Made by a program: the position numbers and the translations under genes
Assembly: GCA_964019135.1 (NCBI GenBank)
Contig: OZ025261.1
Location: 27,388,029 to 27,452,028, forward strand
Source: Arenicola marina
Lineage: Eukaryota; Annelida; Polychaeta; Arenicolidae
Length of the DNA: 64,000 nucleotides
Reading direction: 5' to 3'
In this document: one piece after another, positions 1 through 64,000 of the stretch
Layout: each line of letters starts with the position of its first letter
Position numbering within the stretch: position 1 is the stretch's first letter
Notes under the pieces: generated by a model
What the model was told of the DNA's origin: nothing
Seen by the model: only the letters and a program-made list of their open reading frames with translations
Database searches by the model: none

Positions 1-2515
1 CCTCTCACTACCTCACACCCGCCGTCCTCTCACTACCTCACACCCGCCGACCTCTCACTACCTCACACCCGCCGTCCTCTCACTACCTCACACCCGCTGT
101 CCTCTCACTACCTCACACCCGCCGTCCTCTCACTACCTCACACCAGCCGTCCTCTCACTACCTCACACCAGCCGTCCTCTCACTACCTCACACCCGCCGT
201 CCTCTCACTACCTCACACTCGCCGTCCTCTCACTACCTCACACCCGCCGTCCTCTCACTACCTCACACCCGCCGACCTCTCACTACCTCACACCCGTCGT
301 CCTCTCACTACCTCACACCCGCCGTCCTCTCACTACCTCACACCCACCGTCCTCTCACTACCTCACACCCGCCGTCCTCTCACTACCTCACACCCGCCGT
401 CCTCTCACTACCTCACACTCGCCGTCCTCTCACTACCTCACACCCGCCGTCCTCTCACTACCTCACACCCGCCGTCCTCTCACTACCTCACACCCGCCAT
501 CCTCTCACTACCTCACACCCGCCGACCTGTCACTACCTCCCACCCGCCGTCCTCTCACTACCTCACACCAGCCGTCCTCTCACTACCTCACACCCGCCGT
601 CCTCTCACTATCTCACACCCGCCGTCCTCTCACTACCTCACACTCGCCGTCCTCTCACTACCTCACACCCGCCGTCCTCTCACTACCTCACACCCGCCGT
701 CCTTTCACTACCTCACACCCGCCGTCCTCTCACTACCTCACACTCGAGGTCCTCTCACTACCTCACACTCGCCGTCCTCTCACTACCTCTCACCCGCCGT
801 CCTCTCACTACCTCACACCCGCCGTCCTCTCACTACCTCACACCCGCCGTCCTCTCACTACCTCACACTCGCCGTCCTCTCACTACCTCACACCCGCCGT
901 CCTCTCACTACCTCACACCCGCCGTCCTTTCACTACCTCACACCCGCTGTCCTCTCACTACCTCACACCCGCCGTCCTCTCACTACCTCACACCCGCCGT
1001 CCTCTCACTACCTCACGCCCGCCGTCCTCTCACCACCTCACACCCGCCGTCCTCTCACTACCTCACACCCGCCGTCCTCTCACTACCGCACACCCGCCGT
1101 CCTCTCACTACCTCACACCCGCCGTCCTCTCACTACCTCACACCCGCCGTCCTCTCACTACCTCACACCCGCCGTCCTCTCACTACCTCACACCCGCCGT
1201 CCTCTCACCTCACACCCGCCGTCCTCTCACTACCTCACACCCGCCGTCCTCTCACTACCTCACACTCGCCGTCCTCTCACTACCTCACACCCGCCGTCCT
1301 CTCACTACCTCACACCCGCCGTCCTCTCACTACCTCACACCCGCCATCCTCTCACTACCTCACACCCGCCGACCTGTCACTACCTCCCACCCGCCGTCCT
1401 CTCACTACCTCACACCAGCCGTCCTCTCACTACCTCACACCCGCCGTTCTCTCACTATCTCACACCCGCCGTCCTCTCACTACCTCACACTCGCCGTCCT
1501 CTCACTACCTCACACCCGCCGTCCTCTCACTACCTCACACTCGCCGTCCTCTCACTACCTCACACCCGCCGTCCTCTCACTACCTCACACCCGCCGTCCT
1601 CTCACTACCTCACACCCGCCGTCCTTTCACTACCTCACACCCGCCGTCCTCTCACTACCTCACACTCGAGGTTCTCTCACTACCTCACACTCGCCGTCCT
1701 CTCACTACCTCTCACCCGCCGTCCTCTCACTACCTCACACCCGCCGTCCTCTCACTACCTCACACCCGCCGTCCTCTCACTACCTCACACTCGCCGTCCT
1801 CTCACTACCTCACACCCGCCGTCCTTTTACTACCTCACACCCGCCGTCCTCTCACTACCTCACACCCGCTGTCCTCTCACTACCTCACACCCGCCGTCCT
1901 CTCACTACCTCACACCCGCCGTCCTCTCACTACCTCACGCCCGCCGTCCTCTCACCACCTCACACCCGCCGTCCTCTCACTACCTCACACCCGCCGTCCT
2001 CTCACTACCGCACACCCGCCGTCCTCTCACTACCTCACACCCGCCGTCCTCTCACTACCTCACACCCGCCGTCCTCTCACTACCTCACACCCGCCGTCCT
2101 CTCACTACCTCACACCCGCCGTCCTCTCACCTCACACCCGCCGTCCTCTCACTACCTCACACCCGCCGTCCTCTCACTACCTCACACCCGCCGTCCTCTC
2201 ACCTCACACCCGCCGTCCTCTCACTACCTCACACCCGCCGTCCTCTCACTACCTCACACCCGCCGTCCTCTCACTACCTCACACCCGCCGTCCTCTCACT
2301 ACCTCACACCCGCCGTCCTCTCACTACCTCACACCCGCCGTCCTCTCACTATTTCACACTCGCCGTCCTCTCACTACCTCACACCCGCCGTCCTCTCACT
2401 ACCTCACACTCGCCGTCCTCTCACTACCTCACACCCGCCGTCCTCTCACTACCTCACGCCCGCCGTCCTCTCACCACCTCACACCCGCCGTCCTCTCACT
2501 ACCTCACACTCGAGG
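1..2515. repeat. 25-bp minisatellite array, about 100 copies
   Basis: Tandem copies of a 25-bp unit built from CCTCTCACTACCTCACACCC plus GCCGT. Variants (GCCGA, ACTCGAGGT, CACGCCC, a short unit lacking CTAC) recur in the same order about 922 bp apart, for example ACTCGAGGT near 741 and 1663 and CACGCCC near 1013 and 1936, which shows block duplication on top of the basic period. The array runs off the left edge of the window and decays into C-rich DNA by about 2520. No coding potential is supported. Confidence 0.97.
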
Positions 2516-4096
2516 TCCTCTCACACCCATCCATACCCTCCGCTTTATCACTCCCACCCACACCCTCTGTCCTCTCACTTCCATCTCTACCCTCCATCCT
2601 TTCATTCCCACCCGCACACACACTCCGTCCTCTCAGCCCTCCCCCCCACACCCTCCGTCCTCTCACCCCCACAACCACCCACGTCCTGCCACCCCCACCA
2701 CCACCCAACCCCACCCACCTTCTCACCTGGCTGGCACCATTCCGGGAGCCGATTCCCGTCTAACAGATGGCAGCACCTCCCCCCTCCCCCTCCCCCCCCC
2801 CTCCCCCCTCCCCCCCCCCCCAACATCACTACCAGAGGTCACACCACCTGGTGATTACGGAGTCATGGTTACCACAGGGGGGGGAGGGACATGGCGGCTT
2901 CACGTCATCAGCCCCGTCAGGCACCCACCAGGAACCTGCCCATCCAAACACCCTCCTATCCTGGTACCCAGCACTGACTCTCCGTCCAACCATACACGAC
3001 CAGACTCCATATCCGCAACGCCACAGCCACAAAGGTCAAATCCCATAGCTATCACATGTAGGTAAAGCAGCTTGATCACTGAACAGATGACGTTTCATAT
3101 ATTATATAGATCAGTATACACTTCCTCTATGTATTTAAAACAAAAATACATTTCACTTTCACATAAGGACCCAGCAATAATCCCTTAACATACCTTCAAG
3201 TTACAGTCAAGCAACGAAGCTTGGGCACTTCACCATGAACTACCAGTACTTGGTATCCAGACAATTCCAACAGACAAAATGTCAAAACAAAAAAATACCA
3301 AGATGTCATAAATTGGTAAGTACTGATAGACTATCATGAATATTATAACCAACCTCATAGATATAAGGCTGATAAATTGGTAAATAATAAATGACCTATA
3401 AAACGACTACATCAACGGGGTACAGGCTTTGGTTGCAATTTCACAACCACAAGCTTGATCAGCAAGAAGCCAGCATGCAGTAACCAATCAATCAGAATAT
3501 AATAATGAATCAGTGTGTATGGATGCTTCATTTGTTGTTAAATGAAACCTAGTTTATGTACAGGAGCCATTTCTGAATGATTTTAGTCTGTGAGCATGGC
3601 AAGTCCTGGTAAGATGCCAGATGCTCAACAGGTCACCTGTGTTTCATTATGCTAAAGAAATTGCAACTTTCCATCAGTCATCACCAAAGTTACCACAGAT
3701 AATACAGGTAAACCGAAAGTAAACTTGGAAGGCAACAGACATACAAAAACCATATGAAATCATATGAAAGTCATATGAAATATTGGCATTATGTATCATG
3801 ATGTCTTATTGGCATTTTATGGCATTTTTCTTTGTCCCAGAAGCAAAAATATGTAGTAAATATATGTTTATATGAATTTTAGCAGTCTGGTCTGCTCAGT
3901 ATAAAGAGACCAGCTGCTAAAGTTCATAGATAATGAGCTTTTCACTTTGCAAGAAGCATGAGGAGGACAGCTTTGAAAACATAGTGATAGCCAAACCAGT
4001 GACAGGAGGTGTCCAAGGCTCTGAACTCTGTATACAAGTAAATTGTGTACATGCTACATACAATGTATGTATGGGCAGAAAAAGGTGTACACTTAC
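2516..4096. other. C-rich flank and presumed intron of the minus-strand gene
   Basis: From 2520 to 2820 the plus strand is C-rich degenerate repeat (CACCC and long C runs). From 3060 to 4096 it is ordinary AT-rich DNA. The minus-strand gene ends an exon at 4097 with a good donor, so this stretch should be mostly its third intron. I could not place the next exon with confidence. Confidence 0.5.
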
Positions 4097-4195
4097 CTCT
4101 CTGGGGTTAACTTGTATATTGCTAAGTGGGATATCTAGGATGGCAGATATGGCAGCCTTTAAATCCTCTAAATTGCCATATGTTTCCTTGAGATT
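4097..4195 (-). CDS. Exon 3 of the unrecognised minus-strand gene
   Basis: 99 nt, 33 codons, phase 0 at both ends, acceptor CTTTTCAG and donor GTAAGT. The peptide reads NLKETYGNLEDLKAAISAIL then DIPLSNIQVNPRE, which looks like an alpha/beta fold fragment, but I cannot name it. Confidence 0.7.
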
Positions 4196-6418
4196 CTGAA
4201 AAGACAAGGATTGCTTTGTAAGGCTGTGTAGATCATAAAAAGGATTGCTTTGTACAGCTGTGTAGATCATGGAAAGATTGCTTTGTACAGCTGTGTAGAT
4301 CATGGAAAGATTGCTTTGTACAGCTGTGTAGATCATGGAAGGAATAATGTAAGGCTGTGTAGATCATGAAAGGATTAATGTAAGGCTGTGTAGATCATGA
4401 AAGGATTAATGTAAGGCTGTGTAGATTAGGCAAGGATTGATTTGTGAGGCTATATAGATCATTGATCAGTACGACTATGTAGACCATGAAAGAGTGCTTT
4501 TGTGTATGTAGACCATGAAATTGTGAGATTATGTAGATCATGAAAGGATTGATTTGTAAGGCTATGTAGATCATAAAATATTGTTTTGTGAGACTATGTA
4601 GATCATGAAAGGATTGATTTGTGAGGCTATATAGATCATAAAATATTGCTTTGTGAGACTGTAGATCATGAAAGGATTGATTTTTGAGGCTATGCAGATC
4701 ACGAAGGGATTGATTTGTAAAACTATAGATTATGAAAAAAATGATTTGTAAGACTGATTTGTAAGGCTATGTAAATCATGAAAGGAATGATTTGTAAGAC
4801 TGTAAATCATGAAAGGAATGATTTGTAAAAATATATAGATCATGAAAGGATTGATTTGTGATGCTATATAGATCACGAAAAGGATTGATTTGTATAGCTA
4901 TGTAAATCATGAAAGGATTGATTTGAGAGACTATGTAGATCATGAAAGGATTGATTTGAGAGGCCAGGTAGATCATGAAAGGATTGATTGGTGAGGCTAT
5001 ATAGATTATAAAAGGATTGATTTGAGAGACTATGTAGATCATAAAGTTGTAAGCATTTGGTCATGATATGCAGATCACACATAGCAGCAAGCAGGATTTG
5101 GGTATATCATGCTTGTCAGCTGTTTAGCATATTCAACACTTCTTAGATGACAAGAACTATCTATTTCTGGGATTGTAGTCACAGATAAGTTATATAACCA
5201 ATAAGTTAATTCATTGAAAGGCATAGTCATAATTAGAATTAGTACTACAGATAGTAAAGTTAAACTAACTCTGACTAAAGTAAATGCAAAAGATAGGATG
5301 TATAATTTTGTTTAGTTTTCTCACAAAAGCAGTCTTGCAAAAGGTGTTATAAATTAAAGTTAAGTTCAATAATAACAAGTTATCCTACTAAATACTGATC
5401 CATATACATCAGTCTGAATAAAAACTTGATTAATGAGGTTCATACTTCCTTATAACAAATCAGACATCTATTTAGCAATCAAAGTTATTTAAAGATAACA
5501 TCAGAATAACTTAATAATTAGAGACATGTCATTTATATCTATAAATAGTAAATTGTCTAGTTTACATCTGAACTTTAATGTCACTTGATCAGACCATCTG
5601 AGTGTCAATATTAAATTTCAATATTATTATTTTCAAATCATATATTGACTTAATCTATATGTTTCCAGACAGCATTATACCTATTTATACTAACAAGGCA
5701 ACTTAACCTTGTTCAATAAGCATACATATGTGATATGAGGAAGCTTGTCACCTAGCCATTTTACTATATAAATCTGTATTATTGTAATTGATCAGAACAC
5801 AGTCTTACCACAAGGAGTGTATTCTCAGCTGCAATAACTGGTAAAAATGGGTCAGTTTCATCCTCTTCATCCTCTGGCCAGGCTGGTATGTTGTTATCCT
5901 CATCCTCACCGACCCACAGGTCATTGTCATCCAGCCATTCATCTGCCTCCGTCCCATCCCCCTCCCCATACCCGCCCCTCTCTTCCTCCTCGGTCTCCAC
6001 CACCTCCACGGCTCTTCGCTCAACGGAAAGATATCCATATTCCTGTCTGTGATTTCCTGTCTCTGTGTCCTGATCACCCGCAGGCCGCCCGAAATCCGGG
6101 AAAATAAGCTTCCATATACCGGACAGCGGGGCAGCCGCCCGCAATCCTAAACTGGCTTCATCTTCCTGCTGTTCGCTCTCCTCAGCAGCCCAGTCCGTTG
6201 CGCCGTCGCCGCCACCCCCGCCGTCTCTCGCACGCCATGCCCAGTCACCTGCAAAACAGAAGCAAACCATGGATCTTCGGCGAATGACACCAGGGTAAAA
6301 TTACAGGGGAGAGTCTTTGGTGTTACTTACCAAATTCTGCGGCGGCAGGGGCGAGACGGTAGGCGACAAGAAACGCAAGAAAGATCCCAGAGAGAAGGCC
6401 GAAGCGGCCCCTCACCAT
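4097..6418 (-). CDS. Unrecognised secreted or membrane protein, 5' part (3 exons, 209 codons)
   Basis: Minus-strand gene, join of 6331-6418, 5809-6248 and 4097-4195. The start at 6418 is the first ATG before an obvious signal peptide (MVRGRFGLLSGIFLAFLVAY, then small residues). The two introns have GTAAGT-type donors and CAG acceptors and the phases agree (1, then 0). The second exon encodes a glycine-rich stretch and then a long acidic region with runs of E and D. The third exon is more ordered (NLKETYGNLEDLKAAISAIL). A donor GTAAGT follows at 4096, so the protein continues. I do not recognise the family. It could be a proprotein, an acidic secreted protein or the ectodomain of a type I membrane protein. 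It is divergent from the SBF gene, with start codons 3.9 kb apart. Confidence 0.7.
4200..5045. repeat. Degenerate 30-35-bp minisatellite in intron 2 of the minus-strand gene
   Basis: More than 20 diverged copies of a unit like GGCTATGTAGATCATGAAAG plus GATTGATTTGTGA. It starts right next to exon 3 (ends 4195) and copies become more diverged with distance. 5050-5800 is AT-rich unique DNA with nothing recognisable. Confidence 0.9.
5809..6248 (-). CDS. Exon 2 of the unrecognised minus-strand gene: acidic region
   Basis: 440 nt, phase 1 to phase 0. Preceded by acceptor TTTTGCAG and followed by donor GTAAGA. Encodes GDWAWRARD, a GGGGG stretch, and then about 70 residues dominated by E, D, G and W in WLDDNDLW and AWPEDEED patterns. 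The composition suggests an unstructured or calcium-binding linker. Confidence 0.75.
6331..6418 (-). CDS. Exon 1 of the unrecognised minus-strand gene: signal peptide
   Basis: 88 nt, 29 codons plus one base. A basic N-terminus (MVRGR) is followed by a hydrophobic core and an AAA-type cleavage region. The donor GGTAAGTAAC lies just below 6331. Weaker alternatives such as a signal anchor are possible. Confidence 0.75.
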
Positions 6419-7084
6419 GTTGATGTCGCACCTGCCGCCGCACCGCCGCCACAAGAAAAAGCCGCTCCGAGACGAAAAGTAGTTCCGGGTCTATACACGT
6501 AAATATGCCAGGCATATTGCCCACATTTTGTTTGTGGGCACAAACTATTCATCTTCATTTTAAATGCCATTGTAGGGACTACAAATAGTTATACGACATT
6601 GCTTTATAGTATTTAATGGGAGAAAATATATCCTTTCGCACGCATGACGTCAAATGTAAACATACACAGGGACTTGGCCTCAACGAACTGAGTGAACGTC
6701 AGTCATTACGTACCCATGCATATCTATCATGAAACCGCTAATATGCGATTTGATGGTGTAGCGAACAAATAATTCTGATATTTAATTACAACAAAATTTG
6801 ACCCATATAGGCGTTTTTCATCAGCTAAAACCGAAGCGGCAATTGTTTGTGTCGTTCTGCACCAATATGACCTGGTGCAGGCTTGGTGGGCAGTTATTTT
6901 GAAAAACGCATAATAAAGTAATTATTTCAATTGCAGCCCGCCTATATAAGGCCATTAATTTAAGCACCTTTGCAAGAAGAATTTAAATACACAAAATAAA
7001 AAATAGATTTAGGTAGATATATGGAACACGCATCCGCGTTTTGCATAGTTGTGATTTTTTTTTAATATAATTATTAAATTAATG
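6419..7084. other. Upstream region of the minus-strand gene
   Basis: GC-rich 5' leader immediately upstream of the 6418 start (GCCGCCGCACC on the plus strand), then AT-rich DNA. No ORF or repeat is supported. The promoter of the minus gene presumably lies here, but no TATA box is evident. Confidence 0.4.
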
Positions 7085-9515
7085 GGAGGAGGAGTCGTCT
7101 GATGACCGAGTCGGTAGAATATGTTAGTATCCTTTGGGTGGAGGAGCCGTGTGATGGCCCAGTAGGTAGTGTGTTAGTATTCTTAGGATTGAAGAGCCGC
7201 GTCTGATGGCCGAGTCTGTAGTGTTGGTATCCTTAGGGTGAAGGAGCCGTCTGATGGCCGAATCGGTATAGTGCTGGTATCTTTAGGGCGGATGAGTCGG
7301 TAGAGTGTTAGTATTTTTAGGATTGAGGAGCCATCTGATGGCCGAGTCGGTAGATTGTTAGTATTCTTAGAATAGAGGATCGAGCCGTGTGATGGCTTAG
7401 TCGGTAGTGTGTTAAATAAGTATTCTTAGGGTAGAGGAGACGTCTAATGGCCGAGTCGGTAGTGTTAGTATTCTTAGGGCGGAGGAGCCGTGTGATGGCC
7501 GAGTCGGTAGTGTGTTAGTATTGTTAGGATAGAGGATCGAGCCGTGTGATGGCCGAGTCGGTAGACTGTTAGTATTCTTAGGATTGAGGAGCCGTCTGAT
7601 GGCCAAGTCGGTAGAGTGTTAGTATTCTTAGGATAGAGGATCGAGCCGTGTGATGGCCGAGTCGGTAGACTGTTAGTATTCTTAGGATTGAGGAGCCGTC
7701 TGATGGCCAAGTCGGTAGAGTGTTAGTATTCTTAGGATTGAGGAGCCATCTGATGGCCGAGTCTGTAGATTGTTAGTATTCTTAGGATAGAGAATCGAGC
7801 CGTGCGATGGCTTAGTCGGTAGTGTGTTAAATAAGTATTCTTAGGGTAGAGGAGACGTCTAATGGCCGAGTCGGTAGTGTTAGTATTCTTAGGGCGGAGG
7901 AGCCGTCTAATGGCCAAGTCGGTAGTGTGTTAGTATTCTTAGGATAGAGGATCGAGCCGTGTGATGGCCGAGTCGGTAAAGTGTTAAAATTCTTAGAATT
8001 AGGGAGCCGTCTGATGGCCGAGTCGGTAGAGTGTTATTATTTTTAGGGTGGAGGAGCCGTCTGATGGCCGAATCGGTAGAGTGTTATTATTTTAGGATGG
8101 AGGAGCCGTCTGATGGACGAGTCGGTAGAGTGTTAGTATTCTTAGGGTGGAGGAGCCGTCTGATGGCCGAGTCGGTAACGTAGTGTTGGTATTCTGAGGG
8201 TGGAGGAGCCGTCTGATGGCCGAGTCGGTAGTGTGTTAGTATTGTTAGGATAGAGGATCGAGCCGTGTGATGGCCGAGTCGGTAGACTGTTAGTATTCTT
8301 AGGATTGAGGAGCCGTCTGATGGCCAAGTCGGTAGTGTTAGTATTCTTAGGGCGGAGGAGCCGTGTGGTGGCCGAGTCGGTAGTGTGTTAGTATTGTTAG
8401 GATAGAGGATCGAGCCGTGTGATGGCCGAGTCGGTAGACTGTTAGTATTCTTAGGATTGAGGAGCCGTCTGATGGCCAAGTCGGTAGTGTTAGTATTCTT
8501 AGGGCGGAGGAGCCGTGTGGTGGCCGAGTCGGTAGTGTGTTAGTATTGTTAGGATAGAGGATCGAGCCGTGTGATGGCCGAGTCGGTAGACTGTTAGTAT
8601 TCTTAGGATTGAGGAGCCGTCTGATGGCCAAGTCGGTAGAGTGTTAGTATTCTTAGGATAGAGGATCGAGCCGTGTGATGGCCGAGTCGGTAGACTGTTA
8701 GTATTCTTAGGATTGAGGAGCCGTCTGATGGCCAAGTCGGTAGAGTGTTAGTATTCTTAGGATTGAGGAGCCATCTGATGGCCGAGTCTGTAGATTGTTA
8801 GTATTCTTAGGATAGAGAATCGAGCCGTGCGATGGCTTAGTCGGTAGTGTGTTAAATAAGTATTCTTAGGGTAGAGGAGACGTCTAATGGCCGAGTCGGT
8901 AGTGTTAGTATTCTTAGGGCGGAGGAGCCGTCTAATGGCCAAGTCGGTAGTGTGTTAGTATTCTTAGGATAGAGGATCGAGCCGTGTGATGGCCGAGTCG
9001 GTAAAGTGTTAAAATTCTTAGAATTAGGGAGCCGTCTGATGGCCGAGTCGGTAGAGTGTTATTATTTTTAGGGTGGAGGAGCCGTCTGATGGCCGAATCG
9101 GTAGAGTGTTATTATTTTAGGATGGAGGAGCCGTCTGATGGACGAGTCGGTAGAGTGTTAGTATTCTTAGGGTGGAGGAGCCGTCTGATGGCCGAGTCGG
9201 TAACGTAGTGTTGGTATTCTGAGGGTGGAGGAGCCGTCTGATGGCCAAGTCGGTAGAGTTCATATCCTTAGGGTGGAGTAGCCGTACGTCTGATGGCCGA
9301 GTCGGTAGAGTGTTAGTATTCTGAGGGTGGAGGAGCCGTCTGATGGCCGAGTCGGTAGTTAATATCCTTAGGGTGGAGTAGCCGTACGTCTGATGGCCGA
9401 GTCGGTAGAGTGTTAGTATCCTTAGGGTGGAGGAGCCGTCTGATGGCCGAGTTGGTATAGTGTTAGTATTCATAGCGTGGAGGAGCCGTCTGATGGCCGA
9501 GTCGGTATAGAGTGT
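7085..9515. repeat. About 50-bp minisatellite with 1025-bp block duplication
   Basis: About 47 copies of a unit containing GAGGAGCCGTCTGATGGCCG, AGTCGGTAGAGTG and TTAGTATTCTTAGG. Blocks 7455-8220 and 8480-9245 are nearly identical at an offset of exactly 1025 bp, so a large segment was duplicated recently. Every full unit carries TGGCCGAGTCGG, which fits the RNA polymerase III A-box consensus TRGCNNARYNGG. I see no matching B box, so an origin from a tRNA or SINE head is more likely than function. Open frames on the minus strand here are repeat artefacts. Confidence 0.95.
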
Positions 9516-10199
9516 ATTACATTTGCGTTATATATGCATCATTTTAAGAGGCAGCATGTCCTTTTGTGAAAAGATCAGTTCCAACAGGCTGCTCCTTTTT
9601 GTGAAACCTCAGTTCCAACAGACTACTTCTTGTTGTAAAAGCCTCCAAGAGATCCTTCTTTTTAAAGTTGCATATCCAGCTCTTTCCCGCCAAAACTAAA
9701 GAGGTCAAATATCAGTCCTTGAGTCATTCAAGATTTCTTTTGTCTATACTCCACGCATACCAGACTGCCACAGTCTCTTAGCCTTGACCATTCATTTTAG
9801 TGATGAAAGCCATCCGTTTGTGGGCTTCGCGATGCGTTGTTATAAGTAGCAGTGCCGAGACAGAGTTCTATCAAAGATTGTCTAGAGTAGAACCTCGACT
9901 TCGGGGGATGGAAGCCTGGGCTCCAACCGTCTCCCCCACCCACATGTAGCCTAGCAAATTTGATCGGGAAATACTAATCGATCCGTCTTCTACATATAAT
10001 GCTCAAGGCTATTTAGTTACATTCATATAACACTACAATACTTGTTCTGTATCGAGTTGTGGGGGCGGGAACACAAATTTTTACTAGCTCGATCGGTTAC
10101 TGGATTGGAGATGGTCTCTTTATCGGCCGCTAGATGGCAAAATTGTCGCCCGGTGAACGCCTCAGTCAGCTAGCGCCCTCTAGCAGAAAGTTTTACAGT
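9516..10199. other. SBF upstream region
   Basis: Unique DNA between the minisatellite and the SBF 5' leader. 9545-9650 has two diverged copies of a TTTTGTGAAA..CAGTTCCAACAG motif. No coding region or promoter box is clear. Confidence 0.4.
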
Positions 10200-10323
10200 T
10201 CAGCAATGTGCGCAACAGGCTGCGCACAGAGCAGCTTAGCCCAAGATGGCGGATAGAGGTTGGGCGAACTGTCACACACGAACGGAACACTCCCACTCAT
10301 GAAAAGACTCCGGCTGCTCAGAA
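10200..10323 (+). promoter_or_regulatory. Putative SBF transcription start region with YY1-like site and short uORF
   Basis: AAGATGGCGG at 10243-10252 matches the YY1 core (AAGATGGCGGC) that often marks TATA-less start sites in animals. The same ATG (10246) opens an 18-codon upstream frame ending at TGA 10300-10302, 21 bases before the SBF start codon. If the transcript begins upstream of 10243 this would be a short uORF. If it begins within the site, the uORF would be absent. Confidence 0.45.
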
Positions 10324-10378
10324 ATGTCTCGATTAGCTGATTATTTTATTATTTTAGGATATGATCATGAGAAGGATC
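10324..10378 (+). CDS. SBF1: SBF exon 1 (uDENN start)
   Basis: 55 nt, [18 protein letters not shown] plus one base. The start matches the conserved MARLADYF of the family. Donor GTAAGT at 10379. Confidence 0.92.
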
Positions 10379-13300
10379 GTAAGTATACTCCCTCGTTGGG
10401 CGCCCATGTTCTTTTCAGACGAATCTAACGCACTCATCCGTTGAAAAGAGGTCTCAGAGCCTGTAAATTCTAGCCCGAGTCTCAAATCTCTTGCCCCGGC
10501 GGGGGGGGGGGTAGCCTGTGTATCTTAATGTAGCATTATTGCTTGGACACTTACTGGTGATAACCTGGGCTTATGTATGTTTGGCATGCGTCTCATGGGA
10601 CAGAAGCTCTGAAAAGTGAATGCTGAGTGTTGTTCCGTACAAATATCTACAAGCAATAGACAAGTGCCAATTAAAATGGTTTGTATATCTTTAAGTTTTG
10701 GCTTCGATTCAAATGCCTGGGAGGATCTATCATCCCAAAACAGGGGATGGGCATGTCTAGTATAAGAGGGAATGGCCTACCATGGCAGCTTCTGGTTCCA
10801 GAAATTAGATTTGTAATGCTGATCTAAGCGTCAAAAGTAAGGAATATTAGGAAAGCCAAAAGGACATCGATGCTGCAATTGCAGTAAGCTCAACCATACA
10901 GATAGGCTTATACAGTGCAAATCTAAAAGCCAATCATATTACTTGAATGACAACAGGTCTGCAAATTCATCATTAACAAATGGATGCCAATCAACTATGT
11001 CAACTCAATTACCAAACGAGCTTGACCCTAACCAATTTAACATAAGCCCCTGTAATATGGACAACCACTCGCAGGATGGACCGGAGGGCCATAGAGTACC
11101 CAGCTCATGGTGCCGTCCGAGAGCAGGGTATGGTGACAACGATTTCTGGATTTCACAAAAATGTGATGAAGACTCCACATATATATCACATATTCATGTC
11201 CAGGATATATTTATGAAGAGTTAGGCGCAAAGATTGAAGGCTCCAAGTGCTACTCGTGAATTCATAAGCCCACAAGATATCTACCAAAACAAACCTTTTG
11301 CTGGTCAGCACCAATTCAAAAACATTGCAGAAGGTTTGACAGAAGGTTTATTTTGTTGGATGTTTTGTGGGCTGATGAATTTACGAGTAGCACTTGCATG
11401 GGGCCTTCAATCTTTGCACCTAACTCTTCATAAATCTATCCTGGACATGAATATGTGACATATATGTGGAGTCTTCGTCACATCTTTGTCACCATCCTCT
11501 GCTCTCGGACGGGGGCCATGTGACAGAGCTAGTCCTAGACTAGCCTTGACACATGGCTCTCTTGACCTCGCACCTAAAGAAGACGAGAGAGAGCCATGAA
11601 GCCAGTTTCGGTTGTGAGCGTTGATTTAAAAATCAGCACCCTTCAGGCATCGATTGCAGAAAGTACAGAAATAAACGGTCCTTATCAATTTGTCAAGTTG
11701 TTCTTCATACCTTCATAGTTCCAAGGGCAATGAGATTGAAAACAAACAAAATCCACCAATTTTTGTACTGGTGAAAGTTTTCAACAACAATTTTCAACAA
11801 CTCTCCCCGCCGCCATGTTGCAGTTATGTCACAGTTCTTGTTGATCTCCAGGCAGATGGAGCTCATTCCTCGCATCACAATTTTTCCTAGGACTATGGTG
11901 TAAGCGTAATGCCATCTGCCGGGAGATCGACGAGAACTGTGACGTAACAGCAACATAGCTACGAGGAGAAGTTGTAAAAAATTGTTGTTGGAAAGTTTTG
12001 CCAGTACGAAAGGTGATCACATTTGTGTGTATTCAATCACATTGCAGACGGAACTATAAAGGTATGAAGAACACCTTGACACATCGATAAGGACCGTTTA
12101 TGTGTGTACTTTTCTGTAATCGCCGCCCGAAGAGTGCACATTTTTTAATCAACGCTAAATTTGAATGTTTACTTCATGGCCCTCCGGCCCGCTCCCCAGA
12201 GCGGATAAGCCACGGAGGGGCATGCAACAGGGCTAGTCCTAGACTAACTTGAGGCCCCTACCCATTTTTGGCAATGATTGTGTATAGATCAGTGTATCAT
12301 ACAAAATGATGGGCAACTTAAGCACAATCAATATTATATGCTATTAAATATTTGAATAAATATATGGGAGGCTCTGTTGTCAGTGTCATGTTGACCTGTA
12401 ATTATTTACATGACATAGACAATGGCTCTGGGTTGGCAATGATATATATACTTAATACAATTGCCTGGTGGCTATTTAGGCTCATAAATTGTGATCGTCT
12501 GGGGTAAATTTCTTTGGACCATGAAGTTTAGCCCGGTTATATATATATGTACAAGTTTTTTCTCAATTGCAGTATCAACAAATAAAATCAACAATAAAAT
12601 TGATACTGGTCACCCAGCATAAAATATACCTGCTATAGATCTTTTGATAGTGGCTTTTTATAAGGCATAGAAGGGGTTACTGAGGTTAATTGCAGCTGCA
12701 TGCAGGCTTGAACTATCTCTGAAAGCCTGCATTATTTGTCGCACATAAATTTCAAATGCATTTCATTGAGCTGTGAGGGGACATAGTGACTCATTGTAAA
12801 TATATAGTGTGCAGACTACACTGTACACAATATTCCATTTAAATTAATGTCCCATTATATTTCGGATGTCTCATAATTGTAAGAAGCTCTGGGACACTGG
12901 GTCATACCAACTGGTCTAAAATCACTGCTTATTGGCCCTTAGGCTTTTTCAATCTCTGCTTTTCACCCTCACTAAAGAGTGATAATAACCAAGTTGTACC
13001 TACTGCTAAAGTGGGCTTGAGGGTGGTGATGGGTAGGACTTAGTTGTTATCACTTTCCAGTGATTACGAAAAAAGCTGACAACCTAAAAGCTACTTCCGG
13101 TTTCTTAAAGTCTAATAAAAGCTGTTAAGCATTTCTAAATAATTTGATTGATAGTAGTCAATACATTGTATGTTCCATCAACTGCTGACTTAGATCATGT
13201 CTAAGTTTCCTCATTGTATAAGTTATACATAGACCCTACAGTGGAAGTCTTTTATATAATTTAAGGTTAAGTTGTGCCGAAAAAACTCGTTTGAAATGGC

Positions 13301-16300
13301 TTTACTGTTTTAACTCCTGAACTGTTAGTCTGCTGCCCAATCATCTTACCACCTAGAAAAGAAAGTAAACTATTTCAATTATTGTCTGTAATGGACACCA
13401 TGGACTATTAGGTTCAAGTGCCTGGTATACAGCAAAATCCACCCTTCATTATAAATCAATTACAGTATTAAGATCATATAGTTGTATGAAAACATGCATA
13501 GGTATTTATGAATATAACTCTTACAGTTCTCTTAAGTCTCTTACTTTACATTTGTTCCTTTCATAATCATGGAGGCAATTTGTCAGCAACATGATAACAG
13601 ACTGATATAGTAACAGAAACCTGAGAGGACTGCACTCAAGATAATTGGCTGGCTCAAACATGCTACATCAGCAAATACATTTATACTAAGTCTCTGTTAT
13701 CAGCACCTCCATCTGACCTGGTATCCTTGGTTTTTGTATACTGTCTGTCTGACACCTAATAATAAGGCCTTATAAGTACCCCCTTGGGTTTATCTATAGA
13801 TGGGGTCTGCACCTCTTGCCTCTTGATGAAAGACATACCGCATGTTATATAGACCACTGCCCTCAGTTGTGATTGCCTTAGTAACTGATTGCTCTTGACC
13901 TTTGACAATATTGTTATCAGTTAGATCAATATGGCTTCAATAACCTTTCCTGAATCCTACCTTGTGAGGATATGCAGCAAGAAATTGCATAGCACTAATA
14001 TCTTCTGATTAAACCATAATAGAAATTTTCACACTGATTTACGATCATTAGTGTAGTAGACTAATAAACGATAATACTATGTGTTGCTGGCCTCTTACAT
14101 GTCAAAATTATTAACTTTTGTGTATACTGCATACAGATAATTATTATTTCTTGCCCCCAGTTAAGTACATGGGTTGCTAAATGTGACATTAGGTTCTTTT
14201 TAAATTGAGTTATTTGAGAGGGTTGTTATTCAAGTACATGGACTTGTTTTTGATGGATTCTGTTTTTTGTTCCAGGCACTGGTCAGCAATGTGGGCGCAT
14301 TATTCAGCGCTTCCCAGAGCGGGACTGGGATAAATGTCCCTTCACACCGGGCCTGGAAATGGTGAGTAGTGAAGCATTGGATCATTATATCAATACATGA
14401 ATACAAGGCCGCACTTTCCTTCATCAGTGAGGTCATCATCCCTTCCTGAATGCATACTACTTTGCCTTTCTCCTTGCTAATTTTCTCTTTGCTTTTTTGC
14501 TTTCCCCTTCTCTGTTTTGCCTTTTCTGCCCTCTTCCTTAACCATTTGCCCTTTTCCTCAGCTCTTCACCAGTACTGTACCTCTGTTTCTTACCACCTTG
14601 TTTACTTTTTCTTTACCATTTTCTTCACCTTATTGCCTCTACATCTTATTTTACCCTACTTTTTTGCCCATCTTATCTAACTTTTTCTTCATCTTTCTTT
14701 GACAGATATGTACAATATGATCATTGACATCAGATATGTCATTATAGGAAGATAATTTACCATGATCCACAAGCAAGGACTTGATATAAATTATAGTTTC
14801 AATCCACGTTATTACAGATATACCAACAAATACTGGCCGGTTTGCATAAGTGTTGGGAGGAACTCAACAAAATTAAGCTTTTTACTTTGCCCTTCTCTGC
14901 CCTTGTCTTCTACCATTTGCTTTACCTCTGTTTCTGACCACCTTGTTTTGTTTTCTTTAACAGTTTGTCATCTTAACAAAATTAAGCTTTTTACTTTGCC
15001 CTTCTCTACCCTTGGCTTCTACCATTTGCTTTACCTCTGTTTCTGACCACCTTGTTTTGTTTTCTTTACCAGTTTGTCATCTTATTTCTACATTTTATTT
15101 GACCCTACTATTTTGCCCACTTCATCTACCTAACAAAATTAAGCACCAGGGCGGATCATCGAGCAACTATATAGCACTTAATAATATATATAGATATATA
15201 TATGACCCAACGTTTGATGCGTGACATATACCGACCTGCTTTAGTACTTGCCCCACCGACCTTGACCTTGCAGTTCGGCCAGCCCTCGGGGTGGCAGCTG
15301 GCCTCCCAGCGCCAGCAGCCCACCTTCTTCGTCTCGGTCCTGACGGACACGGACGGGGACCGCCACTACTGCGCATGCCTCACCTTCTACGAGGACTTCG
15401 AGATGCCCACAAGCGGCGATGACCTCGACGACATCGAGGACTCCTTGCCGTCGCAAATCAAAACAACGAAGATGTACGCCCCGAAGAGCCTGATTCTCGT
15501 GTCGAGACTGGACTACTTCGATGTGTTCAGAGTAAGTGATTGATCAGGCTGGGTACTCGCTAGCCGTTCGCCACATCGCCAATGGCGAAAGCCAAGTGTA
15601 TGTGGCCGCCAGATTGGCCCATACATGTCGCCACAGTGGCGATTTACAAAATGGCCTGGTTTTTTATCATCGTCAAAATGCGATTTCGCGAAACTGATGG
15701 CCCGAAGTGATGCGTAGGGGAAAAAAACGACATATATGTTGCTAATGGGATCTGTATGTGTCTAAAGAAAATTGAAGGTGTTTGGCCACAGTGGCTAATT
15801 GAAATGATTTGCTAGTGCACACCCAGGTCAGGGATTATATGCAAACTGCGCTTGACCTACCTAAGGAAACTAACACTCAACCTATGTTGTTTGACCTTGG
15901 AGGAGGGTGGGGGGTGCTGTCTAATGCTAATAGTGGAGTTAGAGCTAGTTTAATATCTGAACATTGGCATAGTTCACATATTATTCCATCCAGGTATTAC
16001 AATTATTACAACCCATAACGTGTGCTTGTATGTGTCCGTGTTAGATTAGTCCTTTACACGTAAATCAATGATGAGTGTAATATTTGTCTTATTCAGTTAA
16101 TATTTAACTTGTTTAGACCACGTGGAAATAAGTTATCAGCAGGAATCCTTTTAGCTATCTGTGATGCAGGATTTATGGTTGGGGATTTCATGCTAATTTT
16201 GGGTCAATTATGGCAGAAATGGGGGAAAAATTAGCAATGAAGAGGTGGGGATAGCTGAGAGGTTTGGATGTAGAACCTAACGGCTGGTATTTATATTCAT

Positions 16301-19300
16301 ACACGTTTATGTTATTTACCGACAGAATTGCTTGGGGCTGATTTACACAGTCAACATTGAGAACTCTAATGCCGAGATGGAGACATTGATAGGCAACATC
16401 CTGGGCTGTATACAGGTGCCTCCGCCTGGTGAGTAAACTCAATGGCTTTCTGCATGATGCTCATGTCTTGCCTTGCCACAGTCGCTGACTGGATATATAT
16501 ATATTATAAGTATATGACATCGCCTGCTATTGCTCATGCTTCATTGTACTTGCAACGTTAGTAGCCATGTCATTTATATCATTGGATTGCATTGCACATA
16601 TATTCTTATCTTTGGGTAAGGCTAAGCGAATAAGCGTGCAAGATCATTCTAACTAATAGTTCTCTTTAGTTGTATGTTCAGAAGTCTTTCTTACTTGCAC
16701 CCGTTCACGCGAAAAAAAAGCTCATTTGCCGGAAAATACATGACAATATCTATATTATATAGCATGTATTCCAATAAGGTAACATCTATAGCTGTGTCGA
16801 TATATCTTATAACTGTTGCATCAATCTATGTGCACATTATACGGTATTATTATGATGTGTGTGATAAGTATGGAGTAGCCCTCGCGATACTCTGCCCTCG
16901 TCAAGCCTATTTTGTAATGCCTGGAGCAGGTTGAAAGATCTTACCGTATGTTACTGTGTGAAAGTTGCGTCTTTTTCTTCCGAGAAAATTGCTAGTAGTC
17001 ATTTTTGTCTGCGGTGCGACTTATATAGCGGAGTTTACGGTACTAGTCTGACGCCTATGGGCAGGCAAGGACCACGATAATGGGCCGAAGTACACCGGCA
17101 ATACTGTACCGCGACCTCGTATTATTTACGTGCTATGGCTGACGAATATAGTGCTGAGGATTAACTCTTTTGTGTCTGGTGCAGGCGGCCCACAGGTGCG
17201 GTTCTCTATAGGCGCTGGAGACAGACAGGCGCTGCAGCCCCCTCTCTGTAGCTCGCTCCCAATCACCACCACAGCTGTCGCCATGCTCTTCAAACATCTA
17301 GGTTAGAATCGCTCCTCCGCCATTGAAACCACGCCCCGTTTTGTAACTCATCGGTGCACATACCGGGCTCCAAAGGTCCCAATGTACACTGAGAGTATAA
17401 GTTGATCGGATTTTATTTTAGTTTAGATTGGTAAATTAGTATCAGATTAAAAATCGCGGTATCGTTATCAGTATTGTATTGTATGATAATAGACGTCAGG
17501 GGACGCATTTTGGTCTTATGGCTAATCCCCGTGCTCCTGGTTTGTTAAAATAAAATAAAAAGTAGCGTAAACATGACACCCTTTTATTTTTGTTATAGTT
17601 AATGAATGTGGATGATATTAAACCAATGTATTTTATATGGTATACATTGTATTTACCAAGAATTATCGGCATAGTGGATATGTATATACGTATAGGTCAC
17701 AGATATCGTGTACCAGTAATGAAATAATTATAAAATTGGAAATAATGTTACATTATATGATGCTAAAGTCGTATTTTGTACTGAACCATGACCAATTGTT
17801 TCATTGAAGTCATTTGTCACCCAATATGTGATACAACATGGATTCCTCGAGCGTAGCATGATATTACGACTTTTATCATATTTGTTGCAGGTATATCAAA
17901 CTCTATCAGCGTATTCTGTGCGGCCCTGACCGACCACAAGGTGTTGTTCATATCTCAGAGCTTCACTCGCCTGACGGAGGCCAGCCACGCCCTCACCGCC
18001 CTCATGTACCCTCTCAAATACAGGTAAACAGCCAGCGACGCCCTCACCGCCCTCGTATACCCTCTCAATACTGGTAAACAGCCAGCCACGCCCTCACCGC
18101 CCTCATGTACCCTCTCAAATACAGGTAAACAGCCAGCCACGCCCTCACCGCCCTCATGTACCCTCTCAAATACAGGTAAACAGCCAGCCACGCCCTCACC
18201 GCCCTCATGTACCCTCTCAAATACAGGTAAACAGCCAGCCACGCTCTCACCGCCCTCATGTACCCTCTCAAATACAGGTAAACGGCCAGCCACGCCCTCA
18301 CCGCCCTCATGTACCCTCTCAAATACAGGTAAACAGCCAGCCACGCCCTCACCGCCCTCGTATACCCTCTCAATATTGGTAAACAGCCAGCCACGCCCTC
18401 ACCGCCCTCATGTACCCTCTCAATACTGGTAAACAGCCAGCCACGCCCTCACCGCCCTCATGTACCCTCTCAAATACTGGTAAACAGCCCGCCACGCCCT
18501 CACCGCCCTCATGTACCCTCTCAAATACTGGTAAACAGCCCCCCACGCCCTCACCGCCCTCATGTACCCTCTCAAATACAGGTAAACGACCAGCCACGCC
18601 CTCACCGCTCTCATGTACCCAGTCAAATACAGGTAAACGGCCAGCCACGCCCTCACCGCCCTCAGGTACCCTCTCAAATACAGGTAAACGGCCAGCCACG
18701 CCCTCACCGCCCTCATGTGCCCTCCATATACTGGTAACCCCCTGTAAATTTCTGTATATACGTCTGATGATAAATACGATACTTCAATGTCAACCGGCTT
18801 TCAAGTTGGGTTCCTTCGACAGTGATTCCTGAAATGCAACATATTTGTATGGTTGCGTATTGCAGTTGTTTAAGGTATTGAATCCCCACTCGTCGCTTGA
18901 CATGTTCGTGCTGTGCCATTGACTTGCACGTTGTTTACTTGCAGTTACGTCTATGTGCCAATCCTGCCTTCTCGACTGATAGAAGTACTGTGTACGCCGA
19001 CCCCATTCATAGCCGGGGTGCACTCCTCCCTGCGATACGACGTCACGGATCTGGTACGAGCACCTCTATATACCACTCTCCTTATCACCGGGGCGTCACA
19101 CCCGTGGCCCAGTGGGTAGTGCGTCCGGCGGTTGTCGAGTGTGCTTTGCTGGGCCAGCCGAAGCGGCCGGTGCAGTTTAAGTCCCAGTGGCTGTATCTGT
19201 GCAGATACAGATACCATGTCTTTCTTACCTAACTGTAGGGGGCTTACTCCCGGAGACATGCCTGACAGATTATCTTAATGATAACTTTGAAATACGTTAA

Positions 19301-22300
19301 CGTGGTAGAAGAAGGTAGAATATATGAGCAGTTTTAAGAGCAATTGCCGTGTACACACAGTAGGTGAATATTTGTGTTTGAGCAGCTTTAAGAGGTGTAA
19401 AAACAATAGGTGAATATTGCCGTTTGAGCAGCTTTAAGAGCTGTTGACGTGTACCAGCTATTTGGTTGTTGCTGTGTGAGCAGCTTTAAGAGCCGTTGCC
19501 GTATCTCCCTCGGCAGCTGGATGTAATCGTGGCGGACTTGGACGGAGGCAGCATCAAGATTCCCGAGAACGTCCACCTATCCTACATGCCGTCATTGCTA
19601 CATAACCGGATGCAGGATTCACTCAACCTGGTCAGTGAAACCGCCGCCATGACAGTATTAACCCTTCCATTGCTAGTAAGCCACCGTGGTCGCCTAGAGG
19701 TGCGCTCGCCTACATGCAGACCGACTGGTCGCGGGTTCCAACCCCACCCGTCCGGCGCGATAGCTCAGTGGGCTAGAGCGCTCGCATTGAATACTCTGGT
19801 CACGTGAGAGCCTAACGGCACGTGGATCGGTGGGTCGCGCCCCGCCGATATTCCTCGGTCCGGTTTTACCAATGCGTGCACAAAGTTGGACTTAAACGCC
19901 ATTTTTGGTAATCCCTGCAACGTATTATAATGTAATAGGGTGTAAGCATCTACCGTGACTACTGCAATATCTTACATCACGGTAACTTTGAAGTATAGTT
20001 CAAAGCATATTATGCAGCAGTTTAATAATTGTTACATATTTTTCACTACATTATTAATAATACGGTTTTTATCTTCAGATCCTTCACCCCGAGTTGTGTT
20101 CTGCGGATTTCGCTTTCCCGCCGCAGTCAGCGAGGTCGTCACATTTAGAAAATGTGGTAAGTGGCCAGGGGTGACCATTCATAGAGCCTATTTAAAATCT
20201 TATAGTGACCAGGGGCCGTATTCATAAGCCCTATTTAAAACCTTACAGTTAACAGTGGCCGTATTCATAAGCCCTACTTAAACCCTTATAGTGACCAGGG
20301 ACCGTATTCATAAGCCCTATTTAAAACCTTACAGTTAACAGAGGCCGTATTCATAAGCCCTACTTAAACCATTATAGTGACCAGGGGCCGTATTCATAAA
20401 CCCTACTTAAACCATTATAGTGACCAGGTGCCGTATTCATAAACCCTACTTAAACCATTATAGTGACCAGGTGCCGTATTTATAAACCCTACTTAAACCC
20501 TTATTGTAACCAGGGGTGACCATTCATCAACCCTATTTAATACCTTATTAACGCTATTTAGAAAATTAAAAAAACGGCTCGCCATGCTGCTTGACTGTAC
20601 CTGACCCAATGGAGACCAGTTACTTGCCGTTAACGTGCAATACTTTTGTACTTTATACTTAAGACTTTTCTTATGTTGTTTTCTTCTCCTTGTTGCAGGA
20701 CAAAGAGATTCGAGCAGTCTTTCTACGTTTTTTTGCTGAGTTATTTTTCGGGTACAGATCTTGTCTCACCATCGTACGAATACATCCAGAACCTGTCATT
20801 CGCTTCCACAAGGTAAGTGAACAGTCGCGCCAGATTGTCTCAATGATATGGAAGTAAACGTTATCTCGTGGAGTTTCTGTCTAGGAGAACCTAATTTCAA
20901 CCCTGTACCCCCACCCCTTGACAGGTGTTTACATACTGTATATAGGTCAATATTTGTTATTGCTAGTTAGATTCGTACGTAAGAGCACGTGGATCGGCGG
21001 TTCGAGCCCCGCTGTGGCCATGTCTGTGTGATCGCAGAATAAAGAGCCCATGTCTTTCGCAAAGAGTAGGGGGTTACCACCGGGGACATGGCTCCACTCT
21101 CCCTTCCTTCTGCCATTGACGCGATATGACTAAAAGCGGTTAAAGCGTCCTGAATATACAACCAGCCAAGCCTATGGTACATTACATAATACAGTGATGT
21201 TATTCAACATTATAACCCTCGCCCCTTGACTATCACAAGCTTCAATGTTCGCTTCTCTTCATTTCGTTACGGCATACTATATACCGGTCAGTACAGTGCT
21301 GCCCTCTACTGGCCGAACCATTGAAAGTCCACTCTGTCAAGAATGAAGACTTTTGTTCTTGTCATGCATGGGTGATTCCGTCACCGGAGTGTACCACTGT
21401 TCCACGTGGTGTCTGTAGCTTTGTACAATGGAGTGAGCGTTGCGACCACTCCGCAGTGCCTTCAGGAGTGTCGCGTCGGCGACGCATTCACAAGACCTCG
21501 AATATTTAGAAAACATTGGCTGAAAATCTGTCCATTAACAGGCCCGTATCGATGGTTTTTACCATTTATATACCGTGATTTTCGGTGTATAAGTCGCACC
21601 TTTTTTCCTGGCGTCCGCGGGGTGCGACTTATATACGTGTACTTATGTACACCAATGTCAGGTTTTGACATGATATTTATAAGTATAAATATTTGATATT
21701 GACAAGCCAGTAAGATACTTACATACGCGGCCTATGTGATACTTGCAGGCTAACTTCCTGGGCCAGAGGGGGTTGGTCGATGACGACTTCACCAAGCGCA
21801 TGCTGGACTCCATGTCCTTCAACACGTTTGTGGCGGAGAGGGGGCCCCCCTACAGGGTCTGCGACATCTTCGACGAGGTAGGAATGGCAGGCTGTCCAGT
21901 GATCCTACTTTTCCTACTTTTTCCTACTTTTTTTGTCTCCATCCTATTTTTCCTACTTTTTCTTCAAAATACCTACATTTTCCTACTTTTTGGTATTTGC
22001 TTCACCAGGCGCAATTTCAAAATGTCGTGAATTGCTGTAAAAGTGTGCATATCGCTTCTATTATTGCAAAAGTCAGAGGTATTTTGTTTTTGCGTCCTGA
22101 TATATCTTTAAATCAACACTAGTGTCTGTCAAGTTCTAATAATGAAAATACAGGTACAGCTGAGCAGCGTATAAGAAATGTTCTAAAAAAGCAGTTTCTC
22201 ATAAAATGACTTTTTGTCATTTGTTTATCCGGAATAATGTTGCTACATATGCTATTTAAGTCATACTTTTTGCTTCTATTTTCCTACTTTTGTCCTACTT

Positions 22301-25300
22301 TTTCTGTATTTCCATTCCTACTTTTGTCCTACTTTTTCATGAGGGTGTGCTGGACAGCCTGGAATGGCTGCAATCCCTCTGGCGATGAGCTGGTGTCTAA
22401 CCAGAGAGCCTCCCTATCTCAATTACCGGTAGTTAGCTAACTGCACGTGGATCGGTGGTTCGCGCTCCGCTGTGGCCATGTCTGTGTGATCGCAGAATAA
22501 AGATCCCATGTCCTTCCTCGCAAAGAGTAGGGGGTTACCCCCGTGTGACATGGCTCCACTCTCCCTCCCTTCTCCCATTTACGCGATATGACCAAACGTG
22601 GTTAAAACGTCCTGAATATGCAACCAACCAATCTATGAGTCAGCGACCCAAGCTGCTTGCATCAGGGACCTGTTTCTTCAGGGAGATTCTCTGACCTAGT
22701 TTAGCCTTTATGTGCACAAGCCTGGCTTCAAATTCCCAGTAGTTCATGTAGTTTCTTAGCGGACCAGAAATATTCGGACAGCGATGAATAATATGAGGAT
22801 ATGACATCATCAGTGTCAAAGGTGGCGTGATGCAGTCTTACAGGCTCAACGTTTCGGTAACCCCAGTCAAATCAGTGAGACCTGGAAGCCAGTAGTGTAC
22901 CTAACCTAGGTCCAGATACAGTAAAACTGATCGCAATAGTGCATGTAGGTTCTTTGTGCATAGATAAAGCAATATATGTATATATGACGTCCATAATGCA
23001 TTGACATCATTATCTTTCTGTTGTGGTGAGCTACATGCCTTGATACACGTGACTTGATACACGTGACTTGATTCGTCATGATGACGTGTTGCAGGTGTTC
23101 GCCAGTATGCAGGAGACGCTGAAGACTGAAGAATCGAACCCCTCACGGTTGATACACAACATGAAGGACTTGGCTCACCAGCTGTACACCAACGTGCGTA
23201 CCACGTGGACCACTCCTAATGCCATGCCTTGTTGTTTGCGCATTTCATCAGTACATCAACAGCTTGTTTGTACATAATACATCAATTGCAGGTTGACACT
23301 TGAAGTTGACTCGAGTTAACACTTAAAGTTGACTCGAGTTAACACTTGGAAGTTGACTCGAGTTAACACTTGGAAGTTGACTCGAGTTAACACTTGGAAG
23401 TTGACTCGAGTTAATCCTTGAAGTTGACTCGAGTTAACACTTGGAAGTTGACTCGAGTTAACACTTGGAAGTTGACTCGAGTTAACACTTGGAAGTTGAC
23501 TCGAGTTAATCCTTGAAGTTGACTCGAGTTAACACTTGGAAGTTGACTCGAGTTAACACTTGGAAGTTGACTCGAGTTAACACTTGGAAGTTGACTCGAG
23601 TGAACACTTGGAAGTTGACTCGAGTTAACACTTGAAGTTGACTCGAGTTAACACTTGAAGTTGACTCGAGTTAACACCTGGAAGTTGACTCGAGTTAACA
23701 CCTGGAAGTTGACTCGAGTTAACACCTGGAAGTTGACTCGAGTTAACACCTGGAAGTTGACTCGAGTTAACACTTGGAAGTTGACTCGAGTTAACACTTG
23801 AAAGTTGACTCGAGTTAACACTTGAAAGTTGACTCGAGTTAACACTTGGAAGTTGACTCGAGTTAACACTTGGAAGTTGACTCGAATTAACACTTGGAAG
23901 TTGACTCGAGTTAACACTTGGAAGTTGACTCGAGTTAACACTTGGAAGTTGACTCGAGTTAACACTTGGAAGTTGACTCGAGTTAACACTTGGAAGTTGA
24001 CTCGAGTTAACACTTGGAAGTTGACTCGAGTTAACACTTGGAATTTGCTTCGAGTTAACACTTGGAAGTTGACTCGATTTAACCCTTGAAGTTGACTTGA
24101 GTCGATACAGATGTAGAAGCATGGGGAGTCTTTGTTGTTGGGCATGTGGTCTAACATCTTGTTAACCCGCTCCCCCAACCCACACCGACTGAGTTTGCTC
24201 AGTTGATAAGCAGGCTGAATCTATTACCAAATTTGGCAACATTTAAAATTGTAATTTGATAACAGTTTAAATTTTAAGTTGGACAACATTTACAATTTTA
24301 ATTGGACAACATTTAAAATTGTATATTTGAAACCATTTTAAAGTGAACCCTCTTTTGTTGACATGGTTTGTTCCCCCGCCTCTGAATGTGTATTACTCTT
24401 TCTGCAGGAGAACCCCAACCCACAACCGTACGTGCAGAAGATCCCCCGGCCGACAGAGGGCGCCTACACGCGCGTCCACCAGCCCGTCTTTCCCATCCTG
24501 GACGAGAAGAAGGTCCAGGACATCATCGAGGAGGGCATCGCCAAGCACAACAGCGCCGCCAAGTGAGCAAGAGTGGCGTCCACGTGTCTCTATGTTCAAT
24601 ATCTATAGATGTACCCGTCGTTCTCGATATGTTCATAATAACATGTAAGCCCAAGTTAAGAGGAACTACACGTGCAAAACGTCCATTCCCGAGAGGTTCC
24701 TTAGTCCAGTTTATTTCTCATGTGCAGAAAGGCGCCCTAAACCAGCCTCCGTGTATTTACCCTGTCGTTTGTGTCTCCTGGTCCCCCAGACTGGGCTACG
24801 TGCGGCCCCAGCAGCCGCGTATCGTGCCTAACGGCCCCCACGTCGTCTCCAACCATGACCGCTGCTCGCTCATCTCCACCAACGCCCGCCGCCTCGAGGT
24901 GCTTCGCTCCTGCATCACATACATCTTCGAGAACAAGATCTCAGACGCCCGCAAGGTCTGTATTCTACGGCTGCAATGTCACCATTGAGTGAGGTCATGA
25001 CGCCCTCAAGGTCATGTTTTACATTATTGAGACGATGAAGGTCATGTTTTACATTGTTGACGCCATTCAAGGTCATGGTTTACATTGATGACACCATCAA
25101 GGTCGTGTTTTACATTATTGACGCCGTCAAGGTCGCGTGATACATTATTGACGCCATCAGGGTCATGTTTTACTTTATTGACACGAGCAAGGTCATGTTT
25201 TACTTTATTGACACGAGCAAGGTCATGTGTTATATTATTGACAGCGTGATTCCTTACCATCTGTCAGCTTTGTTCAGTGCTAAAGAACTCTCGGGGTTTA

Positions 25301-28300
25301 TTTTCAGATATTTTCGGCAGTGTTGAAAGCGCTGAAGAACAAGATCGCTCGCTTGGCGCTCGTTGAAGAGCTCAACTACTACGTGCAGAACAACCGAGCC
25401 ATGCTGGAACACCAGCAGTTTGACCTGGTGGTCAGGCTTCTCAACTGTGCACTACAGGTAGGAACCATGCCATGGTTGTTGGTCAGGGTGCATAAATGTG
25501 CTTTAGGAAGCCTTGAAAGATGGATTAAGTTGATATTATGACACTAATTTACATCAGTGAAATACTTTTGTACCCAAAGGGAAGTTTGGTCAGTTGCTGT
25601 CATGACAACCAATTTGAATAATTATCAGCATTCATTGTATGCATTTAAAAAAAATTAAGTTTAATTAACCAATTTAAATAATTTTCTGTTCATTTTTTTT
25701 ATGCACTTTTTTTTAATAATTTAATATGTTCATGCGTGCATTAAGCAATGGTCCCATGCAATGGTATTTATCAAGTTAAATTAATTGAGGGGGCATCCCT
25801 GGTTTAGTGGTTAGCGCACTAGATTGCAGATCAATGGATCCTATGTTTTTAATTGATAATGAATTTACGTATTTTCAGAACGAGTCCGTGATGGACGAAA
25901 ATGGAATAGCCGCCAGTTTGTTACCTTTGGTAACGGCATTCTGTAGGGTAAGTAGGCACGTACTGCGCGCCAACATAGCCCGTGATTGAAGCTGACCTTA
26001 AATGTTATCTCGATTGCCTATCTATATAATAATGTTAGCTTTTATTGACTTGCGTAATGATATGGCATTTGATTACAAATCGTCAACTCATCATGTGTTT
26101 CCAGTAAAAAGATGCATTTGCTTCACATGGGTAGTTTGAATATGGTTGACCTCCGCCATGCAGAAGCTAAAGTTTGGTGCAATGTTAAAGTTATAAATGT
26201 CATGTGAACTTACAGAGCCGTGTTTAGATTGCTTGCGTGTAACGTGTTTTGTTGACCTCCCCTTACAGACGCTATGCACAGTTTATCTGTGTTCAAGTGT
26301 TTTGTTGACCTCTCCTTACAGAAGCTGTGCACGGGCGTGCTGCACTTCGCCTGTATTTCAAGTGTTTTGTTGACCTCCCCTTACAGAAGCTGGGCACGGG
26401 CGTGCTGCAGTTTGCCTGTATTTCAAGTGTTTTGTTGACCTCCCTTTACAGAAGCTGTGCACTCGCGTGCTGCAGTTTGCCTGTATTTCAAGTGTTTTGT
26501 TGACTTCCCCTTACAGAAGCTGTGCACGGGCGTGCTGCAGTTCGCCTACACGTGTCTCCAGGAACACGCCGTCTGGTCGAGCCAGCAGTTCTGGGAGATG
26601 GCCTACTATACAGATGTGGAGCAGCAAATCAGACAGTTGTACCTACCTCAGTACGAAGAGCACCTGATGCCAGAGCGACACCGGCAATCGCCACCAGATG
26701 TAAGTTATCAGCGTCTGCCGAGCTACAACTAATTAAACTAAGAGAGTGGATGTCTTTATGCGGTAAAGAAATTCAGCTTTCCGTTTATTTATATTCTTTC
26801 ATTGGTCTTTGCCCCGCAGATGTGGGCATAGGCGCACATTATAAGATAACTTGAGTCATTATCGAATGACGAATTCACTTTGTAATTCATATGTTGTAAA
26901 TTGTATTTGGTAAAAATCTGACAAATTTAGATGCGAGATTTTGTTATCACCTTAATTCCTTGCTTCACGTATATGTCAAGATAACTTTAGTCATTATCGA
27001 ATTCAGTTTGTAATTTGCAAAATATGCTGTAAATTGTATCTTGTGAATCTAACAAATTTAGATGCGAGATTTTGTTATCACCTAAATATCTTTGCTTTAC
27101 GTATCTGTCATACGTAAATATAATACAAATATAAAATGATATAAGATGTTATGCTTGTCGCGAATGGCTTAGCCTGACGGCCAGGTTGTGTTGTGTCTAT
27201 GGCAGAGTCCGCCGCTCAGCAACAGCTGGAGTCACAGTTCGATGCAGGGGGGGACGCCCGAACAGAAGCGACGTTCCATGATGCAGACGACACCTTCGTA
27301 CCGCGCGCGCCAAATCAGTCCGCTAGAGATCGCCGCCGAACAGGTAGCCACCTAGCGGCTGGAGACTATCCCAAACATGGGGCAGGCTTCACTTAACCCC
27401 ATTTCGTTATCCCGAAGGTTTCCTGCAACAAATTAGCTTTTATGTGCTTGAAAATGGCCTCAAACGCCTTAAAATTGTTCACGTTTGATTCAGCCTTTTG
27501 GCTGCGTCTGCCACTTTTATCATATTCCATATGACGCCACGTGAAAGGAGTTCAGAGATATATGAAGTTGACAGAAAGTGGCATAATCTGATGCATAGCC
27601 ACCAATAGCACGCTTTTTTTGTCATGAACTGGATTTTATTTTAAACATTATGTACGCGCTGAGTGGGTCATCTTTGTGATATATCCACATATTTTGCCAT
27701 TTTGAACATGCCATAATAATAATAATAATGTTTAATATTAAATGTAAAATCCACGAATGAAGATAAATAATAATAATTAATCATATGGTGGTCTATTTGT
27801 TATGATAGTTTTTGATGCCGTAGGCCGTTGGAGTGTGGTGGATATACTATGTGGGTCTGACGTCACGCTCCTTGCCTCTGCTGACAGATGCGGATCTGGC
27901 CCAGCCTGTCGCCGAGTCACCAGGCAGAGCTGATCAGTGGCGAGGAGTCCACTGTGTACAGTCAGGCCATCCACTACGCCAACCGCATGGTGTACTTGCG
28001 GGTGCCGCTAGACGCCTCCAAACACATGCACGAACCGGGCGCAGTGCTGGAGGGGGAGAGCACGAGCAGCAACGTCACAAACAGGTAGTCTAACCAGTGG
28101 TCACATCACAAACAGGTAGTCTCACCCGTGGTCACATCACAAACAGGTAGTCTAACCAGTGGTCACATCACAAAAAGTTAGTCTCACCCGTGGTCACATC
28201 ACAAACAGGTAGTCTAACCAGTGGTCCCATCACAAACACCTCCAAACACATGCACGAACCGGGCGCAGTGCTGGAGGGGGAGAACACGAGCAGCAACGTC

Positions 28301-31300
28301 ACAAACAGGTAGTCTAACCGGTGGTCACATCACAAACATGTAGTCTAACCAGTGATCACATCACAAACAGGTAGTCTAGCCAGTGGTCACATTACAAACA
28401 TGTAGTCTAACCAGTGGTCACATCACAAACAGGTAGTCTAACCAGTGGTCACATCACAAACAGTTAGTCTCACCCGTGGTCACATCACAAACAGGTAGTC
28501 TAACCAGTGGTCCCATCACAAACAGGTGGTTTAACCAGTGATCACATCACAAACAGGTAGTCTAGCCAGTGGTCACATTACAAACATGTAGTCTAACCAG
28601 TGGTCACATCACAAACAGGTAGTCTAACCAGTGGTCACATCACAAACAGGTAGTCTAACCAGTGGTCACGTCACAAACAGGTGTTGTTTACTCTGCTCTG
28701 TGATAGTTTAATTGATGTCTTATTTACCACTGTAGAGAGCTGTCTTTACCACCCTATCTTATTTTATCTCACCCTGGTGCTATCACTGTAGTGTTTAGCA
28801 CCGTAGATAGCTATGATTGCAGTATTACAACCTTAGAGAGCTAGGATTGCAGTATTACAACCTTAGAGAGCTAGGATTGCAACGTTTACAACCCAAGAGA
28901 GTTGTGATGGTAGTGTTTACAATTCTAGAGATCTATCAATGCAATGTTTACCACCACAGAGAGCTATGAATGCAGTCTTTACCACCCTAGATAGCTATGA
29001 TTGCAGTGTTTACAAACATATAGAGCTATGACTGACGTTTCGCTTTCCGCCCCGCAGTATGGCAGAGAGCGACAGTTATGACGCCGAGAGCGGGTTAGGG
29101 TTAGGGCTTGTTGTGTCACCCTGTTGACCGCTGTTGCTGACGTTTCGCTTTCCGCCCCGCAGTATGGCCGAGAGCGACAGTTATGACGCCGAGAGCGGGT
29201 TAGGGTTAGGGTTTGTTGTGTCACCCTGTTGACCGCTGTTGCTGACGTTTCGCTTTCCGCCCCGCAGTATGGCCGAGAGCGACAGTTATGACCCCGAGAG
29301 CGGGTTAGGGTTAGGGTTTGTTGTGTCACCCTGTTGACCGCTGTTGCTGACGTTTCGCTTTCCGCCCCGCAGTATGGCAGAGAGCGACAGTTATGACGCC
29401 GTGAGCGGGTTAGGGTTAGGGTTAGGGTTTGTTGTGTCACCCTGTTGACCGCTGTTGCTGACGTTTCGCTTTCCGCCCGGCAGTATGGCCGAGAGCGACA
29501 GTTATGACGCCGAGAGCGGGTTGGGGTTAGGGTTAGGGTTTGTTGTGTCACCCTGTTGACCGCTGTTGCTGACGTTTCGCTTTCCGCCCGGCAGTATGGC
29601 CGAGAGCGACAGTTATGACGCCGAGAGCGGGTTGGGGTTAGGGTTAGGGTTTGTTGTGTCACCCTGTTGACCGCTGTTGCTGACGCTTCGCTTTCCGCCC
29701 CGCAGTATGGCAGAGAGCGACAGTTATGACGCCGTGAGCGGGTTAGGGTTAGGGTTTGTTATGTCACCCTGTTGACCGCTGCGACTGACGTTTCGCTTTC
29801 CGCCCCGCAGTATGGCAGAGAGCGACAGTTATGACGCGGAGAGCGCCTTTGAGGAGCAGGAGGTGGTGGACGTGGGCGCCACCGTCAACAAGTTCGTCAC
29901 TCGCTTCGTGGACAAGGTCTGCTGCGAGTGTGGCGTCACGACCGACCACCTCAAGGCTCTGCACCAGATGGTCCCAGGTCAGTGGCGCCACCCGGTGAAT
30001 CAGGTCGACACTAAAACTGGGATGGAAGCGTTGTTAAATCGCAACAGCGTCTATGACTCAATCACAGGTGGCGGCGGGGAATTCATGTCTTAAAAACACT
30101 TGGTGAAGCCCATATGGAAGTTTACCATTGACAGTGGCGCATATCCAATGTGTTGCGCCTATGACTATATGATTGGCAATCAATGAATGGCCTTGTTTAA
30201 GACACACACGGCCTCTGGCCAAAGTTTTCGTGCATCATGTGTAGAAGAGTTTGCTCTTTTATCATAAAGACATATAGTAAAAAATATATGTTTTAAAGAT
30301 CATTTCCCAATAATTGTTTCCCAAGAACATTGTTTATTAGTTGAAAATTGCTCTATGACCAGATTTAAGTGTGGAAACCAATACGGGCTTGGAAGAGATA
30401 TTTCATCATATGAGTCATATTAATGCTCTTTACAAAGTTTCCAATGCATGTTTACTGAAGACTTTCTCATCCTGACAGGCGTGGTGGCTATGCACATAGA
30501 GACGTTAGAGGGAGTTCATCAGGAGAGTAAGCGGTTACCGCCCATCCAAAAGGTAGGATAGCCTATTGCCTTGTGAGCGATAATAGGATATCTTAGCGTT
30601 ACATGGTACTGCCTTACCCAATCCCACATACATGGGGTACAGTGGGGGGGGGGGGGGCGGGGGTGCGCTCTGTTCTTTTCGTGTATAGAAGAAATGATCT
30701 ACACAATCAGACAGCCCAAGGAGAAAAGAATTTATTGTAGGTTTAATTTTAAATCACGGATCTGCCATGATGAAGAACCTGTATCGCAACCTTGGTAACA
30801 CCCACGTGACGACGTATGGAGAGTTGCGCCCCTACAATTTGTACGCTATTGGGTCGGTTGGAGGGGGGGTGGCGGATTTGTACATCGAGCTAGACCTCGC
30901 TTTAATAACGGCTTTAATGTGCGGCCTTGAGAATCTGTACGCTGTTTTGTCAATTGTCGTCTGCCACAAGCCGCTGACTTTGCTGTTTTCCCGCCCACCA
31001 GCCGAAGATCCTGACGCCGAGCTTCCTGCCGGGGGAGGAGGTGGTGATGGACGGCCTGAGGGTGTACCTCATCCCGGACGGGCGGGAGGAGGGCACTGGG
31101 GGCAACATGGGCGGCCCCGCCCTCCTCCCCGCCGAGGGGGGCATCTTCCTCACCACCTACAGACTCATGTTCAAGGGCACGCCGTGTGACCCGCTAGGTG
31201 CGTACGTGACCAGCCGCACGCCCTCCACTGCTCCGGGCCTGCGGGTCTCGGCAGAAGCTTAAAGCATGCCATACATCTGTAACTAGCACTAGAATTCCCA

Positions 31301-34300
31301 TATATATGTAAATAGCACTAGAATTCCCATACATCTGTAAATAGCACTAAAATTCCCATACATCTGTCAATAGTACTAGAATCTCCATACATCTGTAAAT
31401 AGCCCTAGAATTCCCATGCATCTGTAAATAGCACCAGAATTCCCATACATCTGTAAATAGCACTAGAATTCCCATACATCTGTAAATAGTACTAGAATCC
31501 CCATACATCTGTAAATAGTACTAGAATTCCCATACATCTTTAAATAACAATAGAATTCCCATACATCTGTAAATAGTACTAGAATCCCCATACATCTGTA
31601 AATAGCACTAGAATTCCGTTGCATCTGTAAATAGCACTAGAATTCCCATATATCTGTAAATAGTACTAGAATCCCCATACATCTGTAAATAGCACTAGAA
31701 TTCCCATACATCTGTAAATAGCACTAGAATTCCCATACATCTGTAAATAACAATAGAATTCCCATACATCTGTAAATAGTACTAGAATCCCCATACATCT
31801 GTAAATAGCACTAGAATTCCCATACATCTGTAAATAGCACTAGAATTTCCATGCATCTGTAAATAGCACTAGAATTCCCATACATCTGTAAATAGTACTA
31901 GAATCCCCATACATCTGTAAATAGTACTAGAATTCCCATACATCTGTAAATAGTACTAGAATCCCCATACATCTGTAAATAGTACTAGAATTTCCATACA
32001 TCTGTAAATAACAATAGAATTCCCATACATCTGTAAATAACAATAGAATTCCCATACATCTGTAAATAGTACTAGAATCCCCATACATATGTAAATAGCA
32101 CTAGAATTCCCATACATCTGTAAATAGCACTAGAATTCCCATGCATCTGTAAATAGCACTAGAATTCCCATACATCTGTAAATAGTACTAGAATTCCCAT
32201 ACATCTGTAAATAGTACTAGAATTCCCATACATCTGTAAATAGTACTAGAATTCCCATACATCTGTAAATAACAATAGAATTCCCATACATCTGTAAATA
32301 GTACTAGAATCCCCATACATCTGTAAATAGCACTAGAATTCCCATACATCTGTAAATAGCACTAGAATTCCCATGCATCTGTAAATAGCACTAGAATTCC
32401 CATACATTTGTAAATAGTACTAGAATCCCCATACATCTGTAAATAGTACTAGAATTCCCATACATCTGTAAATAGTACTAGAATCCCCATACATCTGTAA
32501 ATAGTACTAGAATTCCCATACATCTGTAAATAACAATAGAATTCCCATACATCTGTAAATAGCACTAGAATTCCCATACATCTGTAAATAGCACTAGAAT
32601 TCCCATGCATCTGTAAATAGCACTAGAATTCCCATACATCTGTAAATAGTACTAGAATCCCCATACATCTGTAAATAGTACTAGAATTCCCATACATCTG
32701 TAAATAACAATAGAATTCCCATACATCTGTAAGTAGTACTAGAATCCCCATACATCTGTAAATAGTACTAGAATCCCCATACATCTGTAAATAGCACTAG
32801 AATTCCCATGCATCTGTAAATAGCACTAGAATTCCCATACATCTGTAAATAACAATAGAATTCCCATACATCTGTAAATAGTACTAGAATCCCCATACAT
32901 CTGTAAATAGCACTAGAATTCCCATACATCTGTAACTAGCACTAGAATTCCCATGCATCTGTAAATAGCACTAGAATTCCCATACATCTGTAAATAGTAC
33001 TAGAATCCCCATACATCTGTAAATAGTACTAGAATTCCCATACATCTGTAAATAGTACTAGAATTCCCATACATCTGTAAATAACAATAGAATTCCCATA
33101 CATCTGTAAATAGTACTAGAATCCCCATACATCTGTAAATAGCACTAGAATTCCCATACATCTGTAAATAGCACTAGAATTCCCATGCATCTGTAAATAG
33201 CACTAGAATTCCCATACATTTGTAAATAGTACTAGAATCCCCATACATCTGTAAATAGTACTAGAATTCCCATACATCTGTAAATAGTACTAGAATCCCC
33301 ATACATCTGTAAATAGTACTAGAATTCCCATACATCTGTAAATAACAATAGAATTCCCATACATCTGTAAATAGCACTAGAATTCCCATACATCTGTAAA
33401 TAGCACTAGAATTCCCATGCATCTGTAAGTAGCACTAGAATTCCCATACATCTGTAAATAGTACTAGAATCCCCATACATCTGTAAATAGTACTAGAATT
33501 CCCATACATCTGTAAATAACAATAGAATTCCCATACATCTGTAAATAGTACTAGAATCCCCATACATCTGTAAATAGTACTAGAATCCCCATACATCTGT
33601 AAATAGCACTAGAATTCCCATACATCTGTAAATAGTACTAGAATTTCCATACATCTGTAAATAGTACTAGAATCCCCATACGTCTGTATGCAAATTAGAA
33701 GTATTATCTGACTACCAGGTGACGAAGTGAATGTGAAGTGAGCACGTGGGTCAATGAAGACCCGTAATTGAACACACGTAACTAAGTGAACACCTAAGTG
33801 AACACGTAACTAAATGAAACCTAATTGAACACGTAACTAAGTGAACACCTAAAATATTGATGCCCTGTTTTTTTTTGTGTTGTTGCAGCGAGTGATTTCA
33901 CGATATGTCGGAGCTTCCCGGTGTCGACCCTGGTGAGAGAGAAGAAAATTAACGTCCAGTACTTGGCACACGTGGACCAGTGGCTTCAGGAAGGGCTTCA
34001 GCTCAGATCTAATACATTCCAGGTCAGTGGCTTCAGCTCAGATCTAATACATTCCAGGTCAGTGGCTTCAGCTCAGATCTAATACATTCCAGGTCAGTGG
34101 CTTCAGCTCAGTGGAGGGGGTGCCGCCGTGCCATACAGGGCACGTATGGAGAGTGAAAGAAAAGTACTCGATTTTGTTGTTATCAATAATCTTTTGGTGA
34201 CAAAATGACATACAAATTAGACACTGACAATATGCAACGTGTATAGAGGAAGAGGCCAGTTGATTGAGGCCTCTCGGCGCGAGAACCACGGCAAAATGCG

Positions 34301-37300
34301 AGGACCAAAAGGAAAGAAAAATAATGTTCATTTCAGTTTCTGAGGCTCGTCGTCTGGTTGTCTTAGTTGATGAGGCTCGCCCTCTAGTTGTTTCAGTTGA
34401 TGAGGCTCGCCCTCTAGTTGTTTCAGTTGATGAGGCTCGCCCTCTGGTTGTTTCAGTTGATGAAGCTCACCCTGTGGTTGTTTCAGTTGATGAAGCTCAC
34501 CCTGTGGTTGTTTCAGTTGATGAGGCTTGCCCTCTGGTTGTTTCAGTTGATGAAGCTCACCCTGTGGTTGTTTCAGTTGATGAGGCTCGCCCTCTGGTTG
34601 TTTCAGTTGATGAGGCTCGCTTTTGACGTGGAGGTGGAGTCTGAGCTGATGGAGGAGCTGCGCAAGCTGCTGGGAAAGCTGCGTTACCCTGCCAACGTGG
34701 GTCAAACGTTCGCCTTCACGAGTCAGCCCTTCACCATGCCGCTCCAGTTCGTCAAGGCCAAGGAGAAGAACGCCTCGCTCAAGTACGTCCGCCACGCCCT
34801 CCAGCGACCACTGCCAACACTAGACCGACCGTGTAGCAAATTAATATTAATGACAAAAATAAATTATATTAAAAATACACGCTCTCAGAGGCGGATATAT
34901 GTTATATGCCAGACGTGTGTAAAACGTGAGCTATACCAACAAATTAATTCGCTAGCGTAAAAATACATGCTCTCAGAGGCGGGTATATGTGTTATATGCC
35001 AGTGTGAGTAAAACGTGAGCTATGCCAACTAATTGATACCCTAACGTAAAATTACAATCGATTCCTATGGGGTACACAAAGGTGATTTTATTAACACGGC
35101 CCCCTCCCCCCCTCCACCTTTCCCCCCCGGTGCGTTGCCATGGCTACAGAGGATTCGCCAAGCGGACCTTGATGAAGACCGCCAAGAAGGCCGGGATTAA
35201 GACCAAGGACTCCCAGCGCAAGCCCAAGCTGATGCTGGCCACGCCCCCCCAGGTCCGGCGGGGCCTCCCGGGCATGATGGACCCCCCGTCCGCCGCCCAC
35301 CACCCCCCTCACCACCACCACCGGGAGCGGCCGGTCAGCCTGGCCTACGACGAGGAGCTGTCTGTGATCGACGAGCAAGAGATCTCCCAGGCCATCCACA
35401 ACGACGCGCGGTCCGTGGACCGGCTGTCCGAGCGGGCCTACTGCCGGGACTACAGCCGCCTGGGCCTGGGGTCGCTGTCGGCCCATCAGTCCAAGTACCG
35501 CACCGAGCCCTACCGGCTGTCCCTCGTCAACTCCAACTACTCGGTCTGTAAAAGGTGAGTCCACAAATGGCAGGATGTATACCTCTTTGTAGGGGCTTAG
35601 TGGGCTAGAGCGCTCGCCTTGAGTGCTTTGGCCACCTGAGAGCCTAACGGCACGTGGATCGGTGGTTCGAGCCTCGCTGTGGTCGTGTCTGTGTGGTCGC
35701 AGGATAAAGACCCCATGTCCTTCTTCGCAAAGAGTAAGGAGTTACCCCCAGCGACATGGCTCCACTCTCCCTTCCTTCTCCCATTGGGGCAAAGCGTCCT
35801 GAATATATTTACTTACTGAATATTTTACTCAGGAGAACACCGAAATTACCGGTATCTTTATTTCTGAAAATACGGCCTTTATAATGTGAACTTATGTGAA
35901 AATCTTGTCCATGTAAAGGAGAGATCACCGTAAGTATGCAATGTGATCCTGTCTCGTTGCTTTAATAATTGACTGCGTTTATATCGATCAATAGTTATCG
36001 CGCACTGGTGTGACTTTATGTGCGACTCGTGTGTGCCAAAACGGTCTGTTTCGTCTCTTTCCAGCTATCCTGCAGTATTATGTGTTCCCGGCAACATTTC
36101 GGATGACAGTATACGGAAATTTGCCAGAAGTCATAGGCAATATAGGTACGTGGCTAGAATCCTAACAATACCGCGGAAGCTTTATCTAATCGTACCCCAG
36201 CAGGAAAGGAAATGGTTCAAAACCAGGCCAAATAATCTATTGCCTGGTGTAGAAATAACGGGACATGTATGATTCCAAGTTATTAACCAGGTCTTATAGT
36301 TATATCATATCTTTAAAGGATATGGGTGTTAAATATGTATAATATATGGACAACTTTAACTTCCAAATCAGTTACTCACGCATGGTATATATTTTGTATA
36401 TAAGTTGTCACCGTCGCTTGCAGTTATAAATAAGTCTCTCCACATTATAGCTCCTTTCTCTCTGCCTTTGGGTAGAAATGGTAACCTGCATTTGGGGCAA
36501 GTATAATGGAACCCCATCTCATTGTCCGGGGAGGTTTCTGGTGCCAGTTAGCCCTTCATCTGGCCAAAAGCGGCCTATATATACTAACATTTCAGGGGCC
36601 GGCGCGATAGCTCAGTGGGTTACAGCGCTCGCATTGACTGCTCTGCCCACCTGAGAGCCTAACGACACGTGCATCGATGGTTCGAGCTCCACTGTGGTCA
36701 TGTCTGTGCGGCCACAGGATAACGATCCCATGTCCTTCTTCGCAAAGAGTATGGGGTTCCCCCGGGGACTTGGCTCTGCTCTCCCTTCTCCCATTGACGC
36801 GATATGATCAAATGTGGTTAAAGCGTCCTGAATATACAACCAACCAACCACCATTTCACATCTCTGTCTTGCTATAGGTTCCCAGTGGTCACGTGGCGAC
36901 ACCCGAGTACTAAGGCTGTATTACTCCGCGCCAGTGGCTTCCACAGCAAGGGAGTCGTCGAGATGTTGAAGGGCAAGCAGAACGCCGCCGCTGGTGAGTG
37001 ACCTCTGACCTATGACCTGACCCCTGTCTCGTGTTTGCCTCGCGTAATACAATAATTATATCATATATTGTAATGACTATTAGTTTCTAGTTGGCGATAT
37101 TTTTACTCTGTCTATATTACAGTGGTACTGCTTGTGTTGAAAAAATTACGCAAACGCAGAAAAAACATGATTTATGATCATACCTTGAAATAACCCCCCA
37201 AATTTGTATTTGTAAAAGATATATTGAACGATATAGAATCAGTAGATATTGTTATCGTTGGTTCTCTACAATGCTACCTGTGTGCTGAGAATCATGTTAA

Positions 37301-40300
37301 TTCTAGATACTCCATGATTTCCAGGATTTCCATATTATCGTCCAATTGCCTTATTTATGAACACGTGTCAAGTGTCTCGCATAATGAATCTATGTGTTGA
37401 TTTCTAATTTATGTTTACATTATGTGCTTTAATTTGTATTCTATTCCATATTAGATTTGTAATATTTAAATTTAATTTTTGTTTAAACAATTATAAGAAA
37501 ATTGCCAATAAGCTCCCAGAGATGCTAATCGCCTGGTTCAGATTGGACTCCACATGTTGGTACTTAAACCCCCATATCTGTTACGCGCGACCAGTCAGCA
37601 TACAGCGTGTGGCAGGACACACACCACCCACTTTATGATAGTGTTTAACAGCCTTGATATCACCTATTACTGTGTTAAACAGGAGCGTACGGAGATTATG
37701 AGGACTTTGTGTGGGCTCTCGTCAAGCCCAAGTCAGGTAGGCTCAGTACCGCACTCCGGTACTGCCCCGGTACTGCCCCGGTAGCTCGGGTACTGCTCCG
37801 GTACTGCCCCGGTAGCTCCGGTACTGCCCCGGTAGCTCCGGTACTGCCCCGGTACTGCTCCAGTATTGCCCCAGTACTGCCAGGTACTGCCCCGGTACTG
37901 CTCTAGTACTGCTCCGGTACTGATCCGGATATACTGCTTCTGATATAATCAGTTGTTTAAGGAGAGAGATTGCCGCGTGGCCCACACGTCTAACTTAAGG
38001 CTACGCGATGACGCCCCGTAAGCTAAAGGCTTGATGCGTGTTACAGTGCGCCGCTTGGGAACATGTCTGTTCTCTAATCCCTCGCGCAATATATATATAT
38101 ATGTATCATACACGAGTTCCCAAGGCTGATGAAGCTCTAAGTGATTCATGCAAAAATATACTTTTTAAATATAAATTTGAAATTACCAATTATTTGTTGG
38201 TTCGTTTTATGAACGACAGGTTGTCCATGTCTGTACAATACGCCCCGGACCCCTCTGTATAGTCCAGTCCAGTGCTTAAAGCCTTCCCAAACCCACCCAA
38301 AAATCTGGGTTTGTGTACATTTCCTGGGTATGTTGCCCCCTAGTTCAGTCGGTAGCACCCCAAGCTGCAGACCAGCGGACCCACACCCTATTATAGTCGA
38401 TCGGGAGTACCATAGTCTATTCACCCTCACAGGTGTCGGTACCCCACGGGTTTGTTGGCCCGAGGTATCTAATTAATGTAAAAAGGTGTCCAAAATCACC
38501 AGATATTATTGTGGTCTCCAGCACAGGCTGTAGATTCCACAACGAGCGCATATCTAATGCATAATATCTCGCGAAATTTGGTGCGGATTAGATTTAGACT
38601 TCATTATGTCATGTCATCATGCGACTTCATGAGAATTAATTCACAAAACTTATTATAATTTATTATAAAAATTCATTCACAAAATTTATTATAATTTATT
38701 ATAAGAATTCATTCGAAAAACTTATTTTAATTTATTATAAGAATTCATCATAGGAACCTATCTTAAGACTGCATTATAAGAATTTATTATAAGATTACAT
38801 TACAGGAATTTATGATAAGACTTCATGATAGGAATTTATTATAAGACTGCGTTATAGGAATTTATTATAAGACTGCATAAGAATTTATTACAAGACCGCA
38901 TAAGAATTTAATATAAGACCGCATAAGAATTTATTATAAGACCGCAATGTAAGAATTTATTATAAGACTTCAACAGGACTCCATGTAGCCTAAAGCTAAT
39001 CGAGGCAGGACACGTGGAGTATCAAGTTGTTCAGGAAGTCAAGTACTTTCTGGAGCAAGATCTGTTTAGTAAAGAGCCAGAGATGCTCTCCTTGCAGTTA
39101 AGGCCAGGTTAACGTTAGCATATTGTAAGACCTCTGATAACTGGGGTATGTCGACAACTGGTGCATTAGCACTGTAATGTCTGTGTACATAATGATCGCA
39201 TGTGCAAATCACATTATGCGGCACTCTTTACCATTGACCCGACGCCCACCGCGTGACCCCCGTAATGCAGGGACACCGATATCACTGATGGATTTGGCGT
39301 ACATACCACGGACTGACGTACATGCAACAAATAACGTACATATCGCAGACTCCAGGATGAATTTACATGTCACAGACTAATTTACATATCACAGATTGAT
39401 TTACATATCACAAATTTACATATCACAGATTTACATATCACATTGATTTACATATCACATATTGCCTTACACATCACAGATGAATTTTGCATATCACAGA
39501 TTAATTTACATATCACATTGATTTACATATCACAGATTTGCATATTTACATATCACAGATTTACATATCACAGATTAATTTACATGTCACATTAATTTAC
39601 ATATCGCATATTGACATGCATATCAGACATCACACGGATATCACATATCACACTGATATCAGACATCACACTGATATCACATATCACACTGATATCACAT
39701 ATTACACTGATATCACATATTACACTGATATCAAACTAATATCGCATTATATCACAGTGATATCATACCGACGGGCTCTATAACGTCATAAATGACGCCA
39801 CCTAAATCGCGTGTATTTTTTTTTCTTCCCCTGTGATATTACCACCCCCCCCCCCCCCCTCCCCCACTCTCCACCCACCATCCCCGTCACTGTCGCGTCT
39901 CAAACATGTCGACCGCCATGTTGCCGCCGCCCACCGGGCCTCCACCCCCACCCCCCCATCCCCCCGGACGCTCCCCGTGCAGGCAGCCACAGCGACTCGA
40001 TCAGCACGGGCTCCAGCGGCTCGACCAGTCTGGAGCAGGAGAAGTACTTTTCGGCCGTGGTGGCCGCCACGCCCGCCGGTAATGCCTACTTTAGCGACGC
40101 TCTCAGCGACTCGCTCACTAGTCTGGACTCCCTCCTGCTGTCTATGGGCGGGGCGGCGGTGGCTGACCACCCCTTGTTGCTAGGGGAGGCCGCCAACTAC
40201 CCCCGCCGCAGCCCCTCCAACCCCCTGGCGCGAGCAGTCACGCAGTTACGGAGTAGTGGGGGCAAGGCCAAATGTAAGGCTCCGAGCGTCCCGCCCCCAA

Positions 40301-43300
40301 CCGCACACCCTACCCACCCACCCCCTCCCCGGTTCTCTGGGGTGTGCACGCACATCTCCCCGCCCCTCACAACCCTTGCACGGACTACCCCTTACCCAAC
40401 CACCATCCCCCGCCCTAGCTATCACCCATTTCTTCTACCCCCCCCCCCCTCTCCACCCGGCCCTTAGCTGTCCGCCCCCCCCCCTTCCGCCTGTAGAGTC
40501 CCCATGGATACTCCACCCCACAGAGCCGTACAGCAGCATTGGAAGATCTGGGGACACGTATCGGGAAATATCATCACATCGATTCGTATATTTTAGTAAG
40601 AGTGAACTGAGGTGTTTCTTAACTGCAGAAACTAAACACGATTTGGGTTTTGTATTCTGTTTACCTACCCGCGTGTTATGTTCCATCCATTGCCTCCAGT
40701 GCCGTTGTACTGCCCAATCCTTTGTTGTACCACCTCCCTACTTTACCCACCCACCCTCCCACATTTGTTTTTGTGCCATCACCTTCCCCACGTCGCTGTC
40801 GCTCCCCTCCCAGCGCTTTTGGTGGTTGGGTTGCCTTGGCTAGAGTTGCTTCGCTTGGCTTCGTAGTTTGCATGTCAGTGGCATACTGGGATACATTATT
40901 TTTGCTGTAATTATTTAGCACACGATACTTTCCTTCTTGTAGTGATATTTATTTACTTTATTTTAAAATGAAATGGAAAGTATATTGCTTCTAGCGAAAT
41001 CAAGCGAGTTCAACGCTGCTGATGTCATTTTTATATTTTAGATAAAAGTTACTCTTTGAGATAATTCATGAATACAGACTAAAAAATAGTAAACGTTCAA
41101 AACGTACTTTAATTTGTTTATGTTGTTATTGTTCTATGTGTTGTGATGTATCAGGCAGCTGTGTGCCAATGTCCGCTAAACTTTGCATCATTTTATGTTG
41201 TTGTCATTGTTGTCGGAATGTGGCTGACTGGCATGAAAGTGTGACAACAAATAATATTAAATATTATGTATTCGCGAAAAGGCTGAACGCAATGCATAAC
41301 GCAAGACGGTGGCTGATTTCACGAACACAGTTTAGCCGACTACGGGGCTTAGTCCACTAAAGTTACCATGTAAATTATGGGCGATTTTAGCCGACCAAAC
41401 CCCGTAGCCGGCTAAACTATGTACGTGAAATAGGCCACAGTATTTAGTCTTACGACACTGTGCTTACGACTTATCTCCTCTATAATTGTGATTCCGGCAG
41501 TTATTTTCTTCTATTCGAGGTTTTATCCATCGCTTATATCGTGTAAGTCATTTGGAATCGAGTATTTATAGCCACCCTCCCCACCCTCCGCTGTTGCCTA
41601 TGTGACCTACACGCCTCAACCGACAACCGAAGTTCCCTTCCTTTAGAGTTGAAACGCTTCCATCTCGCGCTGTTAACCGGCATGAGATCAAATAGCAGAC
41701 CTTCGGATGCCCTCTGGTCTTGTTATTTTTTCGGAAGCCAAGTCCCCAAGCTATTAATTTATATCTCTAATAAACGTCCCGGTGGATGAAGCACGTTCTT
41801 TGCCTCCAATGGCGTCCTCCTGTGGCTAGAGGTAGACGCGATGGGCGCCGATTGGACGTTGAATTTTTAGACGTGTATGTCTGCGCTGTGCTCCCGTCAG
41901 ATCCGTTGTTAATGCTGTCTGCGTTCTGTTCTGTGCGTGTCACGTGTTAACAACTGGTTGTGTTAAACTAGATGTGTAGCGTAACCTTTCTGATGGGGAC
42001 GCTGGCAGAATATGCCAAGCGGACCTGTCATAGATAGACTGTTGTAATTGTTGAGAAAGTGATTGAAGAACCAGGTGGTTATAAGCTACAATTGTGCGTC
42101 AGTTCTGGGCAGTAAGTAACTTACTGTTCACTATTGAAGTCTCTTCACGTTGACAGGTTCAATGAGGTCCCTTGACCCAGTTATATATTGACCCATATAT
42201 AGACAGCAGTGGAATAAACCACACGTATGGTCACCTATGCAATACAAACATGTTTTGGGCCCATTACCCCAGCACGACGATTCAGTGAAAAATTCCACCT
42301 TATAATATAAATACAGAACTTTGTCGTTAAAGCCTGTGACTCAGGAATATACTCATTTAAATGCACCCCGCCAGGGCCAATACTGTCAGACGGTAGGGTG
42401 ACACGTCTGTATATCTAACGAAAAGCATTTTAGTGTTTTCAAAAATTTAGTTTTGTTACGTGATATCGGACCCTTACGCATATGTCGTACGGTAATCATC
42501 TGGTTCTAAAGTCACTGGCTTCTCGGCCACTGACAGATCATAGTGTGAAGGTCTTCACTTTTCACTTCTTGTATCTAACTATATAGTTTGTCTTTTAGAT
42601 AATCCTGTAAGTGTTTTCAGTGTATCAGTCTGTGGATGTGTGGATATCAGGTCATGTTTCTGTAATAGTACTTCACATAAATAAGTCGTTCTAATTAAAC
42701 ACATTATTTCTTTATGGAACAAGTGGGGATCATTTAGTTTTTCCTCGCATAGTTTGATGGAATTCGGAACAGTATCGAATGAGTAACCACCACGATTTCA
42801 TCGATGGCCTTTTACTGCATGCAACGAGAGATAACAACTGATTATCGGTAATGGCACTCCTATTGCACATGTGACTACTACTACAGAAGACCTGATGCAA
42901 ACCAGACAGAACTGTACACCGTGCCCTTGTGAGTGAGTGCGTACACTGTGAATCATGTATCTCTTGTGCCCCCCCCCCCCCCCGCCTCCTCCTCCTGGCC
43001 TCCCCCTTCCGGTCACGTGGGTGTACAGCGCTGAACCGGATGAGCAGTCTGAAGCAGCGGTTGTCGACGGCCTCCATGCCGGGCTACCACAGTCCGCTAG
43101 GGGCCAAGCAGAACGGCACCATCGACATGGGAGACCTGGCCGACGGCGCGCAGGGCCTGCAGCGGGCCTCCGTCTACGTGCTCGGCGAGAAAACACAGGT
43201 CAAGGTCAGTCAAGGTCAAGGTCCCACGGTAACACGGTTGAAACGCGAGGACCAGGGTATACGTTTGGTACCAACGCCTCACATCGAAATAGCTGGAAAT

Positions 43301-46300
43301 GAAGTCATAAGAAATTAGGGGTCCAACTTCCATGTAAGAACCCACGAAATGTATTATTATAGTAAACGTTAGGCGTGAGTTATACGTGAGCTATGCTGAA
43401 ACAATGGTTCGTTCCTACATAGAACGACCAAATTAGGTCATACGAAATTAGGTCCTAAGAAATTAGGTCATGGGTAATTCAGCCTTACCTTCATTTATTT
43501 AGCAATGATTTTGTCTGTAATATCCAAAGATATGGGTCCTTATTTTGTGCTTCTTGTATTCGGGAATTTCGAAACAATGGCTGGAATTTTAACCGAAATA
43601 TCGGGGGAAAAAACGCGGTGAAAGTCGGTAATGAATTTGAATATAGTAATAGAGTACGACAGCTTGTCGGTCAATAGCACTTGTGCTACTGTTTATTGTT
43701 GATTTTTGTATACCGACGTTAAATAAATCTTTATCTTATCTTAAGTCGTTGAAGTCTCCCGCCATGACGCCTTGACCCGTCCATTGCAGGGCATCAAGCT
43801 GGACTCGTTCCCCAAGTGTGACTTCATCCCCGTGGATCTGGTGGAGGTCCGCCACATCAAGTCCAGCCTCAAGAAGCTGATGCGCGCATGCGTACCCAGC
43901 TCCGGCACCGCCGACCAGGGCTTCCTGAAGGGCGTCGAGGAGTCCGAGTGGCTCAACCAGATCCAGATGATGATGCAGATTGCAGGAGCCACCGTGGACC
44001 TTCTAGATTCACAGGGGTCCTCGGTCATGGTGTGTCTGGAAGACGGATGGGACTTCACCACCCAGGTCAGTGGGTGTGGGGCGGGGGGGGGGGTGGTAGG
44101 GGAAGGGGGTAGGGGAGGAGGGGGGTCCTCGGTCATGGTGTATCTGGAGGACGGATGGGACTTCACCACCCAGGTCGGGGGGTGAGGGGGGTAAGGGAAA
44201 TGGGTGGGGGAGGAGGGGTGTCCTCGGTCATAGTGTGTCTGGAGGACGGATGGGACTTCACCACCCAGGTCATGGGGGGGGGGGGTGAGGGGGGTAAGGG
44301 AAATGGGTGGGGGAGGAGGGGTGTCCTTGGTCATAGTGTGTCTGGAGGACGGATGGGACTTCACCACCCAGGTCAGTGGGCGTGGGGGAGGGGGGGGAGG
44401 GTAAGGGAAGGGGTTAGGGGAGGAGGGGGGTCCTCGGTCATGGTGTGTCTGGAAGACGGATGGGACTTCACCACCCAGGTCAGTGGGGGTGGGGCGGGGG
44501 GGGGGGGGTAGGGGGTAGGGGAGGAGGGGGGATCTCGGTCATGGTGTATCTGGAGGACGGATGGGACTTCACCACCCAGGTCAGTGGGGGGGTGAGGGGG
44601 GGGTAAGGGAAATGGGTGGGGGAGGAGGGGCGTCCTCGGTCATAGTGTGTCTGGAGGACGGATGGGACTTCACCACCCAGGTCATGGGGGCGGGGGGGTG
44701 AGGGGGATAAGGGAAATGGGTGGGGGAGGAGGGGTGTCCTCGGTCATAGTGTGTCTGGAGGACGGATTGGACTTCACCACCCAGGTCAGTGGGCGTGGGG
44801 GAGGGGGGGTGGTAAGGGAAGGGGGTAGGGGAGGAGGGGGGTCCTCGGTCATGGTGTATCTGGAGGACGGATGGGACTTCACCACCCAGGTCGGGGGGTG
44901 AGGGGGGTAAGGGAAATGGGTGGGGGAGGAGGGGTGTCCTCGGTCATAGTGTGTCTGGAGGACGGATGGGACTTCACCACCCAGGTCATGGGGGGGGGGG
45001 GGGGTGAGGGGGGTAAGGGAAATGGGTGGGGGAGGAGGAGTGTCCTTGGTCATAGTGTGTCTGGAGGACGGATGGGACTTCACCACCCAGGTCAGTGGGC
45101 GTGGGGGAGGGGGGGGGAGGGTAAGGGAAGGGGTTAGGGGAGGAGGGGGGTCCTCGGTCATGGTGTGTCTGGAAGACGGATGGGACTTCACCACCCAGGT
45201 CAGTGGGGGTGGGGCGGGGGGGGGGGGTAGGGGGTAGGGGAGGAGGGGGGATCTCGGTCATGGTGTATCTGGAGGACGGATGGGACTTCACCACCCAGGT
45301 CAGTGGGGGGGTGAGGGGGGGTAAGGGAAATGGGTGGGGGAGGAGGGGCGTCCTCGGTCATAGTGTGTCTGGAGGACGGATGGGACTTCACCACCCAGGT
45401 CATGGGGGCGGGGGGGTGAGGGGGATAAGGGAAATGGGTGGGGGAGGAGGGGTGTCCTCGGTCATAGTGTGTCTGGAGGACGGATTGGACTTCACCACCC
45501 AGGTCAGTGGGCGTGGGGGAGGGGGGGTGGTAAGGGAAGGGGGTAGGGGAGGAGGGGGGTCCTCGGTCATGGTGTGTCTGGAGGACGGATGGGACTTCAC
45601 CACCCAGGTCACTGGGGGTGTGGTTGGGGGGGGGGGGTAAGGGAAGGGGGTAGGGGAGGAGGGGGGCCTTAGGCATTAGAAATCCAGGACTTGACTATGG
45701 GGCGTGTATATAGTACGTCATGTTGTCATTACTGTCAGTAGTATGTACTAGTATTGGAAGGATGCTACTGTCTATGCCGACAACGTCACTACCGCAATAA
45801 TTGGCGATCGGAGAACGGCGGCCGATGATAATATAATATGTTATACTTAATAACTGTTACTAACTGTCTCATTGAATTCCCATCGCCATTGTACAAACCG
45901 CATTACAACCCCTATAACCCTACCTATCGTTGTACCCCCCCCCCCCAGGTGGTGAGCGTGGCCCAGGTGTTGCTGGACCCCTACTACCGGACGTTCGAGG
46001 GCTTCCGGACGCTGGTGGAGAAGGAGTGGCTGTCGTTTGGCCACCGCTTCACCCACCGCAGCAACCAGACGGCTGCCAACCAGGCCAGCGGCTTCGCGCC
46101 AGTCTTCCTCCAGTTCCTCGACGTCGTGCACCAGGTGGGCGGCCCGTCTCCGGCGTGGTGCTTAGGGACGTCATGCTGTGTGACGTCATGTTTGTGACGT
46201 CTTGCCTTGTGATGGTGGTGCCTTGTGATGGTGGTGCCTTGTGATGGCGTGCCTTGTGATGGCGTGCCTTGTGATGACGTGCTTGGTGACGTCAGGCGTT

Positions 46301-49300
46301 GTGACGTCATGCTTGGTGACGTCATGCCTTGTGATGGCGTGCTTGGTGACGTCATGCTGTGGTACGTCATGCCGTGTGATGGCGTGCTTTGTGACGTCAG
46401 GCATTGTGACGTCATTCTTTATGACGTCACGCTTGACGTCATTCTTTGTGATTTGTCACAGAGTTGACGCAGTGCAACATAGAATACCTATCCGATCGAA
46501 ACTTAACGCGCATGTACCAGCGTATAAACCGCTGCTTATATGCTAAGATAAGAAGATGGAAAAGAAAGTAGACAAATGTTAACTGATTAATGATAGATAC
46601 ATGCCGTAAAATAGCCAAAGAATAAAAGACACAACCATACTTTTTGATGCTGCTTATATGTTGTCAGCAATGACGGCTTAATTCCGCTCTTGGATGTGGG
46701 GATAGCCTAGTCACATTTTAGTTTATTACAAAGATTAATCTTTATCCACCCCACCCCCACCCCCACCCCCACCCCCACAATCCACAGATCCAGCTCCAGT
46801 TCCCGCTGTCCTTCGAGTTCAACCAGTATTACCTGCGGTTCCTGGCCTACCACTACGTCTCCTGTCGCTTCCGCACCTTCATGCTGGACAGCGAGTTTGA
46901 GCGGATGGAGGCGGGGTGGCTGCTGGAGGAGGGCAGCCTGCGGCGGGACGCGGGCGGCCTGGCCCCCGCCGCCGGGGGTATGGGGGTCGGGCTGGGCGTG
47001 TCCTCGGACGGCGACAACACGCTGGGGTCCCCCAACAAGCTGCCCACCAACGGGCTGGCGCTGTGGGATTACATCGACTTCTACAACCGACAGTCTCCCA
47101 TCTTCTACAACTTCCACTTCTCGCCTAGCGACCAGGAAATCGTAAGTAGCCCACGTGTTTCTCTGCGCTATAAATACACTTTTAGAGATGGTATAGATTA
47201 TTATAGAGATGTTGGTGCAAAAGATACAAAATGTTTATCTGCTTCTTTCTATCTATGTGAAATATAAGTAAATCATTTGGGTCTATAAGTAAATGAAATT
47301 TCATTTACCTCTAGAAAATGACCTTCTTGCACATTTTCTGGAGGTGTATACACTCTCCGTGTACGCTCACCCACACGCCGTATTTAATTAACTTCCACTG
47401 TATGGCCGCTCCGTGTACACTCACGGCTTCGTACCTGTTGGTGCAGATACATAACGTTCATCTGCTTCTTTCTTAAACCAGTATATTACATGTTAGTAAA
47501 TCACTATTGAATTAATATTTTAAAATTAACTTTTCTTACAATATAAAATTTTAAATTTATTGAGAGAGAGAGAGCAGTGTTGTAACTATAGTGTATATTG
47601 TATATCAAGTCCTTGTGAATAAATTTAAGTTACCTTTCGAAAATGAAGTTTTCGGTACACCGATACGTCAGGTAGCGAACACGTCGTTTTCTGGAGGTGT
47701 ATGCACGCTCCGTGTACGCTCACCCATACGCCGTATTTAATTATTTACCGCTGTATGACCGCTCTGTGTACGTTAAGGGGCCGGCCCGGTAGCTCAGTGG
47801 GTTAGAGCGCTCGCCTTGCGTGCTCTGGCCACCTGAGAGCCTCACGGCACGTGGATCGGTGGTTCGCGCCCCGCTGTGGCCATGTCTGTGTGGTCGCATG
47901 ATAAACATCCCATGTCCTTCTTCGCAATGAGTAGGGGGTTACCCCCCGGGGACATGGCTCCACTCTCCCTTCCTGCCCCCATAGACGCGATATGACCAAA
48001 GGTGGTTAAAGCGTCCTGAATATACAACCAACCAACCGTGTACATATTGACTTAACGACCTCTGTATGGCGGTTGCAGGTGTTGCGGCCCTACTCCAACC
48101 TGTCCAACCTGGTGATCTGGAGCTACCTGCTGGAGGAGGACTTGGCTTGCGGACCCTCCTACGACCTGGAGTCCTTCCAGCGCGAGGCTCAACTACAGGA
48201 GGAGCAGGAGAGCTCCATAGAGGGCACCACTGCCGCCAGCGCGCGCCGCGTCCTCAACAGTTGCTATGACAACGTGCAGCACATGCTACCGGACGCGTGT
48301 TCCTACCTCCTATCGGTGAGAGCTTCCACATAGCTACAAACGTGGTGGTGGTTGGGAGGGGTGGGGGAGGTAATTCACTTGTGTATCTATGTACGGGAGG
48401 CCTCAGGCTATTTAGTACCATAAACTTATGCTACTACTTTGTAGCATACCGTTAACGCATCCCCACTATTGTCTAGAATAAAATATTTAATTTTATAGTA
48501 ATAATTAATAACAAAAAATTACGCGTATTATGATGCATCTTGCCTTGTTCAGTTATCGATTTCCGGTGTTGTACCGATCCTTGTGTATAATAAACTCTTG
48601 TCATTATGCTATAACAGGATGCAAGTCTAACCGTCTGAATGCAATTATTAGATGGCTGATAATCCAGTGGTCCTCTGGGTTTGTGTGGGTCCTTAAACAG
48701 CTAATGTACTTGTAATTAGATGCGAAATAGTTGAAACTCTAATTGAAATGTTCAGTAGTAACTCTAATTGAAATTTTGAGTAGAAACTAATTGAAATTTT
48801 GAGTGGAAAACTAATTGAAATTTTGAGTACAAAAGTAAATGACATTTTGAGTAACAACTAATTGAAATTTTGAGTAGAAATTATAATTAACGATTTTATA
48901 GAAACTGGAATTGACAATTTTGGTAGAAACTAGTTGAAAATGTTAGTAGAAAGTCGAATTGAAATGTTTTAATACGAATTTATTGATAATTGATAGAAAC
49001 TATCAAGCAAAATCAGTTCGCGTGGAATTCGATAAAGTTCTCCTGCAAGAATTACTTCATGGTGATGCTTCCGGGCCGGCCCGATAGCTCAGTCGGTTAG
49101 AGCGCTCGCATTGAGTCCTCTGGCCACCTGAGAGCCTAACGGCACGTGGATCGATGGTTCGAGCCCCGCTGTGGATATGTCTGTGTGGTCGCAGGATAAA
49201 GATCCCATGTCATGCTTCGTAAAGAGTAGGGGGTTACCCCCGGGGACATGGCTCCGCTCTACCCTTCCTTCTCCCATTGACGCGATATGACCAAAAGTGG

Positions 49301-52300
49301 TTAAAGCGTCCTGAATATACAGCCATCATGGTGATGCTTCTTAACGCCGCGGCTTGCCGTTACAGTAACTATACACAATATCTATCTACAGGAAATCCAG
49401 CGCCTGGAGCAAGAGTTGGGCCTCCCCGGCGAGCAGTGGGCCGTGTCCTTAATATACGGCCACCATGGTGATGCTTCTTCACGCCGCGGCTTGCCGTTAC
49501 AGTAACTATACACAATATCTATCTACAGGAAATCCAGCGCCTGGAGCAAGAGTTGGGCCTCCCCGGCGAGCAGTGGGCCGTGTCCTTAATATACGGCCAT
49601 CATGGTGATGCTTCTTAACGCCGCGGCTTGCCGTTGCAGTAACTATACACAATATCTATCTACAGGAAATCCAGCGCCTGGAGCAAGAGTTGGGCCTCCC
49701 CGGCGAGCAGTGGGCCGTGTCCTTAATATACGGCCATCATGGTGATGCTTCTTAACGCCGCGGCTTGCCGTTGCAGTAACTATACACAATATCTATCTAC
49801 AGGAATTCCAGCGCCTGGAGCAAGAGTTGGGCCTCCCCGGCGAGCAGTGGGCCGTGTCCTTAATATACGGCCATCATGGTGATGCTTCTTCACGCCGCGG
49901 CTTGCCGTTACAGTAACTATACACAATATCTATCTACAGGAAATCCAGCGCCTGGAGCAAGAGTTGGGCCTCCCCGGCGAGCAGTGGGCCGTGTCCTTAA
50001 TATACGGCCATCATGGTGATGCTTCTTAACGCCGCGGCTTGCCGTTGCAGTAACTATACACAATATCTATCTACAGGAATTCCAGCGCCTGGAGCAAGAG
50101 TTGGGCCTCCCCGGCGAGCAGTGGGCCGTGTCCTTAATATACGGCCATCATGGTGATGCTTCTTCACGCCGCGGCTTGCCGTTACAGTAATTATACACAA
50201 TATCTATCTACAGGAAATCCAGCACCTCGAGCAGGAGTTGGGCCTCCCCGGCGAGCAGTGGGCCGTGTCCTGGGAGAAGCTGGACGCCCCGTCCAGGGAG
50301 CATCTCCAGCGCCAGATGTCGCTCAACACGCAGCTGGTGCGCTCGCACGGCCGCCACCTCCACAAGCGGTCGACCATCGAGCTGCTGGTGAAGGGCAAGA
50401 TGCTGGGGGAGGCCGCCAAGATGTTCAGCCAGCAACACCACTTCGAGAAGTTCAACTACACGACGCCGGCCTCGTGCGACTACTGCTCGCACGTCCTGTG
50501 GGGGCTGCTCAAGACAGGTCAGTGTGGGGTGGCGCCATCTACTGGCTCCTAGCTCAGTTGTCAGGCCGGCTGAGCTGAGGCAGGTCAGTGTGGGGGCTGC
50601 TCAAGGCAGGTCAGTGTGGGGTGGCGCCATCTACTGGCTCCTAGCTCAGTTGTCAGGCCGGCTGAGCTGAGGCAGGTCAGTGTGGGGGCTGCTCAAGGCA
50701 GGTCAGTGTGGGGTGGCGCCATCTACTGGCTCCTAGCTCAGTTGTCAGGCCGGCTGAGCTGAGGCAGGTCAGTGTGGGGGCTGCTCAAGGCAGGTCAGTG
50801 TGGGGTGGCGCCATCTACTGGCTCCTAGCTCAGTTATCAGGCCGGCTGAGCTGAGGCAGGTCAGTGTGGGGTCTGCTCAAAACAGGTCAGTGCGTCGTGG
50901 CGCCATCTACTGGCTCCTAGCTCAGTTACCAGGCCGGCTGAGCTGCATATCAACAGGTCGTGGGTGCGAACCCTAGGGTTCCCCTAACCCAACCCTCGAA
51001 CCCTAGCATTCCGTCGCTTTCACAACTTATCACTATATATGGTCGATCCTTACGGCTTTTTGTTATTACAATTAATGTTATATTTGAACTTTTTTTCCAT
51101 TGCATGTATTTGTTTATTTGTTATTGGGAATCTAAAAAGCCAAATCACCTGCTTAACTATCTCGATACCCGAAATATCAAAAATTTAAACCTATTATTAT
51201 TTATTTAATTTCATCACGCTACGATTCGCCAACTTTTTTTTACACATTTAAGCGTATAAAATATTTCTCGTTCATTATATTTAAATATGTTAATTTTTTG
51301 TTATTAATTTATTGCCTGAGAAAATGAATCATTTCTTGCCATTTGGCCACGCAGTGGTAATGCCTTGCTTTAGCACCATTCAGCTTGCTCTGGTCACAAG
51401 GACCCGTGAGTTGAAAACTGTCGGGGCTGAACATTGTGCCCAGCTCTGTGCTGATGGCCTGTGCTCACCCCTGTGCTCCAGGCTCTCTGTTTCACCCCAC
51501 GTGCTCTGTGCTCACGGCTGTCTTTCTCTTCCGCTTTTCGCTGTCCGTCCGCCCGCTCGCCCGCCCGTCCGTCCGTGCCCCAGGCATGCGCTGTACGGAC
51601 TGCGGCTACAACTGCCACGAGAAGTGCATGCCGCACGCGCCCAAGAACTGCACGCGGCTACAGCCCATGGCCGAGTCCCGGTCCAGCATGACTAGCGTCT
51701 CCAAGGCCAGCATCGCCGAGACCGTGTCCCAGGCCGGAGGTGGGTGGGGGACGAGTAAGGGAGAGGGGTGAGAGGGGGGGGGGGGGTGTCACGGTCCAGG
51801 ATGACCAGCGTCTCCAAGGCCAGCATCGAGTTTTTGTATATTTGTGTCTTAGATGGAAGATAATGTCATATTTATATACTGTGTATATCAGTCAAATAAG
51901 TATTAGTATATAGAGACATATCAATTTTTCCATAAATATCAGCGGCAAGGAAGTTCCTGTTTGACCTTTGCCCTTTGCCCCGGCAGAGACGCGCACCCAC
52001 GAGGGTTACCTGTACAAGCGCGGCGCCCTCCTCAAGGGGTGGAAGCAGCGCTGGTTCGTCCTCGACTCCATGAAACACCAGCTCCGTTACTATGACAACC
52101 ACGAGGACACGAGCTGCAAGGGATTCATCGACCTGGCTGACGTGGAGTCCGTGCAGGCCATCCGCAACGTGCAGGGCGCCCCCAAGCGGGCGGACGACAA
52201 CTCCTTCTTCGAGGTCAGTTCAAGGTCTCTCCCTGAGGTTTGCCAAGGTCGCTCCCTGGGGATTGCCAAGGTTGCGCCATGAGGATTGCCAAGGTCGCTC

Positions 52301-53054
52301 CCTGAGGGTTGCCAAGGTCGCTCCCTGAAGGTTGCCGAGGTCGCTCCCTGAGGGTTGCCAAGGTCGCTCCCTGACGGTTGCCAAAGTCGCTCCCTGGGGG
52401 TTGCCAAGGTCGCTCCCTGAGGGTTGCCAAGGCCCTGAGGGTTGCCAAGGTCGCTCGGTGGTTCGAGCCCCGCTGTGGCCATGTCCGTGTGGTCGCAGGA
52501 TAAAGATCCCATGTCCTTCTTCGCAAAGAGGGGGGGGATACCCTCGGAGACATGGCTCCACTCTCCCTTCCTTCTCCCATTGACGCGATATGACCAAACG
52601 TGGTTACAGCGTCCTGAATAACCAAGCCACCTGAGCTCTGAGTCTCATGGGTCAGAATCGGCATATATTTTCTGTTCTGTGACATAAACTATCGAGAATC
52701 AACATTTGAAAGCAGTAAAATATCCTAATAGTAAGGTATATCAGAATTTTACCTTAAATTAGCAAATTATAAAATGTGATGAAACATGTCTTGTCACTTA
52801 ATGAAATTTTGATCTGATGATTTGCCTAATTTATTGTAGGCTATGGATATGTCTTTAGTCATGTCATGGAAGACACCTTGTGTATGTATGAAACAGAGGA
52901 AGTTTACTTCATTTGTCTAGATAGCTTCAAACAATTCCAAAAATGTGTTTCCTATTTGTAGATGAAGACAATCAAAAGGATCTACCACTTTCTGGGTCCC
53001 GAAGCCAAGGCAGCTGAGGAATGGGTCGAGACTATCCAGAATGCCATCCAATGA
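10324..53054 (+). CDS. SBF1: SET-binding factor / MTMR5-MTMR13 orthologue (DENN-GRAM-pseudophosphatase-C1-PH)
   Basis: Complete gene, 38 coding exons (listed separately), 6156 nt, 2051 residues; all 37 introns are GT..AG and all phases agree. Approximate domains: uDENN 1-133, cDENN 134-290, dDENN 350-445, SBF2 domain 570-800, GRAM 895-1015, myotubularin-like phosphatase 1130-1720, C1 1868-1918, PH 1949-2048. The protein follows human SBF1 and SBF2 exon by exon (MSRLADYF start, RFVDKVC, GDGREEG-type [14 protein letters not shown] loop) and is somewhat longer than human SBF1 (about 1890 residues), mainly from the C1 segment and linkers. The family's DENN module is known as a Rab21/Rab28 exchange factor, and its dead phosphatase binds active MTMR2-type enzymes at endosomal membranes. 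A single pre-duplication orthologue of both vertebrate genes is likely, so the symbol could equally be SBF2 or Sbf. Confidence 0.95.
11111..11510. mobile_element. Foldback element A in SBF intron 1
   Basis: The left arm 11111-11272 and the right arm 11367-11510 are near-perfect reverse complements: CCGTCCGAGAGCAG on the left against CTGCTCTCGGACGG on the right, continuing through GAAGACTCCACATATAT and GTGCTACTCGT. The loop is about 94 bases. No coding capacity, so this is a non-autonomous inverted-repeat element or remnant. Confidence 0.8.
11585..12185. mobile_element. Foldback element B in SBF intron 1
   Basis: Imperfect inverted repeat centred near 11885. Left-arm sequences such as ACGGTCCTTATC (11676 region), CTTCATACCTT and GATCTCCAGGCAGATGG reappear reverse-complemented at GATAAGGACCGT, AAGGTATGAAG and CCATCTGCCGGGAGATC. 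Both edges lie near copies of CTAGTCCTAGACTA (about 11528 and 12231), a possible shared terminal motif that also links it to element A. Confidence 0.7.
14276..14361 (+). CDS. SBF1: SBF exon 2 (uDENN)
   Basis: 86 nt, phase 1 to 0; acceptor TTGTTCCAG, donor GTGAGT. Encodes [18 protein letters not shown].. and CPFTPGLEM, the family's QRFPEKDW block. Confidence 0.95.
14862..15085. repeat. Direct duplication of about 111 bp in intron 2
   Basis: Two adjacent near-identical copies (14862-14973 and 14974-15085) beginning AACAAAATTAAGC and containing ACCATTTGCTTTACCTCTG, with a third start at about 15131. The surrounding 14460-15140 is pyrimidine-rich on the plus strand. Confidence 0.85.
15274..15531 (+). 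CDS. SBF1: SBF exon 3 (uDENN)
   Basis: 258 nt, phase 0 to 0. Encodes [32 protein letters not shown], an acidic insert (GDDLDDIED) and [18 protein letters not shown], all matching the SBF uDENN domain. Confidence 0.97.
16326..16428 (+). CDS. SBF1: SBF exon 4 (start of cDENN)
   Basis: 103 nt, phase 0 to 1. Encodes [20 protein letters not shown] and [13 protein letters not shown]; human counterpart NSLGLIYAI..IGNLLTC. Confidence 0.96.
16938..17042. mobile_element. Short inverted-repeat element (MITE-like) in intron 4
   Basis: Begins TACCGTATG and ends GTTTACGGTA, with the terminal block GGTGCGACTTATATA that is shared with the element at 21576-21645. Only about 105 bp, no coding capacity. Confidence 0.5.
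17185..17301 (+). CDS. SBF1: SBF exon 5 (cDENN)
   Basis: 117 nt, phase 1 to 1. Encodes [20 protein letters not shown] then VAMLFKHL, matching the family's [16 protein letters not shown]. Confidence 0.97.
17891..18023 (+). CDS. SBF1: SBF exon 6 (cDENN)
   Basis: 133 nt, phase 1 to 2. Encodes [20 protein letters not shown] and [10 protein letters not shown], the classic DENN core. The last 40 bases and the donor GTAAAC are the template of the array that follows. Confidence 0.97.
17975..18740 (+). repeat. 51-bp array copying the exon 6 / intron 6 border
   Basis: About 13 tandem copies of the last 40 or so bases of exon 6 plus the first 10 bases of intron 6 (GCCAGCCACGCCCTCACCGC, CCTCATGTACCCTCTC, AAATACAG, GTAAAC). 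Each copy keeps a GTAAAC donor, spaced 50-51 bp. The true donor is the first (18024). Reading on from it gives TAC AGG TAA, so use of any later donor would stop translation at once. Confidence 0.93.
18945..19053 (+). CDS. SBF1: SBF exon 7 (cDENN end)
   Basis: 109 nt, phase 2 to 0. Encodes [20 protein letters not shown] and FIAGVHSSL, close to human YVPILPAQLLEVLSTPTPF. Confidence 0.97.
19094..19245 (+). mobile_element. tRNA-derived SINE fragment in intron 7
   Basis: GTGGCCCAGTGGGTAGTGCG resembles a tRNA A-box head. The tail CCATGTCTTTCTTACCTAAC then GGGGGCTTACTCCCGGAGAC matches the body of the common SINE of this window. It is diverged and lacks the canonical 3' tail. Confidence 0.6.
19517..19630 (+). 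CDS. SBF1: SBF exon 8
   Basis: 114 nt, phase 0 to 0. Encodes [20 protein letters not shown], the highly conserved DENN-linker motif of the family (human [20 protein letters not shown]). Confidence 0.98.
19688..19895 (+). mobile_element. Two tandem tRNA-like SINE heads in intron 8
   Basis: 19688-19752 is a tRNA-like segment ending in GGTCGCGGGTTCCAACCCC (B-box-like). From 19753 the common SINE head GGCGCGATAGCTCAGTGGGC follows, with CACGTGGATCGGTGGGTCGC, then a diverged tail. Truncated. Confidence 0.65.
20079..20156 (+). CDS. SBF1: SBF exon 9
   Basis: 78 nt, phase 0. Encodes [20 protein letters not shown], matching the human DPELELADLAFPPP region. Confidence 0.93.
20157..20535. repeat. About 43-bp minisatellite at the start of intron 9
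   Basis: Nine or so copies of GTGACCAGGGGCCGTATTCA followed by TAAGCCCTACTTAAACCATTATA, beginning directly at the exon 9 donor. The copies do not include exon sequence. Confidence 0.9.
20699..20812 (+). CDS. SBF1: SBF exon 10 (dDENN)
   Basis: 114 nt, phase 0. Encodes [20 protein letters not shown] and [13 protein letters not shown], almost identical to human [20 protein letters not shown]. Confidence 0.98.
20984..21180 (+). mobile_element. 5'-truncated SINE in intron 10
   Basis: Starts GCACGTGGATCGGCGGTTCG and runs through the shared body (CCATGTCTTTCGCAAAGAG, GGGGTTACCACCGGGGACAT) to GCGTCCTGAATATACAACCA. It lacks the tRNA A-box head. Confidence 0.85.
21576..21645. mobile_element. Short GTGCGACTTATA inverted-repeat element in intron 10
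   Basis: Left end CGGTGTATAAGTCGCACC and right end GGTGCGACTTATATACG are inverted repeats around a GC-rich centre. Related to the element at 16938-17042. Only about 70 bp. Confidence 0.6.
21749..21877 (+). CDS. SBF1: SBF exon 11 (dDENN)
   Basis: 129 nt, phase 0. Encodes [20 protein letters not shown] and [17 protein letters not shown], as in human [14 protein letters not shown]. The donor is GTAGGA. Confidence 0.98.
21889..22360. mobile_element. Non-autonomous hAT-like element in intron 11 with 8-bp target duplication
   Basis: Perfect 11-bp terminal inverted repeats: AGGCTGTCCAG at 21889-21899 and CTGGACAGCCT at 22350-22360. The flanks 21881-21888 and 22361-22368 are both GGAATGGC, an 8-bp direct repeat as left by hAT transposases. 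The interior is rich in TCCTACTTTT repeats and has no transposase frame. The insertion begins only 3 bases downstream of the exon 11 border; the left target copy forms part of the donor GTAGGA. Confidence 0.8.
22441..22636 (+). mobile_element. 5'-truncated SINE in intron 11
   Basis: GCACGTGGATCGGTGGTTCG to GTCCTGAATATGCAACCAAC, same body as the other copies in the window, missing the A-box head. Confidence 0.85.
23095..23193 (+). CDS. SBF1: SBF exon 12
   Basis: 99 nt, phase 0. Encodes [20 protein letters not shown] and [11 protein letters not shown]; human counterpart [21 protein letters not shown]. Confidence 0.95.
23290..24105. repeat. 24-bp quasi-palindromic minisatellite in intron 12
   Basis: About 33 copies of GTTGACTCGAGTTAAC plus ACTTGGAA (24 bp, with some 23-bp units lacking one G). 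The first 16 bases are a palindrome apart from one base pair, which would be a G-U wobble in RNA. The array contains no exon sequence. Long frames on both strands here are repeat artefacts. Confidence 0.96.
24408..24562 (+). CDS. SBF1: SBF exon 13
   Basis: 155 nt, phase 0 to 2. Encodes [40 protein letters not shown]; human counterpart ENPYPAVAMHKVQRPGE..FPRLDEGTVQWIVDQ. Confidence 0.96.
24790..24955 (+). CDS. SBF1: SBF exon 14 (start of SBF2 domain)
   Basis: 166 nt, phase 2 to 0. Encodes [39 protein letters not shown]. The donor GTCTGT is unusual, lacking the common A at +3 and +4. Confidence 0.95.
25003..25260 (+). repeat. About 30-bp array in intron 14 resembling the exon 14 donor
   Basis: Eight or so copies of GACGCCATCAAGGTCATG plus TTTTACATTATT. 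The GACGCC..CAAGGTC part resembles the exon 14 / intron 14 border (GACGCCCGCAAG, GTC), so this is probably another border-derived array, more diverged than the others. Confidence 0.75.
25308..25457 (+). CDS. SBF1: SBF exon 15 (SBF2 domain)
   Basis: 150 nt, phase 0. Encodes [40 protein letters not shown], matching human [20 protein letters not shown]. Confidence 0.98.
25790..25855 (+). mobile_element. tRNA-like SINE head fragment in intron 15
   Basis: GGCATCCCTGGTTTAGTGG and TTAGCGCACTAGATTGCAGA resemble a tRNA 5' half with an A box. No body or tail follows before exon 16. Confidence 0.45.
25879..25947 (+). CDS. SBF1: SBF exon 16 (SBF2 domain)
   Basis: 69 nt, phase 0. Encodes [20 protein letters not shown] then FCR; human counterpart [19 protein letters not shown]. 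Confidence 0.97.
26250..26516 (+). repeat. 65-bp array copying the intron 16 acceptor and exon 17 start
   Basis: Polypyrimidine tract plus CTTACAG plus the first 25 or so bases of exon 17 (AAGCTGTGCACGGGCGTGCT) in tandem. The AG positions are 26268, 26321, 26386, 26451 and the true one 26516, so spacing is 53 and then 65, 65, 65. Because 65 is not a multiple of 3, using an upstream AG would shift the frame. Confidence 0.92.
26517..26699 (+). CDS. SBF1: SBF exon 17 (SBF2 domain)
   Basis: 183 nt, phase 0. Encodes [20 protein letters not shown] and [19 protein letters not shown]. Only the copy after 26516 continues into the full exon, so it is the genuine start. Confidence 0.97.
27206..27343 (+). 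CDS. SBF1: SBF exon 18 (SBF2 domain)
   Basis: 138 nt, phase 0. Encodes [20 protein letters not shown] and [16 protein letters not shown]; the end matches human SALDVASEQ. Confidence 0.93.
27888..28084 (+). CDS. SBF1: SBF exon 19 (SBF2 domain)
   Basis: 197 nt, phase 0 to 2. Encodes [40 protein letters not shown] and SSNVTN. Human counterpart [32 protein letters not shown]. Confidence 0.97.
28085..28690 (+). repeat. 31-bp array copying the exon 19 donor, with an extra exon fragment inside
   Basis: Nearly 20 copies of CACATCACAAACAG, GTAGTCTAACCAGTGGT, derived from the exon 19 end (GTCACAAACAG, GTAGTC). At about 28237-28309 lies a longer copy of the last 70 or so bases of exon 19 (TCCAAACACATGCACGAACC through AACGTCACAAACAG). 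True donor is 28085. Confidence 0.93.
28730..29034. repeat. About 35-bp degenerate repeat in intron 19
   Basis: Eight or so diverged copies of a unit like GTTTACCACCCTAGAGAGCT plus ATGATTGCAGT, between the donor array and the acceptor array of the same intron. Confidence 0.85.
29035..29810 (+). repeat. 105/111-bp array copying the intron 19 acceptor and exon 20 start, with TTAGGG runs
   Basis: Seven upstream copies of the acceptor (CGCTTTCCGCCCCGCAG) plus the first 40 or so bases of exon 20 (TATGGCAGAGAGCGACAGTT). AG positions are 29057, 29162, 29267, 29372, 29483, 29594, 29705 and the true one 29810. Spacing is 105, or 111 where one extra TTAGGG is present. Every copy leaves the exon at GAGAGCGGGTTAGGG and meets an in-frame TGA (CCCTGTTGA) before the next copy. 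Confidence 0.95.
29811..29977 (+). CDS. SBF1: SBF exon 20
   Basis: 167 nt, phase 2 to 1. Encodes [40 protein letters not shown] and LKALHQMVP; human counterpart [22 protein letters not shown]. It is the only copy that continues past GAGAGC into coding sequence. Confidence 0.97.
30479..30552 (+). CDS. SBF1: SBF exon 21 (start of GRAM)
   Basis: 74 nt, phase 1 to 0. Encodes [20 protein letters not shown] and PIQK; human counterpart [24 protein letters not shown]. Confidence 0.98.
31002..31197 (+). CDS. SBF1: SBF exon 22 (GRAM)
   Basis: 196 nt, phase 0 to 1. Encodes [59 protein letters not shown], the signature GRAM core of MTMR5/13. Confidence 0.98.
31270..33690. repeat. 29-bp minisatellite in intron 22, about 83 copies
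   Basis: Unit CATACATCTGTAAATAGCAC plus TAGAATTCC (29 bp), with variants GTACTAGAATCCC, AACAATAG and CATGCATCTG. Variant order repeats at 812 bp (28 units), for example AACAATAG at 32271 and 33083 and CATACATTTG at 32401 and 33213, so a large block was duplicated. Contains no exon sequence. Confidence 0.97.
33889..34022 (+). CDS. SBF1: SBF exon 23 (GRAM)
   Basis: 134 nt, phase 1 to 0. Encodes [20 protein letters not shown] and [14 protein letters not shown]; human counterpart SFPVAALTKEKRISV..LQDGLQLRSCTFQ. Confidence 0.97.
34023..34110 (+). repeat. 35-bp donor copies after exon 23
   Basis: Two extra copies of the exon 23 end (GGCTTCAGCTCAGATCTAAT, ACATTCCAG) each followed by GTCAGT. The true donor is 34023. 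A shorter fragment follows to about 34110. Confidence 0.9.
34331..34606 (+). repeat. Exact 30-bp ladder of acceptors before exon 24
   Basis: Ten AG acceptors at 34336, 34366, 34396 and so on every 30 bp to 34606. Each unit is TTGATGAGGCTCGCC (exon 24 start) plus CTCTGGTTGTTTCAG (acceptor). In the exon frame a unit reads [10 protein letters not shown] or [10 protein letters not shown] without stops from 34427 on; the two units before that have TAG (CTC TAG). Seven acceptors (34426 to 34606) are therefore frame-compatible. Confidence 0.93.
34607..34782 (+). CDS. SBF1: SBF exon 24 (end of GRAM)
   Basis: 176 nt, phase 0 to 2. Encodes [20 protein letters not shown] and [16 protein letters not shown]; human counterpart LLKMAFDEEVGSD..KLRYPPDIRATFAFT. 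The start at the last acceptor gives the family length; earlier acceptors would add decapeptides. Confidence 0.96.
35150..35554 (+). CDS. SBF1: SBF exon 25 (linker and start of myotubularin domain)
   Basis: 405 nt, phase 2 to 2. Encodes [20 protein letters not shown], a histidine and proline-rich linker ([11 protein letters not shown]), an acidic patch, then [20 protein letters not shown]. Human counterpart ERACCRDYQRLGLGTLSS. Confidence 0.97.
35589..35812 (+). mobile_element. SINE in intron 25
   Basis: Head GGGCTTAGTGGGCTAGAGCG, B-box-like GGTTCGAGCC, body CCCATGTCCTTCTTCGCAAA and GGAGTTACCCC, ending GCGTCCTGAATAT. Slightly diverged and lacking the last tail bases. Confidence 0.85.
36065..36145 (+). 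CDS. SBF1: SBF exon 26 (myotubularin domain)
   Basis: 81 nt, phase 2 to 2. Encodes [20 protein letters not shown] and RSHRQY; human counterpart [28 protein letters not shown]. Confidence 0.96.
36598..36853 (+). mobile_element. Full-length tRNA-derived SINE in intron 26
   Basis: Complete copy: head GGCGCGATAGCTCAGTGGGT (A box), B-box-like GGTTCGAGCTCC, body CCATGTCCTTCTTCGCAAAG, 3' end GCGTCCTGAATATACAACCA and CAAC-type tail. Flanked by a short possible target duplication CATTTCA. Confidence 0.9.
36878..36993 (+). CDS. SBF1: SBF exon 27 (myotubularin domain)
   Basis: 116 nt, phase 2 to 1. Encodes [20 protein letters not shown] and [18 protein letters not shown]; human counterpart [27 protein letters not shown]. 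Confidence 0.97.
37683..37736 (+). CDS. SBF1: SBF exon 28, 54-nt possible cassette exon
   Basis: 54 nt, phase 1 to 1, acceptor AAACAG and donor GTAGGC. Encodes [19 protein letters not shown] do not recall this segment in human SBF1, and skipping it leaves the frame intact, so it may be alternatively spliced or lineage-specific. Confidence 0.75.
37737..37925. repeat. 10/20-bp array after exon 28
   Basis: Tandem CCGGTACTGCCCCGGTAGCT-type units starting a few bases after the exon 28 donor. No exon copy is obvious. Confidence 0.9.
38335..38455 (+). mobile_element. Second type of tRNA-like SINE fragment in intron 28
   Basis: CCCCCTAGTTCAGTCGGTAG begins like a tRNA A-box head, but the body (CACCCTATTATAGTCGATCG) differs from the common SINE of the window. 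Boundaries uncertain. Confidence 0.45.
38640..38970. repeat. AT-rich about 20-bp repeat in intron 28
   Basis: Degenerate copies of AAGAATTTATTATAAGACTG and AATTCATTCACAAAACTTATT-type units. Confidence 0.88.
39370..39770. repeat. TTTACATATCACAGA / GATATCACA repeats in intron 28
   Basis: About 25 diverged copies of a 15-19-bp unit around CATATCACA, passing from TTTACATATCACAGAT to ACTGATATCACATATCAC. Confidence 0.9.
39983..40273 (+). CDS. SBF1: SBF exon 29 (myotubularin domain linker)
   Basis: 291 nt, phase 1 to 1. Encodes [20 protein letters not shown] (human SSSLEQEKYLQAV) then a lineage-specific serine and leucine-rich linker ending RSSGGKAK. The donor GTAAGG at 40274 was chosen because its phase joins exon 30. 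Confidence 0.9.
40274..43028 (+). other. SBF intron 29 (2.8 kb)
   Basis: C-rich at the start (40430-40490), then AT-rich unique DNA. No exon, SINE or tandem array that I can support between 40500 and 42960. Confidence 0.6.
43029..43204 (+). CDS. SBF1: SBF exon 30 (myotubularin domain)
   Basis: 176 nt, phase 1 to 0. Encodes [20 protein letters not shown] and [13 protein letters not shown]; human counterpart AALYILGDKAQLK. The donor after AAG (GTCAGT) was preferred to GTCAAG four codons earlier because it restores the family's LKG junction. Confidence 0.93.
43205..43789 (+). other. SBF intron 30
   Basis: AT-rich, with short GGTCAAGGTC repeats at the donor side (43205-43225). Nothing else recognisable. 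Confidence 0.5.
43790..44065 (+). CDS. SBF1: SBF exon 31 (dead phosphatase loop)
   Basis: 276 nt, phase 0. Encodes [54 protein letters not shown] and ends [12 protein letters not shown]. Active myotubularins have HCSDGWDRT here; catalytic Cys and Arg are replaced (L and F), as in human SBF1 (LEDGWDITTQ), so the domain is a pseudophosphatase. Confidence 0.98.
44066..45660 (+). repeat. 90-112-bp array copying the exon 31 donor, G-rich
   Basis: Fifteen extra copies of the last 50 or so bases of exon 31 (TCCTCGGTCATGGTGTGTCT, GGACGGATGGGACTTCACC, ACCCAG) followed by GTCAGT, GTCGGG or GTCATG and a G-rich spacer with runs of 5 to 14 G. Block order repeats at about 717 bp (for example 44290-44680 against 45010-45400). 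The first extra donor lies 108 bp after the true one and in frame. Confidence 0.95.
45949..46134 (+). CDS. SBF1: SBF exon 32 (myotubularin domain)
   Basis: 186 nt, phase 0. Encodes [53 protein letters not shown]. Human [17 protein letters not shown]. Acceptor follows a C run (CCCCCCAG). Confidence 0.98.
46140..46450. repeat. Short repeat in intron 32 rich in TGACGTCA
   Basis: Diverged 10-20-bp units such as GTGACGTCATGCCTTGTGAT and GGCGTGCCTTGTGATGG. At least half a dozen TGACGTCA palindromes (CREB/ATF full sites) lie within 310 bp. Confidence 0.88.
46788..47141 (+). CDS. SBF1: SBF exon 33 (myotubularin domain)
   Basis: 354 nt, phase 0. Encodes [40 protein letters not shown], a glycine-rich insert, then [20 protein letters not shown]. 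Human [20 protein letters not shown]. Confidence 0.98.
47776..48039 (+). mobile_element. Full-length SINE in intron 33
   Basis: GGCCCGGTAGCTCAGTGGGT head, GGTTCGCGCCCCGC, CCATGTCCTTCTTCGCAATG, GCGTCCTGAATATACAACCA and a CCAACCAACC tail. Flanked by short GTGTAC repeats. Confidence 0.92.
48079..48315 (+). CDS. SBF1: SBF exon 34 (end of myotubularin domain)
   Basis: 237 nt, phase 0. Encodes [20 protein letters not shown] and [17 protein letters not shown]; human counterpart [22 protein letters not shown]. Confidence 0.97.
48720..48960. repeat. 23-bp AT-rich repeat in intron 34
   Basis: About ten diverged copies of AACTAATTGAAATTTTGAGT plus AGA. Confidence 0.85.
49072..49325 (+). mobile_element. 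SINE in intron 34 with 15-bp target duplication
   Basis: Full copy (CCGATAGCTCAGTCGGTTAG head to CGTCCTGAATATACAGCCA). The flanks 49057-49071 and 49326-49340 are both TCATGGTGATGCTTC, a clear target-site duplication, which proves retroposition and fixes the boundaries. Confidence 0.93.
49308..50213 (+). repeat. Exact 137-bp array of SINE tail + acceptor + exon 35 start
   Basis: Six extra copies of a 137-bp unit: last bases of the SINE (CTTAATATACGGCC), its target copy, intron 3' end, CTATCTACAG and the first 55 or so bases of exon 35 (ATCCAGCGCCTGGAGCAAGA through GTGTCC). AG positions are 49391, 49528, 49665, 49802, 49939, 50076 and the true one 50213. Each copy then has an in-frame TAA (CCGTTACAGTAA), so upstream acceptors would truncate the protein. 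Confidence 0.95.
50214..50517 (+). CDS. SBF1: SBF exon 35 (coiled coil and first half of C1)
   Basis: 304 nt, phase 0 to 1. Encodes [20 protein letters not shown] (human [20 protein letters not shown]), then a helical region, then [20 protein letters not shown], the start of a C1 zinc domain not present in human SBF1 as I recall it. Confidence 0.96.
50518..50945 (+). repeat. 92-bp array copying the exon 35 donor
   Basis: Four extra copies of TGTGGGGGCTGCTCAAGGCA (end of exon 35) plus GTCAGTG and intron sequence (GCGCCATCTACTGGCTCCTA). Donor positions after 50517 are about 50609, 50701, 50793 and 50885. Reading through the true donor meets TAG (GGC TCC TAG). Confidence 0.93.
51584..51739 (+). 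CDS. SBF1: SBF exon 36 (second half of C1)
   Basis: 156 nt, phase 1 to 1. Encodes [20 protein letters not shown] and NCTRLQP, completing the C1 pattern, then a serine-rich linker [16 protein letters not shown]. Confidence 0.96.
51987..52213 (+). CDS. SBF1: SBF exon 37 (PH domain)
   Basis: 227 nt, phase 1 to 0. Encodes [54 protein letters not shown]; human counterpart [33 protein letters not shown]. Confidence 0.98.
52214..52455. repeat. 23-bp array at the start of intron 37
   Basis: About ten copies of AAGGTCGCTCCCTGAGGGTT plus GCC, beginning near the donor and running directly into a 5'-truncated SINE. Confidence 0.92.
52453..52640 (+). mobile_element. 5'-truncated SINE in intron 37
   Basis: Starts at GCTCGGTGGTTCGAGCCCCG, immediately continuous with the 23-bp array (GGTCGCTC shared), and runs to GCGTCCTGAATAACCA. 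The head was lost where the array joins. Confidence 0.85.
52962..53054 (+). CDS. SBF1: SBF exon 38 (end of PH domain, stop)
   Basis: 93 nt including TGA at 53052-53054. Encodes [20 protein letters not shown] and [10 protein letters not shown]; human counterpart [31 protein letters not shown]. Confidence 0.97.
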   Translation: MKTIKRIYHFLGPEAKAAEEWVETIQNAIQ

Positions 53055-56000
53055 TCCAGAACATGGAGCATCCAGACCACGCCATCATGTCATCGGGATC
53101 AGAAGGCTGCGCCTGCTGAACTCGCTAGTTGGACATTGGTCATAGGGTTACGAGATCGGGATCAAATCGGATTGGGACGCTGATCCAGAAGGGAAAGTAT
53201 GTGGATAATCCAGGATAAGAATATATACTGCCCAGTGATACTCTTCCGGATTAGATCCGGGTCAGACGGATGAGTCTGGATCCAAGAGATGTCGGTAGCA
53301 CCTGGTCCACAGCGCACACGAGGGGGGACTGATCCAGACAGGAGCGGCAGCCGCCGGGGATTCCCGTCCTCCATCCGGAGCGACGGGGTCTGAGTCCCGG
53401 GGTCACATCCGGGCTCTGCGACGCCCGACCAACAAGGATTCACAAAGTCAATGATGCAGTTTCGCCCTCTCCCCTCGCTGGAGATGTTTCGTCTGTTATC
53501 AGTCGTGTTTTTCTTAAGTTTGTGCACAAACTGTAGATGAGCGGACGCTTTGTGGCGTCTCGGTAGGTTGTGTACGCCGTACGCTTTGTATGATACGCTG
53601 TACACAAATCGCTGTACACAATACGCTGTACACAATACGTTGTACACAATACAGTGTGCGCAGCAGGCTGTAAACAAATCGCGGTAAACGACTGGCTGTA
53701 CACAACTCTATACGCAACTTACTGTACACAACCGGCTTTATTTGACTGCCTTCAGAGCAAAAGTGAGGGAGAGAAAGAGAGATTGATAGTGAGAGAGATT
53801 GGGACAGTAAGACAGAGAAAAAGAAGTAGAGAGAGAGAGAGGCACGGAGAGTAAGACAAGAGTGAGAGATATATCGTTGATATAACGGGGGGTGTGTTAC
53901 ACCTTCCATAATACCATGACCTTGATGTGAATATAACAATAGTGTGACTCGTTTGGTTCGCGTATCGTCACCTTATCGAGGGACACACTCACGGTGTGAT
54001 TTACCACACTGAGTAGGTCTGTGATTTAGCGATAGTCTCAGAGTGCTCGGTGGAGAGACTTAGTCAGAATAGCGAGTGTAGAATCAAACACGTAGATTCC
54101 CCGGTGTTTTAGTTCGCACTAGACTCGCCAGGGGCTGTATATTGCCTTCAGCACGGCGTCGCTTTCCGTGTTTTTTTTTCTCTCTTTTTATTTGTTCATG
54201 TACCCACTTTTAGATGTAGAGTTGTTCACGGAGGAGCCGCTAGGGGTCGGGGGGCGTGTATTGCGTAGATTCTCCGCGAGACGGCGCCACCGTATCCTCA
54301 AGTTTTCTTCCACGTCATGATGTATTAGCTCATTGAATGCCTGGCGTATTTCGTTTAGCGACGATGCTTGTCCTGTGGCGAATGAGCAACCATGTAATGT
54401 TATGACACCAATCTATGGATGGCTGTCGCGGCCCGGGATCTCCGCTAGGTGGCGCCCTCCTGTGTGCGGCGCTGGGTCACTTCCGGTCCTGTGTAGATTT
54501 CAGGGTAAGGGTATGTACGTAGGGGTCGTCATGACAACGGCCGTGTAGCCGGGATGTGTGGATCACCTTCGGACTTCAAACAGAAAGCGATAGAGAGACG
54601 TCTGGAATCTTCCTGAATATCCTGACACGGAGGATTTTACTCGTTGATACAAATACAGTTACTGACCAATATTGCCTTATGAAGTATAGTGTGAGCTCAT
54701 GTTAATGGAGTATGCCTATCCCGTACGAGTCAAAATGGGCACCATCACTGAAATGCCCGGTGGCAGAGGTAGAATCGATATTTCGGTACTAGACTTTCGA
54801 AGGACTTTTCCTGGCCTTTTTGGAAAACGTGGTTCAGAATGCAGATTAGAACTTAAAAAGAGGCAAATACCAGGCGATTTCCAAAATGTGACTACTCTTC
54901 TCACCGGAGGTCGGTATAGAGTTACCCTGCACGTGGCTCACGCGTAGAGAGATGAGCATAGGAAGGGTTTGTGGAAGCAGCAAACGGGTTATGTTATGGT
55001 GAGCCCTGTATGGACGGACATTGGTGGATGTCATGGTTGAGTTCGGTAACGGGCAAACGTGCATAAATTGAAAGCGATTCACTCTCGAAACAGAAGTAAC
55101 TTCGGCTTTTTGGCAAGTAGACACTTTTAAATATCGGCTTTACGTCAAGTTCATCGTTCATCTGGTCGAGTCTGTTCCTAAGCTCATAATATCGTAAGAT
55201 CCACCAAGTGTTGTGACCCCCCCCCTCCCCCCCCCCCCCCCCACAACCCAACCTCCTCCCCCACCCCCCGTCAGTGCAGTGTGGGTCAGAACCGGCTGTA
55301 TACGTGTCCAGAATGAGTTTCTGTCTTTGACGTCAATTTCATTTGCTTGACTTGGGTAGGAGAAGAACCACTTGCAGCGTCACTCCGCCATAGGTTAACC
55401 AACAGTGACCATTGGGTCTATTGCGTATCGTCAGTCCCTATCATAGTAGTGGTGGCTACATGGTTGTGACGTCATGTCCGGTGGGCGTGGGGTCGAAGGG
55501 TATACACCACAAACTATTAAGAGCCCACGCGTTCGGCGCATCTGACGCATGTCTTCAGGCATGTGGCGGTTCTGTTGAGGACGCCAACCGTACACAGCCA
55601 AGGAAAACTTCTGCAATAATATTGGTGTCTCTGCAGGGATTATGATAAGCAAAATGGGCGGAGCTGTATGTGGGGGAGAGGGTATTTTGCGGATAGCAGG
55701 TTCAGGATAGTCGGGCGGGGGGGGGGGGCTCATTTGTCCAGCGCGTGTGAAACTATGAAAGGTTATTTTCTATAGGCTTTTTTACGCAATCATATGAGGC
55801 TAAGTCAATTCCCCATTGTATATAACACTGTTATATATATATATATCTATATATCTATATATGGCTGTGTGTGTGAGTGTGGATGCTAGCATTCCAGGCG
55901 ATTTCACTTCACTCAGGCAGCGTGTGCGTAGGTCCCACAGTGTACGTGTGACGCCACGACAACTAACTTCACAGCTTCTACTACACATCTAACGTCCCAT

Positions 56001-59000
56001 GTCCTTCAACTTGAAACCTTTTGTCCCGTTCGTCTGTTTGTAAACTGTGGTACGTGGTACGCCTATCAGGTAAATTGTACTCTGATTTTCCCGTGGTTCG
56101 CCTGCTCTGTAAAGTGTACCCTGCTTTTTGCTCCTGGTACCATAATTGTCTCGTGGTTCACCTATCCCGTAAGTTGTACCATTGTTTCCCGTGGTTCACC
56201 TATCCTGTACGTTGTACCATTGTTTCCCGTGGTTCACCTATCCTGTACGTTGTACCATTGTTTCCCGTGATTCGCGCCCATCGCGTTATTTGTACAATGA
56301 TGTTGTCGTGGATCGCCTATTATGTAAGTTATACCACGGTTTTCGTGGTTCGCCTTGCCCATATTTTGCTTGATGATTTCCCGTGATTCGCCTGTTCTAT
56401 AAGTTGTGCCCCAGTAGTTGTGTAGATCACCTAACCAATAATCTGTTCATTCAGTTACCAGGCCTCGCTTGTAATGCACATGGCACAAACCTGGCACGGT
56501 CCTTGTAAACCTGCCTTTTAGTTGGCCGTATGAACGGTACTACCCATTTCGCCCGCGGTTCGTTTTATTATTATAGCTTCGCTTAACACGTATTTAACTC
56601 GAGGCTGGAGTGCTTTATGGTGGACATAACCCATGACTTAGCCATTCGGGGGTACCTTCGTCATTGCCTCGAGCTTAACCCACAACCAGAAGTGGTGATC
56701 GGTGGCGTACCACGTCTCCCCGGCGGCAAATTCAATGCTATTTATGAGCATAATATTATAATATTGCGTGTTAGAGGCTCGGGTGGAGTTCTATTGAGTC
56801 ATCATGTCTTCTGTTTTATACCTTGAGTTAAGTTGCGCGCGCATCTCCTATTTATCTACAGTCGCTGATGTACTTTGGCCCACTAGCGAGAACGATGACC
56901 GCCACATTGGCGAAGAATCCTGCAGTTATTATTATAATATATATATTGGTACTTATCATCGTAGGAGATTAGAGCATTTCTTTGGGATTTAGATGCAAAA
57001 TGCTTCATCGACTTCTCCAGTATTGGATGTCCGGTTCCTCCTTGTATCAGAGGCTCGTAGTCACTTTCCGCCAAGTATTACTGCGCATGCTCTCACACTA
57101 TCCCAGAACCTCGTTCCCAGTGCGGCGTGAATTTTATTTTGTCTTCCGCTACATGCTTGCGTAGTGTGTTCACATAGTCTTCATATTCAATATCACTGAA
57201 ACCATGTACATTTGATGATGATTTCGCTTCTTTTTCTTTTTTTCGTTTATTAAGTCCGCATGTTATATGTTTTAAGGACGTCGAGGTCTTATTGTATAGC
57301 TTCTCTGTGTTGTTTTAGTCATAAACCAGATGTTTGAGTTCAAAAGCCGTGGCCATTGCAAGCGCATGCGCGGAGTTAAGGCTACACGAACAACGAATAC
57401 ATGTTTTAGTCGATCACTCTTGAGTATTTTTGCTGAACCGATTATAGAAGTTGGTGCTTCTGATGTTATGTATTAAGGCTTAAGGCATGTTTGATGTTTA
57501 AGGGTACGTTTTGGTCATATATGTCATATATACGTCTTGCTTTGTGCGCGTTTGTTTTATTAATCTTGTTCATTTTTGTTTACGTGATTTGACCTCCATG
57601 ACGTCAACGTGAATAGAAAGGAACTGTAACTATGGTAACGTGAAATCGACATGATTGATGGAGAGGAGAGGCGTGGTAACTATACGTGTGATATCTGACG
57701 CGTGCGTGAATAACATACACGTCTTATGTGAGATTTAGCTTAGAGAAGCTTAGAAAACTACGTCAATGTTAATCCCCTCCCTCACCCCACCCCGCCCTAA
57801 TATGTCAGACCATTGTACATGTGTACCGTTAAAGGGAGATATATTTCTCATAAATTCATCTTTGCTTTCATTTGTATGATTTCATTCTATCCCGGCTCGA
57901 GAAATTGTATCTTCTGGCCCCACTCTCCTGGACAAGGGGTTTGTTTCATTTCAATAGCTGCTTATTGGCATTAAACTGTTGTGACGATGTGGGCATTGGT
58001 GGAACCGTTCTGTTTCAAATTCCTGTGGTCAGAGGGGCGGGTTGGTCGGTGTCTACCATCAGCCCCACTCTTTTGTTTTCACCTTCTGTGTAGCGTGTAA
58101 ATGATCGGTTATTATTCTGTGTTTCGGTGTTTAGGCAAGACGTATAATCTATACATATATACGTGATTTGACAATATTAGGATAAATGTCTCTGTTGGTA
58201 TCGGTCATCGCTGCGTTATAAATGCTTGTGAATAATCCCGTTGGCGAGGAAGATGGGTACATATATGTACATACAGATACCACGTGTTTTACCATTGCTT
58301 ACCTGGGGCTAAACCTTTTTGTGTTCAGGGGTGTAACTTCTCCACCTCAGTGCCCTGATGCTGTTTACCCTGTCCTGCCGCAATACCAGGCTACATGCCA
58401 CCACCAAACACGCTTCCTGCACCGAGATCATTTAGTTCATTAATTCACCAAGTACAAAACATGTCCTTAGTCTCCCTGTATATATCGTTTTATTTATTTG
58501 TGTATTTACGCTAGCAGCCTTTCCGCAGTTGAGTTTTATACAAGTGCGATTTCGTATATATATATATATATATAATTTTTTTTGGGGGGGGGGGAGAGGG
58601 GTGTTCATTCATCCCAACTTTAACTGGGGATATTCCGTTTGCGAACAGCTGTTTTGTTTACAAGTGTGGTCGCCTTGTTTTGTTTCCTTCCCACGGCGTA
58701 AATACGATTCCCAGCTGTATATAGGTCAGTGTCGAACCGGTTTATATCCGTTCAGGCCTCTGAATGGTTCCGTTCGCCTGGAATATCATGGCGCTTGCAA
58801 CACAGGAGTTTCCATTTTCACTGACTATGCTGTACATAGGTGTGCGTCCGGCTTTCTATCGTCTTACGTGTTGTGTACAGTGACAAGACGACAAACAGCC
58901 CCCCCCCCCCCCTCTTAATTCTCTGCTATCCAAATGCCTGGTCTGATGGAAAGAAAAAACAAACAAGCGAGTTGTGCAATAAACGCATTCTATGTGGTTG

Positions 59001-59110
59001 TCACGTGACCTAGTTGCAAGGTAGATGTTGGGTTCTACTCTAGGGTGTGTATGCAAAATCTATGACTGACTTGTGCAATTCCTTGGGAATTGTTTCTAAT
59101 AAATATTTTA
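53055..59110 (+). other. SBF 3' untranslated and downstream DNA
   Basis: No coding frame is supported. AATAAA or variants occur at 57970 (ATTAAA), 58978 and 59098, so a very long 3' UTR is possible but its end cannot be fixed. Contains a TGTACACAATACGC-type repeat (53575-53735), a purine-rich GAGAGA stretch (53755-53875), and a 38-bp repeat (56040-56400). Confidence 0.4.
56040..56400. repeat. About 38-bp minisatellite downstream of SBF
   Basis: Nine or so copies of CGTGGTTCACCTATCCTGTA plus CGTTGTACCATTGTTTCC; the central three are nearly identical and the outer ones diverged. Confidence 0.9.
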
Positions 59111-62100
59111 TAGTCCCATGATTCGACGGATTTGTTGTTATCTCTATCTGCTTGGCAACGGTTAGCGTTTTTTCCATTCTGCCGCGTTGAATTTCCTGGC
59201 AAACGTATGCCTACAACACTTGAAGCTGCACATACAACAACTAAATAAAATATAAACATTTTAAATAGTTCGTTAAAACAATTTTACTTTAAATATATTT
59301 ATTTTAACTATTACTGTTAAATACTGTAAGCAATATGTGCAATATCAATTTTCATGTTAAGAGACAGAAACTGTCGTAATCTCCAGTGTTTCTTGACATA
59401 CAAGAAAGCCACACTGCCCCAATATGAAATTCACTAGTCTGGCAAAAAAATTTCCTCACTGGCCTAGAGACCGCCCCAATGGTCTAGTAACGGTAATATT
59501 GGCCCAGAAACCGCCCTAGTGGCATAGAAACCGCCCCAGTGACCTATAAACGGTCCCAATGGCATGTATATCATGGTCATCGGTGGCATGCACGGAGACC
59601 TTGGCTTAGAGACTTAGAGCCCTCAAACTGACACCAATGCCACTCCAGTGGTGACACGGGCTCGCAGGAACCCAACCCACCCCGGCCGTATCTGGCTAAA
59701 TATTGGAATTAACACCCTTCCTCTCCCACCTCGACGGCGTAACCCGGCTTGCCGCCCCGCCCCCCTCGCCACCCCCCACCACCCCTCCACCACCATCACC
59801 CCGCCTGCCTCAGACACGCTCCCATTGTTGTTATCGTCACAGACTCGTCTCGACGAGTTCATTCCCACCGTAACGCTTCTGTCACACTACTTCCCGGCCA
59901 GGCATAGGCCGGTCTGAGACACGTTAACTAGCAGTCAGGTCATGCATGCACCCCTCAAACTGACTGCTCTTAACTATCCTCGGTTGACTAACAACATAAC
60001 CATACATCCCGTTATAATCTCCAGATAACCAGATTAATTAGGCTATAGGTTAATACCTTGCATTCAATTCCTTAATATTCCCCCACTTCCCATCCCACCC
60101 CATGCACCAGCGCTTCCCCACCCCCCCCTCACCCGCCAAAAAAATTTGCCCAAGCCATATATGACCGGCTTGTTGCGCTTTATGCGTTTATAAGAGTCCC
60201 ATAGACCCTCTGTTATTGCATCTAGACGAATATCTGCTGCACGTACGATCTCTTGGGATTTTATGTCTGACTTCACCCCAAGGTCTGGCCGTCACCGTCA
60301 GCGGGTTTGAAGCCTCACGTGGCAGCCGTGCATGACTTAATCATGGACCCTGTAGGCATACAGGCTGGCCTGGTGCTCTGATAGGGCCTCGTGCTTCAAT
60401 CGAGAGATCGATGCTTGGACGGAGCGATCGAGGGGTGTCTGCATGCAGATCTATCCACATTCACGCACACACGATCGATAGACGCTAATGAAAAAAAGTC
60501 CTACCCAGAGCTGGCCCAGCATTTTTGATCAATCTTAATAGCAGCTAGGACGCCCAGGCCTGCGAACCCCAGGTGACTTTTTTTTTTCTCTCTCTCTCTC
60601 GGATTCCTTTTTGTGTTTGTTATATATCGCGAGTTTGTTTTCCTCCACTCCCGCCGTCTACATAACCCGAGTTGCCTCACCTTCACGGCTTGTTGACCTC
60701 TGGCCGGGGTCCCGCGCATGCGTACTAGCCTCCAGCAGAACCAGAGAGACCCAGGAAGGGCGGACCATTCTCTGGCTGGCTACAGTAGAGAACAGGATTG
60801 AGTGGATATCGAATACTAACAGCGGTGATCAAGACCATTTTGCCACCAGGAGGGATCACCACGGGTACTGGAGACACACCAGACATCAGCCCTATCAGGT
60901 GAGCTTCAATTAGCGCATGAATGATTCCGTAATGCCATGTTTGCATGTGACGTGTTGCTCACCAACGAGTCAGCTTCGTGTTGCCATGCACAACTATCTC
61001 CTTGGCAACGATTTCCAAGCATACCGTGTCCTTAGCAACGGTGTTCATGCATATCGTATCCGTAGCAAACGGTTTCTATGCACCCTACCTCACTCTTATA
61101 ACTCTTTTCCAAAGAGTTCTATGTGGCCAAAAAAAGTACTAAGTTTGTATCTACAAAAGGGATATGATCGACCAGTATATTGAGCCGTATATATATACAC
61201 CATGAAAGAAAAGGTGTCAGACTGGTAATTAGGACAGCAGGTACATACGATCGACCGATGATTGAAGTTTTTATAGGATCATTAAGGATAGATCTCGAGT
61301 TTCGGGCGCGTTTTTGTTTTGTTTTTGCATATAGGGGATGTGATTTTAATAATAAAAAGGGCGATATCAATTGACAATGTTAGTGAGGTGTGACATGCAT
61401 TTAAAGATTAAGTACACATATTATGTCGCAAGGTGTTAACCGAGTGGTACTTCTGTAAAATATTGCGTATATGCCACCATCACAATTAGGACGCATCAAA
61501 AAGGGGGACAAGCGGATTTGAGGGGGGGTGGAAAGGGGGTCGGGGGGTGGGGATTCTCGCGTTGTGGGGCCGTTAAGCTTTTTTTGTCAGATGTGAGGAA
61601 TAGGCCTGTGTGAGAATAGTGTGTTAATTCTGTGAGGGGGAGGGGGTGGGGGTGGCAAACCATACACAAAACTATTCACATGGCACTTACAAGTCACCCC
61701 CCCCCACCCCCTCCTCCCAACCCCGTGCACGCACCATTGCCAGCCTTACCTATTAGCCTCACTGACTCACTGAATACCTTACTTCGTCCTCGTCCCTTAT
61801 CGTACCTGCCTGGCGTACATCGTGCCTTGCAGCTCCGCACGGCGTGTGCGCTTTGGATCATATGTTGACTCAGAGCTGTAGCAGAGGATGTCCTCATTTT
61901 ACATTCCATCATAAATTAACAAGATGAATTCGTGCCGAGCGTTTGGCATTTCATGAACATGATAGGATAAGAAAAGACAAATTAAACTTTATTTAACGTC
62001 GGAAATAAAAGTCAACCAAAACATTAGCACAATTAAGTGTTATTGACAATAATGATAAAGGTGATGAATTATTGGAAACTAAAAACTGTGTTGCCTTGTA

Positions 62101-64000
62101 ACATCAAGATAAACTTTGATTAGACGATGCGGGCATTTCTTGATTGGTTACCACTAACACACTGTAAATGTGTAACGTTGCTCTCTGAGTTAATATTAGA
62201 CTGCGATCGCATAGAGCTACAGAAAGGTACGGGCTTACCGGCAAGCCGGTTACATATGTCAATGTAATATATCTGTTTCAGTACGAAAGTCCACACTAGA
62301 TGTAAATTTGGCACAAAACTTCCCTTCACTGTAATTGCCAGCACTCCCTACATTGTCGAAAGCCGTGTTTTCGCTAGGCTTATTATTACTAGTTGAAATG
62401 TAAGGTGAGAGGGCGGGACGAAAAAAACACGCCCTGATTGACTGTTCGGTGAATTTTTCATGAAGCTGACATGATAATGACCGCCCGGGGAGCTCAGGCT
62501 CCGTGTGTGGACCGCAGCCATGGTGCCGCAAGGTCAGGTCGCCATGACGACGGCACCCACACCAAAGTAACTTTATAGAGCATGGGATAATCCGGTAGCG
62601 GCTTAATCTGCGCTGAGCGTTGTGCGAACCGGTCGGCTGTGTGGAGAGCTCGTAATTGAATCGCCGTATTATAGGTTTACAAGATACTTATATATGTATT
62701 ATATAGAGAGCTTGTAAGCTGCATTTCAGTGTACGGCGACTAAAAAGTGAGAGGTATGTAGTTTTGCTCGTGAAGTTGGGATTTTGGTATGAATTTCGAT
62801 AACCCTAATCCTTTATATTCGCATAAAAATATGATTCCTGACTGGTATTACTACGTTGTGGTGTAAAAAGTATATTTATATATATGGAAAAGCTGCCGTA
62901 ATGACATGGTTGTAAAGTTGCCTTGAACAGACGTTTCCGGCGCAAAGCTTTAAAAAGCCGTTCCAATGAAAAACCGACGTGTATGGTCTAATTTATTACA
63001 GCCCATATACACATGAAAACCTGCTTAAATATTTTTGAAATGAATCGATATGTTCTTATGATACAATTAAATTATTGTAGTATGCAGGAACTACATATAT
63101 ATTAATTGGGGTAACAAGTCAGTCAGGTCTAGAAAATAACGCTGTGGATAGGCATACCGTAAGAATAATGCAATATAGGGACTATATTCGATATAATATT
63201 GTAATCTTCATATTTAGGCTCTTTTGCATCGGCATCGGCAACGCTTGTTCTGACGTCAACATCTTCATTAGTCTATTTTCGTTACGTTTATAAGATTTCA
63301 GTGATTTGACGTGATTGTTTCCTATGACGCGTCCATGCACAAGGCACATGACGCAACAATAGGCGTATCTAGGCAACGTTTCGTGTTTACATGTAGCAAA
63401 ACAAAACGGGACTACCTCAGTTCCATCAAAGCTGCACCCAAGAGTAGCGAGATATTCCTTCACGGAGTACAATACCAACCTAGTTTCATGCGCAATAGAT
63501 GAACCAATCTACCGTAAGTGTCCATTTTTGAGTTATATTTATACTTCATATATAATAAATAAACACCGCTGTAATTAAATCCGTATAATACACATATAAT
63601 CTTGCTAGTGATGTTGTAGAAACGTATTTCTAGTGAACATCAACATGTTTGGTAAGTTTGTCTTTAAAGTTACTTCAAATATAAATATAATCCGCCATTT
63701 TCAGAAATTCTACATATTTTATGCTGCAATCACGAGCAACACGTGTACGAAATGTGTATAAAAACAAATGTGGGGAACATTCACATATGATAGAATATGA
63801 AAATTTACGTGCACTACGTCACAATTGTGTGTGTAATCGACTTATTTAATGCATGTTCTTTATTGATGATGAACAGTTACTGCATTTTAGTGGCAATATT
63901 ACAGACTGTTATGACTTCATTACCCGAAAACATCTAAAGTCACGAAAATATAAATACAATTGGGTTTTCCTTCCATAACATTGATGTTCCGTGTGACGTA
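59111..64000. other. Intergenic DNA, no supported gene
   Basis: Mostly AT-rich unique DNA. A 31-bp repeat lies at 59455-59560 (GCCTAGAGACCGCCCCA-type units). A short segment at 60778-60901 could be an exon (acceptor TACAGTAG, donor GTGAGC, frame reading ILTAVIKTILPPGGITTGTG), but I could find no partner exons and the minus strand is also open there. Confidence 0.4.

What the first reader, a model, noticed from the sequence alone, without database searches (positions are those of the whole stretch)
17891..50945. One gene with at least nine exon borders amplified into tandem arrays of splice sites
Arrays next to exons 6, 14, 17, 19, 20, 23, 24, 31, 35 (both sides) contain exon sequence plus the adjoining donor or acceptor. 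The genuine border is always the outermost exon-proximal one that keeps the frame: first donor, last acceptor. This repeats across independent introns with different unit lengths (30, 31, 35, 51, 65, 92, 105, 137 bp), so the process is recurrent and not a single accident. I recall such 'mirage' minisatellites from an amphioxus Adh gene; a gene with this many would be exceptional and suggests a border-specific mechanism, perhaps linked to splicing, R-loops or replication.
Basis: partly seen in the sequence, partly recalled or inferred. Interest (0 to 1): 0.88.

Follow-up and report, generated by a model that had tools for sequence, protein, structure and literature searches.

The report
Gene with nine tandemly copied splice sites
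In one animal gene, nine of the points where coding and non-coding DNA meet have been copied into rows of look-alike splice sites, an extreme case of a rare pattern known from lancelets that shows how new gene pieces could arise and poses the question how the cell picks the right site.

Summary
The core observation is right. The + strand carries a SET-binding-factor (SBF/MTMR5-13-like) gene. My 38-exon model (10324-53054, 2051 aa, 37 GT-AG introns) is open throughout and is recognised by Pfam and PDB searches. Exon copies were found only in adjacent introns. The arrays hold 78 extra splice sites: 76 keep GT or AG, 45 have exactly the genuine motif, and 71 would break the reading frame. Nine of 30 arrays span a border; nulls expect 1.8 to 3.8 (P 7.5e-5 to 0.012), the harshest 5.4 (P 0.06). 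The window was handed over for this pattern, so enrichment is suggestive. Junctions look like break repair: 5-bp microhomology at one array, telomeric filler at another. Decoy motifs show no special conservation. These meet the testable parts of the definition of 'mirage' minisatellites, reported in amphioxus Adh3, globin, TnC and PGBD5 genes. New here are the density and the junction anatomy. The species is untested.

The parts
10324..53054 (+). SBF/MTMR5-13-like gene, 38 coding exons, 2051 aa, hand model
   Evidence: Open frame through 37 GT-AG introns; Pfam SBF2, Myotub-related, DENN, uDENN, GRAM, C1, PH; SET binding factor 1 PH domain 1v5u E 4.8e-35
17980..18737 (+). Exon-6 donor array: unit 51 bp, 44 exonic bp, 14 decoy donors (all GT, 8 identical to the genuine 9-mer)
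26245..26547 (+). Exon-17 acceptor array: unit 65 bp, 31 exonic bp, 4 decoy acceptors; outermost copy degenerate (TRF itself calls 26292-26547; I extended it to the degenerate copy)
28075..28682 (+). Exon-19 donor array: unit 31 bp, 10 exonic bp, 17 decoys (15 keep GT), with a second 224-bp duplication starting at exon position 28012
29032..29845 (+). Exon-20 acceptor array: units 105/111 bp, 35 exonic bp, 7 decoys; linkers between copies carry 2-3 TTAGGG
33994..34111 (+). Exon-23 donor array: unit 35 bp, 29 exonic bp, 2 decoys, all copies identical
34331..34620 (+). Exon-24 acceptor array: unit 30 bp, 14 exonic bp, 9 decoys, 6 of which would leave the frame open (10 aa per unit)
44014..45666 (+). 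Exon-31 donor array: units 95-108 bp, 52 exonic bp, 15 decoys (8 identical 9-mers), block of seven units repeated after 716-720 bp
49308..50271 (+). Exon-35 acceptor array: unit 137 bp, 58 exonic bp, 6 decoys, all with the genuine 15-mer; starts in the tail of a SINE-like repeat, GTCCT at both ends
50497..50945 (+). Exon-35 donor array: unit 92 bp, 21 exonic bp, 4 decoys, all with the genuine 9-mer
51788..51828 (+). Single copy of exon-36 sequence 51675-51715 in intron 36 (92.7% over 41 bp), period 113 bp; the donor itself is not in the copy

Best explanation
These are mirage-type minisatellites. Short segments straddling an exon border were duplicated in tandem during error-prone repair of local breaks, several times independently in this gene. 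The duplicates then grew by slippage or unequal exchange into arrays that lie in the adjacent intron. They persist because the copy next to the exon keeps the coding sequence and splice site intact. Splicing is expected to use the exon-proximal site (first donor, last acceptor), and the other copies drift without function. Shown: the arrays, their place, the intact frame, the decoys, the junction sequences and the lack of motif-specific conservation. Inferred: break repair as the origin, the growth mechanism, exon-proximal splicing, and neutrality. (The first two rivals below differ from this only on whether borders are hit preferentially, so the odds are not exclusive.)
For: Every exon was compared with every intron; the 9 exon-intron pairs that matched (E up to 0.01) were all adjacent pairs, and the best hit of each was on the + strand, as expected of local tandem duplication.

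Simple-junction arrays: A35 has GTCCT at both ends, one in the tail of a SINE-like element and one in exon 35; D31 has a G-run at both ends.

Arrays of the form copy-linker-copy with a copy at both ends: the linker is not found beyond the distal copy at A20, D19, A24, D35 and D6 (10/26, 7/19, 3/10, 3/11, 2/7 matches). The A20 linkers hold TTAGGG runs; runs of two or more TTAGGG or CCCTAA occur nowhere else in the window.

Staggered breaks are reported to give tandem duplications by cNHEJ (PMC5730883, abstract and passages). TTAGGG repeats are reported inserted at break repair in primates and rodents (PMC7215372, start of abstract in the listing).

Two nested duplications at one donor and a repeated seven-unit block at D31 show continued exchange.

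Splice-motif columns of the decoys are not more conserved than the rest (Wilcoxon over nine arrays P 0.25), and 71 of 78 decoys would break the frame.

Against: No transcripts, no second allele and no relative were available, so exon-proximal splicing and repeat instability are untested here. Copy-linker-copy could also arise if the distal linker was deleted or replaced; at D35 and A17 the flank beyond the distal copy looks partly similar to the linker by eye. The distal copy is the least like the rest in 6 of 9 arrays, which blurs the ends. The excess at borders is not explained by repair alone. 76 of 78 decoys keep GT or AG, which neutrality permits in young arrays but does not predict strongly.
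Confidence: 0.72

Rival explanations
1. A border-directed hot spot: splice borders themselves are prone to breaks or template switching (polymerase pausing, nucleosome edges, co-transcriptional structures), so arrays are born there several times more often than elsewhere.
For: 9 of 30 arrays span a border; expected 2.1 (P 7.5e-5), 3.7 for whole arrays placed in introns (P 0.008), 2.9 with arrays collapsed (P 0.001), 3.8 with a further quarter of the intron removed (P 0.007), 3.7 by point coverage (P 0.012), 1.8 by point coverage of the non-border arrays only (P 1e-4). 8 of the 12 arrays with TRF score 400 or more are at borders. Border units are longer than the others (Mann-Whitney P 0.0006). 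7 of 21 non-spanning arrays end within 25 bp of a border, expected 2.3 (P 0.003) or 3.0 (P 0.015). Donors and acceptors are both hit (5 and 4).
Against: Window handed over for this pattern. P rises to 0.06 if half of the collapsed intron DNA is taken as younger than the arrays. For the 21 non-spanning arrays the counts within 50 and 100 bp (P 0.07, 0.14) and the median distance (P 0.085) are not significant after collapsing. GC skew has no common sign.
Confidence: 0.3
2. Plain tandem duplication with uniform position, filtered by selection: exon-internal duplications are lost, intronic and border ones are kept, and this gene is a chance extreme among many scanned.
For: Intron-only arrays are also abundant (21 in the gene). 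The harshest null gives P 0.06. Many windows were presumably scanned (inference).
Against: The other nulls give P 0.012 or less.
Confidence: 0.4
3. The arrays have a splicing function, for example extra donors near a weak donor, or regulated use of decoys.
For: The genuine donors of exons 6 and 19 score 4.3 and 2.9, below the 32 non-array donors (minimum 4.5), although the scoring matrix was built from those 32.
Against: The donors of exons 23, 31 and 35 are strong (10.97). Decoy motif columns are not specially conserved. 71 of 78 decoys break the frame.
Confidence: 0.06
4. Part of the exon-24 array is translated: decoy acceptors 30n bp upstream add 10-residue units in frame.
For: 6 of 9 decoys leave the frame open.
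Against: One added unit lowers the GRAM score from 37.8 to 29.8 bits and cuts the match from profile position 106 to 87.
Confidence: 0.06
5. Assembly artefact.
For: Repeated blocks can be misassembled; the BflGb6 draft assembly was found aberrant by its authors (PMC3087553, supplementary legend in the passages).
Against: Nine arrays with different units, most with copies that differ from one another (the exon-23 copies are identical), each collinear with its exon. Copy numbers may still be wrong.
Confidence: 0.04

Closest known systems
Amphioxus 'mirage' minisatellites (Adh3, globins BflGb6 and BflGb9, TnC, PGBD5): PMC3087553 and PMC3902484, passages read
   Different: Nine in one gene with up to 17 decoys each; both ends of two introns (19 and 23) and both sides of exon 35; linker and telomeric filler; placement tested against nulls. 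Species and instability not tested here. The number of mirages in Adh3 and TnC was not seen.
[quoted passage not shown] AGGT model)
   Same: A duplication crossing an intron-exon boundary supplies splice sites
   Different: No new intron is shown here; the copies stay inside existing introns
Repair-mediated duplications in the human genome (PMC2671141, abstract and section 10)
   Same: Closely linked duplication by break repair that sometimes includes exon/intron sequence
   Different: Those are insertions of at least 50 bp, not described there as arrays; partial exon/intron donors are rare (4 in Table 2)
Human internal tandem repeats at exon-intron boundaries in segmental duplications (PMC2812944, passages)
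   Same: Long-unit repeats at boundaries
   Different: There the repeats change transcripts and can form introns; here no transcript data
Dual-specific AGGT splice sites in tandem repeats (PMC10809524, passages)
   Same: All five donor arrays here repeat a CAG|GT junction
   Different: Dual use not shown; as acceptors the five junctions score 0.3 to 4.8 against a genuine mean of 8.7

Membership tests
Mirage minisatellite (as described in PMC3087553) | Minisatellite-like tandem repeat that spans an exon-intron boundary | tested here: met
   9 of 74 borders
Mirage minisatellite (as described in PMC3087553) | Many copies carry AG/GT splice signals | tested here: met
   76 of 78 decoys keep GT or AG
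Mirage minisatellite (as described in PMC3087553) | Regular splicing undisturbed | not testable with these tools
   No RNA data; open frame and gap-free homology at 3 borders only support it
Mirage minisatellite (as described in PMC3087553) | Length instability between haplotypes or somatic cells | not testable with these tools
   One sequence only; no genome held
Mirage minisatellite (as described in PMC3087553) | Found in cephalochordates | not tested
   Species of the window not given and not established
SBF/MTMR5-13 protein family | DENN, SBF2, GRAM, myotubularin-like and PH domains in order | tested here: met
   PH closest to SET binding factor 1 (1v5u). That this order defines the family is recalled.
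Intron gained by tandem duplication | Donor and acceptor flanks of the same intron resemble each other more than those of other introns | tested here: inconclusive
   Own-intron mean score 10.2 against 9.9 for all pairs; 5 of 37 introns rank first or tied first (4, 5, 21, 26, 31), only intron 31 with a border array
R-loop-driven repeats | Consistent G-rich coding strand | tested here: not met
   Unit GC skew -0.52 to +0.59 over nine arrays

The most novel reading that the evidence does not exclude
Splice borders in this genome are a hot spot for tandem-array birth, and which donor borders can carry arrays is filtered by splicing itself. All five donor arrays repeat CAG|GT, against 5 of 32 other donors (one-sided Fisher P 0.0006; motif chosen after seeing the data, one of four tried; for AG|GT P 0.047). 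At such a junction a decoy used as an acceptor would recreate the same exon|GT junction and could be spliced again (recursive or dual-specific splicing), so mis-splicing into the array would repair itself and the array would be tolerated.
Probability: 0.12. Interest if true: 0.85.

Novelty: new member of a known kind. Interest (0 to 1): 0.58.

Why it matters
The globin and PGBD5 cases whose text I saw have one or two border arrays in a gene. Nine in one gene, with 45 decoys identical to the genuine motif, is a natural test of how the spliceosome chooses among identical sites by position alone. It also supplies raw material for intron gain by duplication. The copy-linker-copy junctions with telomeric filler give a concrete hypothesis (break repair) for how such arrays begin, which PMC3087553 calls unclear. 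If the border excess holds genome-wide, it would point to a mutational hot spot at splice borders.

Tried and rejected
Exon 14 as a tenth border: best match 15 bp, exon 14 ranks third of 37 donors; rejected. A weak match of the exon-32 acceptor to the exon-31 array (E 0.31; first of 37) was not counted. Near-border short-unit arrays as decayed mirages (exons 9, 28, 37): with exon sequence alone their donors rank 6th, 8th and 31st of 37; with the intron gap added 1st, 3rd and 5th; left open and not counted. Special conservation of decoy splice motifs: not found (P 0.25). R-loop skew: no common sign. Introns born from duplication: inconclusive. Source of the linkers elsewhere in the window: no convincing match (best 11 bp exact). 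Rfam (gathering threshold) and tRNA scans: nothing. Huntingtin and G-alpha papers: nothing on mirages in the passages shown. SINE identification in print: nothing useful in the listing. One row (A20 first against last copy, 21 of 78) was misregistered by my own index error and is not used; by eye the two 61-bp copies differ at one base. The A20 remainder of 79 comes from mixing 105- and 111-bp units and is likewise not used. One search listed 19 exon-19 sites; the one without a junction was dropped before counting (18 kept, one of them genuine). The two exon-19 decoys without GT are counted among the 78 and the 71. For the statistics the merged TRF row 28792-29845 was split in two and the exon-31 unit was set to 103 by hand.
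Full report
WHAT IS THERE. The + strand holds a gene of the SET-binding-factor (SBF, MTMR5/MTMR13-like) family. I built a 38-exon model by hand from splice sites and frame; it spans 10324-53054, all 37 introns begin GT and end AG, and the 6156-base coding sequence is open to its stop, giving 2051 residues. Pfam finds uDENN, DENN, dDENN (below its cut-off), SBF2, GRAM, myotubularin-like, C1 and PH domains in order. Among solved structures the PH domain is closest to SET binding factor 1 (1v5u), the phosphatase-like part to MTMR2 and MTMR1, the N-terminal part to DENND1A. The genome was not available, and the species is not established; the likeness to amphioxus rests on the phenomenon alone.

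THE ARRAYS. After merging overlapping TRF rows (period 10 or more, score 50 or more) and splitting one merged row by hand, the gene contains 30 arrays. Nine of them span one of the 74 internal exon borders: donors of exons 6, 19, 23, 31, 35 and acceptors of exons 17, 20, 24, 35. Independently, a BLAST of every exon against every intron (E up to 0.01) found nine matching pairs, all adjacent, with the best hit of each on the + strand: eight of the nine arrays (exon 24's 14-bp exon part does not appear) plus one single copy, exon 36 in intron 36. Border-spanning queries recover all nine arrays. Introns 19 and 23 carry arrays at both ends, and exon 35 on both sides.

IS IT MORE THAN CHANCE. With unit footprints placed uniformly over the gene, and placements that would change the coding sequence rejected, 2.1 border-spanning arrays are expected and 9 seen (P 7.5e-5). 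With whole arrays placed in introns the expectation is 3.7 (P 0.008). With every array collapsed to one unit it is 2.9 (P 0.001), with a further quarter of the intron DNA removed 3.8 (P 0.007), with a further half removed 5.4 (P 0.06). Counting borders as points gives 3.7 expected (P 0.012), or 1.8 if only the non-border arrays set the rate (P 1e-4). The strongest arrays are mostly the border ones (8 of 12 with score 400 or more), and border units are longer (P 0.0006). Of the 21 other arrays 7 end within 25 bp of a border, against 2.3 expected (P 0.003) or 3.0 after collapsing (P 0.015); after collapsing, the counts within 50 and 100 bp (P 0.07, 0.14) and the median distance (P 0.085) are not significant. 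The window was handed over because of this pattern and the number of windows scanned is unknown, so these P values are optimistic.

THE DECOYS. The nine arrays hold 78 extra sites: 52 donors and 26 acceptors. 76 keep GT or AG and 45 have a motif identical to the genuine one (9 bases for donors, 15 for acceptors). Local sequence therefore cannot tell the genuine site from many decoys; position must. If a decoy were used, 41 would shift the frame and 30 would meet a stop in phase (71 of 78), and 7 would leave an open frame: six in the exon-24 array (10 residues per unit) and one in the exon-31 array. For exon 24, adding one unit lowers the GRAM match from 37.8 to 29.8 bits, in favour of the last acceptor. 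Splice-motif columns of decoys are not more conserved than other columns (P 0.25). In six of the nine arrays the copy farthest from the exon is the least like the rest; the exceptions are exon 23 (identical copies), exon 31 and the exon-35 acceptor, where the exon's own copy differs most. At exons 19 and 20 much of that difference is the missing linker.

HOW IT PROBABLY AROSE. The exon-35 acceptor array starts in the tail of a SINE-like repeat, and GTCCT stands both there and at the far end in exon 35: a 137-bp duplication between 5-bp microhomologies. The exon-31 array has a G-run at both ends. Others have the form copy-linker-copy with a copy, not a linker, at each end: the linker is not found beyond the distal copy at exons 20, 19, 24, 35 (donor) and 6, though at the exon-35 donor the flank looks partly similar by eye. 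At exon 20 the linker contains two or three TTAGGG, and runs of two or more occur nowhere else in the window. Tandem duplication from staggered breaks by end joining is experimentally known (PMC5730883, abstract and passages), and TTAGGG insertion during break repair is reported for primates and rodents (PMC7215372, start of abstract seen in the listing). I therefore infer break repair, sometimes with filler, as the origin, and slippage or unequal exchange for the growth. The exon-19 donor shows a second, larger duplication (224 bp, 209 identical), and exon 31 a block of seven units repeated 716-720 bp further on (site list; ungapped identity at the best lag 368 of 600).

WHAT IT IS LIKE. PMC3087553 (passages) describes such repeats as 'mirages' in amphioxus globin genes, cites Adh3, calls their origin unclear and says that splicing does not seem disturbed. 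PMC3902484 (passages) adds PGBD5 and TnC. The arrays here meet the testable parts of that description. I found no paper on this gene or on so many in one gene in the listings, which cover only the held open-access library and show only the top rows; the Adh and TnC originals were not read.

A BOLDER READING. All five donor arrays repeat CAG|GT, against 5 of 32 other donors (P 0.0006 after the fact, one of four motifs tried; for AG|GT 5 of 5 against 16 of 32, P 0.047). A decoy of this kind, used as an acceptor, would rebuild the same junction. Dual-specific AGGT sites in tandem repeats are known in human genes (PMC10809524, passages). Against it, the five junctions score only 0.3 to 4.8 as acceptors, where genuine ones average 8.7.

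Noticed in passing
19759-19845, 20985-21169, 22437-22631, 35595-35786, 36606-36847, 47790-48035, 49083-49325, 52455-52631: Eight matches to a SINE-like repeat of about 250 bp (87-247 bp matched, 89.9-95.5% identity, E up to 1e-5), all on the + strand, the strand of the gene. That its 5' part looks tRNA-derived is my reading; ARAGORN found no tRNA.
   Followed up: partly
29095-29754: All runs of two or more TTAGGG in the window lie in the linkers of the exon-20 array.
   Followed up: yes
31269-33688: A 2.4-kb intronic array of a 29-bp unit (83 copies, score 4035) in intron 22 that does not touch a border.
   Followed up: no
1-2719 and 7084-9507: Large arrays of 25-bp and about 50-bp units upstream of the gene model; the first begins at the window's first base.
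   Followed up: no
51675-51828: A single 113-bp-period partial duplication of exon 36 into intron 36, perhaps a border array that never grew or has decayed.
   Followed up: partly
20156-20516, 37736-37928, 52213-52456: Short-unit arrays starting 20, 17 and 7 bp after the donors of exons 9, 28 and 37, with weak similarity to the border; possible old border arrays.
   Followed up: partly
18023 and 28084: The donors of exons 6 and 19 score below the 32 non-array donors of the gene, on a matrix built from those 32.
   Followed up: partly
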